Origin: Ferribacterium limneticum
GTDB taxonomy: Bacteria > Pseudomonadota > Gammaproteobacteria > Burkholderiales > Rhodocyclaceae
Length of the DNA: 64,000 nt
Assembly (NCBI RefSeq): GCF_020510585.1
Contig: NZ_CP075190.1
Location: 3,408,001-3,472,000 of the forward strand
Reading direction: 5' to 3'
The stretch's first letter is position 1; every line of letters starts with the position of its first letter. The notes below the pieces were generated by a model. The model did no database searches. It was not told where the DNA came from and worked only from the letters and a program-made list of their open reading frames with translations. Shown here one piece after another: positions 1-64,000 of this stretch. A program made the translations under genes and the position numbers.

Positions 1-32
1 CCAACGTCACACCGAAGCGCTACAAGAACTAG
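1..32 (+). CDS. 3' end of an upstream gene (partial)
   Basis: An open frame entering from the left edge ends NVTPKRYKN with a TAG at 30-32. It is followed by an AAAAGGAG ribosome-binding site and the next start codon 18 bases on, which suggests an operon with the DUF927 gene. Too little is visible to name it, and the frame could be chance. Confidence 0.3.
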   Translation, partial: NVTPKRYKN

Positions 33-50
33 AAAAGGAGCTCAACGCCA

Positions 51-2939
51 ATGGCTGAGCCGTTCATTACGCAAGTTGTCGCCTCCGCCCTCGCCAACTT
101 CGACACCGTCATGGAGCATTGCGGCATGGCCGGCGGCAAAGACCAGGCCCGTGAATACCTGGCACTCAACCCCAAGCGCTCAGATAGCAAACTGGGCAGT
201 CTCTCGACCAATCGCGACACGGGGGCGGGTGGTGACTTCGCAACCGGCGAGACTTGGGGCGACTTGGTAGCGATGACAGCATGGCGCTTTGACTGCTCCC
301 AGATGGATGCAGCAGAGCGCCTCGCCGACCTCCTCGGCATTCAAAAGCCGAACCGCCAGAAACGCGCCACAAGCGGCGAACGCCCGGCCGGCAACACCAA
401 CACAGCGACCGCCCCGAGAAAACCAGCCCCAGCCGCCCCCAGCCGCAAGCCTGCGCCGGATGCCGACGGCTGGGAATGCGTTATTCCAGCTCCTGAAGAT
501 GCAGCCGCCCCTCCTGTTGCGAATCCACGCCAAGGCCAGCCATCGATCCGCTATGAATACCGGACGGAAGCCGGCCGCCTCGGCTTCTTCATTGATCGCT
601 ATCAGGGCAAGGATGGTAAGAGTTTTGCCCAGCTTACGTTTTGGCGGAACGCAGCCGGCCGCACTGAATGGCGCTGGAAATCGCCACCGGCCCCGCGCCT
701 GCTGTATGGCCTTGATCTGCTCGCCGCCCGGCCGGATGCGCCGGTCATCGTGTGCGAAGGCGAGAAGGCCGCCGACGCCGCCCGCCCGCTGTTTCCCGGC
801 TTCGTTTGTGTGAGCTGGCCGGGTGGTTCCAATGCCGTGGATAAGGCCGGCTGGCTTCCGCTGGCGGGCCGTGACGTCACCTTGTGGCCTGACCTGGACG
901 AACCGGGGGCGGCATGCATGGCCAAGCTGACAGGCATCCTCTCAACCCTCGCCAAGGCGCCGGCCGCGCTCTACCAGGTGCAGCCGCAAGCCTTTGGCCT
1001 GAGTGACAAGGGTGACGATGCTGCCGATTTGCTGGGCTGGGATGCTGCACGCTGCGCAGACGTATGCACTAGCGTCGCGTGGCGTGCTGCGGTCGACGTA
1101 CCAAAGCCAGCAAAAACCGAAGCGCCCGGCGCCAAGGCGAGCAAGCCGGACAAGGGCGGCGCTCCGGCAGGCGGGCCCCGCACCTGCTACAGCCTTGAGG
1201 TGGGTGGCGTGTATTTCACCGACACGGATCGCGACGGCAACCAGGGCGCTCCAAAGTGGATTTGCTCTTACCTTGAGCCCGTCGCCCGTGTGCGTAACCC
1301 GGATAACCAGGGCTGGGGCTTGCTGGTCCGCCTCTACGACGCCGACAAGGTAGAGCACAAGCTGGTTATTCCGATGACGCTATTTCGCGGCGATGGTCTC
1401 GAAGTGGCTGGCATGCTGTTGGATGCTGGCCTGACCATGGCGACGGGCGGCCGGCAGAAGGTTATTGCCTACCTGCAGAGCGCCCGACCGGATGCCCGGG
1501 CCCGGATCACCAGCCGCACCGGGTGGCATGCCACAAGCGACGGCCCGGCCGTCTATGTGTTGCCAAATCGAGCCTTTGGAAACGAAGCCGACGAATGGCT
1601 GTATGAGGCAGAAGGCAGCAGTGTGCATGCCTTCAAGGCCAAAGGCACGGCGGACGAATGGCGAGACCACGTGGGGCGCCTGTGCCGTGGCAATTCCCGC
1701 CTGCTATTTGCCGTGTCCGTGGCCTTCGCTTCCCCGCTGTTGCACCTGGTGGGCGGTGAGTCGGGCGGTTTTCACTACCGCAGTAATTCCAGCGACGGCA
1801 AGACCACAGCGCTACGTGTGGCGTGCTCTGTCTGTGGCGATGGCGGCTATATGCAGCGCTGGCGAGCGACTGATAACGGCCTTGAGGCACTGGCAATGCA
1901 GCACTGTGATTCGCTGCTCGCCCTTGACGAGTTGGCCCAGCTTGACCCCAAGGTAGCAGGGGAGACCGCTTACATGCTCGCCAACGGAGCGGGCAAGACC
2001 CGCGCCGCACGGACAGGAGGAGCAAGGGAGCGGGCATTCTGGCGAGTGCTCTTCCTGTCGGCGGGTGAGATCAGCCTGGCACAGCACATGGCCGAAGCCA
2101 ACCGGACAACGAGAGCCGGACAGGAAATACGCCTGGTTGATATTGCCGCCGATGCGGGGGCGGGCCTTGGTGCTTGGGAAACACTGCACGACTATGCAAA
2201 CGGCGCCGACTTCTCGCGGGCATTGGATCAGGCCACCAAGCGCTATTACGGCGCCCCGCTGGCCGCGTTCCTGGATAAGCTGACACGCAGCCCAGCCGAC
2301 CTTGCCGAAGAGCTGCGCAAGGCTCAGAAGCTATTCGAGGCGCAGCACCTGACCGACGATGCCAGCGGACAGGCCCGCCGCGTGGCTGATCGCTTTGCCC
2401 TGGTAGCGATGGGCGGCGAACTGGCCACCAAGTGGGGCTTGACCGGCTGGGATGCTGGCGAAGCGTTGGCCGCTGCCGGATCGTGCTACCGCGCATGGCT
2501 GGCCGGGCGAGGCGGCGAAGGCAACCAGGAAGAAACCAGCATGCTCAACCAGGTGCGTGAATTCTTCGAGCGTCATGGTGATGGCGCCTTTGACCTGTGG
2601 CACCGCGTTGGCGATGATCGCAGCCCACGCACGGCAGATGCGGCCGGTATTCGTCGCTGGCTGCAGCCCGATGGCGCTCCGATTGCCAAGGCTGGCCAGA
2701 TTGAGGAAGGCACCAACGGCGCCGAATTTCAGACGGAATTCTTTGTCTTTGAAGGGCCGTGGCGAAACCGGGTATGCAAGGGGCTGGACTACAAAGCGGT
2801 TAATGCACTGCTCTCCAAGCTGGGCATTCTTCGCCACAACAAGGGGCGCTTTCAATCGAAGCAGCGCATACCAGGCAAAGGCCAGATGCTGGTTTATCAC
2901 ATCACGCCGGCACTCTTCGAAGGAGGCGCCGATGCTTGA
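51..2939 (+). CDS. DUF927 primase/helicase-like protein of a mobile element
   Basis: A 962-residue protein probably used in replication of an integrated element. Residues about 228-300 look like a Toprim-type domain: VIVCEGEK followed by acidic DLDE. From about residue 385 to 800 it resembles the DUF927 family, with a Walker A-like SSDGKTT near residue 580 and a Walker B-like LLALDE near 625. A linker rich in Ala and Pro (about 100-150) separates an N-terminal region that may bind DNA. The start ATG has a strong AAGGAG site 10 bases upstream. The last codons overlap the next gene. DUF927 proteins are typical of prophages and integrative elements next to small zinc-finger genes. The fold assignment is from motifs, and the exact role (primase, helicase or both) is inference. 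Confidence 0.75.
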   Translation: MAEPFITQVVASALANFDTVMEHCGMAGGKDQAREYLALNPKRSDSKLGSLSTNRDTGAGGDFATGETWGDLVAMTAWRFDCSQMDAAERLADLLGIQKPNRQKRATSGERPAGNTNTATAPRKPAPAAPSRKPAPDADGWECVIPAPEDAAAPPVANPRQGQPSIRYEYRTEAGRLGFFIDRYQGKDGKSFAQLTFWRNAAGRTEWRWKSPPAPRLLYGLDLLAARPDAPVIVCEGEKAADAARPLFPGFVCVSWPGGSNAVDKAGWLPLAGRDVTLWPDLDEPGAACMAKLTGILSTLAKAPAALYQVQPQAFGLSDKGDDAADLLGWDAARCADVCTSVAWRAAVDVPKPAKTEAPGAKASKPDKGGAPAGGPRTCYSLEVGGVYFTDTDRDGNQGAPKWICSYLEPVARVRNPDNQGWGLLVRLYDADKVEHKLVIPMTLFRGDGLEVAGMLLDAGLTMATGGRQKVIAYLQSARPDARARITSRTGWHATSDGPAVYVLPNRAFGNEADEWLYEAEGSSVHAFKAKGTADEWRDHVGRLCRGNSRLLFAVSVAFASPLLHLVGGESGGFHYRSNSSDGKTTALRVACSVCGDGGYMQRWRATDNGLEALAMQHCDSLLALDELAQLDPKVAGETAYMLANGAGKTRAARTGGARERAFWRVLFLSAGEISLAQHMAEANRTTRAGQEIRLVDIAADAGAGLGAWETLHDYANGADFSRALDQATKRYYGAPLAAFLDKLTRSPADLAEELRKAQKLFEAQHLTDDASGQARRVADRFALVAMGGELATKWGLTGWDAGEALAAAGSCYRAWLAGRGGEGNQEETSMLNQVREFFERHGDGAFDLWHRVGDDRSPRTADAAGIRRWLQPDGAPIAKAGQIEEGTNGAEFQTEFFVFEGPWRNRVCKGLDYKAVNALLSKLGILRHNKGRFQSKQRIPGKGQMLVYHITPALFEGGADA

Positions 2940-3660
2940 TCTTGACGCCCTGTTTGCAGACACCACGCCTGCTACTGTGCCCGGCGCTTCCAATGCCACA
3001 AAAACAGCGGAACGCCTTGAGCCATCAAGCATAACGCCAGATTCACCGCGTATCGACGGGGGAGAAGTTGGGCACAGTGGGCACAATGGACTTACCCCTG
3101 TTTTTGATGAAGTGTGCCCACGGGAATCATTGCGGCACAAGGCGTTTGACGGATTGGGCACAGTGGGCACACTGGGCACAGTAGATTTTCAAGGGGGGGA
3201 AGGTCAGAAGGGATACGGCGCACCGGGTGGGGGTGCGGTCAGAAATGAATTTGCGCTGCATCCAGCGGCTGTAATTCTGGCCTTGGCGTACTGCAGAACG
3301 GTGAAGGCAAGCAACGAAGAGAGAGCTTCGATTCTGCTCAGTCTCCATACAGTTTCACCAGGTGAGCAAGTGAGGTATTGGAGCTCGGCTTGTATCGAGG
3401 GTGGCCTTAAACCTTGGGAAGTATTGATGATCCCTGCTCCTTCCTCTGGCCTTGACTGCACCATGTGCAAGCACCTGACCACAAGACAGATGGCAGAAAA
3501 AGGTGGACGCCGGCAATTCCATTGGGCTTGTGGCCTCGGCTATCTGATCCTGGAGACGGGCCGGGCCACTGAACGTATCTGGATAGCTCCTCCTGAATGC
3601 CAGAGCTATGAGCGATGGATACCGGCAAGGGAGGGGGGGTTAAAAGTCCAAGCCCTATAG
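2932..3660 (+). CDS. element-encoded hypothetical protein with Gly-rich repeat and Cys motif
   Basis: A 242-residue protein of unknown function. The start ATG at 2932 overlaps the DUF927 stop by 8 bases and has GAAGGAGG just upstream, so translation is probably coupled. Residues about 45-90 are encoded by repeats of a 9-base word (GTGGGCACA). The word is read in one frame as VGHSGHNG and in another as LGTVGTLGTV. The C-terminal half has DCTMCKH and a later HWACGLGY, which may form a zinc site. Similar proteins lie downstream of DUF927 genes in accessory elements, but I do not recognise a named family. The repeat region is duplicated in inverted orientation about 0.8 kb downstream. Confidence 0.6.
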   Translation: MLDLDALFADTTPATVPGASNATKTAERLEPSSITPDSPRIDGGEVGHSGHNGLTPVFDEVCPRESLRHKAFDGLGTVGTLGTVDFQGGEGQKGYGAPGGGAVRNEFALHPAAVILALAYCRTVKASNEERASILLSLHTVSPGEQVRYWSSACIEGGLKPWEVLMIPAPSSGLDCTMCKHLTTRQMAEKGGRRQFHWACGLGYLILETGRATERIWIAPPECQSYERWIPAREGGLKVQAL

Positions 3661-4034
3661 TCCGGACACCGACCGGTTATGGCTACTTTTATGGGGGAAG
3701 TTTTGGGAAGGGGGGAGGGGTTAGAGAATTGTTGCCATATTCACTTAGTGCACTCATTGACAGAAACTTTTCACCCACACTCTCAGATCATTCGACACCG
3801 ATATTTTCCACCCCACTGCCGCCCATGTTTGCCGCCGTCATCGCCGCTTAGTTTCTTCTTTGCTTGCCGCCTTCCCTGTGCTCTGCCTCGTCTGGACTTC
3901 CCCCCCTTGAAAATCTACTGTGCCCAGTGTGCCCACTGTGCCCAATCCGTCAAGCGCCTTGTGCTGCAATGATTCCCGTGGGCACACTTCATCAATAATA
4001 GGGGCAAGTCCAATGTGCCCACTGTGCCCAACTT
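3065..4034. repeat. inverted repeat pair, about 138 bp arms
   Basis: The segment 3065-3203, inside the preceding gene, reappears as a reverse complement at 3895-4034 with only about seven mismatches by eye. The arms flank roughly 690 bases. Each arm contains several copies of GTGGGCACA. The copy on the minus strand keeps the same reading frame as the gene, so it is a true duplicated gene fragment and not a random palindrome. Confidence 0.85.
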
Positions 4035-4062
4035 TGGCGCCTGATCGACACCCATAAATCAC
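3838..4062 (-). pseudogene. inverted, truncated duplicate of the 2932-3660 gene fragment
   Basis: A 74-codon minus-strand frame, GTG start near 4062, encodes KVGHSGHIGLAPIIDEVCP and then LGTVGTLGTVDFQGGE. This matches the N-terminal repeat region of the 2932-3660 protein, then ends in unrelated basic residues. It lacks the Cys-containing C-terminal half. It is probably a remnant left by duplication and inversion at the end of the element. Expression is possible but unproven. Confidence 0.5.
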
Positions 4063-4512
4063 GCGGCGCCATGAGCCGCAATGATTTCCGGCGTTTTATG
4101 CCGACATCGGCACCGGGCACAGCCAATCAAAGACCACCGTGCCGACCAACCATACCGAGGAGGCAGAATCGGGCGAACCTGGGCACACCAGGGCGCCAAT
4201 TTGGGCATGTTTTGCGCGCGCGTTTGATCTACTGCCGCCCCTCCCCACGCGGAAAATGGCGCGGCCTTTGCCGCCTGTTTCCTAAAGCTCACCCGATATG
4301 CAGATGTATGCACCGCCCCCGGCTATGTGCATTGCCCGGGACTGCTGGCATACCTATACGGCGGATCGCCTGGCGAACCTTCGGGGGAAAATACCGGCCA
4401 TCGATGGCTAGCCGCGTCTATCCCAAATCGGGCACCTTTTTTGATTCATACGTTCGTTTTGCGCAAATTGTCCGATTGCGCCTTGGTTGATTCACGAGGT
4501 GCAAGCCATTGC

Positions 4513-4527
4513 AATGGTAGAATCCGG
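4513..4527 (+). promoter_or_regulatory. promoter-like word shared with the queA upstream region
   Basis: AATGGTAGAATCCGG contains a good -10-like TAGAAT and is identical to 6113-6127 upstream of queA. A TTGATT lies about 22 bases upstream, longer than ideal spacing. Transcription from here would run about 220 bases to the terminator at 4734 without a credible gene. Confidence 0.3.
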
Positions 4528-4602
4528 CCCCTCTAAACCGATGGCTTCCATCGGGAAAGCCACACGTTGTTTTTACGGGTTGAACAGGCAGCATCGTTCC
4601 GC

Positions 4603-4625
4603 TGGGGGTAACTTTGGGGGTAACT
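4603..4625 (+). repeat. two 11-bp direct repeats, possible recombinase arm sites
   Basis: TGGGGGTAACT occurs twice, separated by one base. Short tandem repeats of this G-rich kind are common beside tyrosine-recombinase attachment sites. No integrase gene is visible here, so this would be the far end of the element. The interpretation is inference. Confidence 0.35.
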
Positions 4626-4733
4626 ATGATTTTCGCAAAACGAAAAGCATTGTCCCGCAACGGTTTCCACCATTAGTTCGATTAAGGCCCGGGCACCAGG
4701 AAACAACTTCAAGCAGTCCAGGCAAGTCCATAG

Positions 4734-4757
4734 AACCCGCCCACGTGCGGGTTTTTT
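4734..4757 (+). terminator. intrinsic terminator
   Basis: A 7-bp stem, AACCCGC (4734-4740) with GCGGGTT (4747-4753), is followed by a run of T. It ends a gene-less stretch before the lipoprotein gene. Confidence 0.75.
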
Positions 4758-4859
4758 GTCGCCTTTCGTTCCAGCACGGTCCAGAATGACTGACACGCCC
4801 TGAATGTTTAACTTGGCCTCTTCAGAACGTCACCCCCACCTGACCAAAGGGAGCGGAAA

Positions 4860-5066
4860 ATGAAAACGCTGATTGCTCTTGCCGCCCTGCTTCTCTCCGG
4901 CTGCGGTCTTGAAACCGCGGGAAGCGCGGCGACCGTTGGAAAGCTTCAAGCCGACCAGGCCAAGCAGGCAAAAGAGAACATGGACGCCATGAAAGCCAGC
5001 CTTGAAGCGGTGAACAAGGAAGCTGAGGCGAGAAACAAGGCATTGGAGGAAGCTGGAAAAAACTGA
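4860..5066 (+). CDS. small predicted lipoprotein
   Basis: A 68-residue protein beginning MKTLIALAALLLSGCG, a signal peptide with a lipobox (LSGC), so it should be lipidated and anchored in the envelope. The mature part is a charged helix rich in Ala, Lys and Glu, likely a coiled coil. A GGGAGCGG site sits just before the ATG. Function unknown. It lies just past the element and may belong to the chromosome. Confidence 0.65.
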   Translation: MKTLIALAALLLSGCGLETAGSAATVGKLQADQAKQAKENMDAMKASLEAVNKEAEARNKALEEAGKN

Positions 5067-5134
5067 GCATCACCGCCGCCCGTTTCTGGCACGGGATCTG
5101 CTGTGCACCAAGGTCACAGTCAATCGAGGTAGCC

Positions 5135-5350
5135 ATGTCCATCAGTTCAATCATGTCCAGTGGCCTGCAAAGTTTGCAAGCCGGCATCAACCGTACGGCC
5201 ATCGCCGGAAGCGGCCTGAACGTCGAAAACGAGGAATTTGCCGGGAAAATGGTGGCCATGCGCCAGGGAGAAATCGAAGCCAAGGCAGCGGCAAGCGTCA
5301 TCAAAACCGGCGATCAGATTCTCGGCACGCTCATCGACATTCGGGGGTAG
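5135..5350 (+). CDS. small flagellar rod/hook-like protein
   Basis: A 71-residue protein. The N-terminus (MSISSIMSSGLQSLQAGINR) resembles the start of flagellar rod and hook proteins. The C-terminus, with KTGDQILGTLIDIRG, resembles the C-terminal helix of the FlgC/FlgG type. Small stand-alone proteins of this design occur in many flagellated proteobacteria. A GAGG site precedes the ATG. No flagellar operon is nearby. The assignment rests on sequence style only. Confidence 0.5.
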   Translation: MSISSIMSSGLQSLQAGINRTAIAGSGLNVENEEFAGKMVAMRQGEIEAKAAASVIKTGDQILGTLIDIRG

Positions 5351-5422
5351 TGCGGCAACCGTTGCCGCCGCCGGCAAAGAAGGGTCGAGTACGCAAACAA
5401 GCGTTCGCCTTGCCGACAAGTA

Positions 5423-5450
5423 CAAAAAAAGGCCGGGAAAAACCCGGCCT
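5423..5450 (-). terminator. intrinsic terminator of the OmpH-like gene
   Basis: Stem AGGCCGGG (5430-5437) with CCCGGCCT (5443-5450). On the minus strand it is followed by seven T (A at 5423-5429), placed 20 bases past the OmpH-like stop codon. Confidence 0.8.
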
Positions 5451-5470
5451 TCTCTGTGGACTCGAGTAGT

Positions 5471-5977
5471 TCAGTCCCCGGTCATTTTCTTGATGACTTT
5501 ATCCGTCACATCGATTCGGCTGCTGACGGAAACCGCCTCTTGCACGATGAGGTCCCAATGCTCGGACTTGGCCAGATCGAAGATGGCCTTGTTGGCCTTC
5601 TCAAGCACGGCCGACGTCTCTTCGTTCTGCCGAAGTTTGAGGTCCTCCTTGAACTCCTGCTGCTTGCGCTGGAAACTCACCGAGATCTCGGCCAATTCTG
5701 CTTCCTTGGCTCGCCGCTGGCTATCCGACAGCGAGGCGCCCTTCTCCACTAGCGCAGCCTGACGCGCCTTGAGGTCGTTTTCGATGCGCAGCAAATCCTG
5801 CCGGCGCCCTTCGAACTCCGCCTGCATTTTCTTGCTGGCCTTGATGGCAGCCGGAGCTTCCCGGAAAACCCGTTCCAGATTGACGTAGCCAATCTTCAGT
5901 TCATCGGCGCTGGCCGTTTGAAAGACGGGCAAAACAATCAGACAGGACAATAGCGCAAGCCGAAATCCCTTGAGCAT
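5471..5977 (-). CDS. OmpH/Skp-family periplasmic chaperone
   Basis: A 168-residue protein with a signal peptide (about 1-24, cleavage near ASA-DE). It then has the Skp/OmpH pattern: a strand KIGYVNLERVF, a long charged coiled coil (about 50-130) and a C-terminal DLIVQEAV...IDVTDKVIKKM. Family members hold unfolded outer-membrane proteins in the periplasm. The usual ompH gene sits in the bamA-lpxD cluster, while this one stands alone, so it may be a second, paralogous copy. An AGGTGC site precedes the ATG. It is transcribed away from queA. Confidence 0.85.
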   Translation of the reverse strand: MLKGFRLALLSCLIVLPVFQTASADELKIGYVNLERVFREAPAAIKASKKMQAEFEGRRQDLLRIENDLKARQAALVEKGASLSDSQRRAKEAELAEISVSFQRKQQEFKEDLKLRQNEETSAVLEKANKAIFDLAKSEHWDLIVQEAVSVSSRIDVTDKVIKKMTGD

Positions 5978-6265
5978 GAAGCACCTCGATATTGGAATAT
6001 TGGAAATAGTGTAGCAAGCCCGACAGTATCCGACGAGTTCCTGTCAGAGGTCCACACTCAAATACCGGTGATTGTGTAACGGGGAGTGTTTGCTGCCAGG
6101 CTTGATCCGGCAAATGGTAGAATCCGGGCCTATTTTATTGACCAACCGAAACGACTTTCGATTGGACAGCCTGCCCGTTGATTGGTGCGATGAAGCCCCG
6201 GCCCGACAACGACAAAACGGCTTTCCCTGCGCAAGGCCGTTCAAGTTTCCACTTGGATTCAGACC
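5978..6265. other. divergent intergenic region upstream of queA
   Basis: 288 bases with no gene. It contains the promoter-like AATGGTAGAATCCGG at 6113-6127, whose TAGAAT is a plausible -10 for the queA operon, leaving a leader of about 140 bases. A short tandem repeat (ATATTGGAATATTGGA) lies at 5991-6006 near the OmpH-like start. Confidence 0.4.
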
Positions 6266-8426
<2,161 letters not shown>

Positions 8427-8471
8427 TAGAATCGCGCGTTCTGAATTTCTTAGTTATCCGGAGTTACCACA

Positions 8472-8798
8472 ATGATTAGCTTTGCCCACGCCCAGACCGC
8501 TGCAGCCTCCGCCGACCCGACGGGCGGCCTGATGCAGATGCTGCCGATGATCCTGATGTTCGTCGTGCTGTGGTTCTTCATGATTCGTCCGCAAATGAAA
8601 AAAGCCAAGGAACACAAGGCGCTGCTCGCCGCGCTGGCCAAGGGCGACGAAGTCGTCACCCAGGGCGGCATCGTCGGCAAGGTGACCAAGGTGGGCGACA
8701 GCTACGTTTCCGTCGAAATCGCCACCGGCACCGAAGTTGTCGTGCAAAAGCCGTCGATCGGCCTGGTTCTGCCCAAGGGCACGCTGAAGTCGCTGTAA
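8472..8798 (+). CDS. yajC: preprotein translocase subunit YajC
   Basis: A 108-residue inner-membrane protein of the SecDF-YajC complex. One transmembrane segment lies at about 18-38 (LPMILMFVVLWFFMIRPQ), followed by the conserved KKAKEHKALLAAL and a small beta domain (GDEVVTQGGIVGKV). It sits in the usual queA-tgt-yajC-secD-secF order, 45 bases after tgt. A TAGAAT near 8427 could be an internal promoter. Confidence 0.95.
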   Translation: MISFAHAQTAAASADPTGGLMQMLPMILMFVVLWFFMIRPQMKKAKEHKALLAALAKGDEVVTQGGIVGKVTKVGDSYVSVEIATGTEVVVQKPSIGLVLPKGTLKSL

Positions 8799-8846
8799 TC
8801 ACCCCAGAAGGCGGCCCTGTGCCGCCTTTGTTGCTTTGAAGCCGCC

Positions 8847-10733
8847 ATGAATCGCTACCCACTCTGGAAGTACATCACCATCGCCATCGCGCTGTTGCTG
8901 GGCTTCGTCTATACCCTGCCCAATTTCTTCGGCGAATCGCCGGCCGTGCAGCTGTCCAGCGCCAAGGTCACGATCAAGATCGATGCCAAAGCCCAGGCCC
9001 GTGTCGAGGACGCACTGCAAACCGCCGGCATCACGCACGATGGCATCCAGCTCGACAACGTCGGCGTCAAAGTCCGCCTGACCAGCACCGATGTTCAGTT
9101 GAAGGCCAAGGACATCCTGGAAAAGACCTTCAACCCGGATGCCGCCGACCCGCAATACGTCGTTGCCCTCAACCTGCTGGCCGCCTCGCCGCAATGGCTG
9201 ACTTCGCTGCATGCGCTGCCGATGTACCTCGGCCTCGACCTGCGCGGCGGTGTGCACTTCCTGCTGCAAGTCGACATGAAGGGCGCGCTGACCAAGAAGC
9301 TCGATTCGACCTCGGCCGACCTGCGCACCGTCATGCGCGACAAGAATCTGCGCCACGGCGGAGTGAACCGCGAAGGCGACCGCATCGTCGTCAAATTCCG
9401 CGATGTTGAAACCCGCGACAAGGCCCGCTTCGCCATCGGCGACAGCCAGCCCGACCTGCTGGTCACCGAAGCTGGCGATGCCAGCGAACCGAGGTTGGTC
9501 GCTACCCTGAAGCCGGAAGCCCAAAACAAGCTCGGCGAATTCGCCCTCAAGCAGAACATCACGACCCTGCACAACCGGATCAACGAACTCGGCGTCGCCG
9601 AGCCGGTAATCCAGCAGCAGGGCGCCGACCGCATCGTCGTCCAGTTGCCCGGCGTGCAGGACACGGCCAAGGCCAAGGACATCCTAGGCCGCACGGCGAC
9701 CCTTGAAATCCGCATGGTCGACGACTCGACCGGCGCCCTGGAAGCCGCCCTAGCCGGCAACCCGCCGTTCGGCACCGAGGTTTATACCGAACGTGGCGGC
9801 CAGCCGCTGCTCGTCAAGAAGCAGGTCGTGCTGACCGGCGACCGCCTGACCGACGCCCAGCCCGGCTTCGACAACCAGACCAACGAAGCCGCCGTCCATC
9901 TGACGCTCGACTCGGCCGGCGCCCGCATCTTCAAGGACATTACGCGCGAGAACGTCGGCAAGCGCATGGCCATCCTGCTCATCGAAAAAGGCAAGGGCGA
10001 AGTCGTCACCGCACCGGTCATCCGCAGCGAAATCGGCGGCGGCCGCGTGCAGATTTCCGGCCGCATGAGCACCATGGAAGCCAACGACACGGCACTGCTG
10101 CTGCGCGCCGGCTCGCTGGCCGCGCCGATGGACATCATCGAGGAACGGACCATCGGCCCGTCGCTCGGCGCCGACAACATCAGGAAAGGCTTCCACTCGA
10201 CGATGTGGGGCTTTGCTGCGATCGCCCTGTTCATGATTGCCTACTACCAGATCTTTGGTGTCGTTTCGGTCATCGCACTGGCTTCCAACCTGCTCTTCCT
10301 GGTCGCCATCCTGTCGCTGCTGCAGGCGACGCTGACCCTGCCCGGCATCGCCGCTATCGCGCTGACCCTGGGTATGGCGATTGACGCCAACGTGCTGATC
10401 AACGAGCGGGTGCGCGAGGAACTGCGTGCCGGCATGCCGCCGCAAGCAGCGATTTCGGAAGGTTACGAACGCGCCTTCGGGACCATTCTCGACTCCAACA
10501 TCACGACATTGATCGCCGGCCTTGCCCTGCTCATCTTCGGCTCCGGCCCGATCCGCGGCTTTGCCGTGGTGCACTGCCTGGGCATTCTGACCTCGATCTT
10601 CTCGTCGGTGGTCGTTTCGCGCGGCCTGGTCAATCTGATCTACGGCCGCCAGAAGAAGCTGACCAAGGTCGCCATCGGTCAACTGTGGAAGCCCGGCACG
10701 AGTACCGGCAACCGCACGGTCAACGGCAAATAA
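8847..10733 (+). CDS. secD: protein translocase subunit SecD
   Basis: A 628-residue membrane protein that, with SecF, uses the proton gradient to help pull exported proteins across the inner membrane. There is one N-terminal membrane helix (about 7-24), a large periplasmic region (about 25-445) with the family motif YLGLDLRGGVHFLLQVD, and five C-terminal helices. These include the conserved GMAIDANVLINERVREEL and DSNITTLIAGLALLIFGSGP. It starts with ATG 48 bases after yajC. Confidence 0.97.
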   Translation: MNRYPLWKYITIAIALLLGFVYTLPNFFGESPAVQLSSAKVTIKIDAKAQARVEDALQTAGITHDGIQLDNVGVKVRLTSTDVQLKAKDILEKTFNPDAADPQYVVALNLLAASPQWLTSLHALPMYLGLDLRGGVHFLLQVDMKGALTKKLDSTSADLRTVMRDKNLRHGGVNREGDRIVVKFRDVETRDKARFAIGDSQPDLLVTEAGDASEPRLVATLKPEAQNKLGEFALKQNITTLHNRINELGVAEPVIQQQGADRIVVQLPGVQDTAKAKDILGRTATLEIRMVDDSTGALEAALAGNPPFGTEVYTERGGQPLLVKKQVVLTGDRLTDAQPGFDNQTNEAAVHLTLDSAGARIFKDITRENVGKRMAILLIEKGKGEVVTAPVIRSEIGGGRVQISGRMSTMEANDTALLLRAGSLAAPMDIIEERTIGPSLGADNIRKGFHSTMWGFAAIALFMIAYYQIFGVVSVIALASNLLFLVAILSLLQATLTLPGIAAIALTLGMAIDANVLINERVREELRAGMPPQAAISEGYERAFGTILDSNITTLIAGLALLIFGSGPIRGFAVVHCLGILTSIFSSVVVSRGLVNLIYGRQKKLTKVAIGQLWKPGTSTGNRTVNGK

Positions 10734-10748
10734 CAAGGAAAAACGAAA

Positions 10749-11693
10749 ATGGAATTTTTCCGCATTCACAAAGACATTCCCTTCATGCGCCATGCGCTGA
10801 AGTTCAATGTCATCTCGCTCCTCACCTTCGTCCTCGCCGTCGTCTTCCTGTTCACCAAGGGCCTGCACCTGTCGGTCGAATTCACCGGCGGCACGTTGAT
10901 CGAAACCCATTACCAGCAGGCCGCCGATCTTGAAAAAATTCGCGGCGCGCTGGGCAAGGCTGGTTTCTCCGACTATGCCGTGCAGAACTTCGGTTCGTCG
11001 CAGGACGTCATGATCCGTCTGCCGCTGAAGAGCGACCAGAACACCAACCAGATTGGTGAATCGGTCATGAAGTCGCTGGAAGCCGAAGCGCCGGGCGCCG
11101 AATTGCGTCGCGTCGAATTCGTCGGCCCGCAGGTCGGCAAGGAACTCGCCGAAAACGGTGCGATGGCACTGCTGCTCGTCGTCATCGGCATCGTCATCTA
11201 CCTCGCTTTCCGCTTCGAATGGCGCTTCTCGGTATCGGCCATCATCGCCAACCTGCACGACGTGGTGATCATTCTCGGCTTCTTCGCCTTCTTCCAGTGG
11301 GAGTTCTCGCTGTCCGTGCTGGCTGCCGTCCTTGCCGTGCTCGGCTACTCGGTCAACGAGTCGGTCGTCGTCTTCGACCGGGTGCGCGAAACCTTCAAGA
11401 AGGTGCGTGGCCTGACCACGCCGCAAGTCCTCGACCACGCCATCACGAGCACGATCAGCCGGACCATCATCACCCACGGCTGTACGCAGCTCATGGTGCT
11501 GTCGATGCTGATCTTCGGCGGCGAAACCCTGCACTATTTCGCCATGGCTCTGACCATCGGCATCTGCTTCGGCATCTACTCCTCAGTCCTCGTCGCCAGC
11601 CCGCTGGTCATGTGGCTGGGCGTTTCGCGCGAACAGTTCATCACCAAGACCAAGGTCATCGAAGGTGCCAACGAGGATGGAGCTGTCGTTTAA
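10749..11693 (+). CDS. secF: protein translocase subunit SecF
   Basis: A 314-residue partner of SecD with six membrane helices. Signatures are VEFTGGTLIETHY near residue 40, RRVEFVGPQVGKEL, the helix pair LAFRFEWRFSVSAIIANLHD, GYSVNESVVVFDRVRE, and the C-terminal TISRTIITHG. AAGGAAAAACGAAA before the ATG is the ribosome site. Last gene of the operon, with a terminator 40 bases on. Confidence 0.97.
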   Translation: MEFFRIHKDIPFMRHALKFNVISLLTFVLAVVFLFTKGLHLSVEFTGGTLIETHYQQAADLEKIRGALGKAGFSDYAVQNFGSSQDVMIRLPLKSDQNTNQIGESVMKSLEAEAPGAELRRVEFVGPQVGKELAENGAMALLLVVIGIVIYLAFRFEWRFSVSAIIANLHDVVIILGFFAFFQWEFSLSVLAAVLAVLGYSVNESVVVFDRVRETFKKVRGLTTPQVLDHAITSTISRTIITHGCTQLMVLSMLIFGGETLHYFAMALTIGICFGIYSSVLVASPLVMWLGVSREQFITKTKVIEGANEDGAVV

Positions 11694-11732
11694 GCGAATC
11701 CTGCGGTCAACCGGGTTTACTACGTGAAACGT

Positions 11733-11768
11733 AAAAAAGCCGCCAAATTGAAATTGGCGGCTTTTTCT
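11733..11768 (+). terminator. intrinsic terminator after secF
   Basis: Stem GCCGCCAA (11739-11746) with TTGGCGGC (11754-11761), flanked by A and T runs, so it can work on both strands. It separates secF from the convergent FliD-like gene. Just upstream, 11702-11716 is a core copy of the dispersed motif (minus orientation). Confidence 0.85.
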
Positions 11769-11785
11769 TTGGGGTGAGACTGCGA

Positions 11786-12784
11786 CTAAACTCCGTAAAG
11801 CAGCTTGTAGGCTGCGGCGGCCTGCGTAATCGGGCTGGAGGACTGAGGCGTGTCACCTAGCCCGAATTCGCTCTGCAGGGCGGGTTTGTTTTCGCTGATG
11901 AAGTTAATCGCACGGCTCAAGTTATCCAGCCGGTTCTTGATGAAGTTGCCGTCAGAATTCAGCATTTCCGCCGATTTGGCGAAATTCGCACTGAACTCGT
12001 GCAGGGTATTCACGACCCCGGTCTTGTTGCTGGCCAGCGCAGAGTCCAGACGGGCTGTATCGAGCACCACCAGTTTGCTGCCGGGGTCAATGGTGAGGCC
12101 CATGTCGCTCAAGCCACGTACGCCATTCCGACCATTTAAAACAGTCGAAACACTTTGCTCCAACTCATAGCGGGACACCTGCGCGGCCTGGGTGCCGGCC
12201 AGAATCCCGTCAGTCTGCATGTCCGCATCGAAGCGCTTGACCCAGTCGTTGTACTGGCTTGCGAATTTCTGCAGCTGCGATTTGATATTTTCGTTATCGG
12301 TTGATGTACCGATGCCGTCGAGGTTCTGGGCATTCTGCTGCATCTCGGAAAGGGCAGACTGCATCTGGCTCAATTCAGAAAACTGCGATTGGTAGGCAAG
12401 CTCCTGTTTGTTGATAAAGGTCATCAACTGGTAAGCCGCTTCGGGTGCGGAAAGCGCGCTAACGCGGCCCGTCGCCGACAAACTGTTGATTGAGCCGCCA
12501 GCGCTCGACGACGCTACCGTAGTCACCGGCGAATTCAGCGAAGCCAGCAGCGCGTTCAGACCGCCTGAATCGTTGGCCAGCCCAGCCGTCGAGGATGAAT
12601 TCATCAGCGCGCCAAGCGTTTGCTCCTGGAGACTGGCAACACGCAGCGCAATATCCGAAAAAGAGACGCCCTGCACCGAATCCATACGCTGCCCGGTCCC
12701 GCCTGTGGACGTTTGATCGCTACTGCGACCCAGACTGGAAAGCGCAAGCTTGATATTTGCATTCGTTACATTGCTGGCTGACAT
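11786..12784 (-). CDS. FliD-like flagellar/filament-associated protein
   Basis: A 332-residue protein rich in Ser, Ala and Asn with no signal peptide. The C-terminal half resembles flagellar cap proteins: NGVRGLSDMGLTIDP, then VVLDTARLDSALASNKTGVV, followed by helices. Compare the FliD pattern 'L.DIGI....G.L.LD...L..AL..N...V'. The N-terminal half (DIALRVASLQEQTLGALM) is less familiar. It is shorter than typical FliD and is not beside flagellin, so it may be a relative with another role. A GGAGG site is 4-5 bases before the ATG. Confidence 0.5.
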   Translation of the reverse strand: MSASNVTNANIKLALSSLGRSSDQTSTGGTGQRMDSVQGVSFSDIALRVASLQEQTLGALMNSSSTAGLANDSGGLNALLASLNSPVTTVASSSAGGSINSLSATGRVSALSAPEAAYQLMTFINKQELAYQSQFSELSQMQSALSEMQQNAQNLDGIGTSTDNENIKSQLQKFASQYNDWVKRFDADMQTDGILAGTQAAQVSRYELEQSVSTVLNGRNGVRGLSDMGLTIDPGSKLVVLDTARLDSALASNKTGVVNTLHEFSANFAKSAEMLNSDGNFIKNRLDNLSRAINFISENKPALQSEFGLGDTPQSSSPITQAAAAYKLLYGV

Positions 12785-12906
12785 AAAACCTCCAACGGCG
12801 ATAAAGGAAGCGCTCCCCCTAGCCCTTTTCCTGGTTCACATACACGCAAGAAACAAGCCTTAGTGTGCGCCGATATCGCCAAGCGGGATAGCGTGCTTTC
12901 AGCCGT

Positions 12907-12955
12907 CCAGCACACCGGGTTTGGTGTGCTGGTTCGTTGCGGGAGTCGGCTCCCG
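12907..12955 (-). promoter_or_regulatory. two strong hairpins in the leader of the FliD-like gene
   Basis: In the 297 bases upstream of the FliD-like start there is a perfect 10-bp stem (12907-12916 with 12923-12932, six-base loop). Seven bases away is a 6-bp GC stem with a four-base loop (12940-12945 with 12950-12955). Neither is followed by a T run on the minus strand. They could be a structured 5' leader, or the end of the cytochrome b561 transcript. I do not recognise a known riboswitch class. The rest of 12785-13081 shows nothing further. Confidence 0.4.
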
Positions 12956-13081
12956 GGAAAGTTTCTCTTTTTGGGGCTATTCACCTAATTTGTGACGTCG
13001 CCTGACCGAAGCTTTGCCGGCAGAAACTGCCGATCTCGGCCCCGGCTTAAATCACGGCACGCCCACTGCCTTCACGCCCAA

Positions 13082-13774
13082 TCACCAGCTCGGCGTTTCC
13101 ACCGCTGGCAGGAGGGGTGGAGGCTCAGGTAACCAGGCCCCACTGGCGCCATAGACCACTGCACCAGCGATGCTCACGGCAACGACCAAGGCGACCATTC
13201 CGCCACCCTTGGCTGACTCGCCGGATACCCCTTCCTTCCAGCCTGTAATCATCGGCTTGACCAGGTTGTCTTTCTTGAAGTGACCATGGAAGGCAACGGC
13301 AACAACATGGAGGACGACGAGGGCGATCAGCACATTGGAGAGCAGTTCGTGAATACCGCTCAGGCGATCGCTCAGCGACTTGTCGATCAGTTCAAACAAA
13401 GGGCCGACGAAGGCGATGTCGTCGTTGGCGAACAGGCCGCTGAGGACTTGTACGGTCAACAGGAAAATAAGGCTAAAAACGGAAAGTCCGCCAAGCGGAT
13501 TGTGGCCCACGCCGCGCCATTCGCCTTTCAGATAGACCTTGATTTTGGCCGGCGTCGGGAAGAACTGGGCGAAGCGCGCATAGGTCGAGCCGGCGAAGCC
13601 CCAGACGATACGAAAGGCGATCAGGCCGATGATCGCCAGCCCGATCTTGCCGTGCAGGTCGATCAGCTTGCCGCCCAGTTGTCCGCTGACGATCGCCGCG
13701 ATGACGGCGAGCGCCAGCAGCCAGTGAAACAGGCGGGTGGGCAGATCCCAGAGGCGAATTCGTTGGCTGTTCAT
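13082..13774 (-). CDS. cytochrome b561-type membrane cytochrome b
   Basis: A 230-residue integral membrane protein of the Ni,Fe-hydrogenase/cytochrome b561 group, expected to carry two hemes and pass electrons between quinones and a c-type cytochrome. The start MNSQRIRLWDLPTRLFHW matches the family; longer in-frame starts are unlikely. Candidate heme ligands are the His in RLFHW, in DLHGKIG, in GIHELLSN and in VVLHVVAVAFHG. There are about four membrane helices plus a C-terminal one near VALVVAVSIAGAVV. It lies directly downstream of cytochrome c', a pairing known in proteobacteria. Confidence 0.88.
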   Translation of the reverse strand: MNSQRIRLWDLPTRLFHWLLALAVIAAIVSGQLGGKLIDLHGKIGLAIIGLIAFRIVWGFAGSTYARFAQFFPTPAKIKVYLKGEWRGVGHNPLGGLSVFSLIFLLTVQVLSGLFANDDIAFVGPLFELIDKSLSDRLSGIHELLSNVLIALVVLHVVAVAFHGHFKKDNLVKPMITGWKEGVSGESAKGGGMVALVVAVSIAGAVVYGASGAWLPEPPPLLPAVETPSW

Positions 13775-13792
13775 GTGCGCTACCTTGCTTGG

Positions 13793-13818
13793 TAAAAAAA
13801 CAGGCACCCGCAGGTGCC
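13793..13818 (-). terminator. intrinsic terminator between cytochrome c' and b561 genes
   Basis: On the minus strand GGCACC-TGCG-GGTGCC (13803-13818) is followed by a T run (A run at 13793-13800). It sits right after the cytochrome c' stop, so the c-type protein is probably made in excess and the b561 gene read by leak-through. Confidence 0.7.
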
Positions 13819-13842
13819 CGTGGCTGCGATCGAAATACGGCT

Positions 13843-14298
13843 TTATTTCTTGGCCTTGAAGTCTTCGTGGCAACCCTTGCAGGAGTCGCTCAGCTTGCCC
13901 AGTTGGGCGCCGACAGCAGCGGCGTCGCCAGTGGCAGCGACCTTGGCCATTTCGTTGGCTTCCTTGTTGAAGACGGTGGCAACCTTGCCGACCTTTTCCT
14001 TGTCGGTAAAGATGCCCGGCTTGGCGCGGGTATCTTCCCAGCCCTTGCCCTTGTCGCTACCCGGCACATAGAGCGCGCCCATGCCGGAATTGGCAATGGC
14101 CTGGATGGCGTTGGCCGCCTTGATCACTTCTTCCTTGTTGTAGGTACCTTCGACGTTCATCTTGATGCGCTGCATGTTCCAGGCCATGAAAGCATAACCG
14201 GACTGGCGGAACTTGATGGCGTCTTCAACCTTGACCTGAGCAGCGGCAGTGCCAGCCAGGGTGACGGTCAACAGGGCGAGCAGAAGCTTGGATTTCAT
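13843..14298 (-). CDS. cytochrome c'
   Basis: A 151-residue periplasmic c-type cytochrome. It has a signal peptide (1-20, MKSKLLLALLTVTLAGTAAA), a four-helix bundle sequence with IKFRQSGYAFMAWNMQRIKM, and the C-terminal heme site CKGCH near residue 140. That late position is typical of cytochrome c' and cytochrome c556. Members bind NO or act as electron carriers. The start is set by the signal peptide and a GAGAATACGC region upstream. The gene pairs with the b561 cytochrome. Confidence 0.92.
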   Translation of the reverse strand: MKSKLLLALLTVTLAGTAAAQVKVEDAIKFRQSGYAFMAWNMQRIKMNVEGTYNKEEVIKAANAIQAIANSGMGALYVPGSDKGKGWEDTRAKPGIFTDKEKVGKVATVFNKEANEMAKVAATGDAAAVGAQLGKLSDSCKGCHEDFKAKK

Positions 14299-14461
14299 TG
14301 CGTATTCTCCGTTTTCATTGAGGAAAGGTGGGCTGCGTCTGGTAAACGACCAAAACCCGCGATTTATTCCATGAAAATTATAACTTGCTAATATGACATC
14401 GCCGTTGATCTTTGCCGTGAGCATTTTTCACAGCCATGTGAGCCATTTTGAATAGCCTGAA

Positions 14462-14779
14462 TCAGACAGCGAAAGCGTGCTTGACGCGCAGCGTCGGCGC
14501 CCCCTGCTCGATGGCGATGAGGCGGGCAATGTTCGGGTGTTTGCCCGGATTGGCGCGCTCGTCTTCGCTGTGCTCGGCAAAGATTTCCATGCCCTTTTTG
14601 GCGGCCTCGACGTTGATCGACCCGTAGGTCTGCGCCAGATGGTTATACACCGCCAGCGAACCCTGGCTGCCCGCCTTGTTTTCAATGCTGGCGACCACAT
14701 TGCCCTCGGCGTCGAGCAGGTTGATGGCAGCCAGGTGCGAGATGCCCGGCAGTTTTTTCAGGTTTTCAGCAAAAGACAT
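14462..14779 (-). CDS. DUF2322 family protein
   Basis: A 105-residue cytoplasmic protein of unknown function. MSFAENLKKLPGISHLAAIN, the middle GSLAVYNHLAQTYG and the end HPNIARLIAIEQG match what I recall of DUF2322. I took the ATG at 14779, which shares one base with the stop of the upstream zinc-ribbon gene. An in-frame ATG nine bases earlier is also possible. Such overlap implies translational coupling. Confidence 0.75.
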   Translation of the reverse strand: MSFAENLKKLPGISHLAAINLLDAEGNVVASIENKAGSQGSLAVYNHLAQTYGSINVEAAKKGMEIFAEHSEDERANPGKHPNIARLIAIEQGAPTLRVKHAFAV

Positions 14780-15054
14780 TATTTCCATTCCCGTTTGGCT
14801 TTGACCAGGCCGATGATCAGCCCGGTGGTAAAGGTGACGGCCGGCAAGATGAAGGCAATGGCCTTGATGCCGCGCTCGGCGCCAAAATCAAAGAGCAGCC
14901 AGGCGGCCGGCAGCAGACCGAGAAACAGGCCGATCAGCCCACCCCGGATGCCCCCCCGGATCACGTCGCGATCCGAGGTTTTGCGCTCACCGGTGCAATG
15001 CGGACAGTAGATGGCGTCGGCCGGCACTTCCTGCCCGCATTTGCTGCATTTCAT
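14779..15054 (-). CDS. zinc-ribbon membrane protein
   Basis: A 91-residue protein. The N-terminal zinc ribbon has CSKCGQEVP and YCPHC, so four Cys likely bind zinc. Two membrane helices follow (about 36-53 and 64-83), with a GGIRGGLIG turn before the first. Function unknown. It lies immediately after purB on the same strand and overlaps the DUF2322 gene by one base, making a purB-ribbon-DUF2322 unit. Confidence 0.75.
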   Translation of the reverse strand: MKCSKCGQEVPADAIYCPHCTGERKTSDRDVIRGGIRGGLIGLFLGLLPAAWLLFDFGAERGIKAIAFILPAVTFTTGLIIGLVKAKREWK

Positions 15055-15055
15055 A

Positions 15056-16453
<1,398 letters not shown>

Positions 16454-16517
16454 TTACCCGCCCGGCGGAGCCGTCGCCATACGCTATAATCGAAGTCCCC
16501 AAATCAGAGAGCGCACG

Positions 16518-17126
16518 ATGAAGCTGATCGGCTCCCATACCAGCCCCTACGTACGCAAAGTGCGCATCGTGCTGGCCGAAAAAAAGATCGACTACGAATT
16601 CGTCATCGATTCACCGTGGACGGAAGATAGCAAGGTTCCCGACATCAACCCGCTGGGCAAAGTCCCGGTGCTGGTACTCGACGACCACACCCCGCTCTTC
16701 GACTCCCGCGTCATCGTCGAGTACATCGACAACGTCACGCCCAACAACAAGTTGTTCCCGGCGCCCAATCGCGAACGGACCGAAGTCAAGCGCTGGGAAG
16801 CCTTGGCTGACGGCGTGCTCGATGCGGCGGTCAGCGCCCTGCTCGAAGGCAAACGCCCGAAAAAGGAGCAGAGCTCTGGCTGGATAGAGCGCCAGCACGG
16901 CAAGGTGACGCGCGGCCTCGCCTTCATGGCACACGAACTCGGCGACAAGAGCTTCTGCATGGGCACCCACATTTCGATGGCCGATATCGCCGTCGGCACC
17001 GCCCTGGGTTATCTGAGCTTCCGTTTCCCCACCATCAACTGGCAGGAAAACCACCCGAACCTCAGCAAGCTCTACGACAAGCTGATGCTGCGCCCGCCCT
17101 TCGCGGATACCGTGCCGCACGACTGA
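16518..17126 (+). CDS. glutathione S-transferase
   Basis: A 202-residue cytoplasmic protein. Its thioredoxin-like N-terminal domain begins MKLIGSHTSPYVRKVRIVLAEK, where the Ser of TSPYVRK is the likely glutathione-activating residue. NPLGKVPVLVLDD and DSRVIVEYID complete the glutathione site. An all-helical C-terminal domain holds MADIAVGTALGY. The start is the ATG at 16518; a -10-like TATAAT lies near 16485. The substrate is not predictable. It is divergent from purB. Confidence 0.93.
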   Translation: MKLIGSHTSPYVRKVRIVLAEKKIDYEFVIDSPWTEDSKVPDINPLGKVPVLVLDDHTPLFDSRVIVEYIDNVTPNNKLFPAPNRERTEVKRWEALADGVLDAAVSALLEGKRPKKEQSSGWIERQHGKVTRGLAFMAHELGDKSFCMGTHISMADIAVGTALGYLSFRFPTINWQENHPNLSKLYDKLMLRPPFADTVPHD

Positions 17127-17147
17127 CTTGCCTTATCGCCAGAGATG

Positions 17148-17181
17148 ACAGGGGTGCCCGTGGGCACCCCTGTTTTTTTTG
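17148..17181 (+). terminator. intrinsic terminator after the glutathione S-transferase gene
   Basis: A perfect 12-bp stem, ACAGGGGTGCCC with GGGCACCCCTGT (17148-17173) and a two-base loop, followed by eight T. Confidence 0.92.
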
Positions 17182-17273
17182 CTGGTCCGGATTCTGACCT
17201 CGCCCGAATGAACCACCCGACCACGCCAAGGTCAACTGTTCATAAACCATAAAAATGTGCGAGGCATACGGCC

Positions 17274-17879
17274 GTGAAACCCTTCCCAGATAACGTACCG
17301 ATGGATAAAGTCGCGCTCTCCCTTGCCACTGCCTTGGGAGCACGTGATCTCCACACCCGCGCGCACTCCGACCGGGTCGTCCACCTCTCCACCGAACTGG
17401 GGCAGTACATCGAACTTTCCGACGACGAACTTGAAATGCTGGCTTTGGGAGCCCAATTCCACGACTTGGGGAAAATCGGCATTCCGGACAAGGTGCTACG
17501 CAAACCGGCCGCCTTCGAAGAAGACGAATGGGTGTGCATGAAACAGCACGCGGTGATCGGCGAACAGATCATTCTCGCCATCAATGGCGAAAATTCGCCG
17601 GGCATTGCCCGCACGGTGCGCCATCATCATGAGCACTTCGACGGCTCAGGCTATCCGGACGGGCTGCGCGGCACGGATATTCCGCTCTATTCTCGAATCA
17701 TTTCTCTAGCCGACAGCTACGACGCGATGATCGAAACCCGGGCCTACCACAAGGCACGACAGCACAAGGAAGTCATGGCCATCCTGGACAGCGAGGCCGG
17801 GAGCAAGCACGACCCCGATCTGCTGCATGCCTTCTGTCTGACCATTGAAAAATCGTCCATGCGTGGCACCGACGCCTGA
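17274..17879 (+). CDS. HD-GYP domain protein, probable c-di-GMP phosphodiesterase
   Basis: A 201-residue, single-domain HD-GYP protein. It has the metal-binding FHDLGKIGIPD, a KQHAVIGEQI helix, HHHEHFDGSGYPDGLRG with the GYP signature, and LADSYDAM. All key residues are present, so it should hydrolyse c-di-GMP. There is no attached sensor or receiver domain, which is unusual. The start is a GTG at 17274; an ATG at 17301 (MDKVALS) is an alternative and would lose nine residues. Confidence 0.88.
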   Translation: MKPFPDNVPMDKVALSLATALGARDLHTRAHSDRVVHLSTELGQYIELSDDELEMLALGAQFHDLGKIGIPDKVLRKPAAFEEDEWVCMKQHAVIGEQIILAINGENSPGIARTVRHHHEHFDGSGYPDGLRGTDIPLYSRIISLADSYDAMIETRAYHKARQHKEVMAILDSEAGSKHDPDLLHAFCLTIEKSSMRGTDA

Positions 17880-17885
17880 GCGCGC

Positions 17886-18983
17886 TTAACGGATAACGCC
17901 GCCGCCGAGACAGACGCGACTCTCGTAGAGCACCACCGACTGCCCCGGCGTGAGCGCCCACTGCGGCTCGGCAAAGCGGATTTCGCAGCTTTCGCCATCG
18001 ACCCGCTCGACCTCACAGGGCTGATCGGCTGTCCGGTAACGCGGCTTGGCCGTATAAACCCAGTGCGTATGCGGCGCCTGCGCCGACACCCATGACAGCT
18101 GCTCGGCGACCAGATCGCCTCGCAGCAAGGCCGGGTGATCGTGGCCCTGGACGACGTAGAGCACGTTCTTTTCCATGTCCTTGCCAACCACGAACCAGGC
18201 GTCGTGATCGCCGCCGCCGGGCTGGCCTTTTTCCTTCAGGCCGCCAATGTGCAGGCCCTTGCGCTGGCCCATGGTGTGGAACATCAGACCATCGTGCTCG
18301 CCGAGCACCTTGCCATCGTCGAGGCGGCGGATTTCGCCCTTTTTCGGCGGCAGGTAACGACTGAGAAAATCCTTGAACGGCCGTTCGCCGATGAAGCAAA
18401 TGCCGGTCGAATCCTTCTTGGCCGCGACATGCAAGCCTTCCGCCTCGGCGATCTTCCGCACTTCGCGTTTGTAGATATCGGCCAGCGGAAACAGCGTTTT
18501 CGACAGTTGCGCCTGATTCAGGCGGTAAAGGAAATAGCTCTGGTCCTTGGTCCCGTCCTCGGCCTTGAGCAACTGGTATTCGCCGTTGAATTCGCGCACG
18601 CCGGCGTAGTGGCCGGTGGCGATCTTGTCGGCGCCAAGCTGCATGGCGTGGTCGAGGAAGGCCTTGAACTTGATTTCGGAATTGCACAGGATGTCCGGGT
18701 TTGGCGTCCGCCCGGCCTGGTATTCGCTGAGAAACTCGGCGAATACGCGCTCGCGGTATTCGGCGGCGAAATTGACCACCTCGACGTCGATGCCGATGCG
18801 GTCGGCGACGCTCATCACGTCGATCAGATCCTGGCGCGAAGAGCAGTATTCCTCGGTGTCGTCGTCTTCCCAGTTCTTCATGAACAGGCCGATCACCTTC
18901 CAGCCCTGACGCTTGAGCAGCAGTGCTGCCACGGAGGAATCAACGCCGCCGGACAAGCCGACGACCACGGTTTTTTCAGACAT
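17886..18983 (-). CDS. mnmA: tRNA 2-thiouridylase
   Basis: A 365-residue enzyme that puts sulfur on U34 of tRNAs for Lys, Glu and Gln. The PP-loop [15 protein letters not shown] binds [14 protein letters not shown] and [12 protein letters not shown] carry the two catalytic cysteines. [10 protein letters not shown] is also conserved. The start MSEKTVVVG overlaps the preceding gene's stop by 8 bases. The order nudJ-(lipoprotein-like)-mnmA recalls nudJ-mnmA in enterobacteria. Confidence 0.97.
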
Positions 18984-19530
18984 CGGGCCCAGCCCCTTTC
19001 TTCCATTCACCCAGCGGCAAAATCACCGCTGGCTGTCCATTATCGACGAACCAGCTATCGACGACGAAGCGAGGCACTTCGCCATCCGTTTTTTCCTCGA
19101 TCACCGCCGACCAGTGCACGAAAAATACGGTGGCGACGTCCCGCACCACCGGCTCCAGAACCCGGTGCCAACGCAGGTAGCCACGCGCCTCAAGCAGCTT
19201 GAGCAGGCGCGTCGTCGAGGTCGAGTGATCGAGGCAATCCATCTTGCCGGGGACATGCCCATCATCGTAGTTGCCACCGCGGTCGTTGTGGATGTCCGAC
19301 TGCTCGCCAGCCCAGGCGTAAAGCCGACCGACTACCTCGGATATCATTTTTCGCTCATTTTCCGGGTTGACCGCAGCAAACAGCATGCGCCGCACTTCGC
19401 CGAGCTGCCCTTCGGTGAACCGGATGTCGGCCTGCGCCAGACAACCATAGCCATAACAAATGCGCACCGTTTCGTCGGCGTGCAGCACGCCCGGGAGCAC
19501 GAGCAGAAGCGAAAGCAGCCAGCGACGCAT
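18976..19530 (-). CDS. secreted hypothetical protein between nudJ and mnmA
   Basis: A 184-residue protein with a signal peptide ([20 protein letters not shown], cleavage near HA-DE), so it acts in the periplasm or outside. The mature part has [24 protein letters not shown] and several conserved-looking Trp. The Cys-Asp-His arrangement is suggestive of a papain or transglutaminase-like fold, but this is a guess. The start at 19530 shares a base with the nudJ stop, and its end overlaps mnmA, so all three are co-translated. An antisense copy of the dispersed motif lies at 19341-19380. Confidence 0.65.
19341..19380 (+). repeat. dispersed motif copy inside the secreted protein gene
   Basis: CATTTTCCGGGTTGACCGCAGC, antisense to the gene, read A-A-V-N-P-E-N. 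Confidence 0.6.
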
Positions 19531-19979
19531 CAGTCGTAATGCACGAGCAGGTCGAGCGGATATTGCTTGCCGGCTATCAGATCCTCGATGCACTGGAGGA
19601 TCAGCGGGCTGCGATGGCGGGCCTGTGTCGCCTTGACCTCATCGAGCGTCAGCCAGCGCGCCGCGACGATGCCCTCATCGAGTGGGCGATCCGCCTCGTA
19701 ACCGCGCAATTCGCCAGCGAAGGCGAAGCGCAGGTAGGTCGTATCCTCCTTGGTCGGATGCGTCCAGTTATAGACGCCGACCAGATGCGTCGGCTTGAAG
19801 TGGTAGGCCGTTTCTTCGAGCGCCTCGCGGGCCACGGCAGCGAGCAGCGACTCGCCCTCTTCAAGATGGCCGGCTGGCTGATTGAAGGCCAGCCCCGCCT
19901 CGGTTTCTTCCTCGACGAGCAGGAATTTGCCGTCACGCTGAACAACAGCGGCAACAGTAACGTGGGGTTTCCAGACCAT
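19530..19979 (-). CDS. nudJ: Nudix phosphohydrolase
   Basis: A 149-residue Nudix enzyme. The Nudix box begins at GHLEEGESLLAAVARE and ends EALEETAY, with the metal-binding REXXEE core intact. In E. coli NudJ hydrolyses thiamine and nucleoside pyrophosphates. First gene of a unit with the secreted protein and mnmA, sharing a TGATG overlap with the former. Confidence 0.88.
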   Translation of the reverse strand: MVWKPHVTVAAVVQRDGKFLLVEEETEAGLAFNQPAGHLEEGESLLAAVAREALEETAYHFKPTHLVGVYNWTHPTKEDTTYLRFAFAGELRGYEADRPLDEGIVAARWLTLDEVKATQARHRSPLILQCIEDLIAGKQYPLDLLVHYD

Positions 19980-20068
19980 GGTGAAGCTCTATCGGCAAAA
20001 CCGTTATTTTAACGTCTGATTTCGGCTAGAATTGTGGGCTTTTACAGGCGCAACACGGAGAATCGAAC

Positions 20069-20989
20069 ATGTCCATGTCGGATCGCGACGGCTTTATTTG
20101 GCAAGACGGAAAACTGGTGCCCTGGCGCGAAGCCACCACCCACGTCCTTACCCACTCGCTGCACTACGGCATGGGCGTATTCGAGGGCGTCCGAGCCTAC
20201 AAGACCGAACGCGGCACGGCAATTTTCCGTCTCAAGGAGCACACCGAGCGCCTGTTCCGTTCGGCTCACATCTTCCAGATGCAGATGCCCTACGACGCCG
20301 AAACGCTGATCGAGGCCCAGAAGGAAGTCATCCGCGCCAACAATCTCGAATCCGGTTACCTGCGCCCGCTCGCCTTCTACGGCTCGGAAAAAATGGGCGT
20401 CTCGCCCAAGGGTGCCAAGGTGCACATCATCATCGCCGCCTGGCCGTGGGGCGCCTACCTCGGCGAGGAAGGCATGGAGCGCGGCATCCGCATCAAGACC
20501 TCGTCCTTCACCCGCCATCATGTGAATATCACCATGGTGCGCGCCAAGGCATCGGGCAACTACATGAACTCCATCCTCGCCAACAACGAGGCCACCGGTG
20601 ACGGCTACGACGAAGCCCTGCTGCTCGACACCGAAGGCTATGTCTGCGAAGGCTCCGGCGAGAACATCTTCATCGTCAAGAACGGCAAGCTGTACACGCC
20701 GGACCTGACGGCCTGCCTCGAAGGCATCACGCGCGCCACGATCATTCAGCTGGCCGGCGAACTGGGCATCCCGGTCATCGAGAAACGCATCACCCGCGAC
20801 GAAGTCTATTGCGCCGACGAAGCCTTCTTCACCGGCACCGCCGCTGAAGTGACGCCGATCCGCGAACTCGACAACCGCCAGATTGGCGCCGGCCATCGCG
20901 GCCCGGTCACCAAGGTGCTGCAGGAAAAATACTTCGACGTGGTCTATGGCCGCTCCGCGGCCCACGCCGACTGGCTGGCCACCGTCTAA
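20069..20989 (+). CDS. ilvE: branched-chain amino acid aminotransferase
   Basis: A 306-residue class IV PLP enzyme that makes or breaks down Leu, Ile and Val. Its motifs are HYGMGVFEGVRAY near the N-terminus, the PLP Lys at residue 160 (VRAKASGNYMNS), GYDEALLLDTEGYVCEGSGENIF, and ITRATIIQLA. The start ATG at 20069 has a GGAG site; a TAGAAT at 20027 may be its -10. The small zinc-finger gene follows 15 bases later. Confidence 0.96.
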   Translation: MSMSDRDGFIWQDGKLVPWREATTHVLTHSLHYGMGVFEGVRAYKTERGTAIFRLKEHTERLFRSAHIFQMQMPYDAETLIEAQKEVIRANNLESGYLRPLAFYGSEKMGVSPKGAKVHIIIAAWPWGAYLGEEGMERGIRIKTSSFTRHHVNITMVRAKASGNYMNSILANNEATGDGYDEALLLDTEGYVCEGSGENIFIVKNGKLYTPDLTACLEGITRATIIQLAGELGIPVIEKRITRDEVYCADEAFFTGTAAEVTPIRELDNRQIGAGHRGPVTKVLQEKYFDVVYGRSAAHADWLATV

Positions 20990-21004
20990 TTCAGGGAGAA
21001 AACG

Positions 21005-21190
21005 ATGTCCGACAACAAAGCTGTTGAAATCACCGCCCACGATCTGCCGCTGCACTGCCCGACGCCCAACGTCGCGCTGTGGAGCCAGCATCCGCGCGTC
21101 TTCCTCGACGTCCTGAAGACCGGGGAAGTGACCTGCCCGTACTGCTCGACCAAGTACGTCTTCACGGGCGAAGCGCCCAAGGGGCATTGA
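21005..21190 (+). CDS. zinc-finger CHCC-domain protein
   Basis: A 61-residue protein with a CxH/CxxC zinc site: LHCPTPNVALWSQHPRVFLD and VTCPYCSTKYVF. This pattern matches the small zf-CHCC proteins related to the NDUFS6 subunit of complex I. In betaproteobacteria such a gene commonly follows ilvE. An AGGGAGAAAACG site precedes the ATG. Role in the cell unclear. Confidence 0.85.
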   Translation: MSDNKAVEITAHDLPLHCPTPNVALWSQHPRVFLDVLKTGEVTCPYCSTKYVFTGEAPKGH

Positions 21191-21198
21191 TAGCTAGC

Positions 21199-21260
21199 AG
21201 GATCGAGGATCGAGTGAGCCGTGGCTTGCTGCTGACCACTCGATCCTAACTACTCGATCC
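21199..21260. repeat. nested inverted repeat of GGATCGAG words
   Basis: AGGATCGAGTG (21206-21216) pairs perfectly with CACTCGATCCT (21237-21247) around a 20-base loop. An outer pair, GGATCGAG near 21200 and CTCGATCC ending 21260, encloses it. No T run follows, so it is not a standard terminator. It fills the gap before waaF. Confidence 0.65.
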
Positions 21261-21264
21261 GCCA

Positions 21265-22275
21265 ATGAAGGCTCTCATCGTCGCCCCCTCCTGGATCGGC
21301 GACACGATCATGGCGCAGCCGCTGTTTGCGCGCCTGCACGCCAAACATCCCGGCCTCCAGCTCGACGCCATCGCCCCGCGCTGGGTAGCGCCCGTCCTGC
21401 ACCGTATGGCGGAAATCAGCGACGTCCTCGACAGCCCCTTCGGCCACGGCCAGCTGTCGCTCAAGCCGCGCTGGAAACTCGCCCGCCAGCTGGCTGCCCG
21501 CGGCTACGATGCCGTCTACGTCCTGCCCAATTCGCTCAAATCGGCGCTCTTGCCGTGGCTGGCCGGCATTCCGCAGCGCGTCGGCTTCACCGGTGAATCG
21601 CGTTACGGCCTGATCAACGTCCGCCATACGCTCGACAAGGCCGCCCTGCCGCTCATGGTCGAACGCTTTGCCCAACTGGCCGAAGCGCCGGGTCAGCCGC
21701 TGGGCCATTTCATTTTTAGGCCAAAAATCCGGTCGACCGTGGAAGACCAGCAAAAAGCCCTGGCCGAACTGGCCATCGAGCGCCCGGCCCGCGTCGTCGC
21801 CTTCTGCCCCGGCGCCGAGTACGGCCCGGCCAAACGCTGGCCGGCCGCCCACTTCGCCGCGCTGGCCAAAAAACTGGCCGAACAGGGCAGTGCCATCTGG
21901 CTCTTCGGCTCGCCCAAGGACCACGCCGTCGCCGAGGAAATCTCGCAACTCGCCCCCGGCCTGTGCCGCAACCTGTGCGGCGCCACCTCGCTGACGCAGG
22001 CCGTTGATCTGCTGGCCATGGCCGAACTGGTCGTCTGCAACGACTCCGGTTTGATGCACGTCGCCGCTGCCCTCGACCGGCCGATCGTCGCGCTCTACGG
22101 CTCATCGTCACCCGGCTTCACACCGCCGCTCTCCGACCGCGCCGACATCCTGAGCCTCAATCTCGAATGCAGCCCCTGCTTCAAGCGCGAATGCCCGCTC
22201 GGCCACTTCGATTGCCTCAACAAACTGCTCCCCGAGCAGGTCTTTGCCGCCTGCCAGAAAAGGATGACGCGATGA
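21265..22275 (+). CDS. waaF: lipopolysaccharide heptosyltransferase II
   Basis: A 336-residue family 9 glycosyltransferase that adds the second heptose to the lipopolysaccharide inner core on the cytoplasmic face of the inner membrane. The N-terminus MKALIVAPSWIGDTIMAQPL, FCPGAEYGPAKRWPA, and the ADP-heptose site VCNDSGLMHVAAAL are diagnostic. The stop overlaps the next start (ATGA). An in-sense copy of the dispersed motif at 21706-21745 encodes K-I-R-S-T-V-E. Confidence 0.96.
   Translation: MKALIVAPSWIGDTIMAQPLFARLHAKHPGLQLDAIAPRWVAPVLHRMAEISDVLDSPFGHGQLSLKPRWKLARQLAARGYDAVYVLPNSLKSALLPWLAGIPQRVGFTGESRYGLINVRHTLDKAALPLMVERFAQLAEAPGQPLGHFIFRPKIRSTVEDQQKALAELAIERPARVVAFCPGAEYGPAKRWPAAHFAALAKKLAEQGSAIWLFGSPKDHAVAEEISQLAPGLCRNLCGATSLTQAVDLLAMAELVVCNDSGLMHVAAALDRPIVALYGSSSPGFTPPLSDRADILSLNLECSPCFKRECPLGHFDCLNKLLPEQVFAACQKRMTR
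21706..21745 (+). repeat. dispersed motif copy inside waaF
   Basis: CATTTTTAGGCC, then AAAAATCCGGTCGACCGTGG. In sense with the gene, in the usual frame. Confidence 0.65.
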
Positions 22276-22703
22276 GCGGGCCGACCGTTTATGCCCTGCC
22301 CGACGACGTCGAACGCGCCTTTTACGAAGCCATCGTCGAGGGTGACGCTGACCGCATGATGCTGCTCTGGGCGGAAGACGACGAAACGCTATGCGTGCAT
22401 CCGACCGGCGTTCGCCTGCTCGGCCTGGTGCCCATCCGCGAAAGCTGGCGCAGCATCTTCGCCAACGCCCGCCTGCGCGTCCAGGCCGAACCCGTCGCCC
22501 ACTGGAACGGCACGATCATCGCCGTCCATCACCTGACCGAAATCCTCTTCGTCGGCGACGACCCCAACCCGCACGGCCCGCTCTACGTCACCCACGTCTA
22601 TGTCCGCGGCCCGCATGGCTGGCGCCTGGCCAGCCGCCATGCCTCGGCGGCCGACGACGGCCATCAAGCGATGGCCGAGGCCGTGCCGCACACCCTGCAT
22701 TGA
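22272..22703 (+). CDS. NTF2/SnoaL-like protein
   Basis: A 143-residue protein with an NTF2-like cone fold pattern: VERAFYEAIVEGDADRMMLL, then VHPTGVRLLG, IRESWRSIFA, and the strand-rich end VTHVYVRGPHGWRLASRHAS. Small DUF4440-type proteins of this kind are common, with varied roles. The start ATG at 22272 overlaps waaF, and its end overlaps the hydrolase gene, so it is translated between the two. Confidence 0.8.
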   Translation: MSGPTVYALPDDVERAFYEAIVEGDADRMMLLWAEDDETLCVHPTGVRLLGLVPIRESWRSIFANARLRVQAEPVAHWNGTIIAVHHLTEILFVGDDPNPHGPLYVTHVYVRGPHGWRLASRHASAADDGHQAMAEAVPHTLH

Positions 22704-23665
22704 AGCTGCCCAAGCCCTATCACGCACCGAGCTGGCTGCCCGGCGGACAGGCGCAAACCTTGTGGCCGCTGCTCATCAAGCCGCACCCGCTCAAATTGCG
22801 CCGCGAACGCTGGGAAACGCCCGATGGCGATTTCATCGACGTCGATCACCTTGACGGCCCAGCAAACTCGCCGCTACTTGTCCTTTTCCACGGCCTCGAA
22901 GGCAGCGCCCGCAGCCATTACGCCATCTCGACCGCTCACGCCTGCAAGGCCGCCGGTTGGCGTCTCGCCCTGCCACATTTTCGCGGCTGCTCGGGCGAAC
23001 TGAACCACCGGCCACGCGCCTACCATTCCGGCGACGCCGAAGAAATCGACTGGATCCTGCGCCGCCTGCACGCCGCCAACGGCGGCCGCAAGCTCCACGC
23101 CGCCGGCGTTTCGCTCGGCGGCAACGCCCTGCTCAAATGGGCCGGCGAATGTGGCGCGGCAGCTGGCGAACTGGTTACCGGCGTCGCCGCCTTCTGCGCC
23201 CCGCTCGACCTCGCCGCCTGCGGCAACCATCTGGCCAACGGTTTCAACCGAATCTACACCCGCCACTTCCTGACCACGCTCAAAGCCATTTCGGCCAGCC
23301 GCCTGCAGCAGTTCCCCGGCCTTTTCGACGAAACCCGCATGCGCCGGGCGATCAATCTCTACGAATTCGACGACGCGGTGACCGCCCCCATTCACGGCTT
23401 TGCCGGCGCTGACGATTACTGGCGACGCGCCTCGGCCAAACCCTGGCTGAAATCGATTGCCGTGCCGACGCTCACGGTCAACCCGAAAAATGACCCGTTT
23501 TTGCCATCACGCTATCTGCCGACGGCCGCCGAAGTCAGCCCCTTCGTCCGCCTCGAACAGCCCGAAAGCGGCGGACATGTGGGATTTGTCACAGGTTCTT
23601 TTCCGGGAAATCTGGACTGGCTACCGCAAAGGCTTTTACACTTCTTCCTTTTTGAAACGTCATAA
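22700..23665 (+). CDS. YheT-family alpha/beta hydrolase
   Basis: A 321-residue hydrolase. LLVLFHGLEGS forms the oxyanion region, AAGVSLGGNAL carries the nucleophile Ser, and ESGGHVGFV near the end carries the catalytic His. This layout is that of the YheT/EMB8 group, whose substrates are largely unknown. The likely start is a TTG at 22700, overlapping the NTF2-like stop (TTGA). An antisense copy of the dispersed motif at 23470-23502 encodes T-L-T-V-N-P-K-N. Confidence 0.88.
   Translation: MKLPKPYHAPSWLPGGQAQTLWPLLIKPHPLKLRRERWETPDGDFIDVDHLDGPANSPLLVLFHGLEGSARSHYAISTAHACKAAGWRLALPHFRGCSGELNHRPRAYHSGDAEEIDWILRRLHAANGGRKLHAAGVSLGGNALLKWAGECGAAAGELVTGVAAFCAPLDLAACGNHLANGFNRIYTRHFLTTLKAISASRLQQFPGLFDETRMRRAINLYEFDDAVTAPIHGFAGADDYWRRASAKPWLKSIAVPTLTVNPKNDPFLPSRYLPTAAEVSPFVRLEQPESGGHVGFVTGSFPGNLDWLPQRLLHFFLFETS
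23470..23502 (-). repeat. dispersed motif copy inside the YheT-like gene
   Basis: On the minus strand: CATTTTTCGGGTTGACCGTG. Antisense to the gene, in the T-V-N-P frame. Confidence 0.65.
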
Positions 23666-23767
23666 ACCCATGACATTCGGGCAAGGGGCGTTGGCGCACA
23701 GAGTTTGAAACAATATTCATGCACCATTCACACCTCCCCTAGCCGCAAACCTGACAACTGGACAACC

Positions 23768-25144
23768 ATGAGCCAACTTCCCGCTGAAATCTTCAAGGCC
23801 TACGACATTCGTGGCATCGTCAATAAATCGCTGACCGCCGACGTCGTCCGCCAGGTTGGTCACGCGCTCGGTTCGCTGGCCATCGAGCAAGGCCAGAAGG
23901 CCATTGCCGTCGGCCGTGATGGTCGCCTGTCCGGCCCCGAACTGGCCGGCGCGCTGATGGACGGCATCTGTGCCGCCGGCTGCGACGCCATCGACGTCGG
24001 CTGCGTGCCAACCCCGGTCACCTATTTCGCCGCCTACGAACTGGGCTGCCACTCCTGCGTCTCGGTCACCGGCAGCCACAACCCGCCGGACTACAACGGC
24101 CTCAAGATGGTCATCGGCGGCAACACGCTGGCCCTCGACGCCATCCAGGATCTCAAAAAGCGCATCGAAGCCGGCAACCTCAAGCACGGCCAGGGCAAGC
24201 GCAGCTCGGCCGACGTCCTCGGCGCCTACGTCGAAAAAATCGTCGGTGACGTCAAGCTGGCCCGCCCGATGAAGATCGTCATGGATTGCGGCAACGGCGT
24301 CGCCGGCGCGATCGCCCCGGAACTCTTCAAACGCCTCGGTTGCGAAATCGTGCCGCTGTTCTGCGAAGTCGATGGCAATTTCCCGAACCACCATCCGGAC
24401 CCGTCCAAGCCGGAAAACCTGGCCGACGTAATCAAGGCCCTCAAGGAAACCGACGCTGAAATCGGCATCGCCTTCGACGGCGACGGCGACCGCCTCGGCG
24501 TTGTCACCAAGGATGGCGAAATCATTTTCCCGGATCGCCAGCTCATGCTCTTCGCCGCCGACGTGCTGTCGCGCGTGCCCGGCGGCACAGTCATTTACGA
24601 CGTCAAATGCACGCGCCTGCTCGCTCCGTGGATTCGCCAGCATGGCGGCGTGCCGCTCATGTGGAACACCGGCCACGCGCTGGTCAAGGCCAAGCTGCGC
24701 GAAACCGGCGCCCCGCTGGCCGGTGAGATGTCCGGCCACACTTTCTTCAAGGAGCGCTGGTACGGCTTCGACGACGGCCTGTACACCGGCGCCCGCCTGC
24801 TCGAAATTCTCTCCCGCTCGGCCGATGCCAACGCGCCGCTGAAAGACCTGCCGAATTCCCCGTCGACCCCGGAACTCAATATCAAGATGGCCGAGGGCGA
24901 ACCGTTCACGCTGATCGACAAGCTGAAAGCCGGAGGCAAATTCAATGGCGCCGAGGAAATCATCACCATCGACGGCGTCCGCGTAGAATACGCAGATGGC
25001 TTCGGTCTGGCCCGCCCGTCGAACACGACACCGGTGGTGGTGCTGCGTTTCGAGGCCGATAACGCCGTCGCGCTCGAACGCATCCAGGCCGATTTCCGTC
25101 AGGCCCTCAATGCAGTCTGGCCGGGGATTCAACTGCCGTTCTAA
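23768..25144 (+). CDS. phosphomannomutase/phosphoglucomutase (AlgC type)
   Basis: A 458-residue phosphohexomutase making mannose-1-P or glucose-1-P for surface sugars. The phosphorylated Ser is residue 103 in TGSHNPPDYNG. The metal site is FDGDGDRLG. The sugar-specificity loop is GEMSGHTFFKERW, and the phosphate-binding site is LARPSNTTPVVVLRFE. The start MSQLPAEIFKAYDIRG is the usual one. The next gene follows nine bases later. Confidence 0.94.
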   Translation: MSQLPAEIFKAYDIRGIVNKSLTADVVRQVGHALGSLAIEQGQKAIAVGRDGRLSGPELAGALMDGICAAGCDAIDVGCVPTPVTYFAAYELGCHSCVSVTGSHNPPDYNGLKMVIGGNTLALDAIQDLKKRIEAGNLKHGQGKRSSADVLGAYVEKIVGDVKLARPMKIVMDCGNGVAGAIAPELFKRLGCEIVPLFCEVDGNFPNHHPDPSKPENLADVIKALKETDAEIGIAFDGDGDRLGVVTKDGEIIFPDRQLMLFAADVLSRVPGGTVIYDVKCTRLLAPWIRQHGGVPLMWNTGHALVKAKLRETGAPLAGEMSGHTFFKERWYGFDDGLYTGARLLEILSRSADANAPLKDLPNSPSTPELNIKMAEGEPFTLIDKLKAGGKFNGAEEIITIDGVRVEYADGFGLARPSNTTPVVVLRFEADNAVALERIQADFRQALNAVWPGIQLPF

Positions 25145-25153
25145 AGGAAACTC

Positions 25154-26404
25154 GTGAGCGAAAACGCCGCCGACCAGCTATTTCTAGGGCGACAGCCCAT
25201 CCTGGACCGCAATCAGCAGCTTTTCGCTTACGAACTGCTTTTCCGTAGCGGTAGCCGCAACTTCGCCGACATCACCTGCGGCGTGCAGGCTACCGCCACG
25301 GTCATCGCCAATGCTTTTACCGAGCTCGGCGTCGAGGCGGCGCTGGGCGAATATCGCGGCTTCATCAATGTCGATGAGGCCTTTCTGTTCAGCGACCTGC
25401 TCGAGTTGCTGCCGCGCCACGCCGTCGTTCTCGAAATCCTCGAAACCGTCCCGCCGACGCCGGCCGTCATCGAACGCTGCGTCGCCCTCAAAGCAGCCGG
25501 CTTTACGCTGGCGCTCGACGACGTCATCCAGCTTGAACCTGAATACGCTGAATTGCTGACGCTAGTCGAAATCGTCAAGGTCGATATCCAGCCGCTGTCA
25601 CGCATCCAGCTCATGCAACTGGTCATGAAGCTGAAGCCGATGGGCAAGCAATTGCTGGCCGAAAAAGTCGATTCGCGCGAGCAAATGGAACAGTGCCTGA
25701 AGCTCGGCTTCACGCTGTTCCAAGGCTACTACTTCGCCAAGCCAACTATCATTTCCGGCAAGAAGCTCGATCATTCGCAGATTTCGCTCATGAAACTCAT
25801 GGGCCTGCTACTCGGCGATGCACCAACATCGGAAATCGAAACAGCGCTCAAGCCCGAACCCGGCCTGACCATCAATCTGCTGCGCATGACCAACTCGGTC
25901 GGCTCGGGCAGCAGCGAAAAAATCACCTCGCTCGGCCACGCCATCACCGTCCTGGGCCGCCGCCAACTGCAACGCTGGCTGCAACTGCTGGTCTTCTCGG
26001 CCGGCAACCCGAGCGGCACGAGCAACCCGCTGCTCCTCCTGTCCGCCACCCGCGGCCGACTCATGGAACTGCTGGCCGGCAAATTGCAGCCGGGCGACAT
26101 CGGCTTTGCCGACCAGGCCTTCATGGCCGGCATCATGTCGCTGATGCCAGCACTGGTCGGCCAGCCCATCGCCGAGATCGTTGCCCCGCTGGGCCTGACC
26201 GCCAATGTGCGCGACGCTCTGTGCGCCGGCAGCGGCTCGCTGGGCGCCCTGCTCCGCCTGGCCGAAAGCAGCGAATCAGGCGATATTTCCGGGTTGACCA
26301 TAGCCCTCGGCGAATTGCCGGGTCTCAGCCCGAAAGCGCTGAACCACGCCCAGACGCAAGCGCTGCAATGGTCCAACAGCATCGGTCAGGAAGCAGCGGC
26401 GTAG
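25154..26404 (+). CDS. EAL-HDOD (YuxH-type) signalling protein
   Basis: A 416-residue protein with GTG start. Residues about 10-200 form an EAL-like domain (FAYELLFRSG, INVDEAFL, LALDDVIQL, EIVKVDIQPL, FQGYYFAKP). The rest is an HDOD domain (LLRMTNSVGSG, ITVLGRRQLQRWLQLL). Several residues needed for c-di-GMP hydrolysis by true EAL enzymes appear replaced (for example LALDDV in place of DDFGTG). It may therefore sense or scaffold instead of cleaving. In-sense motif copy at 26281-26305. Confidence 0.88.
   Translation: MSENAADQLFLGRQPILDRNQQLFAYELLFRSGSRNFADITCGVQATATVIANAFTELGVEAALGEYRGFINVDEAFLFSDLLELLPRHAVVLEILETVPPTPAVIERCVALKAAGFTLALDDVIQLEPEYAELLTLVEIVKVDIQPLSRIQLMQLVMKLKPMGKQLLAEKVDSREQMEQCLKLGFTLFQGYYFAKPTIISGKKLDHSQISLMKLMGLLLGDAPTSEIETALKPEPGLTINLLRMTNSVGSGSSEKITSLGHAITVLGRRQLQRWLQLLVFSAGNPSGTSNPLLLLSATRGRLMELLAGKLQPGDIGFADQAFMAGIMSLMPALVGQPIAEIVAPLGLTANVRDALCAGSGSLGALLRLAESSESGDISGLTIALGELPGLSPKALNHAQTQALQWSNSIGQEAAA
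26281..26305 (+). repeat. dispersed motif copy inside the EAL-HDOD gene
   Basis: GATATTTCCGGGTTGACCAT; in sense, read I-S-G-L-T-I-A. Confidence 0.55.
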
Positions 26405-26499
26405 GTAGCGCTGACCGTTACAAAAAGGCGACAGCTCCCGCACAAACACGGGCGGGCACTCGTCTACAATTGCCTCATTTTCACCACGTGAGCCAGACC

Positions 26500-26814
26500 A
26501 TGGACAGCACCCGGCACAACCCTCAGTTTCGCCAAGGCACCCCGCCCGGCCCATTGGCCAAGCTGGCGGCCTTCGTTCTGAGCGCGGCCTTCATGGTGCT
26601 GGCTTTCATGTTTTCGTTGGTCGCCCTGGCCGTTGTCGCCGTTCTCGGCGTGGCGCTGGGCGGCTGGCTATGGTGGAAAACGCGCACGCTTCGCAAGCAG
26701 ATGCAGCAAATGCGCGAAGCCCAGCAAACGGGTTTTGATCAACCGACGCGTGGCGATCAGGTAATCGAGGGTGAATTTATCCGCGAAGTACCGCCCGATC
26801 AGCGCCTTCCGTAG
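26500..26814 (+). CDS. small membrane protein
   Basis: A 104-residue protein starting MDSTRHNPQFRQGTPPGP. One long hydrophobic stretch (about 25-65) could form two helices, followed by a basic WWKTRTLRKQMQQMREA and an acidic tail GDQVIEGEFIREV. Function unknown; similar short proteins with an 'IEGEFI' tail occur in beta- and gammaproteobacteria. It converges on the next gene with no gap. Confidence 0.7.
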   Translation: MDSTRHNPQFRQGTPPGPLAKLAAFVLSAAFMVLAFMFSLVALAVVAVLGVALGGWLWWKTRTLRKQMQQMREAQQTGFDQPTRGDQVIEGEFIREVPPDQRLP

Positions 26815-27113
26815 TCAGCGCATCTTCGGATTGAGCGAGCCGCGGTTGTAATCCTTGTCGCCGGGCATCACTGTCCGGCCGACACCAAATAGACCGCCCT
26901 GCCCAGCGGCCGGGCGGGCCTTGTTTTCCGGATACTCAGCGGCGACTTTCTGCGCCTCGGCCGCCATCGCGGCATCGACAAACTCCCAGCGACCATTCGG
27001 GAAAAGACGCACTTTTTTCCCGTCGACCGTAGCAGCCTCGAGCGGCGTGCGGTCGAGTTCGGCGGCGAAGCCCTGTCCCGCCGCCAAGACCAGCATCAGC
27101 GCAAAAGCCGCTT

Positions 27114-27117
<4 letters not shown>
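26815..27117 (-). CDS. secreted hypothetical protein downstream of alaS
   Basis: A 100-residue protein with a signal peptide ([20 protein letters not shown], cleavage near FAA-EL). The mature part has a short beta segment with [20 protein letters not shown] and a Gly-rich end. It is likely periplasmic; function unknown. The ATG overlaps the alaS stop, so it is co-translated with alaS. The strand segment T-V-D-G-K-K is encoded by an antisense copy of the dispersed motif (27010-27042). Confidence 0.75.
27010..27042 (+). repeat. dispersed motif copy inside the small secreted-protein gene
   Basis: CTTTTTTCCCGTCGACCGTA; antisense to the gene, in the same frame as the other antisense copies. Confidence 0.6.
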
Positions 27118-29735
<2,618 letters not shown>

Positions 29736-29840
29736 AAGCTGGCGGCCTTCAAGGCGTTGAATTCGGAATCCGTGATTTTAACGCAGGTGCGGCAGGAACT
29801 TGAGCCCCCGAAAAAGGATTCAACTCGGGTTTCAAAACGG

Positions 29841-29876
29841 GCTTCAATTTTGGCCCTTTTTTCCGGTTGACCGCAG
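29841..29876 (+). repeat. dispersed motif copy between genes
   Basis: TTCAATTTTGGCCC, T tract, then TTCCGGTTGACCGCAG. It lies between alaS and the next terminator. The rest of 29736-29885 shows nothing else. Confidence 0.8.
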
Positions 29877-29885
29877 AAATGAAAA

Positions 29886-29903
29886 ACCCGCCAATTGGCG
29901 GGT
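29886..29903 (-). terminator. intrinsic terminator of the 29925-30278 gene
   Basis: Perfect stem ACCCGCC-AATT-GGCGGGT. On the minus strand a T run follows (A run 29882-29886). Confidence 0.85.
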
Positions 29904-29924
29904 CTCATCGGCTGCCGAGAGCAA

Positions 29925-30278
29925 TCAACGGCGGCGCGGACGGTCAACCCGGCCGTTGTGGTTGAAATCGTGCTGGCGGTCGTGCTTTTGTGCGTAGATG
30001 CGGCGGCTCTGGACTTCCTGCGCCTGATGCAGGCGGGCCCGCTCACCGCGGGTCACGACGCCGTCGGACTTGGCGCGGTTTTCCATGTTGTCGACATGCT
30101 GCTGGCCCCGATCCAGACGGTTGGCTTCGCGCTGGGTCAGACTGCCGGAAGCGACGCCCTGATCGATGCGCTGTTCCTGATTGGCCTGACGCTGATCGAC
30201 ACGCGGCGTGTTGGCCTGGGCGAAGGCCAGGGCGGGCAGAACAAGGGAAAGTACGGCGATGGTCTTGATGATTTTCAT
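29925..30278 (-). CDS. secreted basic hypothetical protein
   Basis: A 117-residue protein with a signal peptide (MKIIKTIAVLSLVLPALAFA, cleavage near AFA-QA). The mature part is hydrophilic, Arg/Gln-rich and repetitive: RVDQRQANQEQRIDQG, SGSLTQREANRLDRGQQ. It ends DFNHNGRVDRPRRR, a DxNxxGxxD-like loop that resembles a calcium-binding turn. An AGGAGAAAATC site fixes the start. Small proteins of this type recur in betaproteobacteria; function unknown. Confidence 0.75.
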   Translation of the reverse strand: MKIIKTIAVLSLVLPALAFAQANTPRVDQRQANQEQRIDQGVASGSLTQREANRLDRGQQHVDNMENRAKSDGVVTRGERARLHQAQEVQSRRIYAQKHDRQHDFNHNGRVDRPRRR

Positions 30279-30342
30279 GATTTTCTCCTGGTATTTAGGG
30301 CGAACTCCCTGAACGTCATTAGAAAATATTCCGGCGCAAAAA

Positions 30343-31086
30343 TCAGCCGCGCAAATGCAAGCCTTTGTAAGCACTTGTTTCCGCGACGAAGAGGTCGAGG
30401 CGATCGGTAAATATGGCGCTGACGCCACGCTCGAACAGCGATTCTGCGGCTTTTTTCGTGTTGACCGTGTAACACAGCACGGGAATGCCATTGGCCTGCG
30501 CCTCGGCCAGCACATCGTCGCTCAAATGCCTGGCAGCGCAATGCAGGGTAACCGCTCGCAGACGCCGCACCACGGCCAGCCAGTCGGCCGGCACCCGTTC
30601 GAAGAGCACGCCGCGCGGAATCTGTGGCGCCAGATCGCGGGCAATTTCGAGCGCCTCCAGCGAAAACGACGAGATCAGCGGCTGCACCGTGGCGCCCTGC
30701 CACAGGCCGGTGCTCAGGCGAGCCACCGTTTCCGCCGTCTGGCGCTCGAGCCCCGCCGCCGGCTTGATCTCGACATTGGCCAGCAGGCCATATTCGCGGC
30801 AGGCGGCAACCGCATCGGCATAACAGGGAACCCGCTCGCCATCGCCGGCATCCAGCGCAAAGAGTTGCGCATCGGGCGTCTCGCCGACCAAGCCCTGGCC
30901 ATTCGTCGTCCGCTCCAGCGTTTCGTCGTGAATGAGCACGGGCGTGCCATCGCCGGACAACATGACATCAAACTCGACCGCCGAAAAGCCCATCCGACCC
31001 GCCAGCCGGATACCGGCCAGCGTATTTTCCGGGGCCAGCGCCCCGCCACCGCGATGACCAATCCAGCGCGGCAGCGGGAAATTCAT
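30343..31086 (-). CDS. ugpQ: glycerophosphodiester phosphodiesterase
   Basis: A 247-residue TIM-barrel enzyme that cleaves glycerophosphodiesters to glycerol-3-phosphate and an alcohol. The signature is GHRGGGALAPENTLAG with catalytic His-Arg, VEFDVMLSGDGTPVLIHDETL with Glu-Asp and the second His, and NVEIKP. There is no signal peptide, so it is cytosolic like UgpQ. The start shares one base with the ugpB stop. An antisense motif copy at 30446-30472 encodes Y-T-V-N-T-K-K. Confidence 0.93.
   Translation of the reverse strand: MNFPLPRWIGHRGGGALAPENTLAGIRLAGRMGFSAVEFDVMLSGDGTPVLIHDETLERTTNGQGLVGETPDAQLFALDAGDGERVPCYADAVAACREYGLLANVEIKPAAGLERQTAETVARLSTGLWQGATVQPLISSFSLEALEIARDLAPQIPRGVLFERVPADWLAVVRRLRAVTLHCAARHLSDDVLAEAQANGIPVLCYTVNTKKAAESLFERGVSAIFTDRLDLFVAETSAYKGLHLRG
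30446..30472 (+). repeat. dispersed motif copy inside ugpQ
   Basis: GGCTTTTTTCGTGTTGACCG; antisense to the gene. Confidence 0.5.
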
Positions 31087-32393
31087 CAGAAGGGCTGCGC
31101 CTTCTTCAACAGCGGTTTGGCGCCGAGTAGCGCATTGCCGCGGCTGACCGCGGTATCGAGCGCCGCCTTGGCCGGCTTCTTGTCTTCCCAGACGGCTTCC
31201 ATCTCTTCGTCGGTAATGATGCGCACCGGGTCAATGTTGGCGACACGCACGGCCGGCTTGCTGCCATTGCCTTTGAGCGAGGCGTAGGCAATTTCCAGCG
31301 TCTTGTCGTCATCCTTGAGCAGCTTGCTGTGCGCGGCGGCACGGGCGACCGAGGTCATCGGCAGACCACCGTAGACGCGGACCATTTCCAGCTGCATTTC
31401 CGGCGACAGCATGAAACTGACGAATTTCGCCGCCTGCTTGTACTGCGCCGGCGTCCGACCGGCGCCGACCCACAGCGAAGCACCATCAGCCAGCGACGAC
31501 TGGCGACCGCCATAGACATCGTCGTGATACGGCAGCGCTGCGACGCCCAACTCGACACCCTTGGCATCGCGAAAATCGACATGTTCGCGCGAATCGGTGG
31601 TGATCATCGCGCACTCGCCCTCGTGGAACTTGGCGCTGGCTTCGTTGCGACGACCGAACAGCTTGAAGTAATTGGCCTTGCTCCAGGTTGCCATCATCGC
31701 CAGGTGCTTGACCTGCGGCAGGCCATTGAAGGTCAGTAGCCCCTTCTCGGTAGCCGCCGGCACACCCGAGATGGCGCTGACGTTATCGACGTGCACCCAG
31801 ACCGGCCACGACGAAGTGTAGGGGCAGGCGTAGCCGGCATCCTGCAGCTTGTCGAGCATGCCCTGCATTTCAAACCAGGTCTTCGGCGGCTGCTCGGGAT
31901 CCAGCTTGGCCTTGCGGAAAGCGTTCTTGTTGTAGAACAGCACCGGGGTCGAATAAAGCACCGGCAGGGCAACGACTTTGCCCTTGGCATCGACTGCACC
32001 GGCCTTCAGATCACCCGACAGCTCGCCGAACTTGAGTGGCTGACCGGCCTTGGCCATCATGTCGTGCAGGGGCACAAAGGCCTTGGGCTGACTCAGGACA
32101 TCGCTCATGTCATAACGGCGCATCAGGTTAAGCACCGCCGGCTTGTCGCCCTTTTCCAGGCGCACCAGCTTCAAGGTACTGCCCGACTCCTTGTTGAAGC
32201 GGTCGATAATTGCCTGCAAACGCTCCTCACCGGCCGGGCCAAAATTGTGGGCCAATTCGAATTCGGCAGAAACCGTCGGCGTAGCCGCCGGCTTGGCCGC
32301 AGGCTTGACCGCCTTGGCTGGCTTGGCCTGCACGACAGAACAGGCCAGGGCCAGTGTAATGGCGACGGTCAGGGGACGAATGCAATACGACAT
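31086..32393 (-). CDS. ugpB: glycerol-3-phosphate-type ABC transporter binding protein
   Basis: A 435-residue periplasmic binding protein with a signal peptide (about 1-23, VVQA-KP). The mature start EFELAHNFGPAGEERLQAII and the C-terminal region with GGLPMTSVARAA and NGNGSKP-like turns resemble UgpB, which binds glycerol-3-phosphate and its diesters. The matching permease and ATPase genes are absent; only ugpQ follows, overlapping by one base. It may serve a transporter encoded elsewhere. Substrate is by family resemblance. Confidence 0.8.
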   Translation of the reverse strand: MSYCIRPLTVAITLALACSVVQAKPAKAVKPAAKPAATPTVSAEFELAHNFGPAGEERLQAIIDRFNKESGSTLKLVRLEKGDKPAVLNLMRRYDMSDVLSQPKAFVPLHDMMAKAGQPLKFGELSGDLKAGAVDAKGKVVALPVLYSTPVLFYNKNAFRKAKLDPEQPPKTWFEMQGMLDKLQDAGYACPYTSSWPVWVHVDNVSAISGVPAATEKGLLTFNGLPQVKHLAMMATWSKANYFKLFGRRNEASAKFHEGECAMITTDSREHVDFRDAKGVELGVAALPYHDDVYGGRQSSLADGASLWVGAGRTPAQYKQAAKFVSFMLSPEMQLEMVRVYGGLPMTSVARAAAHSKLLKDDDKTLEIAYASLKGNGSKPAVRVANIDPVRIITDEEMEAVWEDKKPAKAALDTAVSRGNALLGAKPLLKKAQPF

Positions 32394-32405
32394 GAATACT
32401 CCAGC

Positions 32406-32478
32406 AGTTCTTAAAGAACTAAATTATAAAGCCGCGCGCCACGACACACGCCCCACACTTTTCGCAAATATGCGAAAA
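32406..32478. promoter_or_regulatory. two palindromes between ugpB and a divergent lipoprotein gene
   Basis: AGTTCTT-A-AAGAACT (32406-32420) is a perfect palindrome 13 bases before the ugpB start. TTTTCGCA-AATA-TGCGAAAA (32459-32478) is a perfect 8-bp inverted repeat nine bases before the lipoprotein start. Both are plausible operators for the divergent promoters; the regulator is unknown. Confidence 0.5.
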
Positions 32479-32486
32479 TCCAGCGC

Positions 32487-32903
32487 ATGATCAAGCGAAT
32501 TTTTCTTATTCTCGCCATCCTCGGACTCAGCGCCTGCGACCAGGTCGGCCAGAAGCTCGGCCTCGAAGATCCAGCCAAAAAAGAAGCCAAGACCGAACAG
32601 GAGGCCAAGGCAGTTGGCAGTGCCTGCCGCCAGTCCGGCCGCGCCATCGAGGACTGCTATGCGATCTACAGCTGGCTGCCCAAGGCGGGCATCTACACCG
32701 GCTGGCGCGAGATGGACGAATACATGCGCGAGAACAAGCTGGAAACAATCGCACCGCAACTCCCCCCACCGGAAGGCCCGGGGAGCAAGAAAAAGAAGAA
32801 AGCCCAGGAGACTGCCAGCGAAAGTGAAACCAAAGCCGAAACCAAGGCTGAGGCCAAAGCAGAAGCCAAGGCAGAGCCTGAGCCAAAGGCCGAGAAACAC
32901 TAA
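32487..32903 (+). CDS. predicted lipoprotein with Ala-Lys-Glu repeat tail
   Basis: A 138-residue protein with signal peptide and lipobox (MIKRIFLILAILGLSACDQ). The middle part has conserved-looking SACRQSGRAIEDCYAIYSWLPKAGIYTGWREMDEYM with two Cys that may bond. The tail (about 98-138) is low-complexity KKKKK followed by repeats of ETKAEAKA, probably an extended linker. The tail DNA is a short tandem repeat and may vary in length. Function unknown. Confidence 0.75.
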   Translation: MIKRIFLILAILGLSACDQVGQKLGLEDPAKKEAKTEQEAKAVGSACRQSGRAIEDCYAIYSWLPKAGIYTGWREMDEYMRENKLETIAPQLPPPEGPGSKKKKKAQETASESETKAETKAEAKAEAKAEPEPKAEKH

Positions 32904-32947
32904 GCAGCAGGAACATCCTCGTCGAATCCGCCCGGAAGGTAGGAGAC

Positions 32948-35494
32948 ATGAAATTTCCAGCATTTCTGGGTGGCATTCGCGGCAAACTGATCGGCATTTT
33001 TGTCCTGATCAAGGTCGTTCCGCTGCTCTTGCTGGCCGGATTTGCCTGGTACGCCACCACTCAACTGGGCGAAGACGTTTCTGCCAAGGCGGGCAGCATG
33101 GCCGACGCCATGCTCTCGACGATCAAAACGGTCGGCAAGACCGTTACCGACGACTCCATTCGCGCCCTCGACCAGCGCTCGCGCGAAGCCATTGAAGCGC
33201 TGACCACGGACGCCGCCAAGGAAATCGCTTCTTTCCTGCATGACCGCGACAGCGACATCCGGCAAGCCGCCGTACTTGCCCCATCCGAAGCCGCCTTCCG
33301 CCGTTTTCTGAACGAGCGTAGTCGGCCGATCTATCAACATGGCCCGTGGAAGCTGGCCGCGGATGGTCAATCGTGGATCCCCGAAACACCAGCCGTCCGC
33401 GAAGCCAAGGTCAGCCGCCCGGTGCTGGCGGACAACGCCAGGGATTTCCACACCCGCCCGCCGGAATATTTTGGCGAAGCCGAGCAGCGCCCACTGTTCG
33501 TCGAAATGACCTTCGTCGATCTCAACGGCAACGAGAAGATCAAGGTCACTACCGGTCAGCTGACCGAAAAAAGCCTTAAAAATGTCGTCGACCGCAGCAA
33601 TACCTTCGTCAAGGCAGAAACCTATTTCCCCGTGCTCAAAAAGCTGAAAGCCGGCGAAATCTACGTTTCCGACGTCATCGGCGCCTACGTCCCGACCCAG
33701 GTCATCGGTCCCTACCTGCCCGCCGCCCTGGAAAAAGCCGGCAAGCCCTTCACGCCTGAAGAGTCAGCCTATGCCGGCACGGAAAACCCCGTTGGCAAGC
33801 GCTTCCGCGGCATTGTCCGCTGGGCCATGCCGGTCGTCAGTGGTGGGCAAATAACCGGCTACGTTACGCTGGCACTGGACCACGACCACATCCGTCAGTT
33901 CTCCGATCGCCTCATGCCGACCGACGAACGCTACACGCCGATCGCCGACGCCATCAAGGGCAACTACGCCTTCATCTGGGACTACAAGAGCCGCTCGATT
34001 TCCCATCCGCGCGACTATTTCATCGTCGGCTACGACCCGCAGACCGGCCTGCCGGCAACGCCGTGGATGGACACCGAGCTGTACGCCGAATGGCAGGCCA
34101 GCGGCAAGCCATCCGATGAATTCCTCGCCGGCATTCCCGCCTTTCGCAACCAGAACCTGAAACTCAAGCCGGCCAAGGAGCTGGTCAAGGCCGGCACGGT
34201 CGGCCTCGATTGTCGCTATCTGAATTTCTCGCCGCAGTGCGATGGCTGGAATGCGCTGACCGAGCACGGCGGCTCCGGCTCCTTCGTCATTTTTTTCTCC
34301 GGCCTGTGGAAGCTGACCACCGCTGCCGCCATCCCCTACTACACCGGCCAGTACGGCAAGTCGCCGCAGGGTTTCGGCTTTGTCACCATCGGCGCCAATG
34401 TCGACGACTTCCACAAGGCGGCGACCGACACCGCCGGCCGGATCAACCAGCTCGTTGCAGAAAAGGATGCCAGCCTGGCCATCCAGCGCGGCGAACTGCT
34501 CGACCATATTGCCGAAAGCCTGACCTCGACCGGCATCGGCCTGTGGACCTCGACGCTGCTCATGGTGGCCATCGTCATCGGCATTGCCATCTGGATGGCC
34601 GGACTGCTGACCCGGCGCATCACGGCGATGATCACCGGCATCCACGCCTTCCAAGAAGGCGACCTGAAACACCGCCTGGATGCTGGCTCCTCCGACGAAA
34701 TGGGCGAACTGTCGCGGTCTTTCAACCGGATGGCCGACTCGGTCGAAGAATCCTTCAATCGACTCGAAGAAGCGCGGAAAAAGGCCGAGGAAGCCAGCCG
34801 GCAGAAATCTGCCTTCCTGGCCACCATGTCGCACGAACTGCGTACCCCGCTCAACGGCATCCTCGGCTTTGCCGAATTGCTCAAAGGCGAGCTGGAAAGC
34901 CCGGAACATCGCGGCTACGTCGAGATCATCGAGCAAAGCGGCGGCCACCTGCTCAACCTGGTCAATGAAATTCTCGACCTGGCCAAGATCGAATCGGGCG
35001 AGATGCGTTTCAATCAGATCGCCATTTCGCTTGCCGACGTCGCCAGCGAAAGCGCGGCCGGACATCAGGTCAGCGCCGAGGCAAAAGGCCTGCAGTTCGA
35101 ACTCCAGCTTGCCGAAGACCTGCCCGCCGAAATCACCACCGACCCGACCCGCCTGCGCCAGATTCTGAACAATTTATTGAGCAATGCTGTCAAATTTACA
35201 GAAACCGGCCGAATCAGCCTCCGGATCAGCCGGGTCGGCCATCAAGTGGCCTTCGCCGTTCGCGATACCGGCCCCGGCATCCCACTGGAAAGCCGCGAAA
35301 CAATTTTCGAGAAATTCAAACAACTGGAAAATTTTCTGACCCGCGAACACGGCGGGACAGGATTAGGGCTGGCACTCGTCCGCCAACTGGCAGAACATAT
35401 GGGCGGGATGGTCACGCTCGAGTCTGAAGTCGGCGTCGGATCAACTTTCACGGTTTACCTGCCACTGGATATCAGTCATGACCGAACAACGTAA
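32948..35494 (+). CDS. membrane sensor histidine kinase
   Basis: An 848-residue kinase. A first membrane helix (about 12-38) is followed by a very large periplasmic sensor (about 40-528) with a Cache-like core: FVDLNGNEKIKVT, GAYVPTQVIGP, YAFIWDYKSRSISHPRDYF. A second helix lies at about 530-556, then HAMP (about 557-610), HisKA with His629 in TMSHELRTPLNG, and HATPase with LNNLLSNAVKF, DTGPGIP and GGTGLGLAL. It overlaps the next gene, a lone receiver, by 17 bases, so the two form one phosphorelay. The ligand is unknown. Confidence 0.92.
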   Translation: MKFPAFLGGIRGKLIGIFVLIKVVPLLLLAGFAWYATTQLGEDVSAKAGSMADAMLSTIKTVGKTVTDDSIRALDQRSREAIEALTTDAAKEIASFLHDRDSDIRQAAVLAPSEAAFRRFLNERSRPIYQHGPWKLAADGQSWIPETPAVREAKVSRPVLADNARDFHTRPPEYFGEAEQRPLFVEMTFVDLNGNEKIKVTTGQLTEKSLKNVVDRSNTFVKAETYFPVLKKLKAGEIYVSDVIGAYVPTQVIGPYLPAALEKAGKPFTPEESAYAGTENPVGKRFRGIVRWAMPVVSGGQITGYVTLALDHDHIRQFSDRLMPTDERYTPIADAIKGNYAFIWDYKSRSISHPRDYFIVGYDPQTGLPATPWMDTELYAEWQASGKPSDEFLAGIPAFRNQNLKLKPAKELVKAGTVGLDCRYLNFSPQCDGWNALTEHGGSGSFVIFFSGLWKLTTAAAIPYYTGQYGKSPQGFGFVTIGANVDDFHKAATDTAGRINQLVAEKDASLAIQRGELLDHIAESLTSTGIGLWTSTLLMVAIVIGIAIWMAGLLTRRITAMITGIHAFQEGDLKHRLDAGSSDEMGELSRSFNRMADSVEESFNRLEEARKKAEEASRQKSAFLATMSHELRTPLNGILGFAELLKGELESPEHRGYVEIIEQSGGHLLNLVNEILDLAKIESGEMRFNQIAISLADVASESAAGHQVSAEAKGLQFELQLAEDLPAEITTDPTRLRQILNNLLSNAVKFTETGRISLRISRVGHQVAFAVRDTGPGIPLESRETIFEKFKQLENFLTREHGGTGLGLALVRQLAEHMGGMVTLESEVGVGSTFTVYLPLDISHDRTT

Positions 35495-35843
35495 CGCCTT
35501 GGTCGTCGACGACCACCCCACAAACCGCCTGCTCGCCTCCGCCATGCTCAAACGGCTCGGCTGGACGGTCGTCGAGGCAGAGAGCGGCAGTGCGGCACTG
35601 ACTCTGGCCGCCAAGCAAACATTCCACCTCGTATTGCTCGACATCAGCATGCCCGGCCTCTCCGGCGAAGACACCTGCGTCCAGCTCCGGGCCGCCGAGG
35701 CAAGCCAGCCCCTGCGCATCGTGGCGTATACCGCCCACGCCTTCCCGGAGGATCGGGAACGTCTGCTCGCCGAAGGCTTCGACGATGTCCTGGTCAAACC
35801 GATCAGCCGTCAGCGCCTCGAAGAGATTGCGGCAAACCTCTAA
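35478..35843 (+). CDS. single-domain response regulator
   Basis: A 121-residue receiver with no output domain. It has ALVVDDHPTNR (acidic pocket), the phospho-acceptor Asp55 in VLLDISMPGL, the Thr in IVAYTAHAF and the Lys in DVLVKPI. It overlaps the sensor kinase start-to-stop, and is likely its partner. Such CheY-like proteins pass phosphate to another protein or bind a target. Confidence 0.94.
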   Translation: MTEQRNALVVDDHPTNRLLASAMLKRLGWTVVEAESGSAALTLAAKQTFHLVLLDISMPGLSGEDTCVQLRAAEASQPLRIVAYTAHAFPEDRERLLAEGFDDVLVKPISRQRLEEIAANL

Positions 35844-35938
35844 TCGCCGCCATTTTTCGCAGCCGATCGGGATTCGTTTTCAGGCCGCCCCTCAAGCATC
35901 CCGGTACTAAAGGGCTGGTAAGCGTATAATCATGCCCC

Positions 35939-37474
35939 ATGTCTGAAATCAATACCTTAGCTGGCGAGAACGCCATCATCATCGCTGCTGACGCAGTGCC
36001 CGAAATCACCTTTGCCGACCTCGGCCTGGCGCCCGAACTCCTGCGCGCTGTGCTCGACGAGGGCTACACCAAGCCGACGCCGATCCAGGCCCAGGCCATC
36101 CCGCTCGTCATCAGCGGCAAGGACATCATGGGCGGCGCCCAGACCGGCACCGGCAAGACGGCTGCGTTCACGCTGCCCATCCTGCAGCGCATCCTGCCCT
36201 TTGCCAGCAGCAGCCCGTCGCCGGCCAAGCACCCGGTACGCGCCCTGATCCTCGCGCCGACCCGCGAACTGGCCATGCAGGTCTATGAGTCGGTCAAGAC
36301 CTACAGCAAGCACACGCCGATCCGCGCCATGTGTGCCTTCGGCGGCGTCGATATCCGGCCGCAGATCGCCGAATTGAAAAAAGGCGTCGAAATTCTCGTC
36401 GCCACCCCCGGTCGCCTGCTCGATCACGTCGAAAACAAGAGCGTCAGCTTCAATTCCGTCCAGGCCCTGGTCCTCGACGAAGCCGACCGCATGCTCGACA
36501 TGGGCTTTGTCCCCGACGTCACACGCATCCTCAACATGCTGCCGGCCCAGCGTCAAAGCCTGCTGTTCTCCGCCACCTTCTCGGATGAAATCAAGAAGCT
36601 GGCCGACACCATGCTCAAGTCGCCGATCCTCATCGAGGTCGCCCGCCGCAACCAGGTCTCGGAAAACATCACCCACCGCGTCCATCCGGTTTCCGAATTC
36701 GGCAAACGTGGCCTGTTGATCAAACTGCTCAAATCCAGTGAAATCCGCCAGTGTCTCGTTTTCATGCGGACCAAGCAGGGCTGCTCGCGACTGACCCGCG
36801 AACTGCAGCGCGCCGGCATCAAGGCTGACGCCATCCACGGCGACAAGAGCCAGCTCGAACGCATCAAGGCCCTCGAATCCTTCAAGAACGGTGAAACCGA
36901 TGCCCTGATTGCCACCGACGTCGCCGCTCGCGGCCTCGACGTTGACGACCTGCCCTACGTCATCAACTACGAGTTGCCGCACACCCCTGAAGACTACGTG
37001 CACCGCATCGGCCGTACCGGCCGCGCCGGCAAGCTGGGCAACGCCATTTCGCTGGTCAGCGCCCGCGAAGTCGTTTATCTGGTCGATATTGAAAAGCTCA
37101 TCAAGCGGCCGATTGAACAGGTCGAAGTCGCCGGTTTCGAGCCGGAACCGGAATACGAATACCCCCCGGGCAACAAGAAAAAACGCAGCGCTCCGGTCAT
37201 CGCCCCGGTCGCCCAACGACCGGAACGTGGCGAACGCCCCGAGCGCAGCGAACGTCCAGCGCGCCCGGAGCGGGAACGGAGTGACCGCCAGGACCGCCGC
37301 CCGCCGCGTCGCAATCCGATGATCGCGGCTGACGGTTTCGACTTCAGCAAGCCTTACGAAGACAATTCGCCACGCGGCGATGTGCCGGATTCAGCCACGG
37401 CAGCAGCCAAGGTCGATCCGCACAAGCCGAAGCGGGTTGTTGCGGCGTTGCTGGGTGGGCTTGGGCGCAAGTAG
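35939..37474 (+). CDS. rhlE: DEAD-box RNA helicase RhlE
   Basis: A 511-residue ATP-dependent RNA helicase. It has a Q motif (PTPIQAQAIP), the ATP loop GAQTGTGKTAAF, PTRELA, DEAD in LVLDEADRMLDMGF, SAT in LLFSATF, and HRIGRTGRAG. The C-terminal tail (about 415-511) is basic and repetitive (RPERGERPERSERPARPERE), typical of RhlE. A -10-like TATAAT lies at 35924, 15 bases before the ATG, so the mRNA leader is very short. Confidence 0.95.
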   Translation: MSEINTLAGENAIIIAADAVPEITFADLGLAPELLRAVLDEGYTKPTPIQAQAIPLVISGKDIMGGAQTGTGKTAAFTLPILQRILPFASSSPSPAKHPVRALILAPTRELAMQVYESVKTYSKHTPIRAMCAFGGVDIRPQIAELKKGVEILVATPGRLLDHVENKSVSFNSVQALVLDEADRMLDMGFVPDVTRILNMLPAQRQSLLFSATFSDEIKKLADTMLKSPILIEVARRNQVSENITHRVHPVSEFGKRGLLIKLLKSSEIRQCLVFMRTKQGCSRLTRELQRAGIKADAIHGDKSQLERIKALESFKNGETDALIATDVAARGLDVDDLPYVINYELPHTPEDYVHRIGRTGRAGKLGNAISLVSAREVVYLVDIEKLIKRPIEQVEVAGFEPEPEYEYPPGNKKKRSAPVIAPVAQRPERGERPERSERPARPERERSDRQDRRPPRRNPMIAADGFDFSKPYEDNSPRGDVPDSATAAAKVDPHKPKRVVAALLGGLGRK

Positions 37475-37529
37475 GAAGGACCAAACGGCGCCTTTCTGGC
37501 GCAGGGGCTTTCCGTATTAATTGGCTTGG

Positions 37530-38070
37530 GCTTCCGCCCTTGCGGGGCGTCTCACTTTTTCTTGCTTCGCCAAGAAAAAGTAAGCAAAAAGAAGGCGACC
37601 CTGGGTCGGTGCCGGCTGCGCCGGTTCCCTGTGCTACTCGGCAGGCCGGGCGGCTGCGGAACTCGGGGCTTTGCCCCTCAAACAGTCCTCGCCGACTGCC
37701 CCCGGCCTTCCTGCGTTGCTCGGCACCTCCCAAGGGGCCCGGTGAAACACCCCGTGCTTGAGCTTGGGTGCCTGAATAACAGATTTCGTTTTTGGGCTTT
37801 TTTCCGGTTGACCGTGGAAGTCTGTTTTTTGGGCAAAACGGTCGAGCGTGGACGCCTTTGGGGTCCCCATGAGAGGCGCTGAGCAACGCAGGCGGGCCGG
37901 GGGAAGTCGGCTTGCGTTGTCTGAGCCGAAGGCGAGTTTAGCAAGCCGCCCGGTCTGCCGAGTAGCGCAAGGGACCCGAAGGGCGCCGACCTTGGGGTCG
38001 CCTTTTCTTTGGCTACTTTCTTTTGGCGAAGCAAAAGAAAGTACGCCCGCCAGCAAGGCGGACCCCCATG
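37530..38070. repeat. large imperfect palindromic repeat unit
   Basis: About 540 bases with no credible gene. The left part (about 37545-37745) is an imperfect reverse complement of the right part (about 37842-38045). Both outer ends carry a small hairpin, ACTTTTTCTTGCTTCGCC with its complement on the left, and TACTTTCTTTTGGCGAAGC with its complement on the right. The centre (37781-37820) holds a copy of the dispersed motif. I recall similar 'AAGCAAAAGAAAGTA' repeats from other proteobacterial genomes. Its frames of 70-180 codons are probably not genes. No transposase and no evident target duplication. Confidence 0.75.
37781..37820 (+). repeat. dispersed motif copy at the centre of the palindromic repeat
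   Basis: GATTTCGTTTTTGGGC, T tract, TTCCGGTTGACCGTGGAAG. A clean copy close to consensus. Confidence 0.85.
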
Positions 38071-38126
38071 CCGATCAACCGGGAAAGCGCCATTTCGCAT
38101 ATGTGCCCATGGCACAACGCAAAGAC

Positions 38127-38903
38127 TCAGACCCTCGCCGCAGGTCCCTTTACCGGCAATGCCTCAATCAGTTTAACGATAGCCAGCGAAAGATTGTCAC
38201 CGCTGCCATTGGCCCGCCGCCGCGCCTTGTCGATCAATATCTCGCAGGCCTGCCGGGCCGAATTCTGGGCGACCAACATGCCGAGTTCTTCGTCATCAAA
38301 GTAAGCCCAGAGGCCATCCGAACAGAGTACGAAGGCATCGCCGGAAGCGAGATTGACCGTTTCTGAGAGCGTTATTTTCGGGTCGTCCTGCCCGCCCAGT
38401 GAAGCCAGCAGCACATTGCGATTGGGGTGGGTCAGCGCCTGCTCCGCGGTGATTTTCCCGAGGGCAACAAGGTGCTCAACGTAGGAATGATCGACGGAGC
38501 GCTCGACCAGCTTGTGGCCGCGAAAATGGTAAAGGCGGCTATCCCCGCAGTGCCCCCAGGTGATTTTCCCCGGTTGCAGGAGCAGCATGACCGCCGTGCT
38601 GTGAGGATCCATTTCGTTCATGAAACGCGATGCCTTGATCATCGTGTGCGCTTCACGCATGGCGTTTTCGAGCATGCGCTGGGGGTCCTCATCGGCGGAC
38701 GAAAACTGGTCGAGATTGGTTTTTGCGGTATGTACCACCTGTTCGGCAGCCAGCGCACCACCGGTGTGGCCGCCCATGCCATCGGCAACAACGGCCAATG
38801 CCACGCCGCGCTTGCGGGCGTGCGGAAGGATCGCTACGCGATCCTGTTGTTCCTTGCGATCCCCTTGATGCTGCGCTGCGCAGGCGTCGACTGCTATTGC
38901 CAT
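38127..38903 (-). CDS. PP2C-family serine/threonine phosphatase
   Basis: A 258-residue metal-dependent phosphatase. Motifs: QDRVAILPH near the start, VVADGMGGHTGGALAAE with two metal Asp/Gly, WGHCGDSRLYHFR, VLCSDGLWAYFDDEEL, and GSGDNLSLAIVKL. Relatives act with bacterial Ser/Thr kinases, for example in type VI secretion (PppA) or general signalling, but no kinase is in the window. The start ATG is at 38903. Confidence 0.93.
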   Translation of the reverse strand: MAIAVDACAAQHQGDRKEQQDRVAILPHARKRGVALAVVADGMGGHTGGALAAEQVVHTAKTNLDQFSSADEDPQRMLENAMREAHTMIKASRFMNEMDPHSTAVMLLLQPGKITWGHCGDSRLYHFRGHKLVERSVDHSYVEHLVALGKITAEQALTHPNRNVLLASLGGQDDPKITLSETVNLASGDAFVLCSDGLWAYFDDEELGMLVAQNSARQACEILIDKARRRANGSGDNLSLAIVKLIEALPVKGPAARV

Positions 38904-38989
38904 CCATCCCCCTTGTTGTGGGGAAGCTTATCACGGAAGGGTTTAGCGGCCATTAACACTGTGTCCTGCCTTGCTTTTTCTCCGGGCAT

Positions 38990-39883
38990 TCAAGCCTCGA
39001 CCACGCCGCCGAATCGTTCAAGAACGATATCGACAAATTCGGGCAGCGCGTCGTCGTTGAGGCCAAGCTCGGGCAGCACCTCATGCTTTACCCGCTCCCA
39101 CTCGGGGCTGGCGATGCGCTGATCGCGATAGTAGATATCGACGGCGAGCTGGACTATGGCCACCATGCTGCGCGCTTCATGCTGGCCCAGTTCGCCGATG
39201 GCGTGGTGGTAGCGGATAGCATCGCAAATGAACTCGGGCAGGTGCCAGTGGCGGGCGACCAGATAGCCGACGACACAATGATCGGCATTGAATTTCCGGT
39301 CCTCTTCGGCCAGATCGATCCAGATGCCGGGCGCTCCGAGTTTCATCTCGGCGCAATAGGTCGGGAAACGCTGCATGAGCAGGGGCACGCCGCAATCGTG
39401 GAAGATGCCGGCCAGGTAAGCCTGATCAGGAAAGATATTGCAGACAGCGACCCGCTCGTCGGCAATCAGCATGGCCAATTGCCCAACGGCATGCGAACGC
39501 GCCCAGAAAGCCTCGTAGACACGCCGATTTTTCTTGATCTCGCCCGCCCCGGACAACGCGATGGCCTGGACCAGATTGAACGTCTGATGAACACCGACGG
39601 CATGGAGGATGGTTTCGACGGAATCGAAGGGCTGGTGCTGGCGGTAGGCCGAATTGCCGACAACCTTGAAAAGCATCGCCGTCAGCCCCGGATCCTTGTT
39701 GATGACGCGAGCCAGCAGCCGGACATCGAGTTCGCTGCGGTTGATGAGCTGGCGCAGCTCTTCGAGGACGCGCGGCTGGGCGGGAAGCTTGACGCCGTTC
39801 TCGAGCAGGCGCTTGATGCGGGCGGCATCGTCGGCGCCGAGCGACCGGGTGATCTCAAATACGGAAGGTACGTCGTGGCTCAT
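38990..39883 (-). CDS. HDOD-domain signalling protein
   Basis: A 297-residue protein with an HDOD domain: KLPAQPRVLEELRQLI, VINKDPGLTAMLFKVVGNSA and the HD-like helices ending GIFHDCGVPLLMQRF. HDOD proteins are non-catalytic relatives of HD phosphohydrolases found in signalling circuits. Its start overlaps the glcF stop (ATGA), so it is the last gene of the glycolate operon. That is an odd setting. Confidence 0.88.
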   Translation of the reverse strand: MSHDVPSVFEITRSLGADDAARIKRLLENGVKLPAQPRVLEELRQLINRSELDVRLLARVINKDPGLTAMLFKVVGNSAYRQHQPFDSVETILHAVGVHQTFNLVQAIALSGAGEIKKNRRVYEAFWARSHAVGQLAMLIADERVAVCNIFPDQAYLAGIFHDCGVPLLMQRFPTYCAEMKLGAPGIWIDLAEEDRKFNADHCVVGYLVARHWHLPEFICDAIRYHHAIGELGQHEARSMVAIVQLAVDIYYRDQRIASPEWERVKHEVLPELGLNDDALPEFVDIVLERFGGVVEA

Positions 39884-41115
39884 GCCGTTGCCTCGTCAAT
39901 CAATTCAATCCAGTGCCGCACGGGCAGTGTACTACCCGCCTGCAAGTGGGTCAGGCAGCCGATATTGGCCGTCGCCGCCAGCGCCGGGCCACCGGCATTG
40001 AGGGCAGCCAGCTTGTTGGTGCGCAGTTTGTTGGCCAGTTCGGGCTGCAGGACGGAATAGGTGCCGGCCGAGCCACAGCATAGATGGCTGTCGGCGACCG
40101 GCGTCAATTCGTAGCCGGCGGCTTGCAGCAAGACCTCGATGCTGCCGCGAATCTGCAGGCCGTGTTGCAGGGTACAGGGCGAATGAAAGGCCAGCTTGCC
40201 GCGTTTTTCGGTGTGGCACGCCAGCAAGGGCAGCAATGCGGCTTTCTCACCGGCCAGAATTTCTGAGGGATCGCGGCACAGAGCGCTGATTTTTGCCGCT
40301 TTTTCGGCGTAGACCGCGTCATCGGCCAGGATGTGTTCGTAGTCCTTGATCTGCACGCCGCAGCCGGAGGCAGTGGCAACGATGGCCTCGACACCTGCCT
40401 CAACATGCGGCCACCAGGCGTCGATGTTGCGCCGCATGTCGTTCTTGGCCGTTTCGTGGTCGTTGAGGTGGAAACGCACGGCGCCGCAGCAACCGGCCTT
40501 GGCTTCTTCAAACAATTCGATCCCGAGCTTGTCGAAGACGCGCGCCGTGGCTGCGTTGATATTGGGCGCCAGCGAAGGCTGGACGCAACCGGCCAGGGCC
40601 AGCATGCGGCGCCCGTGGGCGGCCGGCTTCGGCCACGGCGCGCCGGACGGCTGGGCGGGCGGCAACTTGTCGGCCAGAGCGGTCGGCAAGAGCGGCCGGA
40701 CCGCCCGGCCAACGGCAATAGCCGGGCCAAACAGCGCGGGGTTGGGCAACACGGTTCTCAGCAGCGCGCGTGTCACACGGTCAGCGAAACGGCGCGGCAG
40801 TTTTGCCTCGACCACGGCGCGCCCGACATCGAGCAGATGGCTGTATTTGACGCCCGACGGGCAGGTCGTTTCGCAGGAACGGCAGGTCAGGCAGCGGTCG
40901 AGGTGGGTGCGCGTCTTTTCGGTCACCGCCTTGCCTTCGAGCACCTGCTTGATCAGGTAGATGCGGCCACGCGGACCGTCGAGTTCGTCGCCGAGCAGTT
41001 GATAGGTCGGACAGGTCGCCGTGCAGAAGCCGCAATGGACGCACTTGCGCAGGATTTCCTCGGCGATCTGGCCGGCGTGGGTGGCGCGCAGTTCGGCGGT
41101 AATTTTCGTATCCAT
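39880..41115 (-). CDS. glcF: glycolate oxidase iron-sulfur subunit
   Basis: A 411-residue subunit of glycolate dehydrogenase that passes electrons from GlcDE to the quinone pool. Two 4Fe-4S sites are at CVHCGFCTATCPTY and CLTCRSCETTCPSG near the N-terminus. Two CCG-type domains follow (KAGCCGAVRFH, HLCCGSAGTYS). I chose the start MDTKITAELR, four bases after glcE; upstream frame is glcE shadow. Confidence 0.96.
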   Translation of the reverse strand: MDTKITAELRATHAGQIAEEILRKCVHCGFCTATCPTYQLLGDELDGPRGRIYLIKQVLEGKAVTEKTRTHLDRCLTCRSCETTCPSGVKYSHLLDVGRAVVEAKLPRRFADRVTRALLRTVLPNPALFGPAIAVGRAVRPLLPTALADKLPPAQPSGAPWPKPAAHGRRMLALAGCVQPSLAPNINAATARVFDKLGIELFEEAKAGCCGAVRFHLNDHETAKNDMRRNIDAWWPHVEAGVEAIVATASGCGVQIKDYEHILADDAVYAEKAAKISALCRDPSEILAGEKAALLPLLACHTEKRGKLAFHSPCTLQHGLQIRGSIEVLLQAAGYELTPVADSHLCCGSAGTYSVLQPELANKLRTNKLAALNAGGPALAATANIGCLTHLQAGSTLPVRHWIELIDEATA

Positions 41116-41119
41116 CAGC

Positions 41120-42181
41120 CTAAAACTCCGCGTACAGCCGGCCGGGGTTGAGAATGCCCTGCGGGTCGAAGGCTTTTTTGAGGCGGCGATGCAAGGCGAG
41201 CAAGGCTGGCGGCAACTCGGCGAATGCCCCGTCCAGACAGCGCAGCGATTCCGGCGCGCGGTAGAGCACGGCGTGGCCGCCGAGGCTGGCGGCGGCAACA
41301 CGTACTGCCTGGTGATCGCCATCGACTTCGCCGGCATACCAGCGCAAAGCCCCGCCCCACTCGATGGCGCGCAGGCCGTCGAGTTCCGGACACGGCGCGG
41401 TCGATGGCAGCGCCAGTCGCCACAACGGGCTGGCAGCGAAGGCCGGATGCGTTTGCTCACGTATCGAATTCCAGTGTTTTTCCGGGTTGACCGTGGAATT
41501 GCCGCCGAGCTTGCTGGTAGCCGCCTCGACCGCCGCCCGCGCGCCGGAGAGGCGCAGCCAGAGCTGGCCGTCATGCCAGAAGGAAGCCGAAATCGGCAGC
41601 GGCTGGCCGCCCCAGTCGTTGAGTCGGCGAATGGCTTCGGTCGCATCGCACGCGAAAACCAGCGTCGTTTCGGCCACCGGCCTGGGCAGCACTTTGAGCG
41701 TGACTTCGGCGATGACACCCAGCGTGCCGAGACTACCGGCGATGAGACGCGAAACATCGTAGCCGGCAACGTTTTTCATAACCTGGCCACCGAAACTGAG
41801 CATCTGGCCGGTCCCGTCGACCAGCTTGACGCCGAGCACGAAGTCGCGCACGGCACCGGCCTGTTGCCGACGCGGGCCGGAGAGGCCGGCGGCGACGCAG
41901 CCGCCGACTGTGGCGCCAGCGAAATGTGGGGGTTCGAAGGCGAGCATCTGGCCCTTTTCGGCCAGCGTGGCCTCGACCTCGGCCAGCGGCGTGCCGCCTT
42001 TGGCCGTGATGTAGAGCTCGGTCGGCTCGTAGGCGACGATGCCGCAATGGCCGGAAACATCGAGAACTTCGCCGGCCAGCAGGCCACCGTAGAAATCCTT
42101 GCTGCCGGCGCCGCGGATGCGCAGCGGGGTGCGGCTTTCGCAAGCGGCTTTGACGGCGGAAACGATGGTGTCAAGCTGCAT
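41120..42181 (-). CDS. glcE: glycolate oxidase FAD-binding subunit
   Basis: A 353-residue FAD-binding subunit of glycolate dehydrogenase. It has the PCMH-type motif RIRGAGSKDFYGG, then AEVEATLAEKGQMLAFEPPHF and GGCVAAGLSGPRR. The start at 42181 shares a base with the glcD stop. An antisense copy of the dispersed motif (41466-41500) encodes N-S-T-V-N-P-E-K-H-W, within the C-terminal half. Confidence 0.93.
   Translation of the reverse strand: MQLDTIVSAVKAACESRTPLRIRGAGSKDFYGGLLAGEVLDVSGHCGIVAYEPTELYITAKGGTPLAEVEATLAEKGQMLAFEPPHFAGATVGGCVAAGLSGPRRQQAGAVRDFVLGVKLVDGTGQMLSFGGQVMKNVAGYDVSRLIAGSLGTLGVIAEVTLKVLPRPVAETTLVFACDATEAIRRLNDWGGQPLPISASFWHDGQLWLRLSGARAAVEAATSKLGGNSTVNPEKHWNSIREQTHPAFAASPLWRLALPSTAPCPELDGLRAIEWGGALRWYAGEVDGDHQAVRVAAASLGGHAVLYRAPESLRCLDGAFAELPPALLALHRRLKKAFDPQGILNPGRLYAEF
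41466..41500 (+). repeat. dispersed motif copy inside glcE
   Basis: GTGTTTTTCCGGGTTGACCG then TGGAATT; antisense to the gene. Confidence 0.75.
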
Positions 42182-43671
42182 CAGAAGCGCTCCAACTCGG
42201 GGAATTTCACGTCGCCGTGATGGACGTGCATGCGGCCATATTCGGCGCAGCGGTGCAGGCTGGGCACAGCCTTGCCGGGATTGAGCAGGCCGGTTTCGTC
42301 GAAGGCGGCCTTGACGCGGTGGAAAGCTTCGATTTCCGGCGTCGCATATTGGACGCACATCTGGTTGATTTTCTCGATGCCGACACCGTGTTCACCGGTG
42401 ATCGAACCGCCGAGCGCCACCGACAATTCGAGGATTTCGGCGCCGAAGGCTTCGGCTCGCTCCCAGTCGCCGGGCTGCGAAGCGTCGTACATGATGAGCG
42501 GATGCAGGTTGCCGTCGCCGGCGTGGAAGACGTTGGCGCAGCGCAGGCCGTATTTGGTTTCCATGGCGGCAATCGATGACAGCATTTCGGCCAGCCGCTT
42601 GCGCGGGATGGTGCCGTCCATGCAGTAATAGTCGGGCGTGATGCGGCCGACGGCGGGGAACGCCGCCTTGCGCCCGGCCCAGAAGCGCAGGCGCTCGGCT
42701 TCCGATTGCGAGACGCGGATTTCGTTGGCACCGGCGGCGTTGAGCACTTCGGTGACGCGAGCGATTTCCTCGGCGACTTCTTCCGGCGTGCCGTCCGACT
42801 CGCAGAGCAGAATGGCTTCGGCGTTCATGTCGTAGCCGGCTTTCACAAACGGTTCGACGGCGGCGGTGGCGGCCTTGTCCATCATTTCCAGCCCGGCCGG
42901 GATGATGCCGGCGGCGATGATCGCAGCGACAGCATCGCCAGCCTTGGCGACATCGGCGAACGAGGCCATGACGACCTGCGCCAGTTCGGGTTTGGGCACC
43001 AGCTTGACAGTAACTTCAGTGACGACGCCGAGCATACCTTCGGAGCCGATCAGCAGCGCCAGCAGGTCGTAGCCCGCGGCATCGGGCGCTTCGGAGCCGA
43101 TCTCGAAGGCCTCGCCTTCGATGCTGACGACGCGGATGCGCAGGACGTTATGGACGGTCAGCCCGTATTTGAGGCAATGCACGCCGCCCGAGTTTTCGGC
43201 GACGTTGCCGCCCAGCGTGCAGGCGATTTGCGACGACGGGTCGGGCGCGTAGTAGAGGCCGTAGGGCGCCGCCGCTTCCGAGACAGCGAGGTTGCGCACG
43301 CCGGGCTGCACCACGGCGAGTCGCGCGGCGCGGTCGACACGCAAAATCTTGTTGAAACGGGCCAGCGACAAGACGACGCCCTGGGCATGCGGCATGGCGC
43401 CGCCGGACAATCCCGTGCCTGCCCCGCGCGCCACAACCGGCACGCCGAGGCTGTGGCAGGTACGCAGGATGTCAATGACCTGCGCCTCGGTTTCCGGCAG
43501 GCAGACGGCCAGCGGCAGTTCGCGGTAGGCGGTGAGGCCGTCGCATTCGTAGGGGCGCAGATCTTCTTCGCCGAGCAGCAGACAATGTGGTGGCAGGAAC
43601 AGCCGCAGCCGCGCCGCAAGGGCGGCGAGGTCAGTCGAGAAGGCGGGATCGGGCGAGCTCATGGCGGTCAT
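42181..43671 (-). CDS. glcD: glycolate oxidase catalytic subunit
   Basis: A 496-residue FAD enzyme that oxidises glycolate to glyoxylate. Signatures: VPVVARGAGTGLSGGAMPH, SSQIACTLGGNVAENSGGVH, LIGSEGMLGVVTEVTVKL, and the C-terminal SITGEHGVGIEK. Start at 43671 overlaps the ttuD stop (ATGA), matching the tightly coupled operon. Confidence 0.97.
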   Translation of the reverse strand: MTAMSSPDPAFSTDLAALAARLRLFLPPHCLLLGEEDLRPYECDGLTAYRELPLAVCLPETEAQVIDILRTCHSLGVPVVARGAGTGLSGGAMPHAQGVVLSLARFNKILRVDRAARLAVVQPGVRNLAVSEAAAPYGLYYAPDPSSQIACTLGGNVAENSGGVHCLKYGLTVHNVLRIRVVSIEGEAFEIGSEAPDAAGYDLLALLIGSEGMLGVVTEVTVKLVPKPELAQVVMASFADVAKAGDAVAAIIAAGIIPAGLEMMDKAATAAVEPFVKAGYDMNAEAILLCESDGTPEEVAEEIARVTEVLNAAGANEIRVSQSEAERLRFWAGRKAAFPAVGRITPDYYCMDGTIPRKRLAEMLSSIAAMETKYGLRCANVFHAGDGNLHPLIMYDASQPGDWERAEAFGAEILELSVALGGSITGEHGVGIEKINQMCVQYATPEIEAFHRVKAAFDETGLLNPGKAVPSLHRCAEYGRMHVHHGDVKFPELERF

Positions 43672-44924
43672 TCTACGAGGATGGCGCGAAAATCATTGAC
43701 GTTGGTGCGCGTCGGGCCGGTGACCAGCAGGTCGCCGAGTTCGGAAAAGCAGGTCCACGCGTCGTTGTTGGCCAGCCGGGCGCGCAGGTCGAGTCCGGAC
43801 GCCCGCGCCCGGGCCGGCGTCGTTGGGTCGATGAAGGCGCCGGCGTTGTCTTCGCTGCCGTCGATGCCGTCGGTGTCGGCGGCCAGGGCGTGAATGCCCG
43901 GCGCGCCGTCGAGCGCCAGGGCCAGGCTGAGCAGGAATTCGGTGTTGCGCCCGCCGTGGCCGTCGCCTTGCATCGTCACCGTCGTTTCGCCACCGGAGAG
44001 CAGGACGCAGGGCTTTTTGGCCGGAAAACCGTGTTGACCGCAGGAGCGCGCCACGCCGGCCATGACCTTGGCGACTTCGCGCGCCTCGCCTTCGATGGCA
44101 TCGCCGAGGATGAGCGGCGTCATGCCGAGCCGTTGCGCCTCAACGGCGGCCGCTTCGAGCATCTGGCGCGGACTGGCGATGAGGCGGAATTCGCTGTTGG
44201 CCAGATGCGGATCGCCCGGCTTGGGCGTTTCCAGTTGGCCGGATTCGAGGTGAAGACGCAGATCGGAGGGAATGGCGATGTGGTGGAAATCGAGCACATT
44301 CAGCGCATCGGCGCAGGTCGTCGGATCGCCGACGGTCGGGCCGGAGGCGATGACAGCCGGGTCGTCGCCGGGCACGTCTGAAATGGCCAGGGTCAGCACC
44401 GAGGCCGGCCACGCGGCGGCGGCGAGGCGACCGCCCTTGAGGGCTGACAGATGTTTGCGCACACAGTTGATTTCGCCAATGCTCGCCCCCGAGCGCAGCA
44501 GCGCCGAGGTGAGCGCCCGCTTTTCGGCCAGCGTGACACCGGGCGCCGGGGCAGCAAGCAAGGCCGAGCCGCCACCGGAAATCAGGGCCAGCACGCGGTC
44601 TTCCACGGTCAACCGGGAAATTTGCGCAAAAATGGAAAGCGCTGCTGCCTCGCCGGCGGCGTCCGGGACCGGGTGTGCGGCTTCGATGATCTTGATCCGT
44701 TCGCACGGCACGCCGTGGCCGTAGCGCGTGACGACCGTTCCTTCGAGCGGCCCGGACCAATGTTGCTCGACGGCCCGCGCCATGGCGGCCGAGGCTTTGC
44801 CGGCGCCGATGACGATGAGTCGGCCGCCATCGTCAGGCGGCAGATGGGTCGGCACGCACAAGGCCGGATCGGCCGCAGCAATGGCGGAGTCGAACAGGCG
44901 GCGCAGGATGTCGCGCGGAGTCAC
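43668..44924 (-). CDS. ttuD: glycerate 2-kinase (MOFRL/TtuD type)
   Basis: A 418-residue enzyme that phosphorylates glycerate, the last step from glyoxylate or hydroxypyruvate to central metabolism. It has VIGAGKASAAMARAVE, LISGGGSALLAAPA, the LSGGETTVT motif and DTDGIDGSEDNAGA near the end. The start is GTG at 44924, overlapping the hyi stop (GTGA). It carries two copies of the dispersed motif: strong in-sense at 44601-44640 (I-S-R-L-T-V-E) and weak antisense at 44013-44048. Confidence 0.94.
   Translation of the reverse strand: MTPRDILRRLFDSAIAAADPALCVPTHLPPDDGGRLIVIGAGKASAAMARAVEQHWSGPLEGTVVTRYGHGVPCERIKIIEAAHPVPDAAGEAAALSIFAQISRLTVEDRVLALISGGGSALLAAPAPGVTLAEKRALTSALLRSGASIGEINCVRKHLSALKGGRLAAAAWPASVLTLAISDVPGDDPAVIASGPTVGDPTTCADALNVLDFHHIAIPSDLRLHLESGQLETPKPGDPHLANSEFRLIASPRQMLEAAAVEAQRLGMTPLILGDAIEGEAREVAKVMAGVARSCGQHGFPAKKPCVLLSGGETTVTMQGDGHGGRNTEFLLSLALALDGAPGIHALAADTDGIDGSEDNAGAFIDPTTPARARASGLDLRARLANNDAWTCFSELGDLLVTGPTRTNVNDFRAILVE
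44601..44640 (-). repeat. dispersed motif copy inside ttuD
   Basis: On the minus strand: ATTTCCCGGTTGACCGTGGAA. In sense with the gene. Confidence 0.75.
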
Positions 44925-45694
44925 CTAGGCATCCAGCCGAGGCCGGCTTCGGTCGTCGTCAGCGGCTTGTATTCGCAGCCGACCCAGCCGGCGTAGCCGA
45001 GTCGGTCGAGCTGATCGAACAGAAACAGGTAGTTGATTTCGCCAGTACCCGGTTCGTGGCGACCCGGGTTGTCGGCGATCTGGATGTGGCCGATGCGCCC
45101 GAGATTGGCTTCGATGGTCCGCGCCAAGTCGCCCTGAATGATCTGCGCGTGATAGAGATCGAGTTGCAGTTTGACGTTGGGGCGGTCAATGGCGTCGAGC
45201 AGCCGGAGCGCTTTGTTCACATCGTCCAGCCAGTAGCCCGGCATGTCGAGGCGGCTGTTGATCGGCTCGATCATCACCGTCGCGCCGACGGTGGCAAAAC
45301 GGTCGGCAGCAAATTGCAGGTTGGCGACGTAAGTCACTTCCAGTTCCACCTCGCCAACGCCAGCGGGACGAAGCCCGGCCATGCAATGCACCCGTTCGCA
45401 GTCGAGGACCATCGCGTAATTTAGCGCCTGCTCGACACTTTCGGCAAATTCGCCCTGGCGGTGCGGCAAACAGGCCAGGCCGCGCTCGCCGGCGGCCCAG
45501 TCGCCGGGCGGCAGATTGAACAGCACCTGCTCGACAGCGGCCGCCTTGAGCCATTCCGCGACGTCATGGGCCGGCCAGTCGTAGGGAAAAAGATACTCGA
45601 CGCCCTGAAAACCGGCCGCCGCCGCCCGCTGGAAACGCTCCGGGAACGGTAGGTCGGTAAATAAAAAACTGAGATTGGCAGCGAACTGGGGCAT
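44921..45694 (-). CDS. hyi: hydroxypyruvate isomerase
   Basis: A 257-residue TIM-barrel enzyme that interconverts hydroxypyruvate and tartronate semialdehyde. Visible motifs are NLSFLFTDLPFPERF, GFQGVEYLFPYDW, IEPINSR, LQLDLYHAQIIQGDL, and GCEYKP with a catalytic Glu. It is the first gene of hyi-ttuD-glcDEF-HDOD. The glyoxylate carboligase and semialdehyde reductase that usually accompany it are not here. Confidence 0.92.
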   Translation of the reverse strand: MPQFAANLSFLFTDLPFPERFQRAAAAGFQGVEYLFPYDWPAHDVAEWLKAAAVEQVLFNLPPGDWAAGERGLACLPHRQGEFAESVEQALNYAMVLDCERVHCMAGLRPAGVGEVELEVTYVANLQFAADRFATVGATVMIEPINSRLDMPGYWLDDVNKALRLLDAIDRPNVKLQLDLYHAQIIQGDLARTIEANLGRIGHIQIADNPGRHEPGTGEINYLFLFDQLDRLGYAGWVGCEYKPLTTTEAGLGWMPR

Positions 45695-45756
45695 AAGGAT
45701 GGCTGTCTGTAGTGCGGAGCAAAAGTATAATCTGCACTGACTCTGGAGAAAGCACC

Positions 45757-46335
45757 GTGAACGACACCGAACATGAACGCAAGGGCAACCGCCTGTCGAA
45801 GATCGTCACCCGCACCGGCGACGCCGGCACGACCGGCCTTGGCGATGGCAGCCGGACGACCAAGGACAGCCTGCGCATCGACGCCATCGGCGAGGTCGAT
45901 GAGCTCAACTCCGGTCTCGGCGTGCTGCTCTGCGAAGACATGCCGGAAGCCATGCGCGCCGCCCTGCTCGATGTCCAGAACGACCTTTTCGACCTCGGCG
46001 GCGAACTTTGCCTGCCCGGCATGGAAGTCATGAAGGACGCCCAGGTCGCCCGTCTCGAAGCGCAGGCCGAGGCCTTCAACGCCGACCTGCCGATGCTCAA
46101 GGAATTCATCCTGCCCGGCGGCACCCGCGCCGCCGCGCTCGCCCACCTGAGCCGCACCGTCTGCCGCCGCGCCGAACGGGCCATGGTCCGCCTGCACGGC
46201 GCCGAGCCGCTGTCCGAAGCCGCCCGCCGCTACATCAACCGCCTGTCCGACCTGCTCTTCATCCTCGGCCGCGCCCTCAACCGGGCCGGCGGCCGCGGCG
46301 ATGTGCTCTGGCAAAAGGGCAAAAATGCTGCGTAA
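45757..46335 (+). CDS. cob(I)alamin adenosyltransferase, PduO type
   Basis: A 192-residue enzyme that transfers the adenosyl group from ATP to cobalamin. It has the family signature RTGDAGTTGLGDGSRTTKD, DAIGEVDELNSGLGVL, LPGGTRAAALAHLSRTVCRRAER, and RLSDLLFILGRALNR. GTG start with a CTGGAGAAAG site; a TATAAT at 45726 may be its promoter -10. Divergent from hyi. Confidence 0.94.
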   Translation: MNDTEHERKGNRLSKIVTRTGDAGTTGLGDGSRTTKDSLRIDAIGEVDELNSGLGVLLCEDMPEAMRAALLDVQNDLFDLGGELCLPGMEVMKDAQVARLEAQAEAFNADLPMLKEFILPGGTRAAALAHLSRTVCRRAERAMVRLHGAEPLSEAARRYINRLSDLLFILGRALNRAGGRGDVLWQKGKNAA

Positions 46336-46381
46336 AACTCCCCGGCACCTGCCGCCCCCCCGCACCACCCCGGGTTGAGCC

Positions 46382-46597
46382 GTGTACCGCGTCAAGACAA
46401 CCTATCGTACCGGCACCGACCGCCCGATCATCGAGCACGGCCCCTGGCACGACTCACGCAAGGTCGCCGAGCACTGGGCCGACCAACTGCGCATCGCCGG
46501 CTACGCCGTCAGCATCGAGAGCCAGAACATCCATACCGGCGGCGGTGGCGATGACGACAATGCCGACCTCGCCGCGGCGCTGGCCGGGATGGCCTGA
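46382..46597 (+). CDS. small hypothetical protein
   Basis: A 71-residue protein with a GTG start. It begins with a beta segment (MYRVKTTYRTG), then a helix VAEHWADQLRIAGYAVSIE, and ends in a Gly/Asp-rich tail. Codon use fits a real gene. Function unknown. It lies 46 bases after the adenosyltransferase gene, probably on the same mRNA. Confidence 0.6.
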   Translation: MYRVKTTYRTGTDRPIIEHGPWHDSRKVAEHWADQLRIAGYAVSIESQNIHTGGGGDDDNADLAAALAGMA

Positions 46598-46625
46598 GCG
46601 GGCGGCGCTAGGCGGCCGAGATATT

Positions 46626-46661
46626 TCGGTTTTGCTGGTTTTTTCCGGTTGACCGTGGGAT
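46626..46661 (+). repeat. dispersed motif copy between genes
   Basis: GGTTTTGCTGG, T tract, TTCCGGTTGACCGTGGGATT. Close to consensus, just past the 3' end of the small gene. Confidence 0.85.
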
Positions 46662-46668
46662 TGAATAC

Positions 46669-47253
46669 CTAGATCCACTGATTTTCATAAATCGTTCTGC
46701 GCAAGGCGCGCACAGAGAAGAAAGCCATTTCTTCCAGTTCGCGCTCAATGGCTTTAGGATTCGCAAGAAGCTCCTCGTCTTCCCAAGGGCAGTCGACATG
46801 CACCCACTTGTTTCGATACTTCCTTAAAGTGTGAAGATCAGCCTTCAAGTCGGGATCAATTCCGGCTTGGTTAATTAACTAAACCAAGCGCTCCTTTTTG
46901 GTTATCGAATGCTCTGATCGGAGATATGTCTCGATGCCGGAAACGGCAGTAAGTATCGCCGCTAAATGTGCCCCACCTGCGAATGCAGTATCAGCATCCC
47001 GGACGATAAAAGAGCACCATTCCGAAAGAATGACCCCACCCCCGAGTAATTCACTGTCAAGAGCGATGAGATGTGCCCAGCGTTCGTCTTCAGTCATGCT
47101 GACTACAGCATAAGGACAGGGCGTTCCCATGTCGACTGGGCGCGTCGTTTGCCGGCTTTCCCATCCCCGGAAAACGAGTGCCGCTTTTTTCTGCGCAGAC
47201 TGTTTTCTCATGTTCCAAGGTGTAACGCCGGCACTTGTCGAGTGGCGTAACAT
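46669..47253 (-). pseudogene. HEPN-like protein gene interrupted by an amber codon
   Basis: A minus-strand frame from about 47253 to 46882 ends YLRSEHSITKKERLV at a TAG (46881-46879). The same frame continues for 69 more codons as LINQAGIDPDLKADLHTLRK, YRNKWVHVDCPWEDEEL and ends QWI before a second TAG (46671-46669). The two halves join into one plausible HEPN-type protein, with RNKWVH as the R-x4-H motif of HEPN ribonucleases. The start is uncertain: ATG at 47211, 47130 or 47097 (MTEDERWAHL). The single stop suggests a recent loss of function, or a sequencing error. Confidence 0.7.
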
Positions 47254-47287
47254 CGGAAAAAACTCAAACCCGCCAGGAGACTAGCCG

Positions 47288-48109
47288 ATGAATCCCCTTG
47301 AATTCAGCACCCTCGCCGTCACGCTGGTCGATCACATTGCCGAGGTTCGCCTCAACCGGCCAGACAAGTCGAATGCGATGAACGAGGCGATGTGGCAGGA
47401 AATCCGTCAGGCTTTCGAATGGGTAGATGCCACGCCGGAGGCACGCGTCGCCATCCTGAGCGGCGAAGGGAAAAACTTCTGCGCCGGGATCGACCTCGCG
47501 ATGCTCGGCAGCATCCAGCAACAGATTGCTCACGCCGATGGCGCCCGCAGTCGCGAAACCTTGCGTCGGCTAATTCTCGACCTGCAGGATTGCCTGAGCA
47601 GCATCGAACGCTGCCGCAAACCGGTGCTCGCTGCCATCCAGGGCGCCTGCGTCGGTGGGGCGCTTGATCTCGTTACCTGTTGCGACATGCGCTACGTGGC
47701 ACCGGATGCGGTTTTTTCGATCAAGGAAATCGATCTCGGCATGGTGGCCGACGTTGGCACGCTGCAACGCCTGCCGCGCCTGATTGGCGAAGGGATGACG
47801 CGGGAACTGGCGTACACCGGCCGCACTGTGGACGCCGATGAAGCGGAAAAGCTCGGCCTGATCAATTTCAAATTTGGCGATTTTTCCCGGTTGACCGTGG
47901 AAGTGCGCAAAATCGCCCAAACCATCGCCGCCAAGTCGCCCCTGGCCATTCGCGGCAGCAAGGACGTGCTGAATTTCAGCCGCGATCACTCTGTCGCCGA
48001 CGGCCTCAATTACGTCGCCGGCTGGAATGCGGCGATGCTGCTCTCGGCCGACCTTGACGAATGCATCGCCGCCCAGCGCGAGAAGCGGGCGGCGCAGTTC
48101 GGGGACTGA
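47288..48109 (+). CDS. enoyl-CoA hydratase/dienoyl-CoA isomerase-like crotonase
   Basis: A 273-residue crotonase-fold enzyme. FCAGIDLAML and ACVGGALDLVTCCDMRY form the oxyanion hole. EIDLGMVADVGTLQRLPRL matches delta3,5-delta2,4-dienoyl-CoA isomerases, suggesting a role in breaking down unsaturated fatty acids. An AGGAG site precedes the ATG. A sense copy of the dispersed motif (47861-47905) encodes G-D-F-S-R-L-T-V-E within the C-terminal region. Confidence 0.88.
   Translation: MNPLEFSTLAVTLVDHIAEVRLNRPDKSNAMNEAMWQEIRQAFEWVDATPEARVAILSGEGKNFCAGIDLAMLGSIQQQIAHADGARSRETLRRLILDLQDCLSSIERCRKPVLAAIQGACVGGALDLVTCCDMRYVAPDAVFSIKEIDLGMVADVGTLQRLPRLIGEGMTRELAYTGRTVDADEAEKLGLINFKFGDFSRLTVEVRKIAQTIAAKSPLAIRGSKDVLNFSRDHSVADGLNYVAGWNAAMLLSADLDECIAAQREKRAAQFGD
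47861..47905 (+). repeat. dispersed motif copy inside the crotonase gene
   Basis: ATTTCAAATTTGGCG, T tract, CCCGGTTGACCGTGGAAG. In sense with the gene. Confidence 0.85.
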
Positions 48110-48305
48110 TTCCTTCCCGCAACACAGCGGCGATCCGCGCTTCCGAAACTTGGCATTTGAATATCCCGATGTGCTGACCTAATCTAGAAACAGCCGCATG
48201 CGCCCGGCCATGCGTCATTTATTCCGGGCAAAAACCATCGGCCACGACTTTCGACATCCAACTGGAGACATCAGCGCTCCGTCATTGTTTGAAAAGGAAC
48301 TGGAA

Positions 48306-49139
48306 ATGGCAAGCAAACCCGAAAAGAATCCGAAGGACGCCACCCCCATTGCCGCCCTCCCGGCCGAACCGGCCTATCCCCGAATCTGTTTTGAACGCAT
48401 CATTCCCGATGAGCTCGACTCCGAACGCCCGGCCCGCCAAGCCTTGCGCGAGTACATGCTAGCCGGCAGGAAGGGCAAGCTGAGTGCCGAAGAAGTGGCC
48501 AGTGCCGCCCGGATGGCGGTCATCAGGACCAAGAAGTGGCCGGCCGGTACGACGCTGCGCTGCCTGTTCCTCGACGGCAGCACGACGATGAAGCGGAAGG
48601 TCCGGACCTACGCCCACCAATGGGAAAAGCACGCCAATATCAAGCTCAAGTTCGTCACCAAGGCGCCGGCTGAAATCCGTATCTCCTTCTACGCCGATGC
48701 CGGATCGTGGTCCGCAGTTGGGCGCGATGCCCTGAACCAGGCTTATTTCCCGCTGCATCAGCCGACCATGAACTATGGCTGGCTACGCGACAAGACGCCG
48801 GACGACGAATATTCACGCGTCGTCCTGCACGAATTCGGCCACGCACTGGGCTGCATCCATGAACACCAGACGCCGACCTTCAGTCGCAAATGGGATACCA
48901 AGGCGGTGATGAAGTACTTCCAGGGCCCGCCCAACTATTGGACAGAGGACGCGATCAAATACAACGTCCTGCAAAAATACTCGCCAACCGGCATCGCCGC
49001 GACGGCGTTCGATCCCAAGTCAATCATGCTCTATGCTTTCGACGGCGCCCTGTTCGCCGACGGCAAGGGGCCGACCAACAGCAACACGAAGTTCTCGGCA
49101 GACGACATCAAGATGATCGGGACGATGTACCCGAAATAG
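48306..49139 (+). CDS. metzincin zinc protease-like protein
   Basis: A 277-residue protein with the full metzincin zinc site HEFGHALGCIHEH and the Met-turn SIMLYA, resembling astacin-type (M12) or similar proteases. Residues about 75-115 (TLRCLFLDGSTTMKRKV) look like the start of the catalytic domain. There is no signal peptide, so export or target is unclear. An AAGGAA site precedes the ATG at 48306. The 196-base gap before it holds nothing else clear. Confidence 0.85.
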   Translation: MASKPEKNPKDATPIAALPAEPAYPRICFERIIPDELDSERPARQALREYMLAGRKGKLSAEEVASAARMAVIRTKKWPAGTTLRCLFLDGSTTMKRKVRTYAHQWEKHANIKLKFVTKAPAEIRISFYADAGSWSAVGRDALNQAYFPLHQPTMNYGWLRDKTPDDEYSRVVLHEFGHALGCIHEHQTPTFSRKWDTKAVMKYFQGPPNYWTEDAIKYNVLQKYSPTGIAATAFDPKSIMLYAFDGALFADGKGPTNSNTKFSADDIKMIGTMYPK

Positions 49140-49140
49140 C

Positions 49141-49180
49141 CATTTCAATTTTGGCGATTTTTTCGGGTTGACCATGGAAG
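49141..49180 (+). repeat. dispersed motif copy right after the metzincin stop
   Basis: CATTTCAATTTTGGCG, T tract, CGGGTTGACCATGGAAG. One base after the stop codon. Confidence 0.8.
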
Positions 49181-49215
49181 CGCCGTTTTGAGGGTCTAGA
49201 AGCTCACCATGAAAA

Positions 49216-49245
49216 AAGCCCGTTCGGCTGACGCCGATCGGGCTT
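49216..49245. terminator. bidirectional intrinsic terminator
   Basis: Stem AAGCCCGTTCGGC with GCCGATCGGGCTT. The T run is stronger on the minus strand, ending aroG, and it can also end the metzincin mRNA. Confidence 0.8.
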
Positions 49246-49293
49246 CTTCATATGACGGCGTGAAGTACGACTAGTTGCCGATGCGACAATTGT

Positions 49294-50385
49294 TTATTCG
49301 GCAGCCTCCGCTACCCGGCGCGCCCGAACTGCCGCAGCCAGCCGATCCAGTACGGTCACGCTGTCTTCCCAGTTGATGCAGGCATCGGTCACGCTCTGGC
49401 CGTAGGTCAGCGGCTTGTCCGGGACGATGTCCTGGCGGCCTTCGACCAGGTGGGATTCGACCATGACGCCGACGATGCGGTCTTCGCCGGCGGTCAGCTG
49501 GGCGGCAACACTGTCGCAGACTTCCATTTGCAGCTTGAATTGCTTGCGGCTGTTGCCGTGTGAAAAATCGACCATGAGCCGGGCAGCGAGGCCGGACTTG
49601 GCGATTTCGGTACACGCGGCATCGACGCTGGCGGCGTCGTAATTCGGTTCCTTGCCGCCGCGCAGGATGACGTGGCAATCCTCGTTGCCGGTCGTCGACA
49701 CGATGGCGGTGTGGCCGGACTTGGTCACCGACAGGAAATGGTGCGGCGAGTTGGCCGAGCGGATGGCGTCGACTGCGATGCGCATGTTGCCGTCAGTACC
49801 GTTCTTGAAGCCGACCGGGCAGGACAGACCGGAAGCCAGCTCACGATGCACCTGCGACTCGGTGGTACGGGCGCCAATGGCGCCCCATGAAATGAGGTCA
49901 GCCGTATATTGCGGCGTGATGGTGTCGAGAAACTCGGTGGCGCAGGGCAGGTCGAGCTCGTTAATCTCCAACAGAATGCGCCGTGCCAGACGCAGGCCTT
50001 CGTTGATGCGGAAGGTGTTGTCGAGGCGAGGATCGTTGATCAAGCCTTTCCAGCCGACCGTGGTGCGCGGCTTTTCGAAATAGACACGCATGACGACGAT
50101 GAGGTCTTCGGCGTATTTCTCGGCTTCCTTGGCCAGTTTTTTGGCGTAATCGATGGCCAGGTCGTGGTCGTGAATCGAGCAGGGACCGATGACCACCAGC
50201 AGGCGGTCGTCGGCGCCATGCAGGACGCGATGAATCGCCTGACGGGCGGCATAGGTTGTTTGGGCGGCGCGGGTGGACACCGGGTATTCCCGGAAAACGT
50301 GGGCCGGCGGCACCAGTTCTTTGATTTCCTTGATGCGCAGGTCGTCGGTATTCGGTTTGCTCGTTTGCGTGCTATGCGGCGTCAT
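49294..50385 (-). CDS. aroG: 3-deoxy-7-phosphoheptulonate (DAHP) synthase
   Basis: A 363-residue class I DAHP synthase, joining phosphoenolpyruvate and erythrose-4-phosphate at the start of aromatic amino acid synthesis. VVIGPCSIHDHDLAIDYA, MRVYFEKPRTTVGWKGLIND, GARTTESQVHRELASGL, PVGFKNGTDGN and FSHGNSRK are all present. Start MTPHSTQTSK chosen with a GAGG site. Which amino acid inhibits it cannot be told from sequence. Confidence 0.96.
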   Translation of the reverse strand: MTPHSTQTSKPNTDDLRIKEIKELVPPAHVFREYPVSTRAAQTTYAARQAIHRVLHGADDRLLVVIGPCSIHDHDLAIDYAKKLAKEAEKYAEDLIVVMRVYFEKPRTTVGWKGLINDPRLDNTFRINEGLRLARRILLEINELDLPCATEFLDTITPQYTADLISWGAIGARTTESQVHRELASGLSCPVGFKNGTDGNMRIAVDAIRSANSPHHFLSVTKSGHTAIVSTTGNEDCHVILRGGKEPNYDAASVDAACTEIAKSGLAARLMVDFSHGNSRKQFKLQMEVCDSVAAQLTAGEDRIVGVMVESHLVEGRQDIVPDKPLTYGQSVTDACINWEDSVTVLDRLAAAVRARRVAEAAE

Positions 50386-50488
50386 GGCCAGCCTCATCCA
50401 AAAATGCTGAAAACCCGGCATTCTACCGGATGCCCATGGAAGATTTCGTTCTGGCCGCCTTGAACCAGCGGCAAACAGCCTGTTTTGA

Positions 50489-51271
50489 TTACTTCGGCAG
50501 CTTCTCGTAGAGGCCGACCACCCCTTCCATCTCTTCAAGGATGCGTTCGCTCGTCGTCGCCACGGCCAGTTGTGCCCGCTTGTCACCGCCGGTTTTCTGA
50601 TTGAGAGCGCTCTCGAAGAAAATCCACTGCTGCTTGACGAGGCCGAGGCTGTCGTTGATCAGACCAGTATTGGCCGGAGCCCCGCCCAGTTCCTGCAGCG
50701 CCTCGCTGAAATCCTTGCGCGCCTTGCCCAGATTGGCGCCAGCGCCACTGTCGGCAATGCCCCACGAAGCGGCCTGGTAATATTTGGCCATACGCTGCGA
50801 CAACATGCGCTGGCGCCCCGAGACGTTGACCAGACGGCCGGCGTTCGAGCCTGATTTCTTTTCCAGCTGGACGGTGGCCTGATGCGCCAGTTCCAGCACC
50901 TCTTCGGAAATAGCCAGCACTTTTCGCCCGTTTTCCGGCGACGGCGTCGCCCCCACCAGCACATCCTTGTAGGCCAGCCAGGACTTTTCGAGCTTGAGGT
51001 AGGTTTCCTTGATTTCCGGTGTCGGCGCGTAGTTCTTCAACTCGACGAGTTGCCGGTCGAAGACAGCAATGGAGCCATCAAGAATCTTCCTGCTCCGGTC
51101 GACGTCGATTTGTTGGCCAATCTGGAAATAGGCCTTGGCCATGCGCTGCGACAGCATCCGTTGCCGACCGGCCTTGTTGATCGCCGAATTGATGTCGCTG
51201 ATCTGCGCCTGCGCCTCATGGCCGGCCAGGCTAAGGAAAAATGCGAGCAATGCTGACAACAGGGTCTTCAC
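50489..51271 (-). CDS. periplasmic protein with two PilJ-type (nitrate-sensor-like) repeats
   Basis: A 260-residue protein with a signal peptide (about 1-22) and two copies of the PilJ/type IV pili methyl-accepting N-terminal motif: KAGRQRMLSQRMAKAYF near residue 32 and VSGRQRMLSQRMAKYYQ near residue 148. In other proteins this module senses nitrate or similar small molecules from a membrane receptor. Here there is no signalling output, so it may be a stand-alone binding protein. It follows aroG and precedes cytochrome c4 on the same strand. Confidence 0.85.
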   Translation of the reverse strand: MKTLLSALLAFFLSLAGHEAQAQISDINSAINKAGRQRMLSQRMAKAYFQIGQQIDVDRSRKILDGSIAVFDRQLVELKNYAPTPEIKETYLKLEKSWLAYKDVLVGATPSPENGRKVLAISEEVLELAHQATVQLEKKSGSNAGRLVNVSGRQRMLSQRMAKYYQAASWGIADSGAGANLGKARKDFSEALQELGGAPANTGLINDSLGLVKQQWIFFESALNQKTGGDKRAQLAVATTSERILEEMEGVVGLYEKLPK

Positions 51272-51374
51272 GAGGCCTCCCGGGATGGCTTTTTCGAGCC
51301 AAGAGGATAGCCGCGGCGTTTACCGCAGGACCATGATACGAATCAACAATGTCACACGACGGTAAATCCGTCGC

Positions 51375-52007
51375 TCAGGGCATCTGCGTCAGGTAGTTGG
51401 CAATGGCCGTGATGTCTTCGTTCTTGAGCGGGGCCGTGGCAATCGCCATGAGCTGATTGTTACGCACGCCGGTCATGTCGCGATAGCGGGTGATCGAGCT
51501 TTTGAGGTATGGCACTTTTTGCCCGGCGAGACGGGGAAACAGCTCGTTGCCGCGCGCCTGTTCGCCATGGCAGCGAACGCACAGCTTGGCGAACAGCTCC
51601 TTGCCGCGCGGCACCTGGCTGTTGTCGGCGATGGATGGCGGCACCTTGATGCTGGCGTAGTAGTGGGCGACCTGAATGCGCTCTTCTTCCTTGAGCACCT
51701 TGATCAGGCCTTGCATGAACTGATCCTTGCGCTCGCCGGCACCGAACTTGCGGATCTGTTCGAGCAGGTAGGCCGGGTTCTGGCCGGCCAGGTTGGGCAC
51801 GTCGGGGGTCTTGCTGATGCCCTCTTCACCGTGGCAATTGGCGCAGAAAAAAGTGGCCTTCTTGCCGGCATCGATCGCCGCACGCAAGGCGACCGGATCG
51901 GCACTGAGAGACTTCAGGCGCTCCTGGGCAGGACCTCCCGGAACAGCGGACTGAGCGAACACCGAAGCAGACAGCAAGCAGCCTGCGAGAAAAAGCAACG
52001 CGCGCAT
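51375..52007 (-). CDS. dihaem cytochrome c4-type protein
   Basis: A 210-residue periplasmic protein with signal peptide (MRALLFLAGCLLSASVFAQS) and two c-type haem sites, CANCHGEEG near residue 55 and CVRCHGEQ near residue 148. Each domain has a later Met (for example QFMQGLI and QLMAIATAPL) that could be the sixth ligand. This two-domain layout is cytochrome c4, an electron donor to terminal oxidases. Start is set by the signal peptide. Confidence 0.9.
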   Translation of the reverse strand: MRALLFLAGCLLSASVFAQSAVPGGPAQERLKSLSADPVALRAAIDAGKKATFFCANCHGEEGISKTPDVPNLAGQNPAYLLEQIRKFGAGERKDQFMQGLIKVLKEEERIQVAHYYASIKVPPSIADNSQVPRGKELFAKLCVRCHGEQARGNELFPRLAGQKVPYLKSSITRYRDMTGVRNNQLMAIATAPLKNEDITAIANYLTQMP

Positions 52008-52035
52008 CAAAATACCCCCACAAAATGTGCCGGTA

Positions 52036-53481
52036 TTATGCCGTTCCACCCACCGTCAGTCCATCAATACGCAAAGTGGGTTGTCCGACACCGACCGGAA
52101 CGCTCTGTCCATCCTTGCCGCAGGTGCCGACACCGGGGTCGAGTTTGAGGTCATTGCCGATCATCGAAACGCGGGTCAGCGCGTCCGGGCCGTTGCCGAT
52201 CAGCGTCGCGCCCTTGATCGGGCGGGTCACCTTGCCGTCTTCGATGAGGTAGGCCTCGCTCATCGAAAAGACAAACTTGCCGCTCGTGATATCGACCTGA
52301 CCACCGCCGAAATTGGCGGCGTAGATGCCCTTCTTGACCGACTTGATGATTTCCGCCGGATCGTGCTTGCCGGCCAGCATCATGGTGTTGGTCATGCGCG
52401 GAATGGGCAGGTGGGCGAAGGATTCGCGCCGGCCGTTGCCGGTCGGGGCGACACCCATGAGGCGGGCGTTCAGGCTGTCCTGCAGATAGCCCTTGAGGAT
52501 GCCGTCCTCGATCAGCACGGTGCGCTGCGTCGTGTTGCCTTCGTCGTCGATGTTGAGCGAACCGCGGCGGTCGACAATCGTGCCGTCGTCGATGACGGTG
52601 ACGCCCTCGGCGGCAACGCGCTGGCCAACCCGGCCGGAGAAGGCCGAACTGCCCTTGCGGTTGAAGTCGCCTTCGAGCCCGTGGCCGACGGCTTCATGCA
52701 ACAGGATGCCGGGCCAGCCGGCACCGAGTACGACGGTCATCTGGCCGGCCGGGGCCGGATCGGCGTGGAGGTTGGTGACGGCCTGATGGACGGCTTCCTT
52801 GGCGTAGCGCTGGAGGACTTCGTCGTCGAAATAGCCGAAATCGAACCGGCCGCCGCCGCCCGACGAGCCCTGCTCGCGCTTGCCGTTTTCTTCGATGATG
52901 ACCGAGATCGAGCAGCGCACCAGCGGCCGGATGTCGGCGGCCAGACGGCCATCGGAGCCGGCGACGAGGACCACTTCGTATTCGCCGGCGAGCGAGGCCA
53001 TGACTTGCAGGACGCGCGGATCGAGCGCCCGGGCAAAGCCTTCAAGGCGTTCGAGCAACTTGACCTTGGCTTCGGCCGGCAGGGAGGCAATCGGGTCGTT
53101 CGGGACGTACAGCGACCTTGCCACGGTCGACGGGAAAAATTGGCCAAAATTGGAATTCTGCCCGGTCGCGGCAATCGCCCGCACGGCGTTGGCGGCATCG
53201 CCGAGCGCCTGCGAACTGATATCGTCGGAATAGGCAAAGGCCGTTTTCTCGCCCGAGATGGCGCGCACGCCGACGCCCTGGTCGATGTTGAAGCTGCCCG
53301 ACTTGACGATGCCTTCGTCGAGACTCCACGCCTCGGAGCGCGAGTACTGGAAATAGAGATCGGCGTAATCGACCTGATGCGTCAGGATCTGGCCGAAGGT
53401 TCGCGACAGGTCTCCTTCGGTGAGCGAGAAGGGGGCCAGCAGCAGGGATTCGGCCTGGGCCAACGCGCTGTTTTGAGTCAT
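52036..53481 (-). CDS. tldD: metalloprotease TldD
   Basis: A 481-residue subunit of the TldD-TldE (PmbA) protease, which processes small peptides such as microcins. The family zinc motif lies in [16 protein letters not shown], with further signatures [19 protein letters not shown] and [13 protein letters not shown]. Start [10 protein letters not shown]; the partner tldE is not here. An in-sense motif copy at 53119-53160 encodes F-F-P-S-T-V-A. It is in the common yhdP-nit-tldD cluster. Confidence 0.95.
53119..53160 (-). repeat. dispersed motif copy inside tldD
   Basis: On the minus strand: CCAATTTTGGCCAATTTTTC then CCGTCGACCGTGGCA. In sense with the gene. Confidence 0.8.
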
Positions 53482-53491
53482 GAATGCTTCC

Positions 53492-54301
53492 TTAAAGTTT
53501 ACGGTGGGCAAGCGCCGGCAGGCTCTCGCGAATTTCGGCAAGTCGCTGGTGATTGAGGTCGGCGATAACGACGCCCGGCCCCTTCAATTTGCGGTCGAGA
53601 ATCTCGCCCCACGGGTCGATGATCATGCTGTTACCGTGCGTCATGCGACCATTTTCATTGCGCCCGCCCTGTCCGACAGCGAGAAGATAACACTGGTTCT
53701 CGATGGCCCGGGCGCGCAGCAAAATTTCCCAGTGCGCCTTGCCCGTCGTTTCGGTGAAGGCGGCCGGCACGAGGATCAGGTCAACCGGCGCCAAGGCCCG
53801 GTACAACTCGGGAAAGCGCAGGTCGTAGCAGATCGACAGGGCGACCTTGCCGAACGGCGTGTCGACTGCGACGGGTTGGTCGCCCGGCTCAATGAAGCTG
53901 GCCTCATCGTAGGACTCCTCGCCTTTCTTGAAGCCGAACAGGTGGATCTTGTCGTAACGCGCGACGCATTCGCCAGCCGGGTTGAAGACCAGGCTGGCAT
54001 TGCGCATCCTGTCCGAACGGCTGGCGGTCAACGGGATCGAACCGGCAAAAATCCAGATGCCGTGGCGCTGCGCCGTCTCGGCCAGCCAGGACTGGACAGG
54101 ACCGGCGCCAAAATCCTCGCGCGCCCGGACGCGGTCGGCATCGACCGCACCGATGATGGGAAAATATTCAGGCAGCACGACCAGTTGGGCGCCCTGCGTG
54201 ACAGCCTCGTCGATCAGCCGGCCGGCCGTCGCCAGATTGTCGGCCACGCGAGGCCCGGAAATCATCTGCACGGCGGCGATACGGCAATTCTGCTTGCTCA
54301 A
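53492..54301 (-). CDS. nitrilase-family carbon-nitrogen hydrolase
   Basis: A 269-residue hydrolase with the Glu-Lys-Cys triad: Glu in VVLPEYFPI, Lys in [13 protein letters not shown], Cys in [13 protein letters not shown]. It resembles the Nit1/NitA group, which in several organisms removes deaminated glutathione; the function here is inference. The start is a TTG at 54301 overlapping the yhdP stop (TTGA). tldD follows after ten bases. Confidence 0.9.
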
Positions 54302-57300
54302 GGCTTGCTCTCCATGGGGTTGCTGTCCTCTTCCAACGTTGCTTCAGGCTTGGCCTCGGGTGTCGACTCCCCGGCCTTGTCGACCTTCGGATCGGCCCAG
54401 GTGCCGGTCACATGATAGCGGTAGCTGAACAGGCGGTTGAGCGGTTTTCGCAGCACCGTGTTGGCGACCAGCGCCGCTGCCCCCACCACTGGATTGACCA
54501 GCGCCGCCGCGCCGACGGCTGCCAGCCCGCCCAGTTCCGGACGGACGACCACCTGCAAATCCTGCGTTTCAGCCTTGAGATCGGTTTCGCCCTGCATTTC
54601 GATCTGCGCCGATGGCCCGGAGATACGCAGCGGCTCGATGGTGCGCATGATGCCCTTGCGAATCGACAGCTTGCTGTCGATGCTGTCGAAAGCCAGTCCG
54701 TCACTGAAAATATCGCGAAAATCCAGGGTCAGTCGGCGCGGCAGCGATTGCAGCGAAATCAGCCCGAGCAGCTTGCCGACGCCCGGTTCGAGCTTGTTGA
54801 ACTGGCCTTTTTCGGCCTCGACATTGAGTTGTCCGGTCAGCGACGGGTAGTGAATGCCGGTCAGCGGCCCGTTCCATTGCAGGTCACCAGTCATTTTTGC
54901 CTTGCCGCGGCGCATCGTATCGGCGTAGCCAAGGCGGTCGAGCAATTTGCCGGCATCCTTGGCGTTCAATTCAAAATCCAGCCGCGTTTGATGACGCCCG
55001 GCATTGACCCACACCCCCTTGCCCTTCAAACCACCATCCGGGTTCTCAAGGCTCAGCGTATCGAGGTGCCACGCCCCCTTGTCGTTGCGCGCCTTCAGTT
55101 CGAGCCGGCCCAGCGCCTTCTCGCCGAGGTAGAAATCATCGACCGTCAGGCTCATCCCGGGCAACGTATTGATCAGCGACGAGGCGCCTTCGGCTGCCTC
55201 CGCCGCCGGCCGCACCACGAGGCGCTTGAAGTTGCCCTCAACCCAGCCCTCGCCGGCGCTCTTCCAGAACACCTCACCAACTGCCTCGCGGGTATTCAGG
55301 CCGATCTGCCAGCCGCCATCACGTGGTCGCAGGCTGACATCAACCTGGTTGTAATCGCGGTCAAAGAGGTGCAATTGTGGCGTTTTCAGCGTCACGATAT
55401 TGAGCGCCAGACCGCCACCATCGGCACCGCCGGCCGCCCCCTCGGGCAGGAAATTCTTCCAGGCATCGGCATCGATGCGCGACGTCGCCACGCGCACCGC
55501 CAAGCCCTTGTCCGGCAAACGCGGCTCGGCATCGCCAACAGCAAAGACGCCGCGCTCCCAGCTCTCGCCCTTGCGCACGATCAAGCCCTGGGCCACCTTG
55601 CCGAGCGTGATCCGGTATTGCTCGCGCTGGGCATCCGGCGCCGTCCGCTCAATGCGCAGGGCGAGCGGCATCGTCGCGTTCTTGTTCAAGGGGTCGGGCA
55701 GCGGTGAACTGATGCCAATCAGGTCGGATTCGACCACCACATCGGCATTGCGCCGACGGATGCCGATGTCCGCCTTCCACGCGGCATTGCCGCTCAAATG
55801 GTTGATCAGCGGCCAGCCGAAATACTTGCTGACCTCGCCGATACTGGCCGTGCCGGTAGCTACCACACCAACCTTGCCGTCGGCGCTCTTCACCTGGACC
55901 TTGAGCGGCCCACCAAAAACCTGGCCGGCGATATCCTTTGCCGACACGGTATTTTCGGTTAGCAACAGGCGCCCATTGACCTGCGTCAGCATCGGCAAGC
56001 CGGCCAGCGGCTGCAACTGGTTATTCTGGAAACGATAGTCGCCGCGCACCTTGGTATCGAGCGCATGGCGCAGCGGAATATCCAGCTCGAGATTCAGGCT
56101 GCCGTTGCCAATCGCCTTCATGCCATCGGTGAAGCGATCGATCTGCTCGGCCACCGGGCTCTGCTCGATGAAACGGAAGAACTCGCTGGTCGGCCCCTGG
56201 GCGATGCCGCGGACCAGCAACATCTCTTCGTGCGATTCGAAATCCGGGATGTCGACTTTCACATCTGCCAGTGAGGCACCCAGGATGCGGCCCTTGTTAG
56301 CCTTGATCCGCATGCCGGTATCGAAGCTCATGTCGGCATCGATATCGTCGATGACCGGCCAGCCGTCGGCGTAATCGACCTTGGCGCCGGTCGCCTTGGC
56401 GGTGACGATGAACCTGCCGCCCTTGCCGTCGCGGAACGGAAAATCCTTGAGGTTGCCCTTGAGAATGAGCTTGCCGTCGTAGCCGCGGCCACCGACGATG
56501 CCGCGCCGTATCCAGTTGCGGGCGCCGGCATTGACGGCGTGTGGCATGTAGCGCCAGACCGCAGTCCCTTCGCCACGTTCGACGCTGGCCGTCAGATCGA
56601 CTTCGCCCGGACCGTCGCCGGTGTAGCGATACGTCCCCTGGGCCGAGCCGGCGGCATCCGGACCGGCGAATTCGAGTTTTTCCAGCTTGATATCGGTCCC
56701 TTGCGGCGAATTTTTCCAGCTCGCCTTGGCCTTCAGCGCGTCGAGCGCGATGTCCGGCTCAGGGAAAATGGCCGGCAGGGACAGGCTGGAAACGCCGGAA
56801 TCCAGTCTCAGGTCACCGCCTTTTTCCGTCAGATCGATCGACCCTGAAACGCCCCCGGCGCCAGGAAAAATGCCGGCGGCCTCGATCCCCATGTCGCGGA
56901 AACCGGCCTTCAGGCTGTAGCGTTTCAGTGTCTCGCCCGCCAGCGACCAGCTGGCCTTCAATTCGGTAATCTGGCCCTGCGGCCGATGGCGGATCAGCAG
57001 TTCGCGGCTCTGCGCGTCGAGCGGCAAATAGGACGCCAGACGGCCGAGCGCCGCCAGATCGAGAAAACTGGCGCTGGCATTGCCGTTGACCGCAGCACCC
57101 GCCGGGTCCAGTCGCCAATCAACCTTGAAATCGGTCGGCGCGATGCGGATGCCATCCTGCGTTTGCAGTTCGACCTTGTGGCCGACAACCGCCCATTCAT
57201 CGGCCTTGTAGCGCCCTTCGAGACGGCCGCGCATGCTGGCCAGCTCAAGTTCGGGCAGCTTGCGGCCGAGGCGGATGTGCAATTCTTCGAGCGCCACATC

Positions 57301-58194
57301 GGCCGTCAGCTTGCCGGCACCATCGTCGAGATCGCCCCAGACGCGCAAGGCGCCGCGGCCCTGCGGCAAATTGACCGGGTAATCGACCCAGGCACGCCAG
57401 CCAGCCAGATCGGCATAATCGAGTTCGACAAAAATCTGCCCGGACAAATGCTCGAGCGCCTCGCCGAGGTCGCCCTTGACCTCGCCACGGATATCGACGC
57501 GGGCCGCCAGTTCATCGGGTGGCGCTGCCGACAGGCCGAAACGATGGCGCCGGCCGCTGTTGTCGAGGGCGAACTGGAGGTCTTCGAGGACCAGCGGCGG
57601 CGCCTTGCGCAGCCGGTCGTCCCAGACAATCGTCGCATCACGGATGCGAATGCGCTTCTGTTCGAGCACCCACTCGCCAAAGGCCGGGTCGCTCTCGCCC
57701 TCGGCGTCAACGCCGGCCACCGTAATCTTGCCGTTGGCATCGCGCCGGACATGCAGCACCGGACCATCGAAAGCCAGCAGGGCCAGCGTTGGCCGCAGGC
57801 GCCACAAGGTCTGCCACGACAGCACACCCTCGACCCGGGTCAGCGAGAAAGCCGGAGCGCCCTGACGGTCGGCAATCACCACGTCATTGAGCACCAGATC
57901 CGGATTCAGCCCCTGCCAGCGCGCCTCGATGCGGCCGATCTTGACCGGCAGCCCGACGGCGCGCGTCGCTGCCTGCTCGATCTCGTTCTGGTATTGGCTG
58001 ATCTGGGGCAAGACCGCATAGCGCAGGGCCAGCACCAGGATGACAAAAGCCAGCCAGGCAGCGAACAGCCCCCAGCCCAGAACGCGAATGGCGCGGCTGG
58101 CGAGCAGGGGCCACAGCCAATGCAGCCGGTGATACAGCGCAATTCGCAGATCGGACGGAATTACTGGGGGATTTCGCGGCAACGGCTCACTCAC
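54298..58194 (-). CDS. yhdP: YhdP/AsmA-like envelope protein
   Basis: A 1298-residue protein with one N-terminal membrane helix (about 34-58, VLGWGLFAAWLAFVILVLAL). A long periplasmic beta-rich region follows, ending in the AsmA-like block LTGQLNVEAEKGQFNKLEPG, SLQSLPRRLTLDFRD and LVNPVVGAAALVANTVLRKP. YhdP is thought to move phospholipids between membranes. The last 40 residues are Pro/Glu-rich. The cluster yhdP-nit-tldD is conserved in gamma- and betaproteobacteria. Confidence 0.93.
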   Translation of the reverse strand: MSEPLPRNPPVIPSDLRIALYHRLHWLWPLLASRAIRVLGWGLFAAWLAFVILVLALRYAVLPQISQYQNEIEQAATRAVGLPVKIGRIEARWQGLNPDLVLNDVVIADRQGAPAFSLTRVEGVLSWQTLWRLRPTLALLAFDGPVLHVRRDANGKITVAGVDAEGESDPAFGEWVLEQKRIRIRDATIVWDDRLRKAPPLVLEDLQFALDNSGRRHRFGLSAAPPDELAARVDIRGEVKGDLGEALEHLSGQIFVELDYADLAGWRAWVDYPVNLPQGRGALRVWGDLDDGAGKLTADVALEELHIRLGRKLPELELASMRGRLEGRYKADEWAVVGHKVELQTQDGIRIAPTDFKVDWRLDPAGAAVNGNASASFLDLAALGRLASYLPLDAQSRELLIRHRPQGQITELKASWSLAGETLKRYSLKAGFRDMGIEAAGIFPGAGGVSGSIDLTEKGGDLRLDSGVSSLSLPAIFPEPDIALDALKAKASWKNSPQGTDIKLEKLEFAGPDAAGSAQGTYRYTGDGPGEVDLTASVERGEGTAVWRYMPHAVNAGARNWIRRGIVGGRGYDGKLILKGNLKDFPFRDGKGGRFIVTAKATGAKVDYADGWPVIDDIDADMSFDTGMRIKANKGRILGASLADVKVDIPDFESHEEMLLVRGIAQGPTSEFFRFIEQSPVAEQIDRFTDGMKAIGNGSLNLELDIPLRHALDTKVRGDYRFQNNQLQPLAGLPMLTQVNGRLLLTENTVSAKDIAGQVFGGPLKVQVKSADGKVGVVATGTASIGEVSKYFGWPLINHLSGNAAWKADIGIRRRNADVVVESDLIGISSPLPDPLNKNATMPLALRIERTAPDAQREQYRITLGKVAQGLIVRKGESWERGVFAVGDAEPRLPDKGLAVRVATSRIDADAWKNFLPEGAAGGADGGGLALNIVTLKTPQLHLFDRDYNQVDVSLRPRDGGWQIGLNTREAVGEVFWKSAGEGWVEGNFKRLVVRPAAEAAEGASSLINTLPGMSLTVDDFYLGEKALGRLELKARNDKGAWHLDTLSLENPDGGLKGKGVWVNAGRHQTRLDFELNAKDAGKLLDRLGYADTMRRGKAKMTGDLQWNGPLTGIHYPSLTGQLNVEAEKGQFNKLEPGVGKLLGLISLQSLPRRLTLDFRDIFSDGLAFDSIDSKLSIRKGIMRTIEPLRISGPSAQIEMQGETDLKAETQDLQVVVRPELGGLAAVGAAALVNPVVGAAALVANTVLRKPLNRLFSYRYHVTGTWADPKVDKAGESTPEAKPEATLEEDSNPMESKP

Positions 58195-58294
58195 GCGTCG
58201 AACCGCTTTGCCAGAGGGGGGAATAGATCACTACAATCGGGGACTGAATAAAAGCGACATTCTACCTTTTCGGCCAAGCTGCCGACGGACCATC

Positions 58295-60991
58295 ATGGAC
58301 ACCACCCTCGATCCCCGCTGGCAAGCGGCTGTACACCACAGCCGTTACCTCGCCAATTTGCTGCAGGCGCACCCGGAACTGATTCCCGAACTGCACACCA
58401 CCTGGCTGCAGCCACTCAGCGAAGCCATGCTGCTGGCGCCGCTGCAACAGGAATTTGTCGACGACGACGCCGTTAAATCTGCCCTGCGCCGCCTGCGCCA
58501 CCGCGCCATGGCCCATCTTGCCCTGCGCGACTTGGGCGGACTGGCGCCGCTGGCCGAAATCGTCGAATGCATGACCCTGCTTGCCGACGTGACGACCAAT
58601 TTCGCGCTTGAGCACTATCACCGCCAGCTCGTCGCCAGCTACGGCGAACCGCTCGACAAGACCGGTCAGCCGCAGCGCCTGCTGATCATCGGCATGGGCA
58701 AGCTGGGCGGGCGCGAACTCAATGTGTCGTCCGACGTCGACTACATTTTTATCTACCCGGAAGACGGCGACACGGCCGGCCCGAAGAGCATCGAGAACTT
58801 CGATTTCTTCACCCGTCTCGGCAAGCGCATCATCGGCGCGCTTGGCGATTTGACGGCTGACGGCCAGGTTTTCCGCGTCGACATGCGCCTGCGGCCGAAT
58901 GGCGACTCCGGCCCGCTGGTCTGTTCGCTCGACGCGCTGGAAAATTACTTCATTACCCAGGGCCGCGAATGGGAGCGCTACGCCTGGATCAAGGGCCGCA
59001 CCATGAATGCCGGCGAGAATCTGCAGCCGAACTGGGTGACGGCCATGCAGAAAGTCGCCCGGCCCTTCGTTTTCCGCAAATATCTCGACTTCGGCGCCAT
59101 CAATGCCATGCGCGACCTGCACGCCCAGATCAGCCGCGAAGTGGCGCGCAAGGACATGGCCGACCACGTCAAGCTCGGCCCCGGTGGCATCCGCGAAATC
59201 GAGTTCATGGCCCAGGTATTCCAGCTCATCCGCGGTGGCCGCGACCCGGCGCTGCAGATCCGGCCGACGCTTTCCGTGCTCAAGCTGCTCGTCGACCGCA
59301 AGCTGATCCCGGCCGAAACCGAAAACGAGTTGCGCGAAGCCTACGTCTTCCTGCGTCGTCTCGAGCACCGGCTGCAATACGTCGAGGACAAGCAGACGCA
59401 CATGCTGCCGATCGACGCCGAGAATCGGCAAAATATCGCCGTCAGCATGGATTTCCCGGACTGGCCGGCCATGTTGGCCGTGCTCGACAGTCACCGCGAA
59501 AAGGTCAGCCAGCATTTCGGCGCCATCTTCTCCGACCCGGAAGCCGGCGAGCACCCGCTGACCGGCCTGTGGCAAGGCCAGCTCGATGAGGACACGGCAA
59601 TCGAAGCCTTCGGCAATCTCGGCTACCGCCACCCGAAGGAAGCCATCGCCCGCTTGGCCGAACTGCGCGCCGCCAGCCGTTACCTGCAACTGCCGGCGAC
59701 CAACCGGGCCCGCCTCGACGCCGTTGGTCCGCGCCTGATCGAGGCGGCCGGCGCGACGCCCGCCCCCGATACAACACTGGCCCGCGGCCTCAACTTCCTC
59801 GAAGGCATCGCCCGCCGCGGTGCCTATCTGGCGCTGTTGCAGCAATACCCGATGGCGCTGCGCCGGGTCGCCGACATGATCTGCGCCTCGAACTGGGCGG
59901 CCGATTACCTGAACCGCCACCCGCTGCTCCTCGACGAACTGCTCGACCCGCGCCTCTATGAAATCGCCACCAACTGGGCCGGCTTTCGCGAAATCCTGCG
60001 CGACAACCTGGCCCAGCACATCGACGACACCGAGCGCGAAATGGACATCCTGCGCGAAATGCACCACGGCCAGGTGTTCCGGCTGCTGGCGCAGGATCTG
60101 GCCGGATTGCAGACCATCGAACGCCTGTCCGACCACCTGACCGAACTGGCCGACACCATTGTCCAGGAAACCCTGCCGCTGGTCTGGGCCAAGATCAGGA
60201 ATCGCCATTGCGCCACACCGAAATTCGCCGTCATCGGTTACGGCAAGATGGGCGGCAAGGAGCTCGGCTACGCCTCCGACCTCGACCTCGTCTATCTCTA
60301 TGACGACGACGATCAGGACGCCCCGGAAAACTACGCCCGGCTCGGTCAGCGCCTGAACTCCTGGCTGTCCAGCCAGACGCCGGCCGGCATCCTGTTCGAA
60401 ACCGACCTGCGCCTGCGCCCGAATGGCGAATCCGGCCTGCTTGCCGTTTCGGTCGACTCCTTCCGCGACTACGAACTCAAAAATGCCTGGACCTGGGAGC
60501 ATCAGGCCCTGACGCGGGCCCGCTTCTGCGCCGGCGACCCGGCCGTCGGCCAGCGTTTCGAGGAAATCCGTTGCGAAATCCTGCGCCTGCCGCGCGATCT
60601 GGCCAAGCTCAAGGAAGAAGTCGTCGCCATGCGCCAGAAAATGGTCGACGCGCACGGCTCGAAGAGCGACACACTGTTTGGCCTCAAGCACGATCCGGGC
60701 GGCATCATCGATGTCGAATTCATCGTCCAGTACCTGATCCTCGGCTATTCGCACCTGCACGCCAGCCTGACCGGCAATCTCGGCAACATCGCCCTGCTCC
60801 GCATGGCCGGAGAACTGGGCTTGATCGACCCGCAACAGGCCGAAGCGGCCGGCAACGCCTATCGCGAATACCGTCGACTGCAACACGCCAAGCGCCTGTC
60901 GGCCTTTCCCAAGGCGCCGATTCCGCGCGAGGAGGTGGAAAAGCACATCGCCGCCGTCCGCCGGCTGTGGGTGGCGGTTTTCGGTAATTGA
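58295..60991 (+). CDS. glnE: glutamine synthetase adenylyltransferase/deadenylase
   Basis: An 898-residue bifunctional enzyme that adds and removes AMP on glutamine synthetase, so nitrogen supply controls its activity. Two nucleotidyltransferase domains are clear: IGMGKLGGRELNVSSDVDYI near residue 135 (removing half) and VIGYGKMGGKELGYASDLDL near residue 650 (adding half). I chose the ATG at 58295. It is divergent from yhdP over about 100 bases. Confidence 0.97.
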   Translation: MDTTLDPRWQAAVHHSRYLANLLQAHPELIPELHTTWLQPLSEAMLLAPLQQEFVDDDAVKSALRRLRHRAMAHLALRDLGGLAPLAEIVECMTLLADVTTNFALEHYHRQLVASYGEPLDKTGQPQRLLIIGMGKLGGRELNVSSDVDYIFIYPEDGDTAGPKSIENFDFFTRLGKRIIGALGDLTADGQVFRVDMRLRPNGDSGPLVCSLDALENYFITQGREWERYAWIKGRTMNAGENLQPNWVTAMQKVARPFVFRKYLDFGAINAMRDLHAQISREVARKDMADHVKLGPGGIREIEFMAQVFQLIRGGRDPALQIRPTLSVLKLLVDRKLIPAETENELREAYVFLRRLEHRLQYVEDKQTHMLPIDAENRQNIAVSMDFPDWPAMLAVLDSHREKVSQHFGAIFSDPEAGEHPLTGLWQGQLDEDTAIEAFGNLGYRHPKEAIARLAELRAASRYLQLPATNRARLDAVGPRLIEAAGATPAPDTTLARGLNFLEGIARRGAYLALLQQYPMALRRVADMICASNWAADYLNRHPLLLDELLDPRLYEIATNWAGFREILRDNLAQHIDDTEREMDILREMHHGQVFRLLAQDLAGLQTIERLSDHLTELADTIVQETLPLVWAKIRNRHCATPKFAVIGYGKMGGKELGYASDLDLVYLYDDDDQDAPENYARLGQRLNSWLSSQTPAGILFETDLRLRPNGESGLLAVSVDSFRDYELKNAWTWEHQALTRARFCAGDPAVGQRFEEIRCEILRLPRDLAKLKEEVVAMRQKMVDAHGSKSDTLFGLKHDPGGIIDVEFIVQYLILGYSHLHASLTGNLGNIALLRMAGELGLIDPQQAEAAGNAYREYRRLQHAKRLSAFPKAPIPREEVEKHIAAVRRLWVAVFGN

Positions 60992-61005
60992 GGGGCGCCA
61001 TGGCC

Positions 61006-61043
61006 ATTTCAATTTTGGCCATTTTTCCCGGTTGACCGTAGCA
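61006..61043 (+). repeat. dispersed motif copy after glnE
   Basis: ATTTCAATTTTGGCC, T tract, CCCGGTTGACCGTAGCAAT. Fifteen bases past the glnE stop. Confidence 0.85.
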
Positions 61044-61064
61044 ATCGGCTGCCACCATCAGGCC

Positions 61065-61092
61065 ATGAAAAAAGGCCGCACCCGGCGGCCTT
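61065..61092 (-). terminator. intrinsic terminator of mscL
   Basis: Stem AAGGCCGC (61072-61079) with GCGGCCTT (61085-61092); T run on the minus strand. Confidence 0.8.
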
Positions 61093-61110
61093 GATCGGGG
61101 CGAAAAGCGC

Positions 61111-61536
61111 TTATTTCTTCAGCGAATCGCGAATCTCGCGCAGCAGCATGACGTCTTCCGGCGTCGGCGGGGCTTCGGGCGCGGCAGCCGGCTCTTCGTT
61201 ACGCAGACGGTTCAGCTGCTTGACCATCATGAAGATGATGAAAGCCAGAATAATGAAGTTGACCAGGATGGTCAGGAAGGAACCGTAGGCAAAGACCGGA
61301 ATGCCCGCCTTCTTGATTTCGGCGAGGGCAACGAGGTTGTTCGGGTTGTCACCGAGGACGAAGAACAGGTTGGAGAAATCGAGTTTGCCGACGACGCGGC
61401 TGACCAACGGCATGATCAGGTCGCCGACGATGGAATCGACAATCTTGCCGAAGGCGCCGCCGATGATGACGCCGACCGCCAGATCCATCGCGTTGCCCTT
61501 GACGGCGAATTCCTTGAATTCCTGGACCATTCCCAT
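61111..61536 (-). CDS. mscL: large-conductance mechanosensitive channel
   Basis: A 141-residue inner-membrane channel that opens under osmotic downshock. [20 protein letters not shown] and [16 protein letters not shown] are the family start and first helix. The second helix is [18 protein letters not shown]. The acidic, Ala/Pro-rich cytoplasmic end (about 115-141) finishes [16 protein letters not shown] lies before the ATG. Confidence 0.97.
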
Positions 61537-61677
61537 TTTTCTCTCCTTGCTATGTTTTGGTCGGCCGATTATTCGCTTTGTGGCGCGCGCCGGTCAAGCG
61601 ATTTTCATAACTTCAGCTTTCCTTACAAAGCTTTACAGAACCGCTCGGCAGCGGCCTTCAGCGTACTTTCCGGCAGG

Positions 61678-62961
61678 CTATGAAAGCATGTTTCTCTGCA
61701 GAAGATAGATGCCGGCGCCGGCAAAATAGCCAACCAGGGCCAAGCCGCTGATCTTCTTCACGTACCAGAAGAAGTGGATTTTTTCGAGGCCCATGGCGGC
61801 CACACCGGCGGCGGAGCCAATGATCAGGATGGAGCCGCCCGTGCCGGCGCAGTAGGCCATGAATTGCCAGAGGAAATGGTCAGGCGGGAAGTTCGTCAGG
61901 CTGTACATGCCCATCGAGGCGGCAACCAGGGGCACGTTGTCGACAATCGCGCTGACCAGGCCGATGATCAGAACGATGACGTCCTGCCGCCCGACTGTCT
62001 CGTCCAGCCATTGGGCCAAGGAGGTCAGGATATGCGTATGTTCCAGCGTGGCGACTGAAAGCAGAATGCCGATGAAAAAGACGAGCGAACTCATGTCGAT
62101 CTTGCTCAGGGCATGGGCCAGGGTGAAATGGACCTTGAATTCGTCTTCCTTGTGCCGATGGACCAGATCGCCGACCAGCCAGAGAAGCCCCAAACCGAAC
62201 AGGATGCCCATGAATGGCGGCAGGTGCGTAATCGTCTTGAAGGCGGGAACGGCGACCAGAATGCCGAGCCCCATGAAGAACATCAGGTTGCGCTCAAACT
62301 CCGTCGTACCTAGCCCATGGTCGCTTTCGACCAGATCCGGACTGACCACCTCGCGCCCGCGCAATACGTAGGCGGTAATTCCCATCGGCACAATCATGCT
62401 GACCAAGGCTGGCAACAGCACCGCCTTCATAATCGCCAGCGAGGTGATCTGGCCGCCAATCCACAGCATCGTCGTTGTCACGTCGCCAATCGGTGACCAG
62501 GCACCGCCGGAATTGGCTGCGATAACGATGATCCCGGCGAAGAAAAGGCGGTCATCGTGCTTGGCCAGCAGCTTGCGCATGAGGGAGATCATCACGATGG
62601 TCGTCGTCAGGTTGTCGAGAATCGCGCTCAGGAAGAAGGTGACGAAGCCGACCAGCCACATCAGCGACGACAATTTGGTCGTCCTGATCCGTTTGGTGAT
62701 GACCTCGAAGCCGTTATGCGCGTCGACGACCTCGACGATGGTCATGGCGCCCATCAGGAAAAACACGATCTGGGCCGTGCCGGTCAGCGACTCGCCCAGT
62801 TGCTCCGTCAGCAGGTGCGTATCACCCAGCGAGAGGGCATAGACCGTCCACAGCAAGCCGGCGCCAATCAAGGCCGAAGCCGATTTATTGACCTTGAGCG
62901 GATGTTCCAGCGCGATGGCGGCGTAAGCGACGACAAAAATGACGACGATGGTGGCTAGCAT
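61678..62961 (-). CDS. nhaD: sodium/proton antiporter NhaD
   Basis: A 427-residue membrane protein with about 11-13 helices. MLATIVVIFVVAYAAIALEH is the start, GAMTIVEVVDAHNGFEVI and DNLTTTIVMISLM carry conserved residues, and NSGGAWSPIGDVTTTMLWIG and AIVDNVPLVAASMGMY match the NhaD/ArsB superfamily. It exports Na+ or Li+ in exchange for H+. It is divergent from nhaR, a known regulator of Na+/H+ antiporters. Confidence 0.93.
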   Translation of the reverse strand: MLATIVVIFVVAYAAIALEHPLKVNKSASALIGAGLLWTVYALSLGDTHLLTEQLGESLTGTAQIVFFLMGAMTIVEVVDAHNGFEVITKRIRTTKLSSLMWLVGFVTFFLSAILDNLTTTIVMISLMRKLLAKHDDRLFFAGIIVIAANSGGAWSPIGDVTTTMLWIGGQITSLAIMKAVLLPALVSMIVPMGITAYVLRGREVVSPDLVESDHGLGTTEFERNLMFFMGLGILVAVPAFKTITHLPPFMGILFGLGLLWLVGDLVHRHKEDEFKVHFTLAHALSKIDMSSLVFFIGILLSVATLEHTHILTSLAQWLDETVGRQDVIVLIIGLVSAIVDNVPLVAASMGMYSLTNFPPDHFLWQFMAYCAGTGGSILIIGSAAGVAAMGLEKIHFFWYVKKISGLALVGYFAGAGIYLLQRNMLS

Positions 62962-63022
62962 GCAAAACCTCAGCGGGATTGGACTCTGGCGTGACTCATT
63001 TAGCCCGCCCCGGTCAAATTGG

Positions 63023-63069
63023 GCTAACAAGTTAGCGCAACTGACGACTAAAATAAATTCGATTTATTT
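63023..63069. promoter_or_regulatory. two palindromes between nhaD and nhaR
   Basis: GCTAAC-AA-GTTAGC (63023-63036) and AAATAAAT-TCG-ATTTATTT (63051-63069) are both perfect inverted repeats in the divergent gap. LysR-type proteins such as NhaR bind paired sites like these. The likely NhaR target; inference. Confidence 0.5.
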
Positions 63070-63108
63070 CCCGAAACAATACGACTTTCTCGATGAATTG
63101 ACTGCGCC

Positions 63109-64000
63109 GTGAACCACAAGCATCTGTTCTATTTCTGGAAGGTGGCCAAGGCCGGCAGCATTGCCCGGGCCGCCGAGGCAATCAATGTCACGCCACAAAC
63201 CTTGAGCGGTCAGATCGGGCTGCTGGAAAGCAGCCTGGGGACCGAGCTGTTTGCCCGCCAGGGGCGCTCCATCGTCCTGACCGAAGCCGGCAAAATGGCC
63301 CTCGAGTACGCCGACGAACTGTTCGCCCTGAGCGCCGAACTGGAAGTGATGATCAAGCACCATCCGAAGGGGCGACCGGCCGAATTCCGTGTCGGCGTCT
63401 CCGATGCGGTGCCGAAATCCCTTGCCTGCTCGTTGCTCCAGCCTGCCATCCATGGCGAACAGTCGACGCGCATCGTGTGCCGCGAATGGCAACTGGACCG
63501 TTTGCTTGCCCAGTTGGCGGTGCATGAACTCGACATGGTCATTTCGGATGCTCCGGTGCCACCGGGCTTCAGCGTTCGTGCCTATAACCATCGCCTGCTC
63601 GATTCGGGTATTTCATTTTTGGCAGCCAGGCGCCTGATCGCTGAAACGCCGCCCGAGTTTCCGGCTTGCCTCAACGAACTACCCTTGCTTTTACCGGGGG
63701 AAGATTCAACCGTCAGAACGAACCTTCTGCCCTGGCTGGAAAGAGAGCGCATCCGGGCGCGGGTCGTCGGCGTATTCGATGACACCGCCTTGATGGCGGC
63801 GTTCGGCAAGGCAGGCGTTGGTGCCTTTCCGGTTCCCACCATTGCCGAAGACGAATTTCTCACCTCGGGCGAACTGGCCGTTATCGGGCGAACCACCGAT
63901 GTTCAGGTCAGCTACTTCGCCATTTCGGTCGAACGGCGCCTGACCCACCCGAGCGTTCTGGCGGTCACCCAGTCAGCGCAGCGTATCGGTTTGCCAGTCG
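63109..64000 (+). CDS. nhaR: LysR-family regulator NhaR (3' end missing)
   Basis: An open frame from a GTG at 63109 to the window end, 297 codons visible. The N-terminal HTH, MNHKHLFYFWKVAKAGSIAR then AAEAINVTPQTLSGQIGLLE, is nearly diagnostic for NhaR. The effector-binding part follows (FRVGVSDAVPKSLACSLL). NhaR activates Na+/H+ antiporter genes in response to sodium. The gene is cut by the window edge close to its expected end (about 300 residues). Confidence 0.92.
   Translation, partial: MNHKHLFYFWKVAKAGSIARAAEAINVTPQTLSGQIGLLESSLGTELFARQGRSIVLTEAGKMALEYADELFALSAELEVMIKHHPKGRPAEFRVGVSDAVPKSLACSLLQPAIHGEQSTRIVCREWQLDRLLAQLAVHELDMVISDAPVPPGFSVRAYNHRLLDSGISFLAARRLIAETPPEFPACLNELPLLLPGEDSTVRTNLLPWLERERIRARVVGVFDDTALMAAFGKAGVGAFPVPTIAEDEFLTSGELAVIGRTTDVQVSYFAISVERRLTHPSVLAVTQSAQRIGLPV

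What the first reader, a model, noticed from the sequence alone, without database searches (positions are those of the whole stretch)
11702..61043. Dispersed 35-40 bp motif of unknown function, inside and between genes
The sequence shows about 18 copies of a motif whose full form is AATTTTGGCNA, a T tract, then TTCCSGKTYGACCGTGGAA. Strong copies: 16229, 21706, 23470, 29841, 37781, 41466, 44601, 46626, 47861, 49141, 53119, 61006. Weaker or core-only copies: 11702, 19341, 26281, 27010, 30446, 44013. The core GGTYGACC is a near-perfect palindrome, with TTCC/GGAA arms offset by two bases. Copies lie on both strands, both just after stop codons and inside conserved genes (purB, waaF, ttuD, glcE, tldD). 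No copy was seen in the mobile element at 1-4.8 kb. This pattern, shared with uptake words and chromosome-organising sites, is not explained by any gene feature.
Basis: partly seen in the sequence, partly recalled or inferred. Interest (0 to 1): 0.9.

Follow-up and report, generated by a model that had tools for sequence, protein, structure and literature searches.

The report
A candidate self-DNA uptake tag
Bacteria of the Dechloromonas/Azonexus group carry about a thousand copies of a 38-letter DNA tag in their own genome and almost none in recently acquired DNA, which looks like a newly found self-recognition label for taking up DNA of their own kind.

Summary
The motif is real: its 14-bp core occurs 118 times genome-wide, the reversed word once. 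A 38-bp matrix finds 162 sites in 864 kb and none in random or reversed controls. Sites are evenly spaced, strand-balanced, rare between divergent genes, and absent from a 140-kb integrase-bearing region. In genes they arose mostly by substitution. Across 76 congeners, an AT tract two helical turns from GTYGACCG occurs 391-1785 times in 40 genomes and 9-159 times in 36; 373 family members outside the genus have at most 27. The core's end varies by lineage (three to four dialects); at two window sites another dialect sits at the orthologous place. This fits a DNA uptake signal, laid out like the Pasteurellaceae USS but with another core. [quoted passage not shown] Uptake is inferred, not shown; no receptor was found; the strain's own comEC is truncated. 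KOPS-, matS- and REP-like readings fit poorly.

The parts
6362..6399 (-). motif, 34.9 bits, in a queuosine biosynthesis gene (Queuosine_synth)
10712..10749 (-). motif, 30.7 bits, across a gene edge
11699..11736 (-). motif, 25.1 bits, convergent intergenic
13448..13485 (-). motif, 41.2 bits, in a prokaryotic cytochrome b561 gene
16229..16266 (-). motif, 38.8 bits, in purB
19341..19378 (+). motif, 41.2 bits, in a called gene without Pfam match
21707..21744 (+). motif, 46.3 bits, in waaF/rfaF
23470..23507 (-). motif, 25.8 bits, in a hydrolase-like gene (NCBIfam match just below cut-off)
26997..27034 (+). motif, 24.1 bits, in a short called ORF (26815-27096)
29841..29878 (+). motif, 50.8 bits, intergenic
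30435..30472 (+). motif, 21.3 bits, in glycerophosphodiester phosphodiesterase gene
37782..37819 (+). motif, 38.6 bits, intergenic, inside a longer repeated element also seen in L025 and L028
40284..40321 (+). motif, 16.0 bits (weak), in glcF
41461..41498 (+). motif, 34.5 bits, in glcE; exact dialect-2 core at the same place in G418
44008..44045 (+). motif, 17.8 bits, in glycerate-2-kinase-like gene; below the cut in 4 of 7 D1 relatives; exact dialect-2 core in G418
44601..44638 (-). motif, 50.7 bits, in the same glycerate-2-kinase-like gene
46623..46660 (+). motif, 47.8 bits, intergenic
47865..47902 (+). motif, 56.4 bits, in enoyl-CoA hydratase family gene; strongly diverged from non-D1 congeners at the same place
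49142..49179 (+). motif, 49.7 bits, convergent intergenic, 2 bp after a called gene end
53119..53156 (-). motif, 52.6 bits, in tldD
54020..54057 (-). motif, 15.2 bits (weak), in a carbon-nitrogen hydrolase gene
61006..61043 (+). motif, 58.6 bits, best in window, convergent intergenic

Best explanation
The motif is a DNA uptake signal: a tag by which type-IV-pilus competence machinery prefers DNA from the same lineage. Read on the other strand it is a GC core (about CYACGGTCRAC) followed downstream by two AT tracts, about one and two helical turns away. A surface receptor (unidentified; a minor pilin by analogy) would read the core while the AT tracts help the DNA bend into the secretin. Because tagged fragments are taken up more often, copies spread through the core genome by point mutation plus recombination. 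They settle where they do least harm (after stop codons, or in tolerant protein segments) and have not yet reached newly arrived islands. The receptor's preference drifts, giving dialects. Lineages that lose it also lose the tag. Shown here: the motif, its architecture, distribution, dialects and largely substitutional origin. Inferred: uptake, the receptor, and the spreading mechanism.
For: Enrichment: 118 v 1; 162 sites in 864 kb, 0 at the cut in random or reversed tests. Architecture: AT tracts at about one and two turns from the core, as described for USS (PMC12616744 passages; PMC7811141 passages). Users v non-users: 40 genomes at 391-1785, 36 at 9-159, reversed control at most 31; 373 family members outside the genus at most 27. 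Dialects: GTTGACCGTRGNA, GTYGACCGCAGCA, palindromic ACGGTCGACCGT (G413), and G416 with AT tract and GTYGACCG only. G418 has exact dialect-2 cores at the orthologous places of window sites 41461 and 44008 and a near form (CAGGC) at 47865. Substitution: against samples of 8 congeners, coding motif windows are 0.62 identical v 0.80 for 2996 null windows; against D1 relatives 0.911 v 0.885 for 2366. Placement: convergent 0.99, tandem 0.43, divergent 0.09 sites per intergenic kb; antisense orientation favoured in genes, 50 v 32 or 52 v 29; an orientation bias is reported for USS/DUS (PMC2346458 abstract). Site-free region: 0 sites in 7 stretches over 680-820 kb, with an integrase. ComEC domain in 71 of 76 genomes, DprA in 13 of 13, GspH-type pilin in 16 of 16. 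A non-user, G432, falls inside the D1 group of a one-gene tree and its comEC match is split in two frames.
Against: No uptake or transformation data exist here. The sequenced strain's ComEC stops inside its Lactamase_B domain (2-159 of 196 positions) with a DDE transposase fragment about 570 bp beyond, so this strain may no longer transform. G445, a strong user, has comEC matches about 34 kb apart; most non-users keep ComEC, so motif use does not track comEC. No receptor was found: GspH pilins occur in users and non-users alike. No clear bias of sites to gene ends within genes (11,12,12,6,6,8,5,7,9,6 by tenths), unlike the Pasteurellaceae report. Gaps fall in the motif window in 8 of 50 and 20 of 42 comparisons, and 14 of 50 comparisons with D1 relatives show no site at the cut or were not scorable. 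Spacing and island depletion would also fit a chromosome-binding protein. Conservation among D1 relatives rests on 10 coding sites in 40 non-independent comparisons.
Confidence: 0.8

Rival explanations
1. Chromosome-organising or nucleoid-protein binding site: an intracellular DNA-binding protein uses hundreds of evenly spaced sites for compaction, segregation or insulation.
For: Even spacing (CV 0.68 v 0.89 random, 0 of 2000 as low; variance/mean 0.34), depletion in low-GC and integrase-bearing regions, helically phased AT tracts.
Against: No strand polarity by half-chromosome and a forward share of 0.499 among users speak against a KOPS-like role; sites in all 21 typical stretches, so not ter-confined like matS; 61 of 119 sites lie wholly inside genes and changed protein-coding sequence; dialect change within one genus and near-absence in congeners would be odd for an essential organising site.
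Confidence: 0.12
2. Mobile or selfish interspersed repeat (REP/MITE-like) or a terminator family that spreads by copying.
For: Rich in convergent intergenic regions near gene ends; inverted pair at 671.4 kb (L015); some copies sit in longer repeated elements (window 37782, L025, L028). Gaps inside the motif window occur in 8 of 50 and 20 of 42 comparisons.
Against: 61 of 119 sites lie wholly in genes; beyond the motif the 97 aligned copies show no shared consensus; at most coding comparisons there is no clean 38-bp gap.
Confidence: 0.03
3. Recombination- or repair-related word (Chi-like) favouring conversion tracts inside the cell.
For: High copy number in typical chromosome stretches; arises by substitution.
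Against: A 27-38 bp bipartite motif with helical AT tracts is far longer than known Chi words (recalled); no strand bias; dialects.
Confidence: 0.05

Closest known systems
Pasteurellaceae uptake signal sequence (USS)
   Same: GC core plus two AT-rich tracts on one side within about two helical turns, many copies on both strands, in and between genes, more than one type among relatives (USS facts from passages)
   Different: Different core (ACGGTCRAC against AAGTGCGGT), different class of bacteria, proximal AT tract weak in dialect 2; uptake not shown
Neisseriaceae DNA uptake sequence (DUS)
   Same: Dialects by lineage (PMC3630211 passages); foreign elements recognisable by DUS distribution (PMC7371117, title and abstract start in a listing)
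   Different: DUS is a continuous 10-13-mer with a CTG core; D1 and D2 words lack CTG on both strands and the motif is bipartite
KOPS / matS / AIMS chromosome-organising words (recalled)
   Same: Dispersed over the chromosome
   Different: No strand polarity and no regional confinement
REP / MITE repeats (recalled)
   Same: Enriched near gene ends
   Different: About half of the copies inside genes, arising mostly by substitution

Membership tests
DNA uptake sequences in general | Strong over-representation in own genome, both strands | tested here: met
   118 v 1; 964 v 19 for the bipartite form
DNA uptake sequences in general | Depletion in recently acquired DNA | tested here: met
   0 sites in 680-820 kb (7 stretches), which holds an integrase gene; sites v GC Spearman 0.80 over 40 stretches; that the region is recently acquired is inferred from GC and integrase
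DNA uptake sequences in general | Preferential uptake of tagged DNA | not testable with these tools
   needs an uptake assay
DNA uptake sequences in general | Competence machinery present | tested here: inconclusive
   ComEC domain in 71 of 76 genomes, DprA 13 of 13, GspH pilin 16 of 16; the window strain's own ComEC is truncated
Pasteurellaceae USS | Core AAGTGCGGT or ACAAGCGGT | tested here: not met
   consensus; USS cores
Pasteurellaceae USS | Two AT tracts on one side of the core, helically spaced | tested here: met
   met for dialect 1; in dialect 2 the proximal tract is weak
Neisseriaceae DUS | Continuous 10-13-mer with CTG core | tested here: not met
   bipartite motif; no CTG in D1 or D2 words (DUS core)
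KOPS-type polar words | Strand skew from origin to terminus | tested here: not met
   46+/53- and 32+/31- by half-chromosome, taking the origin near coordinate 1 (assumed; GC skew of the stretches changes sign near the middle)
matS-type terminus sites | Confined to one region | tested here: not met
   2-7 sites in each of 21 typical 20-kb stretches around the chromosome
REP/MITE repeats | Intergenic insertion of a unit | tested here: not met
   61 of 119 wholly in CDS; no clean 38-bp empty sites seen among 50 and 42 comparisons

The most novel reading that the evidence does not exclude
A third, independently evolved system of self-DNA recognition in bacterial transformation, in the environmental betaproteobacterial genus Dechloromonas/Azonexus. 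It has a bipartite signal (AT tract, two turns, GTYGACCG), at least three to four dialects that would act as mating barriers, and repeated loss.
Probability: 0.75. Interest if true: 0.9.

Novelty: new variant of a known kind. Interest (0 to 1): 0.86.

Why it matters
[quoted passage not shown] A third lineage, in a genus where 40 motif-rich and 36 motif-poor species genomes and several dialects lie side by side, would allow the long-open questions to be tested: what the receptor is, why specificity evolves, and whether dialects isolate species. It would also help mark foreign islands and give a route to genetic tools in environmentally important denitrifying and perchlorate-reducing bacteria (roles recalled).

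Tried and rejected
Chance or composition: rejected. KOPS/AIMS: rejected for lack of polarity. matS-like: rejected for even spread. REP/MITE: rejected as main reading. Receptor search: GspH-type pilins of 16 genomes gave no user/non-user pattern by eye; one search took wrong strands for '-' matches and was redone, whose alignment still mixes neighbouring paralogues, so nothing is claimed from it. ComEC state does not separate users from non-users. A plasmid search with the 39-nt consensus gave no match; 5 viral contigs hold the 17-mer TTTCCGGTTGACCGTRG (collection of 2.9 million), not followed up. A paper search for the core letters returned 1,834 papers, 15 listed, none usable from the listing. 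For print on uptake sequences in this genus: searches returned 0 papers; one (on a gonococcal pilus factor, listing only); five and 140 (15 listed), none about it by title and abstract start. Only an open-licence PMC library was searched.

Limits: gene calls are from my own simple codon-based script. Only 10 proteins, one per stretch, were scanned in the site-poor regions, 2 without a match. The GC>0.585 cut for 'typical' stretches was chosen after seeing the data and lowers the variance. Coding comparisons are not independent. The 300-copy line between users and non-users was set after seeing the counts (gap 159-391). In one search the D1/D2 tables held only genomes with notable counts; others were taken as 0. 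The tree is of one 1.4-kb region and 18 genomes, rooted at the midpoint for drawing.
Full report
Observation. The 14-bp word GGTYGACCGTGGAA occurs 57 + 61 times in the 4,419,140-bp genome in which the window lies, and the reversed word once. In the window, <=2 mismatches give 14 matches against 0.96 expected. A 38-column matrix, trained on 20 other 20-kb stretches, finds 22 sites in the held-out window and 97 in those stretches at 14 bits, with 0 in one Markov-1 random set and 0 with the reversed matrix over 464 kb (1 at 12 bits). Adding 20 more stretches gives 162 sites in 864 kb. The extra stretches were chosen partly in site-poor regions, so scaling to the genome is rough: 800-1100 copies (inference). 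An independent count is 964 for the bipartite form, reversed control 19.

Anatomy. The consensus is ATTTCAATTTTGGCCATTTTTTCC-GGTTGACCGTRGNA; beyond it the 97 aligned copies show no shared consensus. Around position 0 = the G of GTYGACCG, AT content rises at about -9..-4 and -20..-15, i.e. about one and two helical turns from the core centre. On the other strand this is a core followed by two downstream AT tracts, the layout that PMC12616744 describes for USS (passages seen).

Relatives. In a 300-genome sample of the order, 9 genomes have any exact 14-mer, the window's genome 118 and no other more than 3. Within the genus (76 genomes held) the 14-mer is frequent in 14 genomes (19-190 copies). 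In 100-kb samples of 8 congeners I saw a second form in G418, GTYGACCGCAGCA. Searched genus-wide, it occurs 42-357 times in 32 genomes, whose reversed controls are 0-3. It is at background in other genera: the 241 non-genus genomes among 249 have 0-5. G413 has a palindromic form, ACGGTCGACCGT with AT tracts on both sides. G416 keeps the AT tract and GTYGACCG without a fixed end. Samples of G417, G412, G465 and G432 show neither an excess of GTYGACCG nor the tract. The common pattern WWWWN15GTYGACCG separates the genus into 40 genomes with 391-1785 copies and 36 with 9-159; reversed control at most 31. Sixteen of the 36 exceed three times their control, which may be decay. In the family, the 373 non-genus genomes among 395 have at most 27.

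How copies arise. Of six window sites compared with seven D1 relatives (85-90% identical), four coding ones could be aligned. Sites 41461 and 44601 are kept in all seven, with one 27-bp insertion inside 44601. Site 47865 is kept in the six that align there. At 44008 three keep the site and four fall below the cut. The two intergenic sites do not align across most relatives (46623 in one of seven; 49142 in none as an orthologue). Over coding sites, identity to D1 relatives is 0.911 (40 comparisons, 10 sites) against 0.885 for 2366 null windows (p = 0.003, comparisons not independent). To the samples of eight other congeners, which include users of other dialects, it is 0.620 (33 comparisons, 11 sites) against 0.799 for 2996 null windows (p = 9e-12). 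So the motif replaced coding sequence, mostly without change of length. The alignments are not all clean: 8 of 50 and 20 of 42 motif comparisons have gaps, several with no net length change, and 36 of the 50 D1 comparisons show a site at the cut. Dialect-2 user G418 has an exact dialect-2 core at the orthologous places of 41461 and 44008 and a near form at 47865. Unrelated proteins share motif peptides such as STVNRK and FRLTVE.

Placement. Of 119 sites, 61 are in genes, 47 between and 11 across an edge, with 82% of bases coding. Per intergenic kb: convergent 0.99, tandem 0.43, divergent 0.09; 60 of 99 distances to a 3' gene end are <=50 bp, against 16 of 59 to a 5' end. In genes 50 are antisense and 32 sense by core position, 52 and 29 for sites wholly inside a gene; for USS/DUS one orientation is favoured too (PMC2346458 abstract). 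The bias to gene termini that the same abstract reports for Pasteurellaceae is not clear here. Gaps between sites are more regular than random (CV 0.68 v 0.89; 0 of 2000) and counts per 20 kb are underdispersed (variance/mean 0.34, lower-tail P 0.001, 24 units) in stretches of typical GC. Low-GC stretches are poor in sites (19 stretches, mean 1.4, v 21 stretches, mean 5.4). Seven stretches over 680-820 kb have none; genes there include a phage-type integrase, AcrB and MMPL transporters. Strands are balanced in both half-chromosomes.

Machinery. A ComEC domain is found in 71 of 76 genomes (all 51 of high quality), DprA in 13 of 13 tested, GspH pilins in 16 of 16 tested. Against the reading: the window strain's ComEC frame ends inside the Lactamase_B domain (positions 2-159 of 196), and a DDE transposase fragment lies about 570 bp beyond. 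G445 (user) and G465 (non-user) have comEC matches split about 33 kb apart at nearly the same residue, the first piece weak; G432's (non-user) is split in two overlapping frames; G423's (user) has an internal TAG; G420's (non-user) frame is short (236 aa); most non-users keep ComEC. The tag can outlive competence for a while, so this strain may be a recent loser; that is inference.

History. In a one-gene tree of 18 genomes the nine D1 genomes form one group that also holds G432, a non-user (group support 100/99), and the two D2 genomes form another (100/100). Genomes with few or no copies fall in several places. The simplest story is old presence, dialect drift and several losses, on thin evidence.

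Verdict. The best reading is a new, independently evolved uptake signal sequence (0.80): like USS in layout, like DUS in having dialects, a member of neither by core sequence. It remains a prediction until uptake is measured and a receptor found.

Noticed in passing
L221:8717-10831(-), genome 2.764 Mb: comEC of the window's strain is truncated inside its Lactamase_B domain, with a DDE transposase fragment about 570 bp beyond.
   Followed up: partly
G445:C33:109525-144033 and G465:C1:2218607-2251879: comEC matches split about 33 kb apart at nearly the same residue (26-29 of the profile) in two species, the first piece weak, as if an element inserts there.
   Followed up: no
genome 680-820 kb (L202-L207, L016): A 140-kb lower-GC region with a phage-type integrase, AcrB, MMPL and GGDEF/EAL genes and no motif site; further site-poor stretches lie at 860-1000 kb.
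   Followed up: partly
L011:17461/17480, L022:17763/17782 and 18797/18816, L030:17547/17566: A composite intergenic element with two motif cores 19 bp apart, some copies with an inverted repeat TACGGT-AG-ACCGTA.
   Followed up: no
window 37782, L025:3332, L028:9595: The motif sits in a longer repeated intergenic element with shared flanks.
   Followed up: no
L040:5323-16757 (G218): Five D1-type sites within about 11 kb, against two in the other 80 kb sampled of that genome, perhaps an imported segment.
   Followed up: no
L015:11401-11476 (genome 671.4 kb): Two full motifs in inverted, core-to-core arrangement between convergent gene ends, a likely hairpin.
   Followed up: no
L070:5558-5844 (G413): Arrays of 7-bp tandem repeats.
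   Followed up: no
L074:42-790 (G418): Twelve copies of a repeat at a 67-bp period, CRISPR-like by eye.
   Followed up: no
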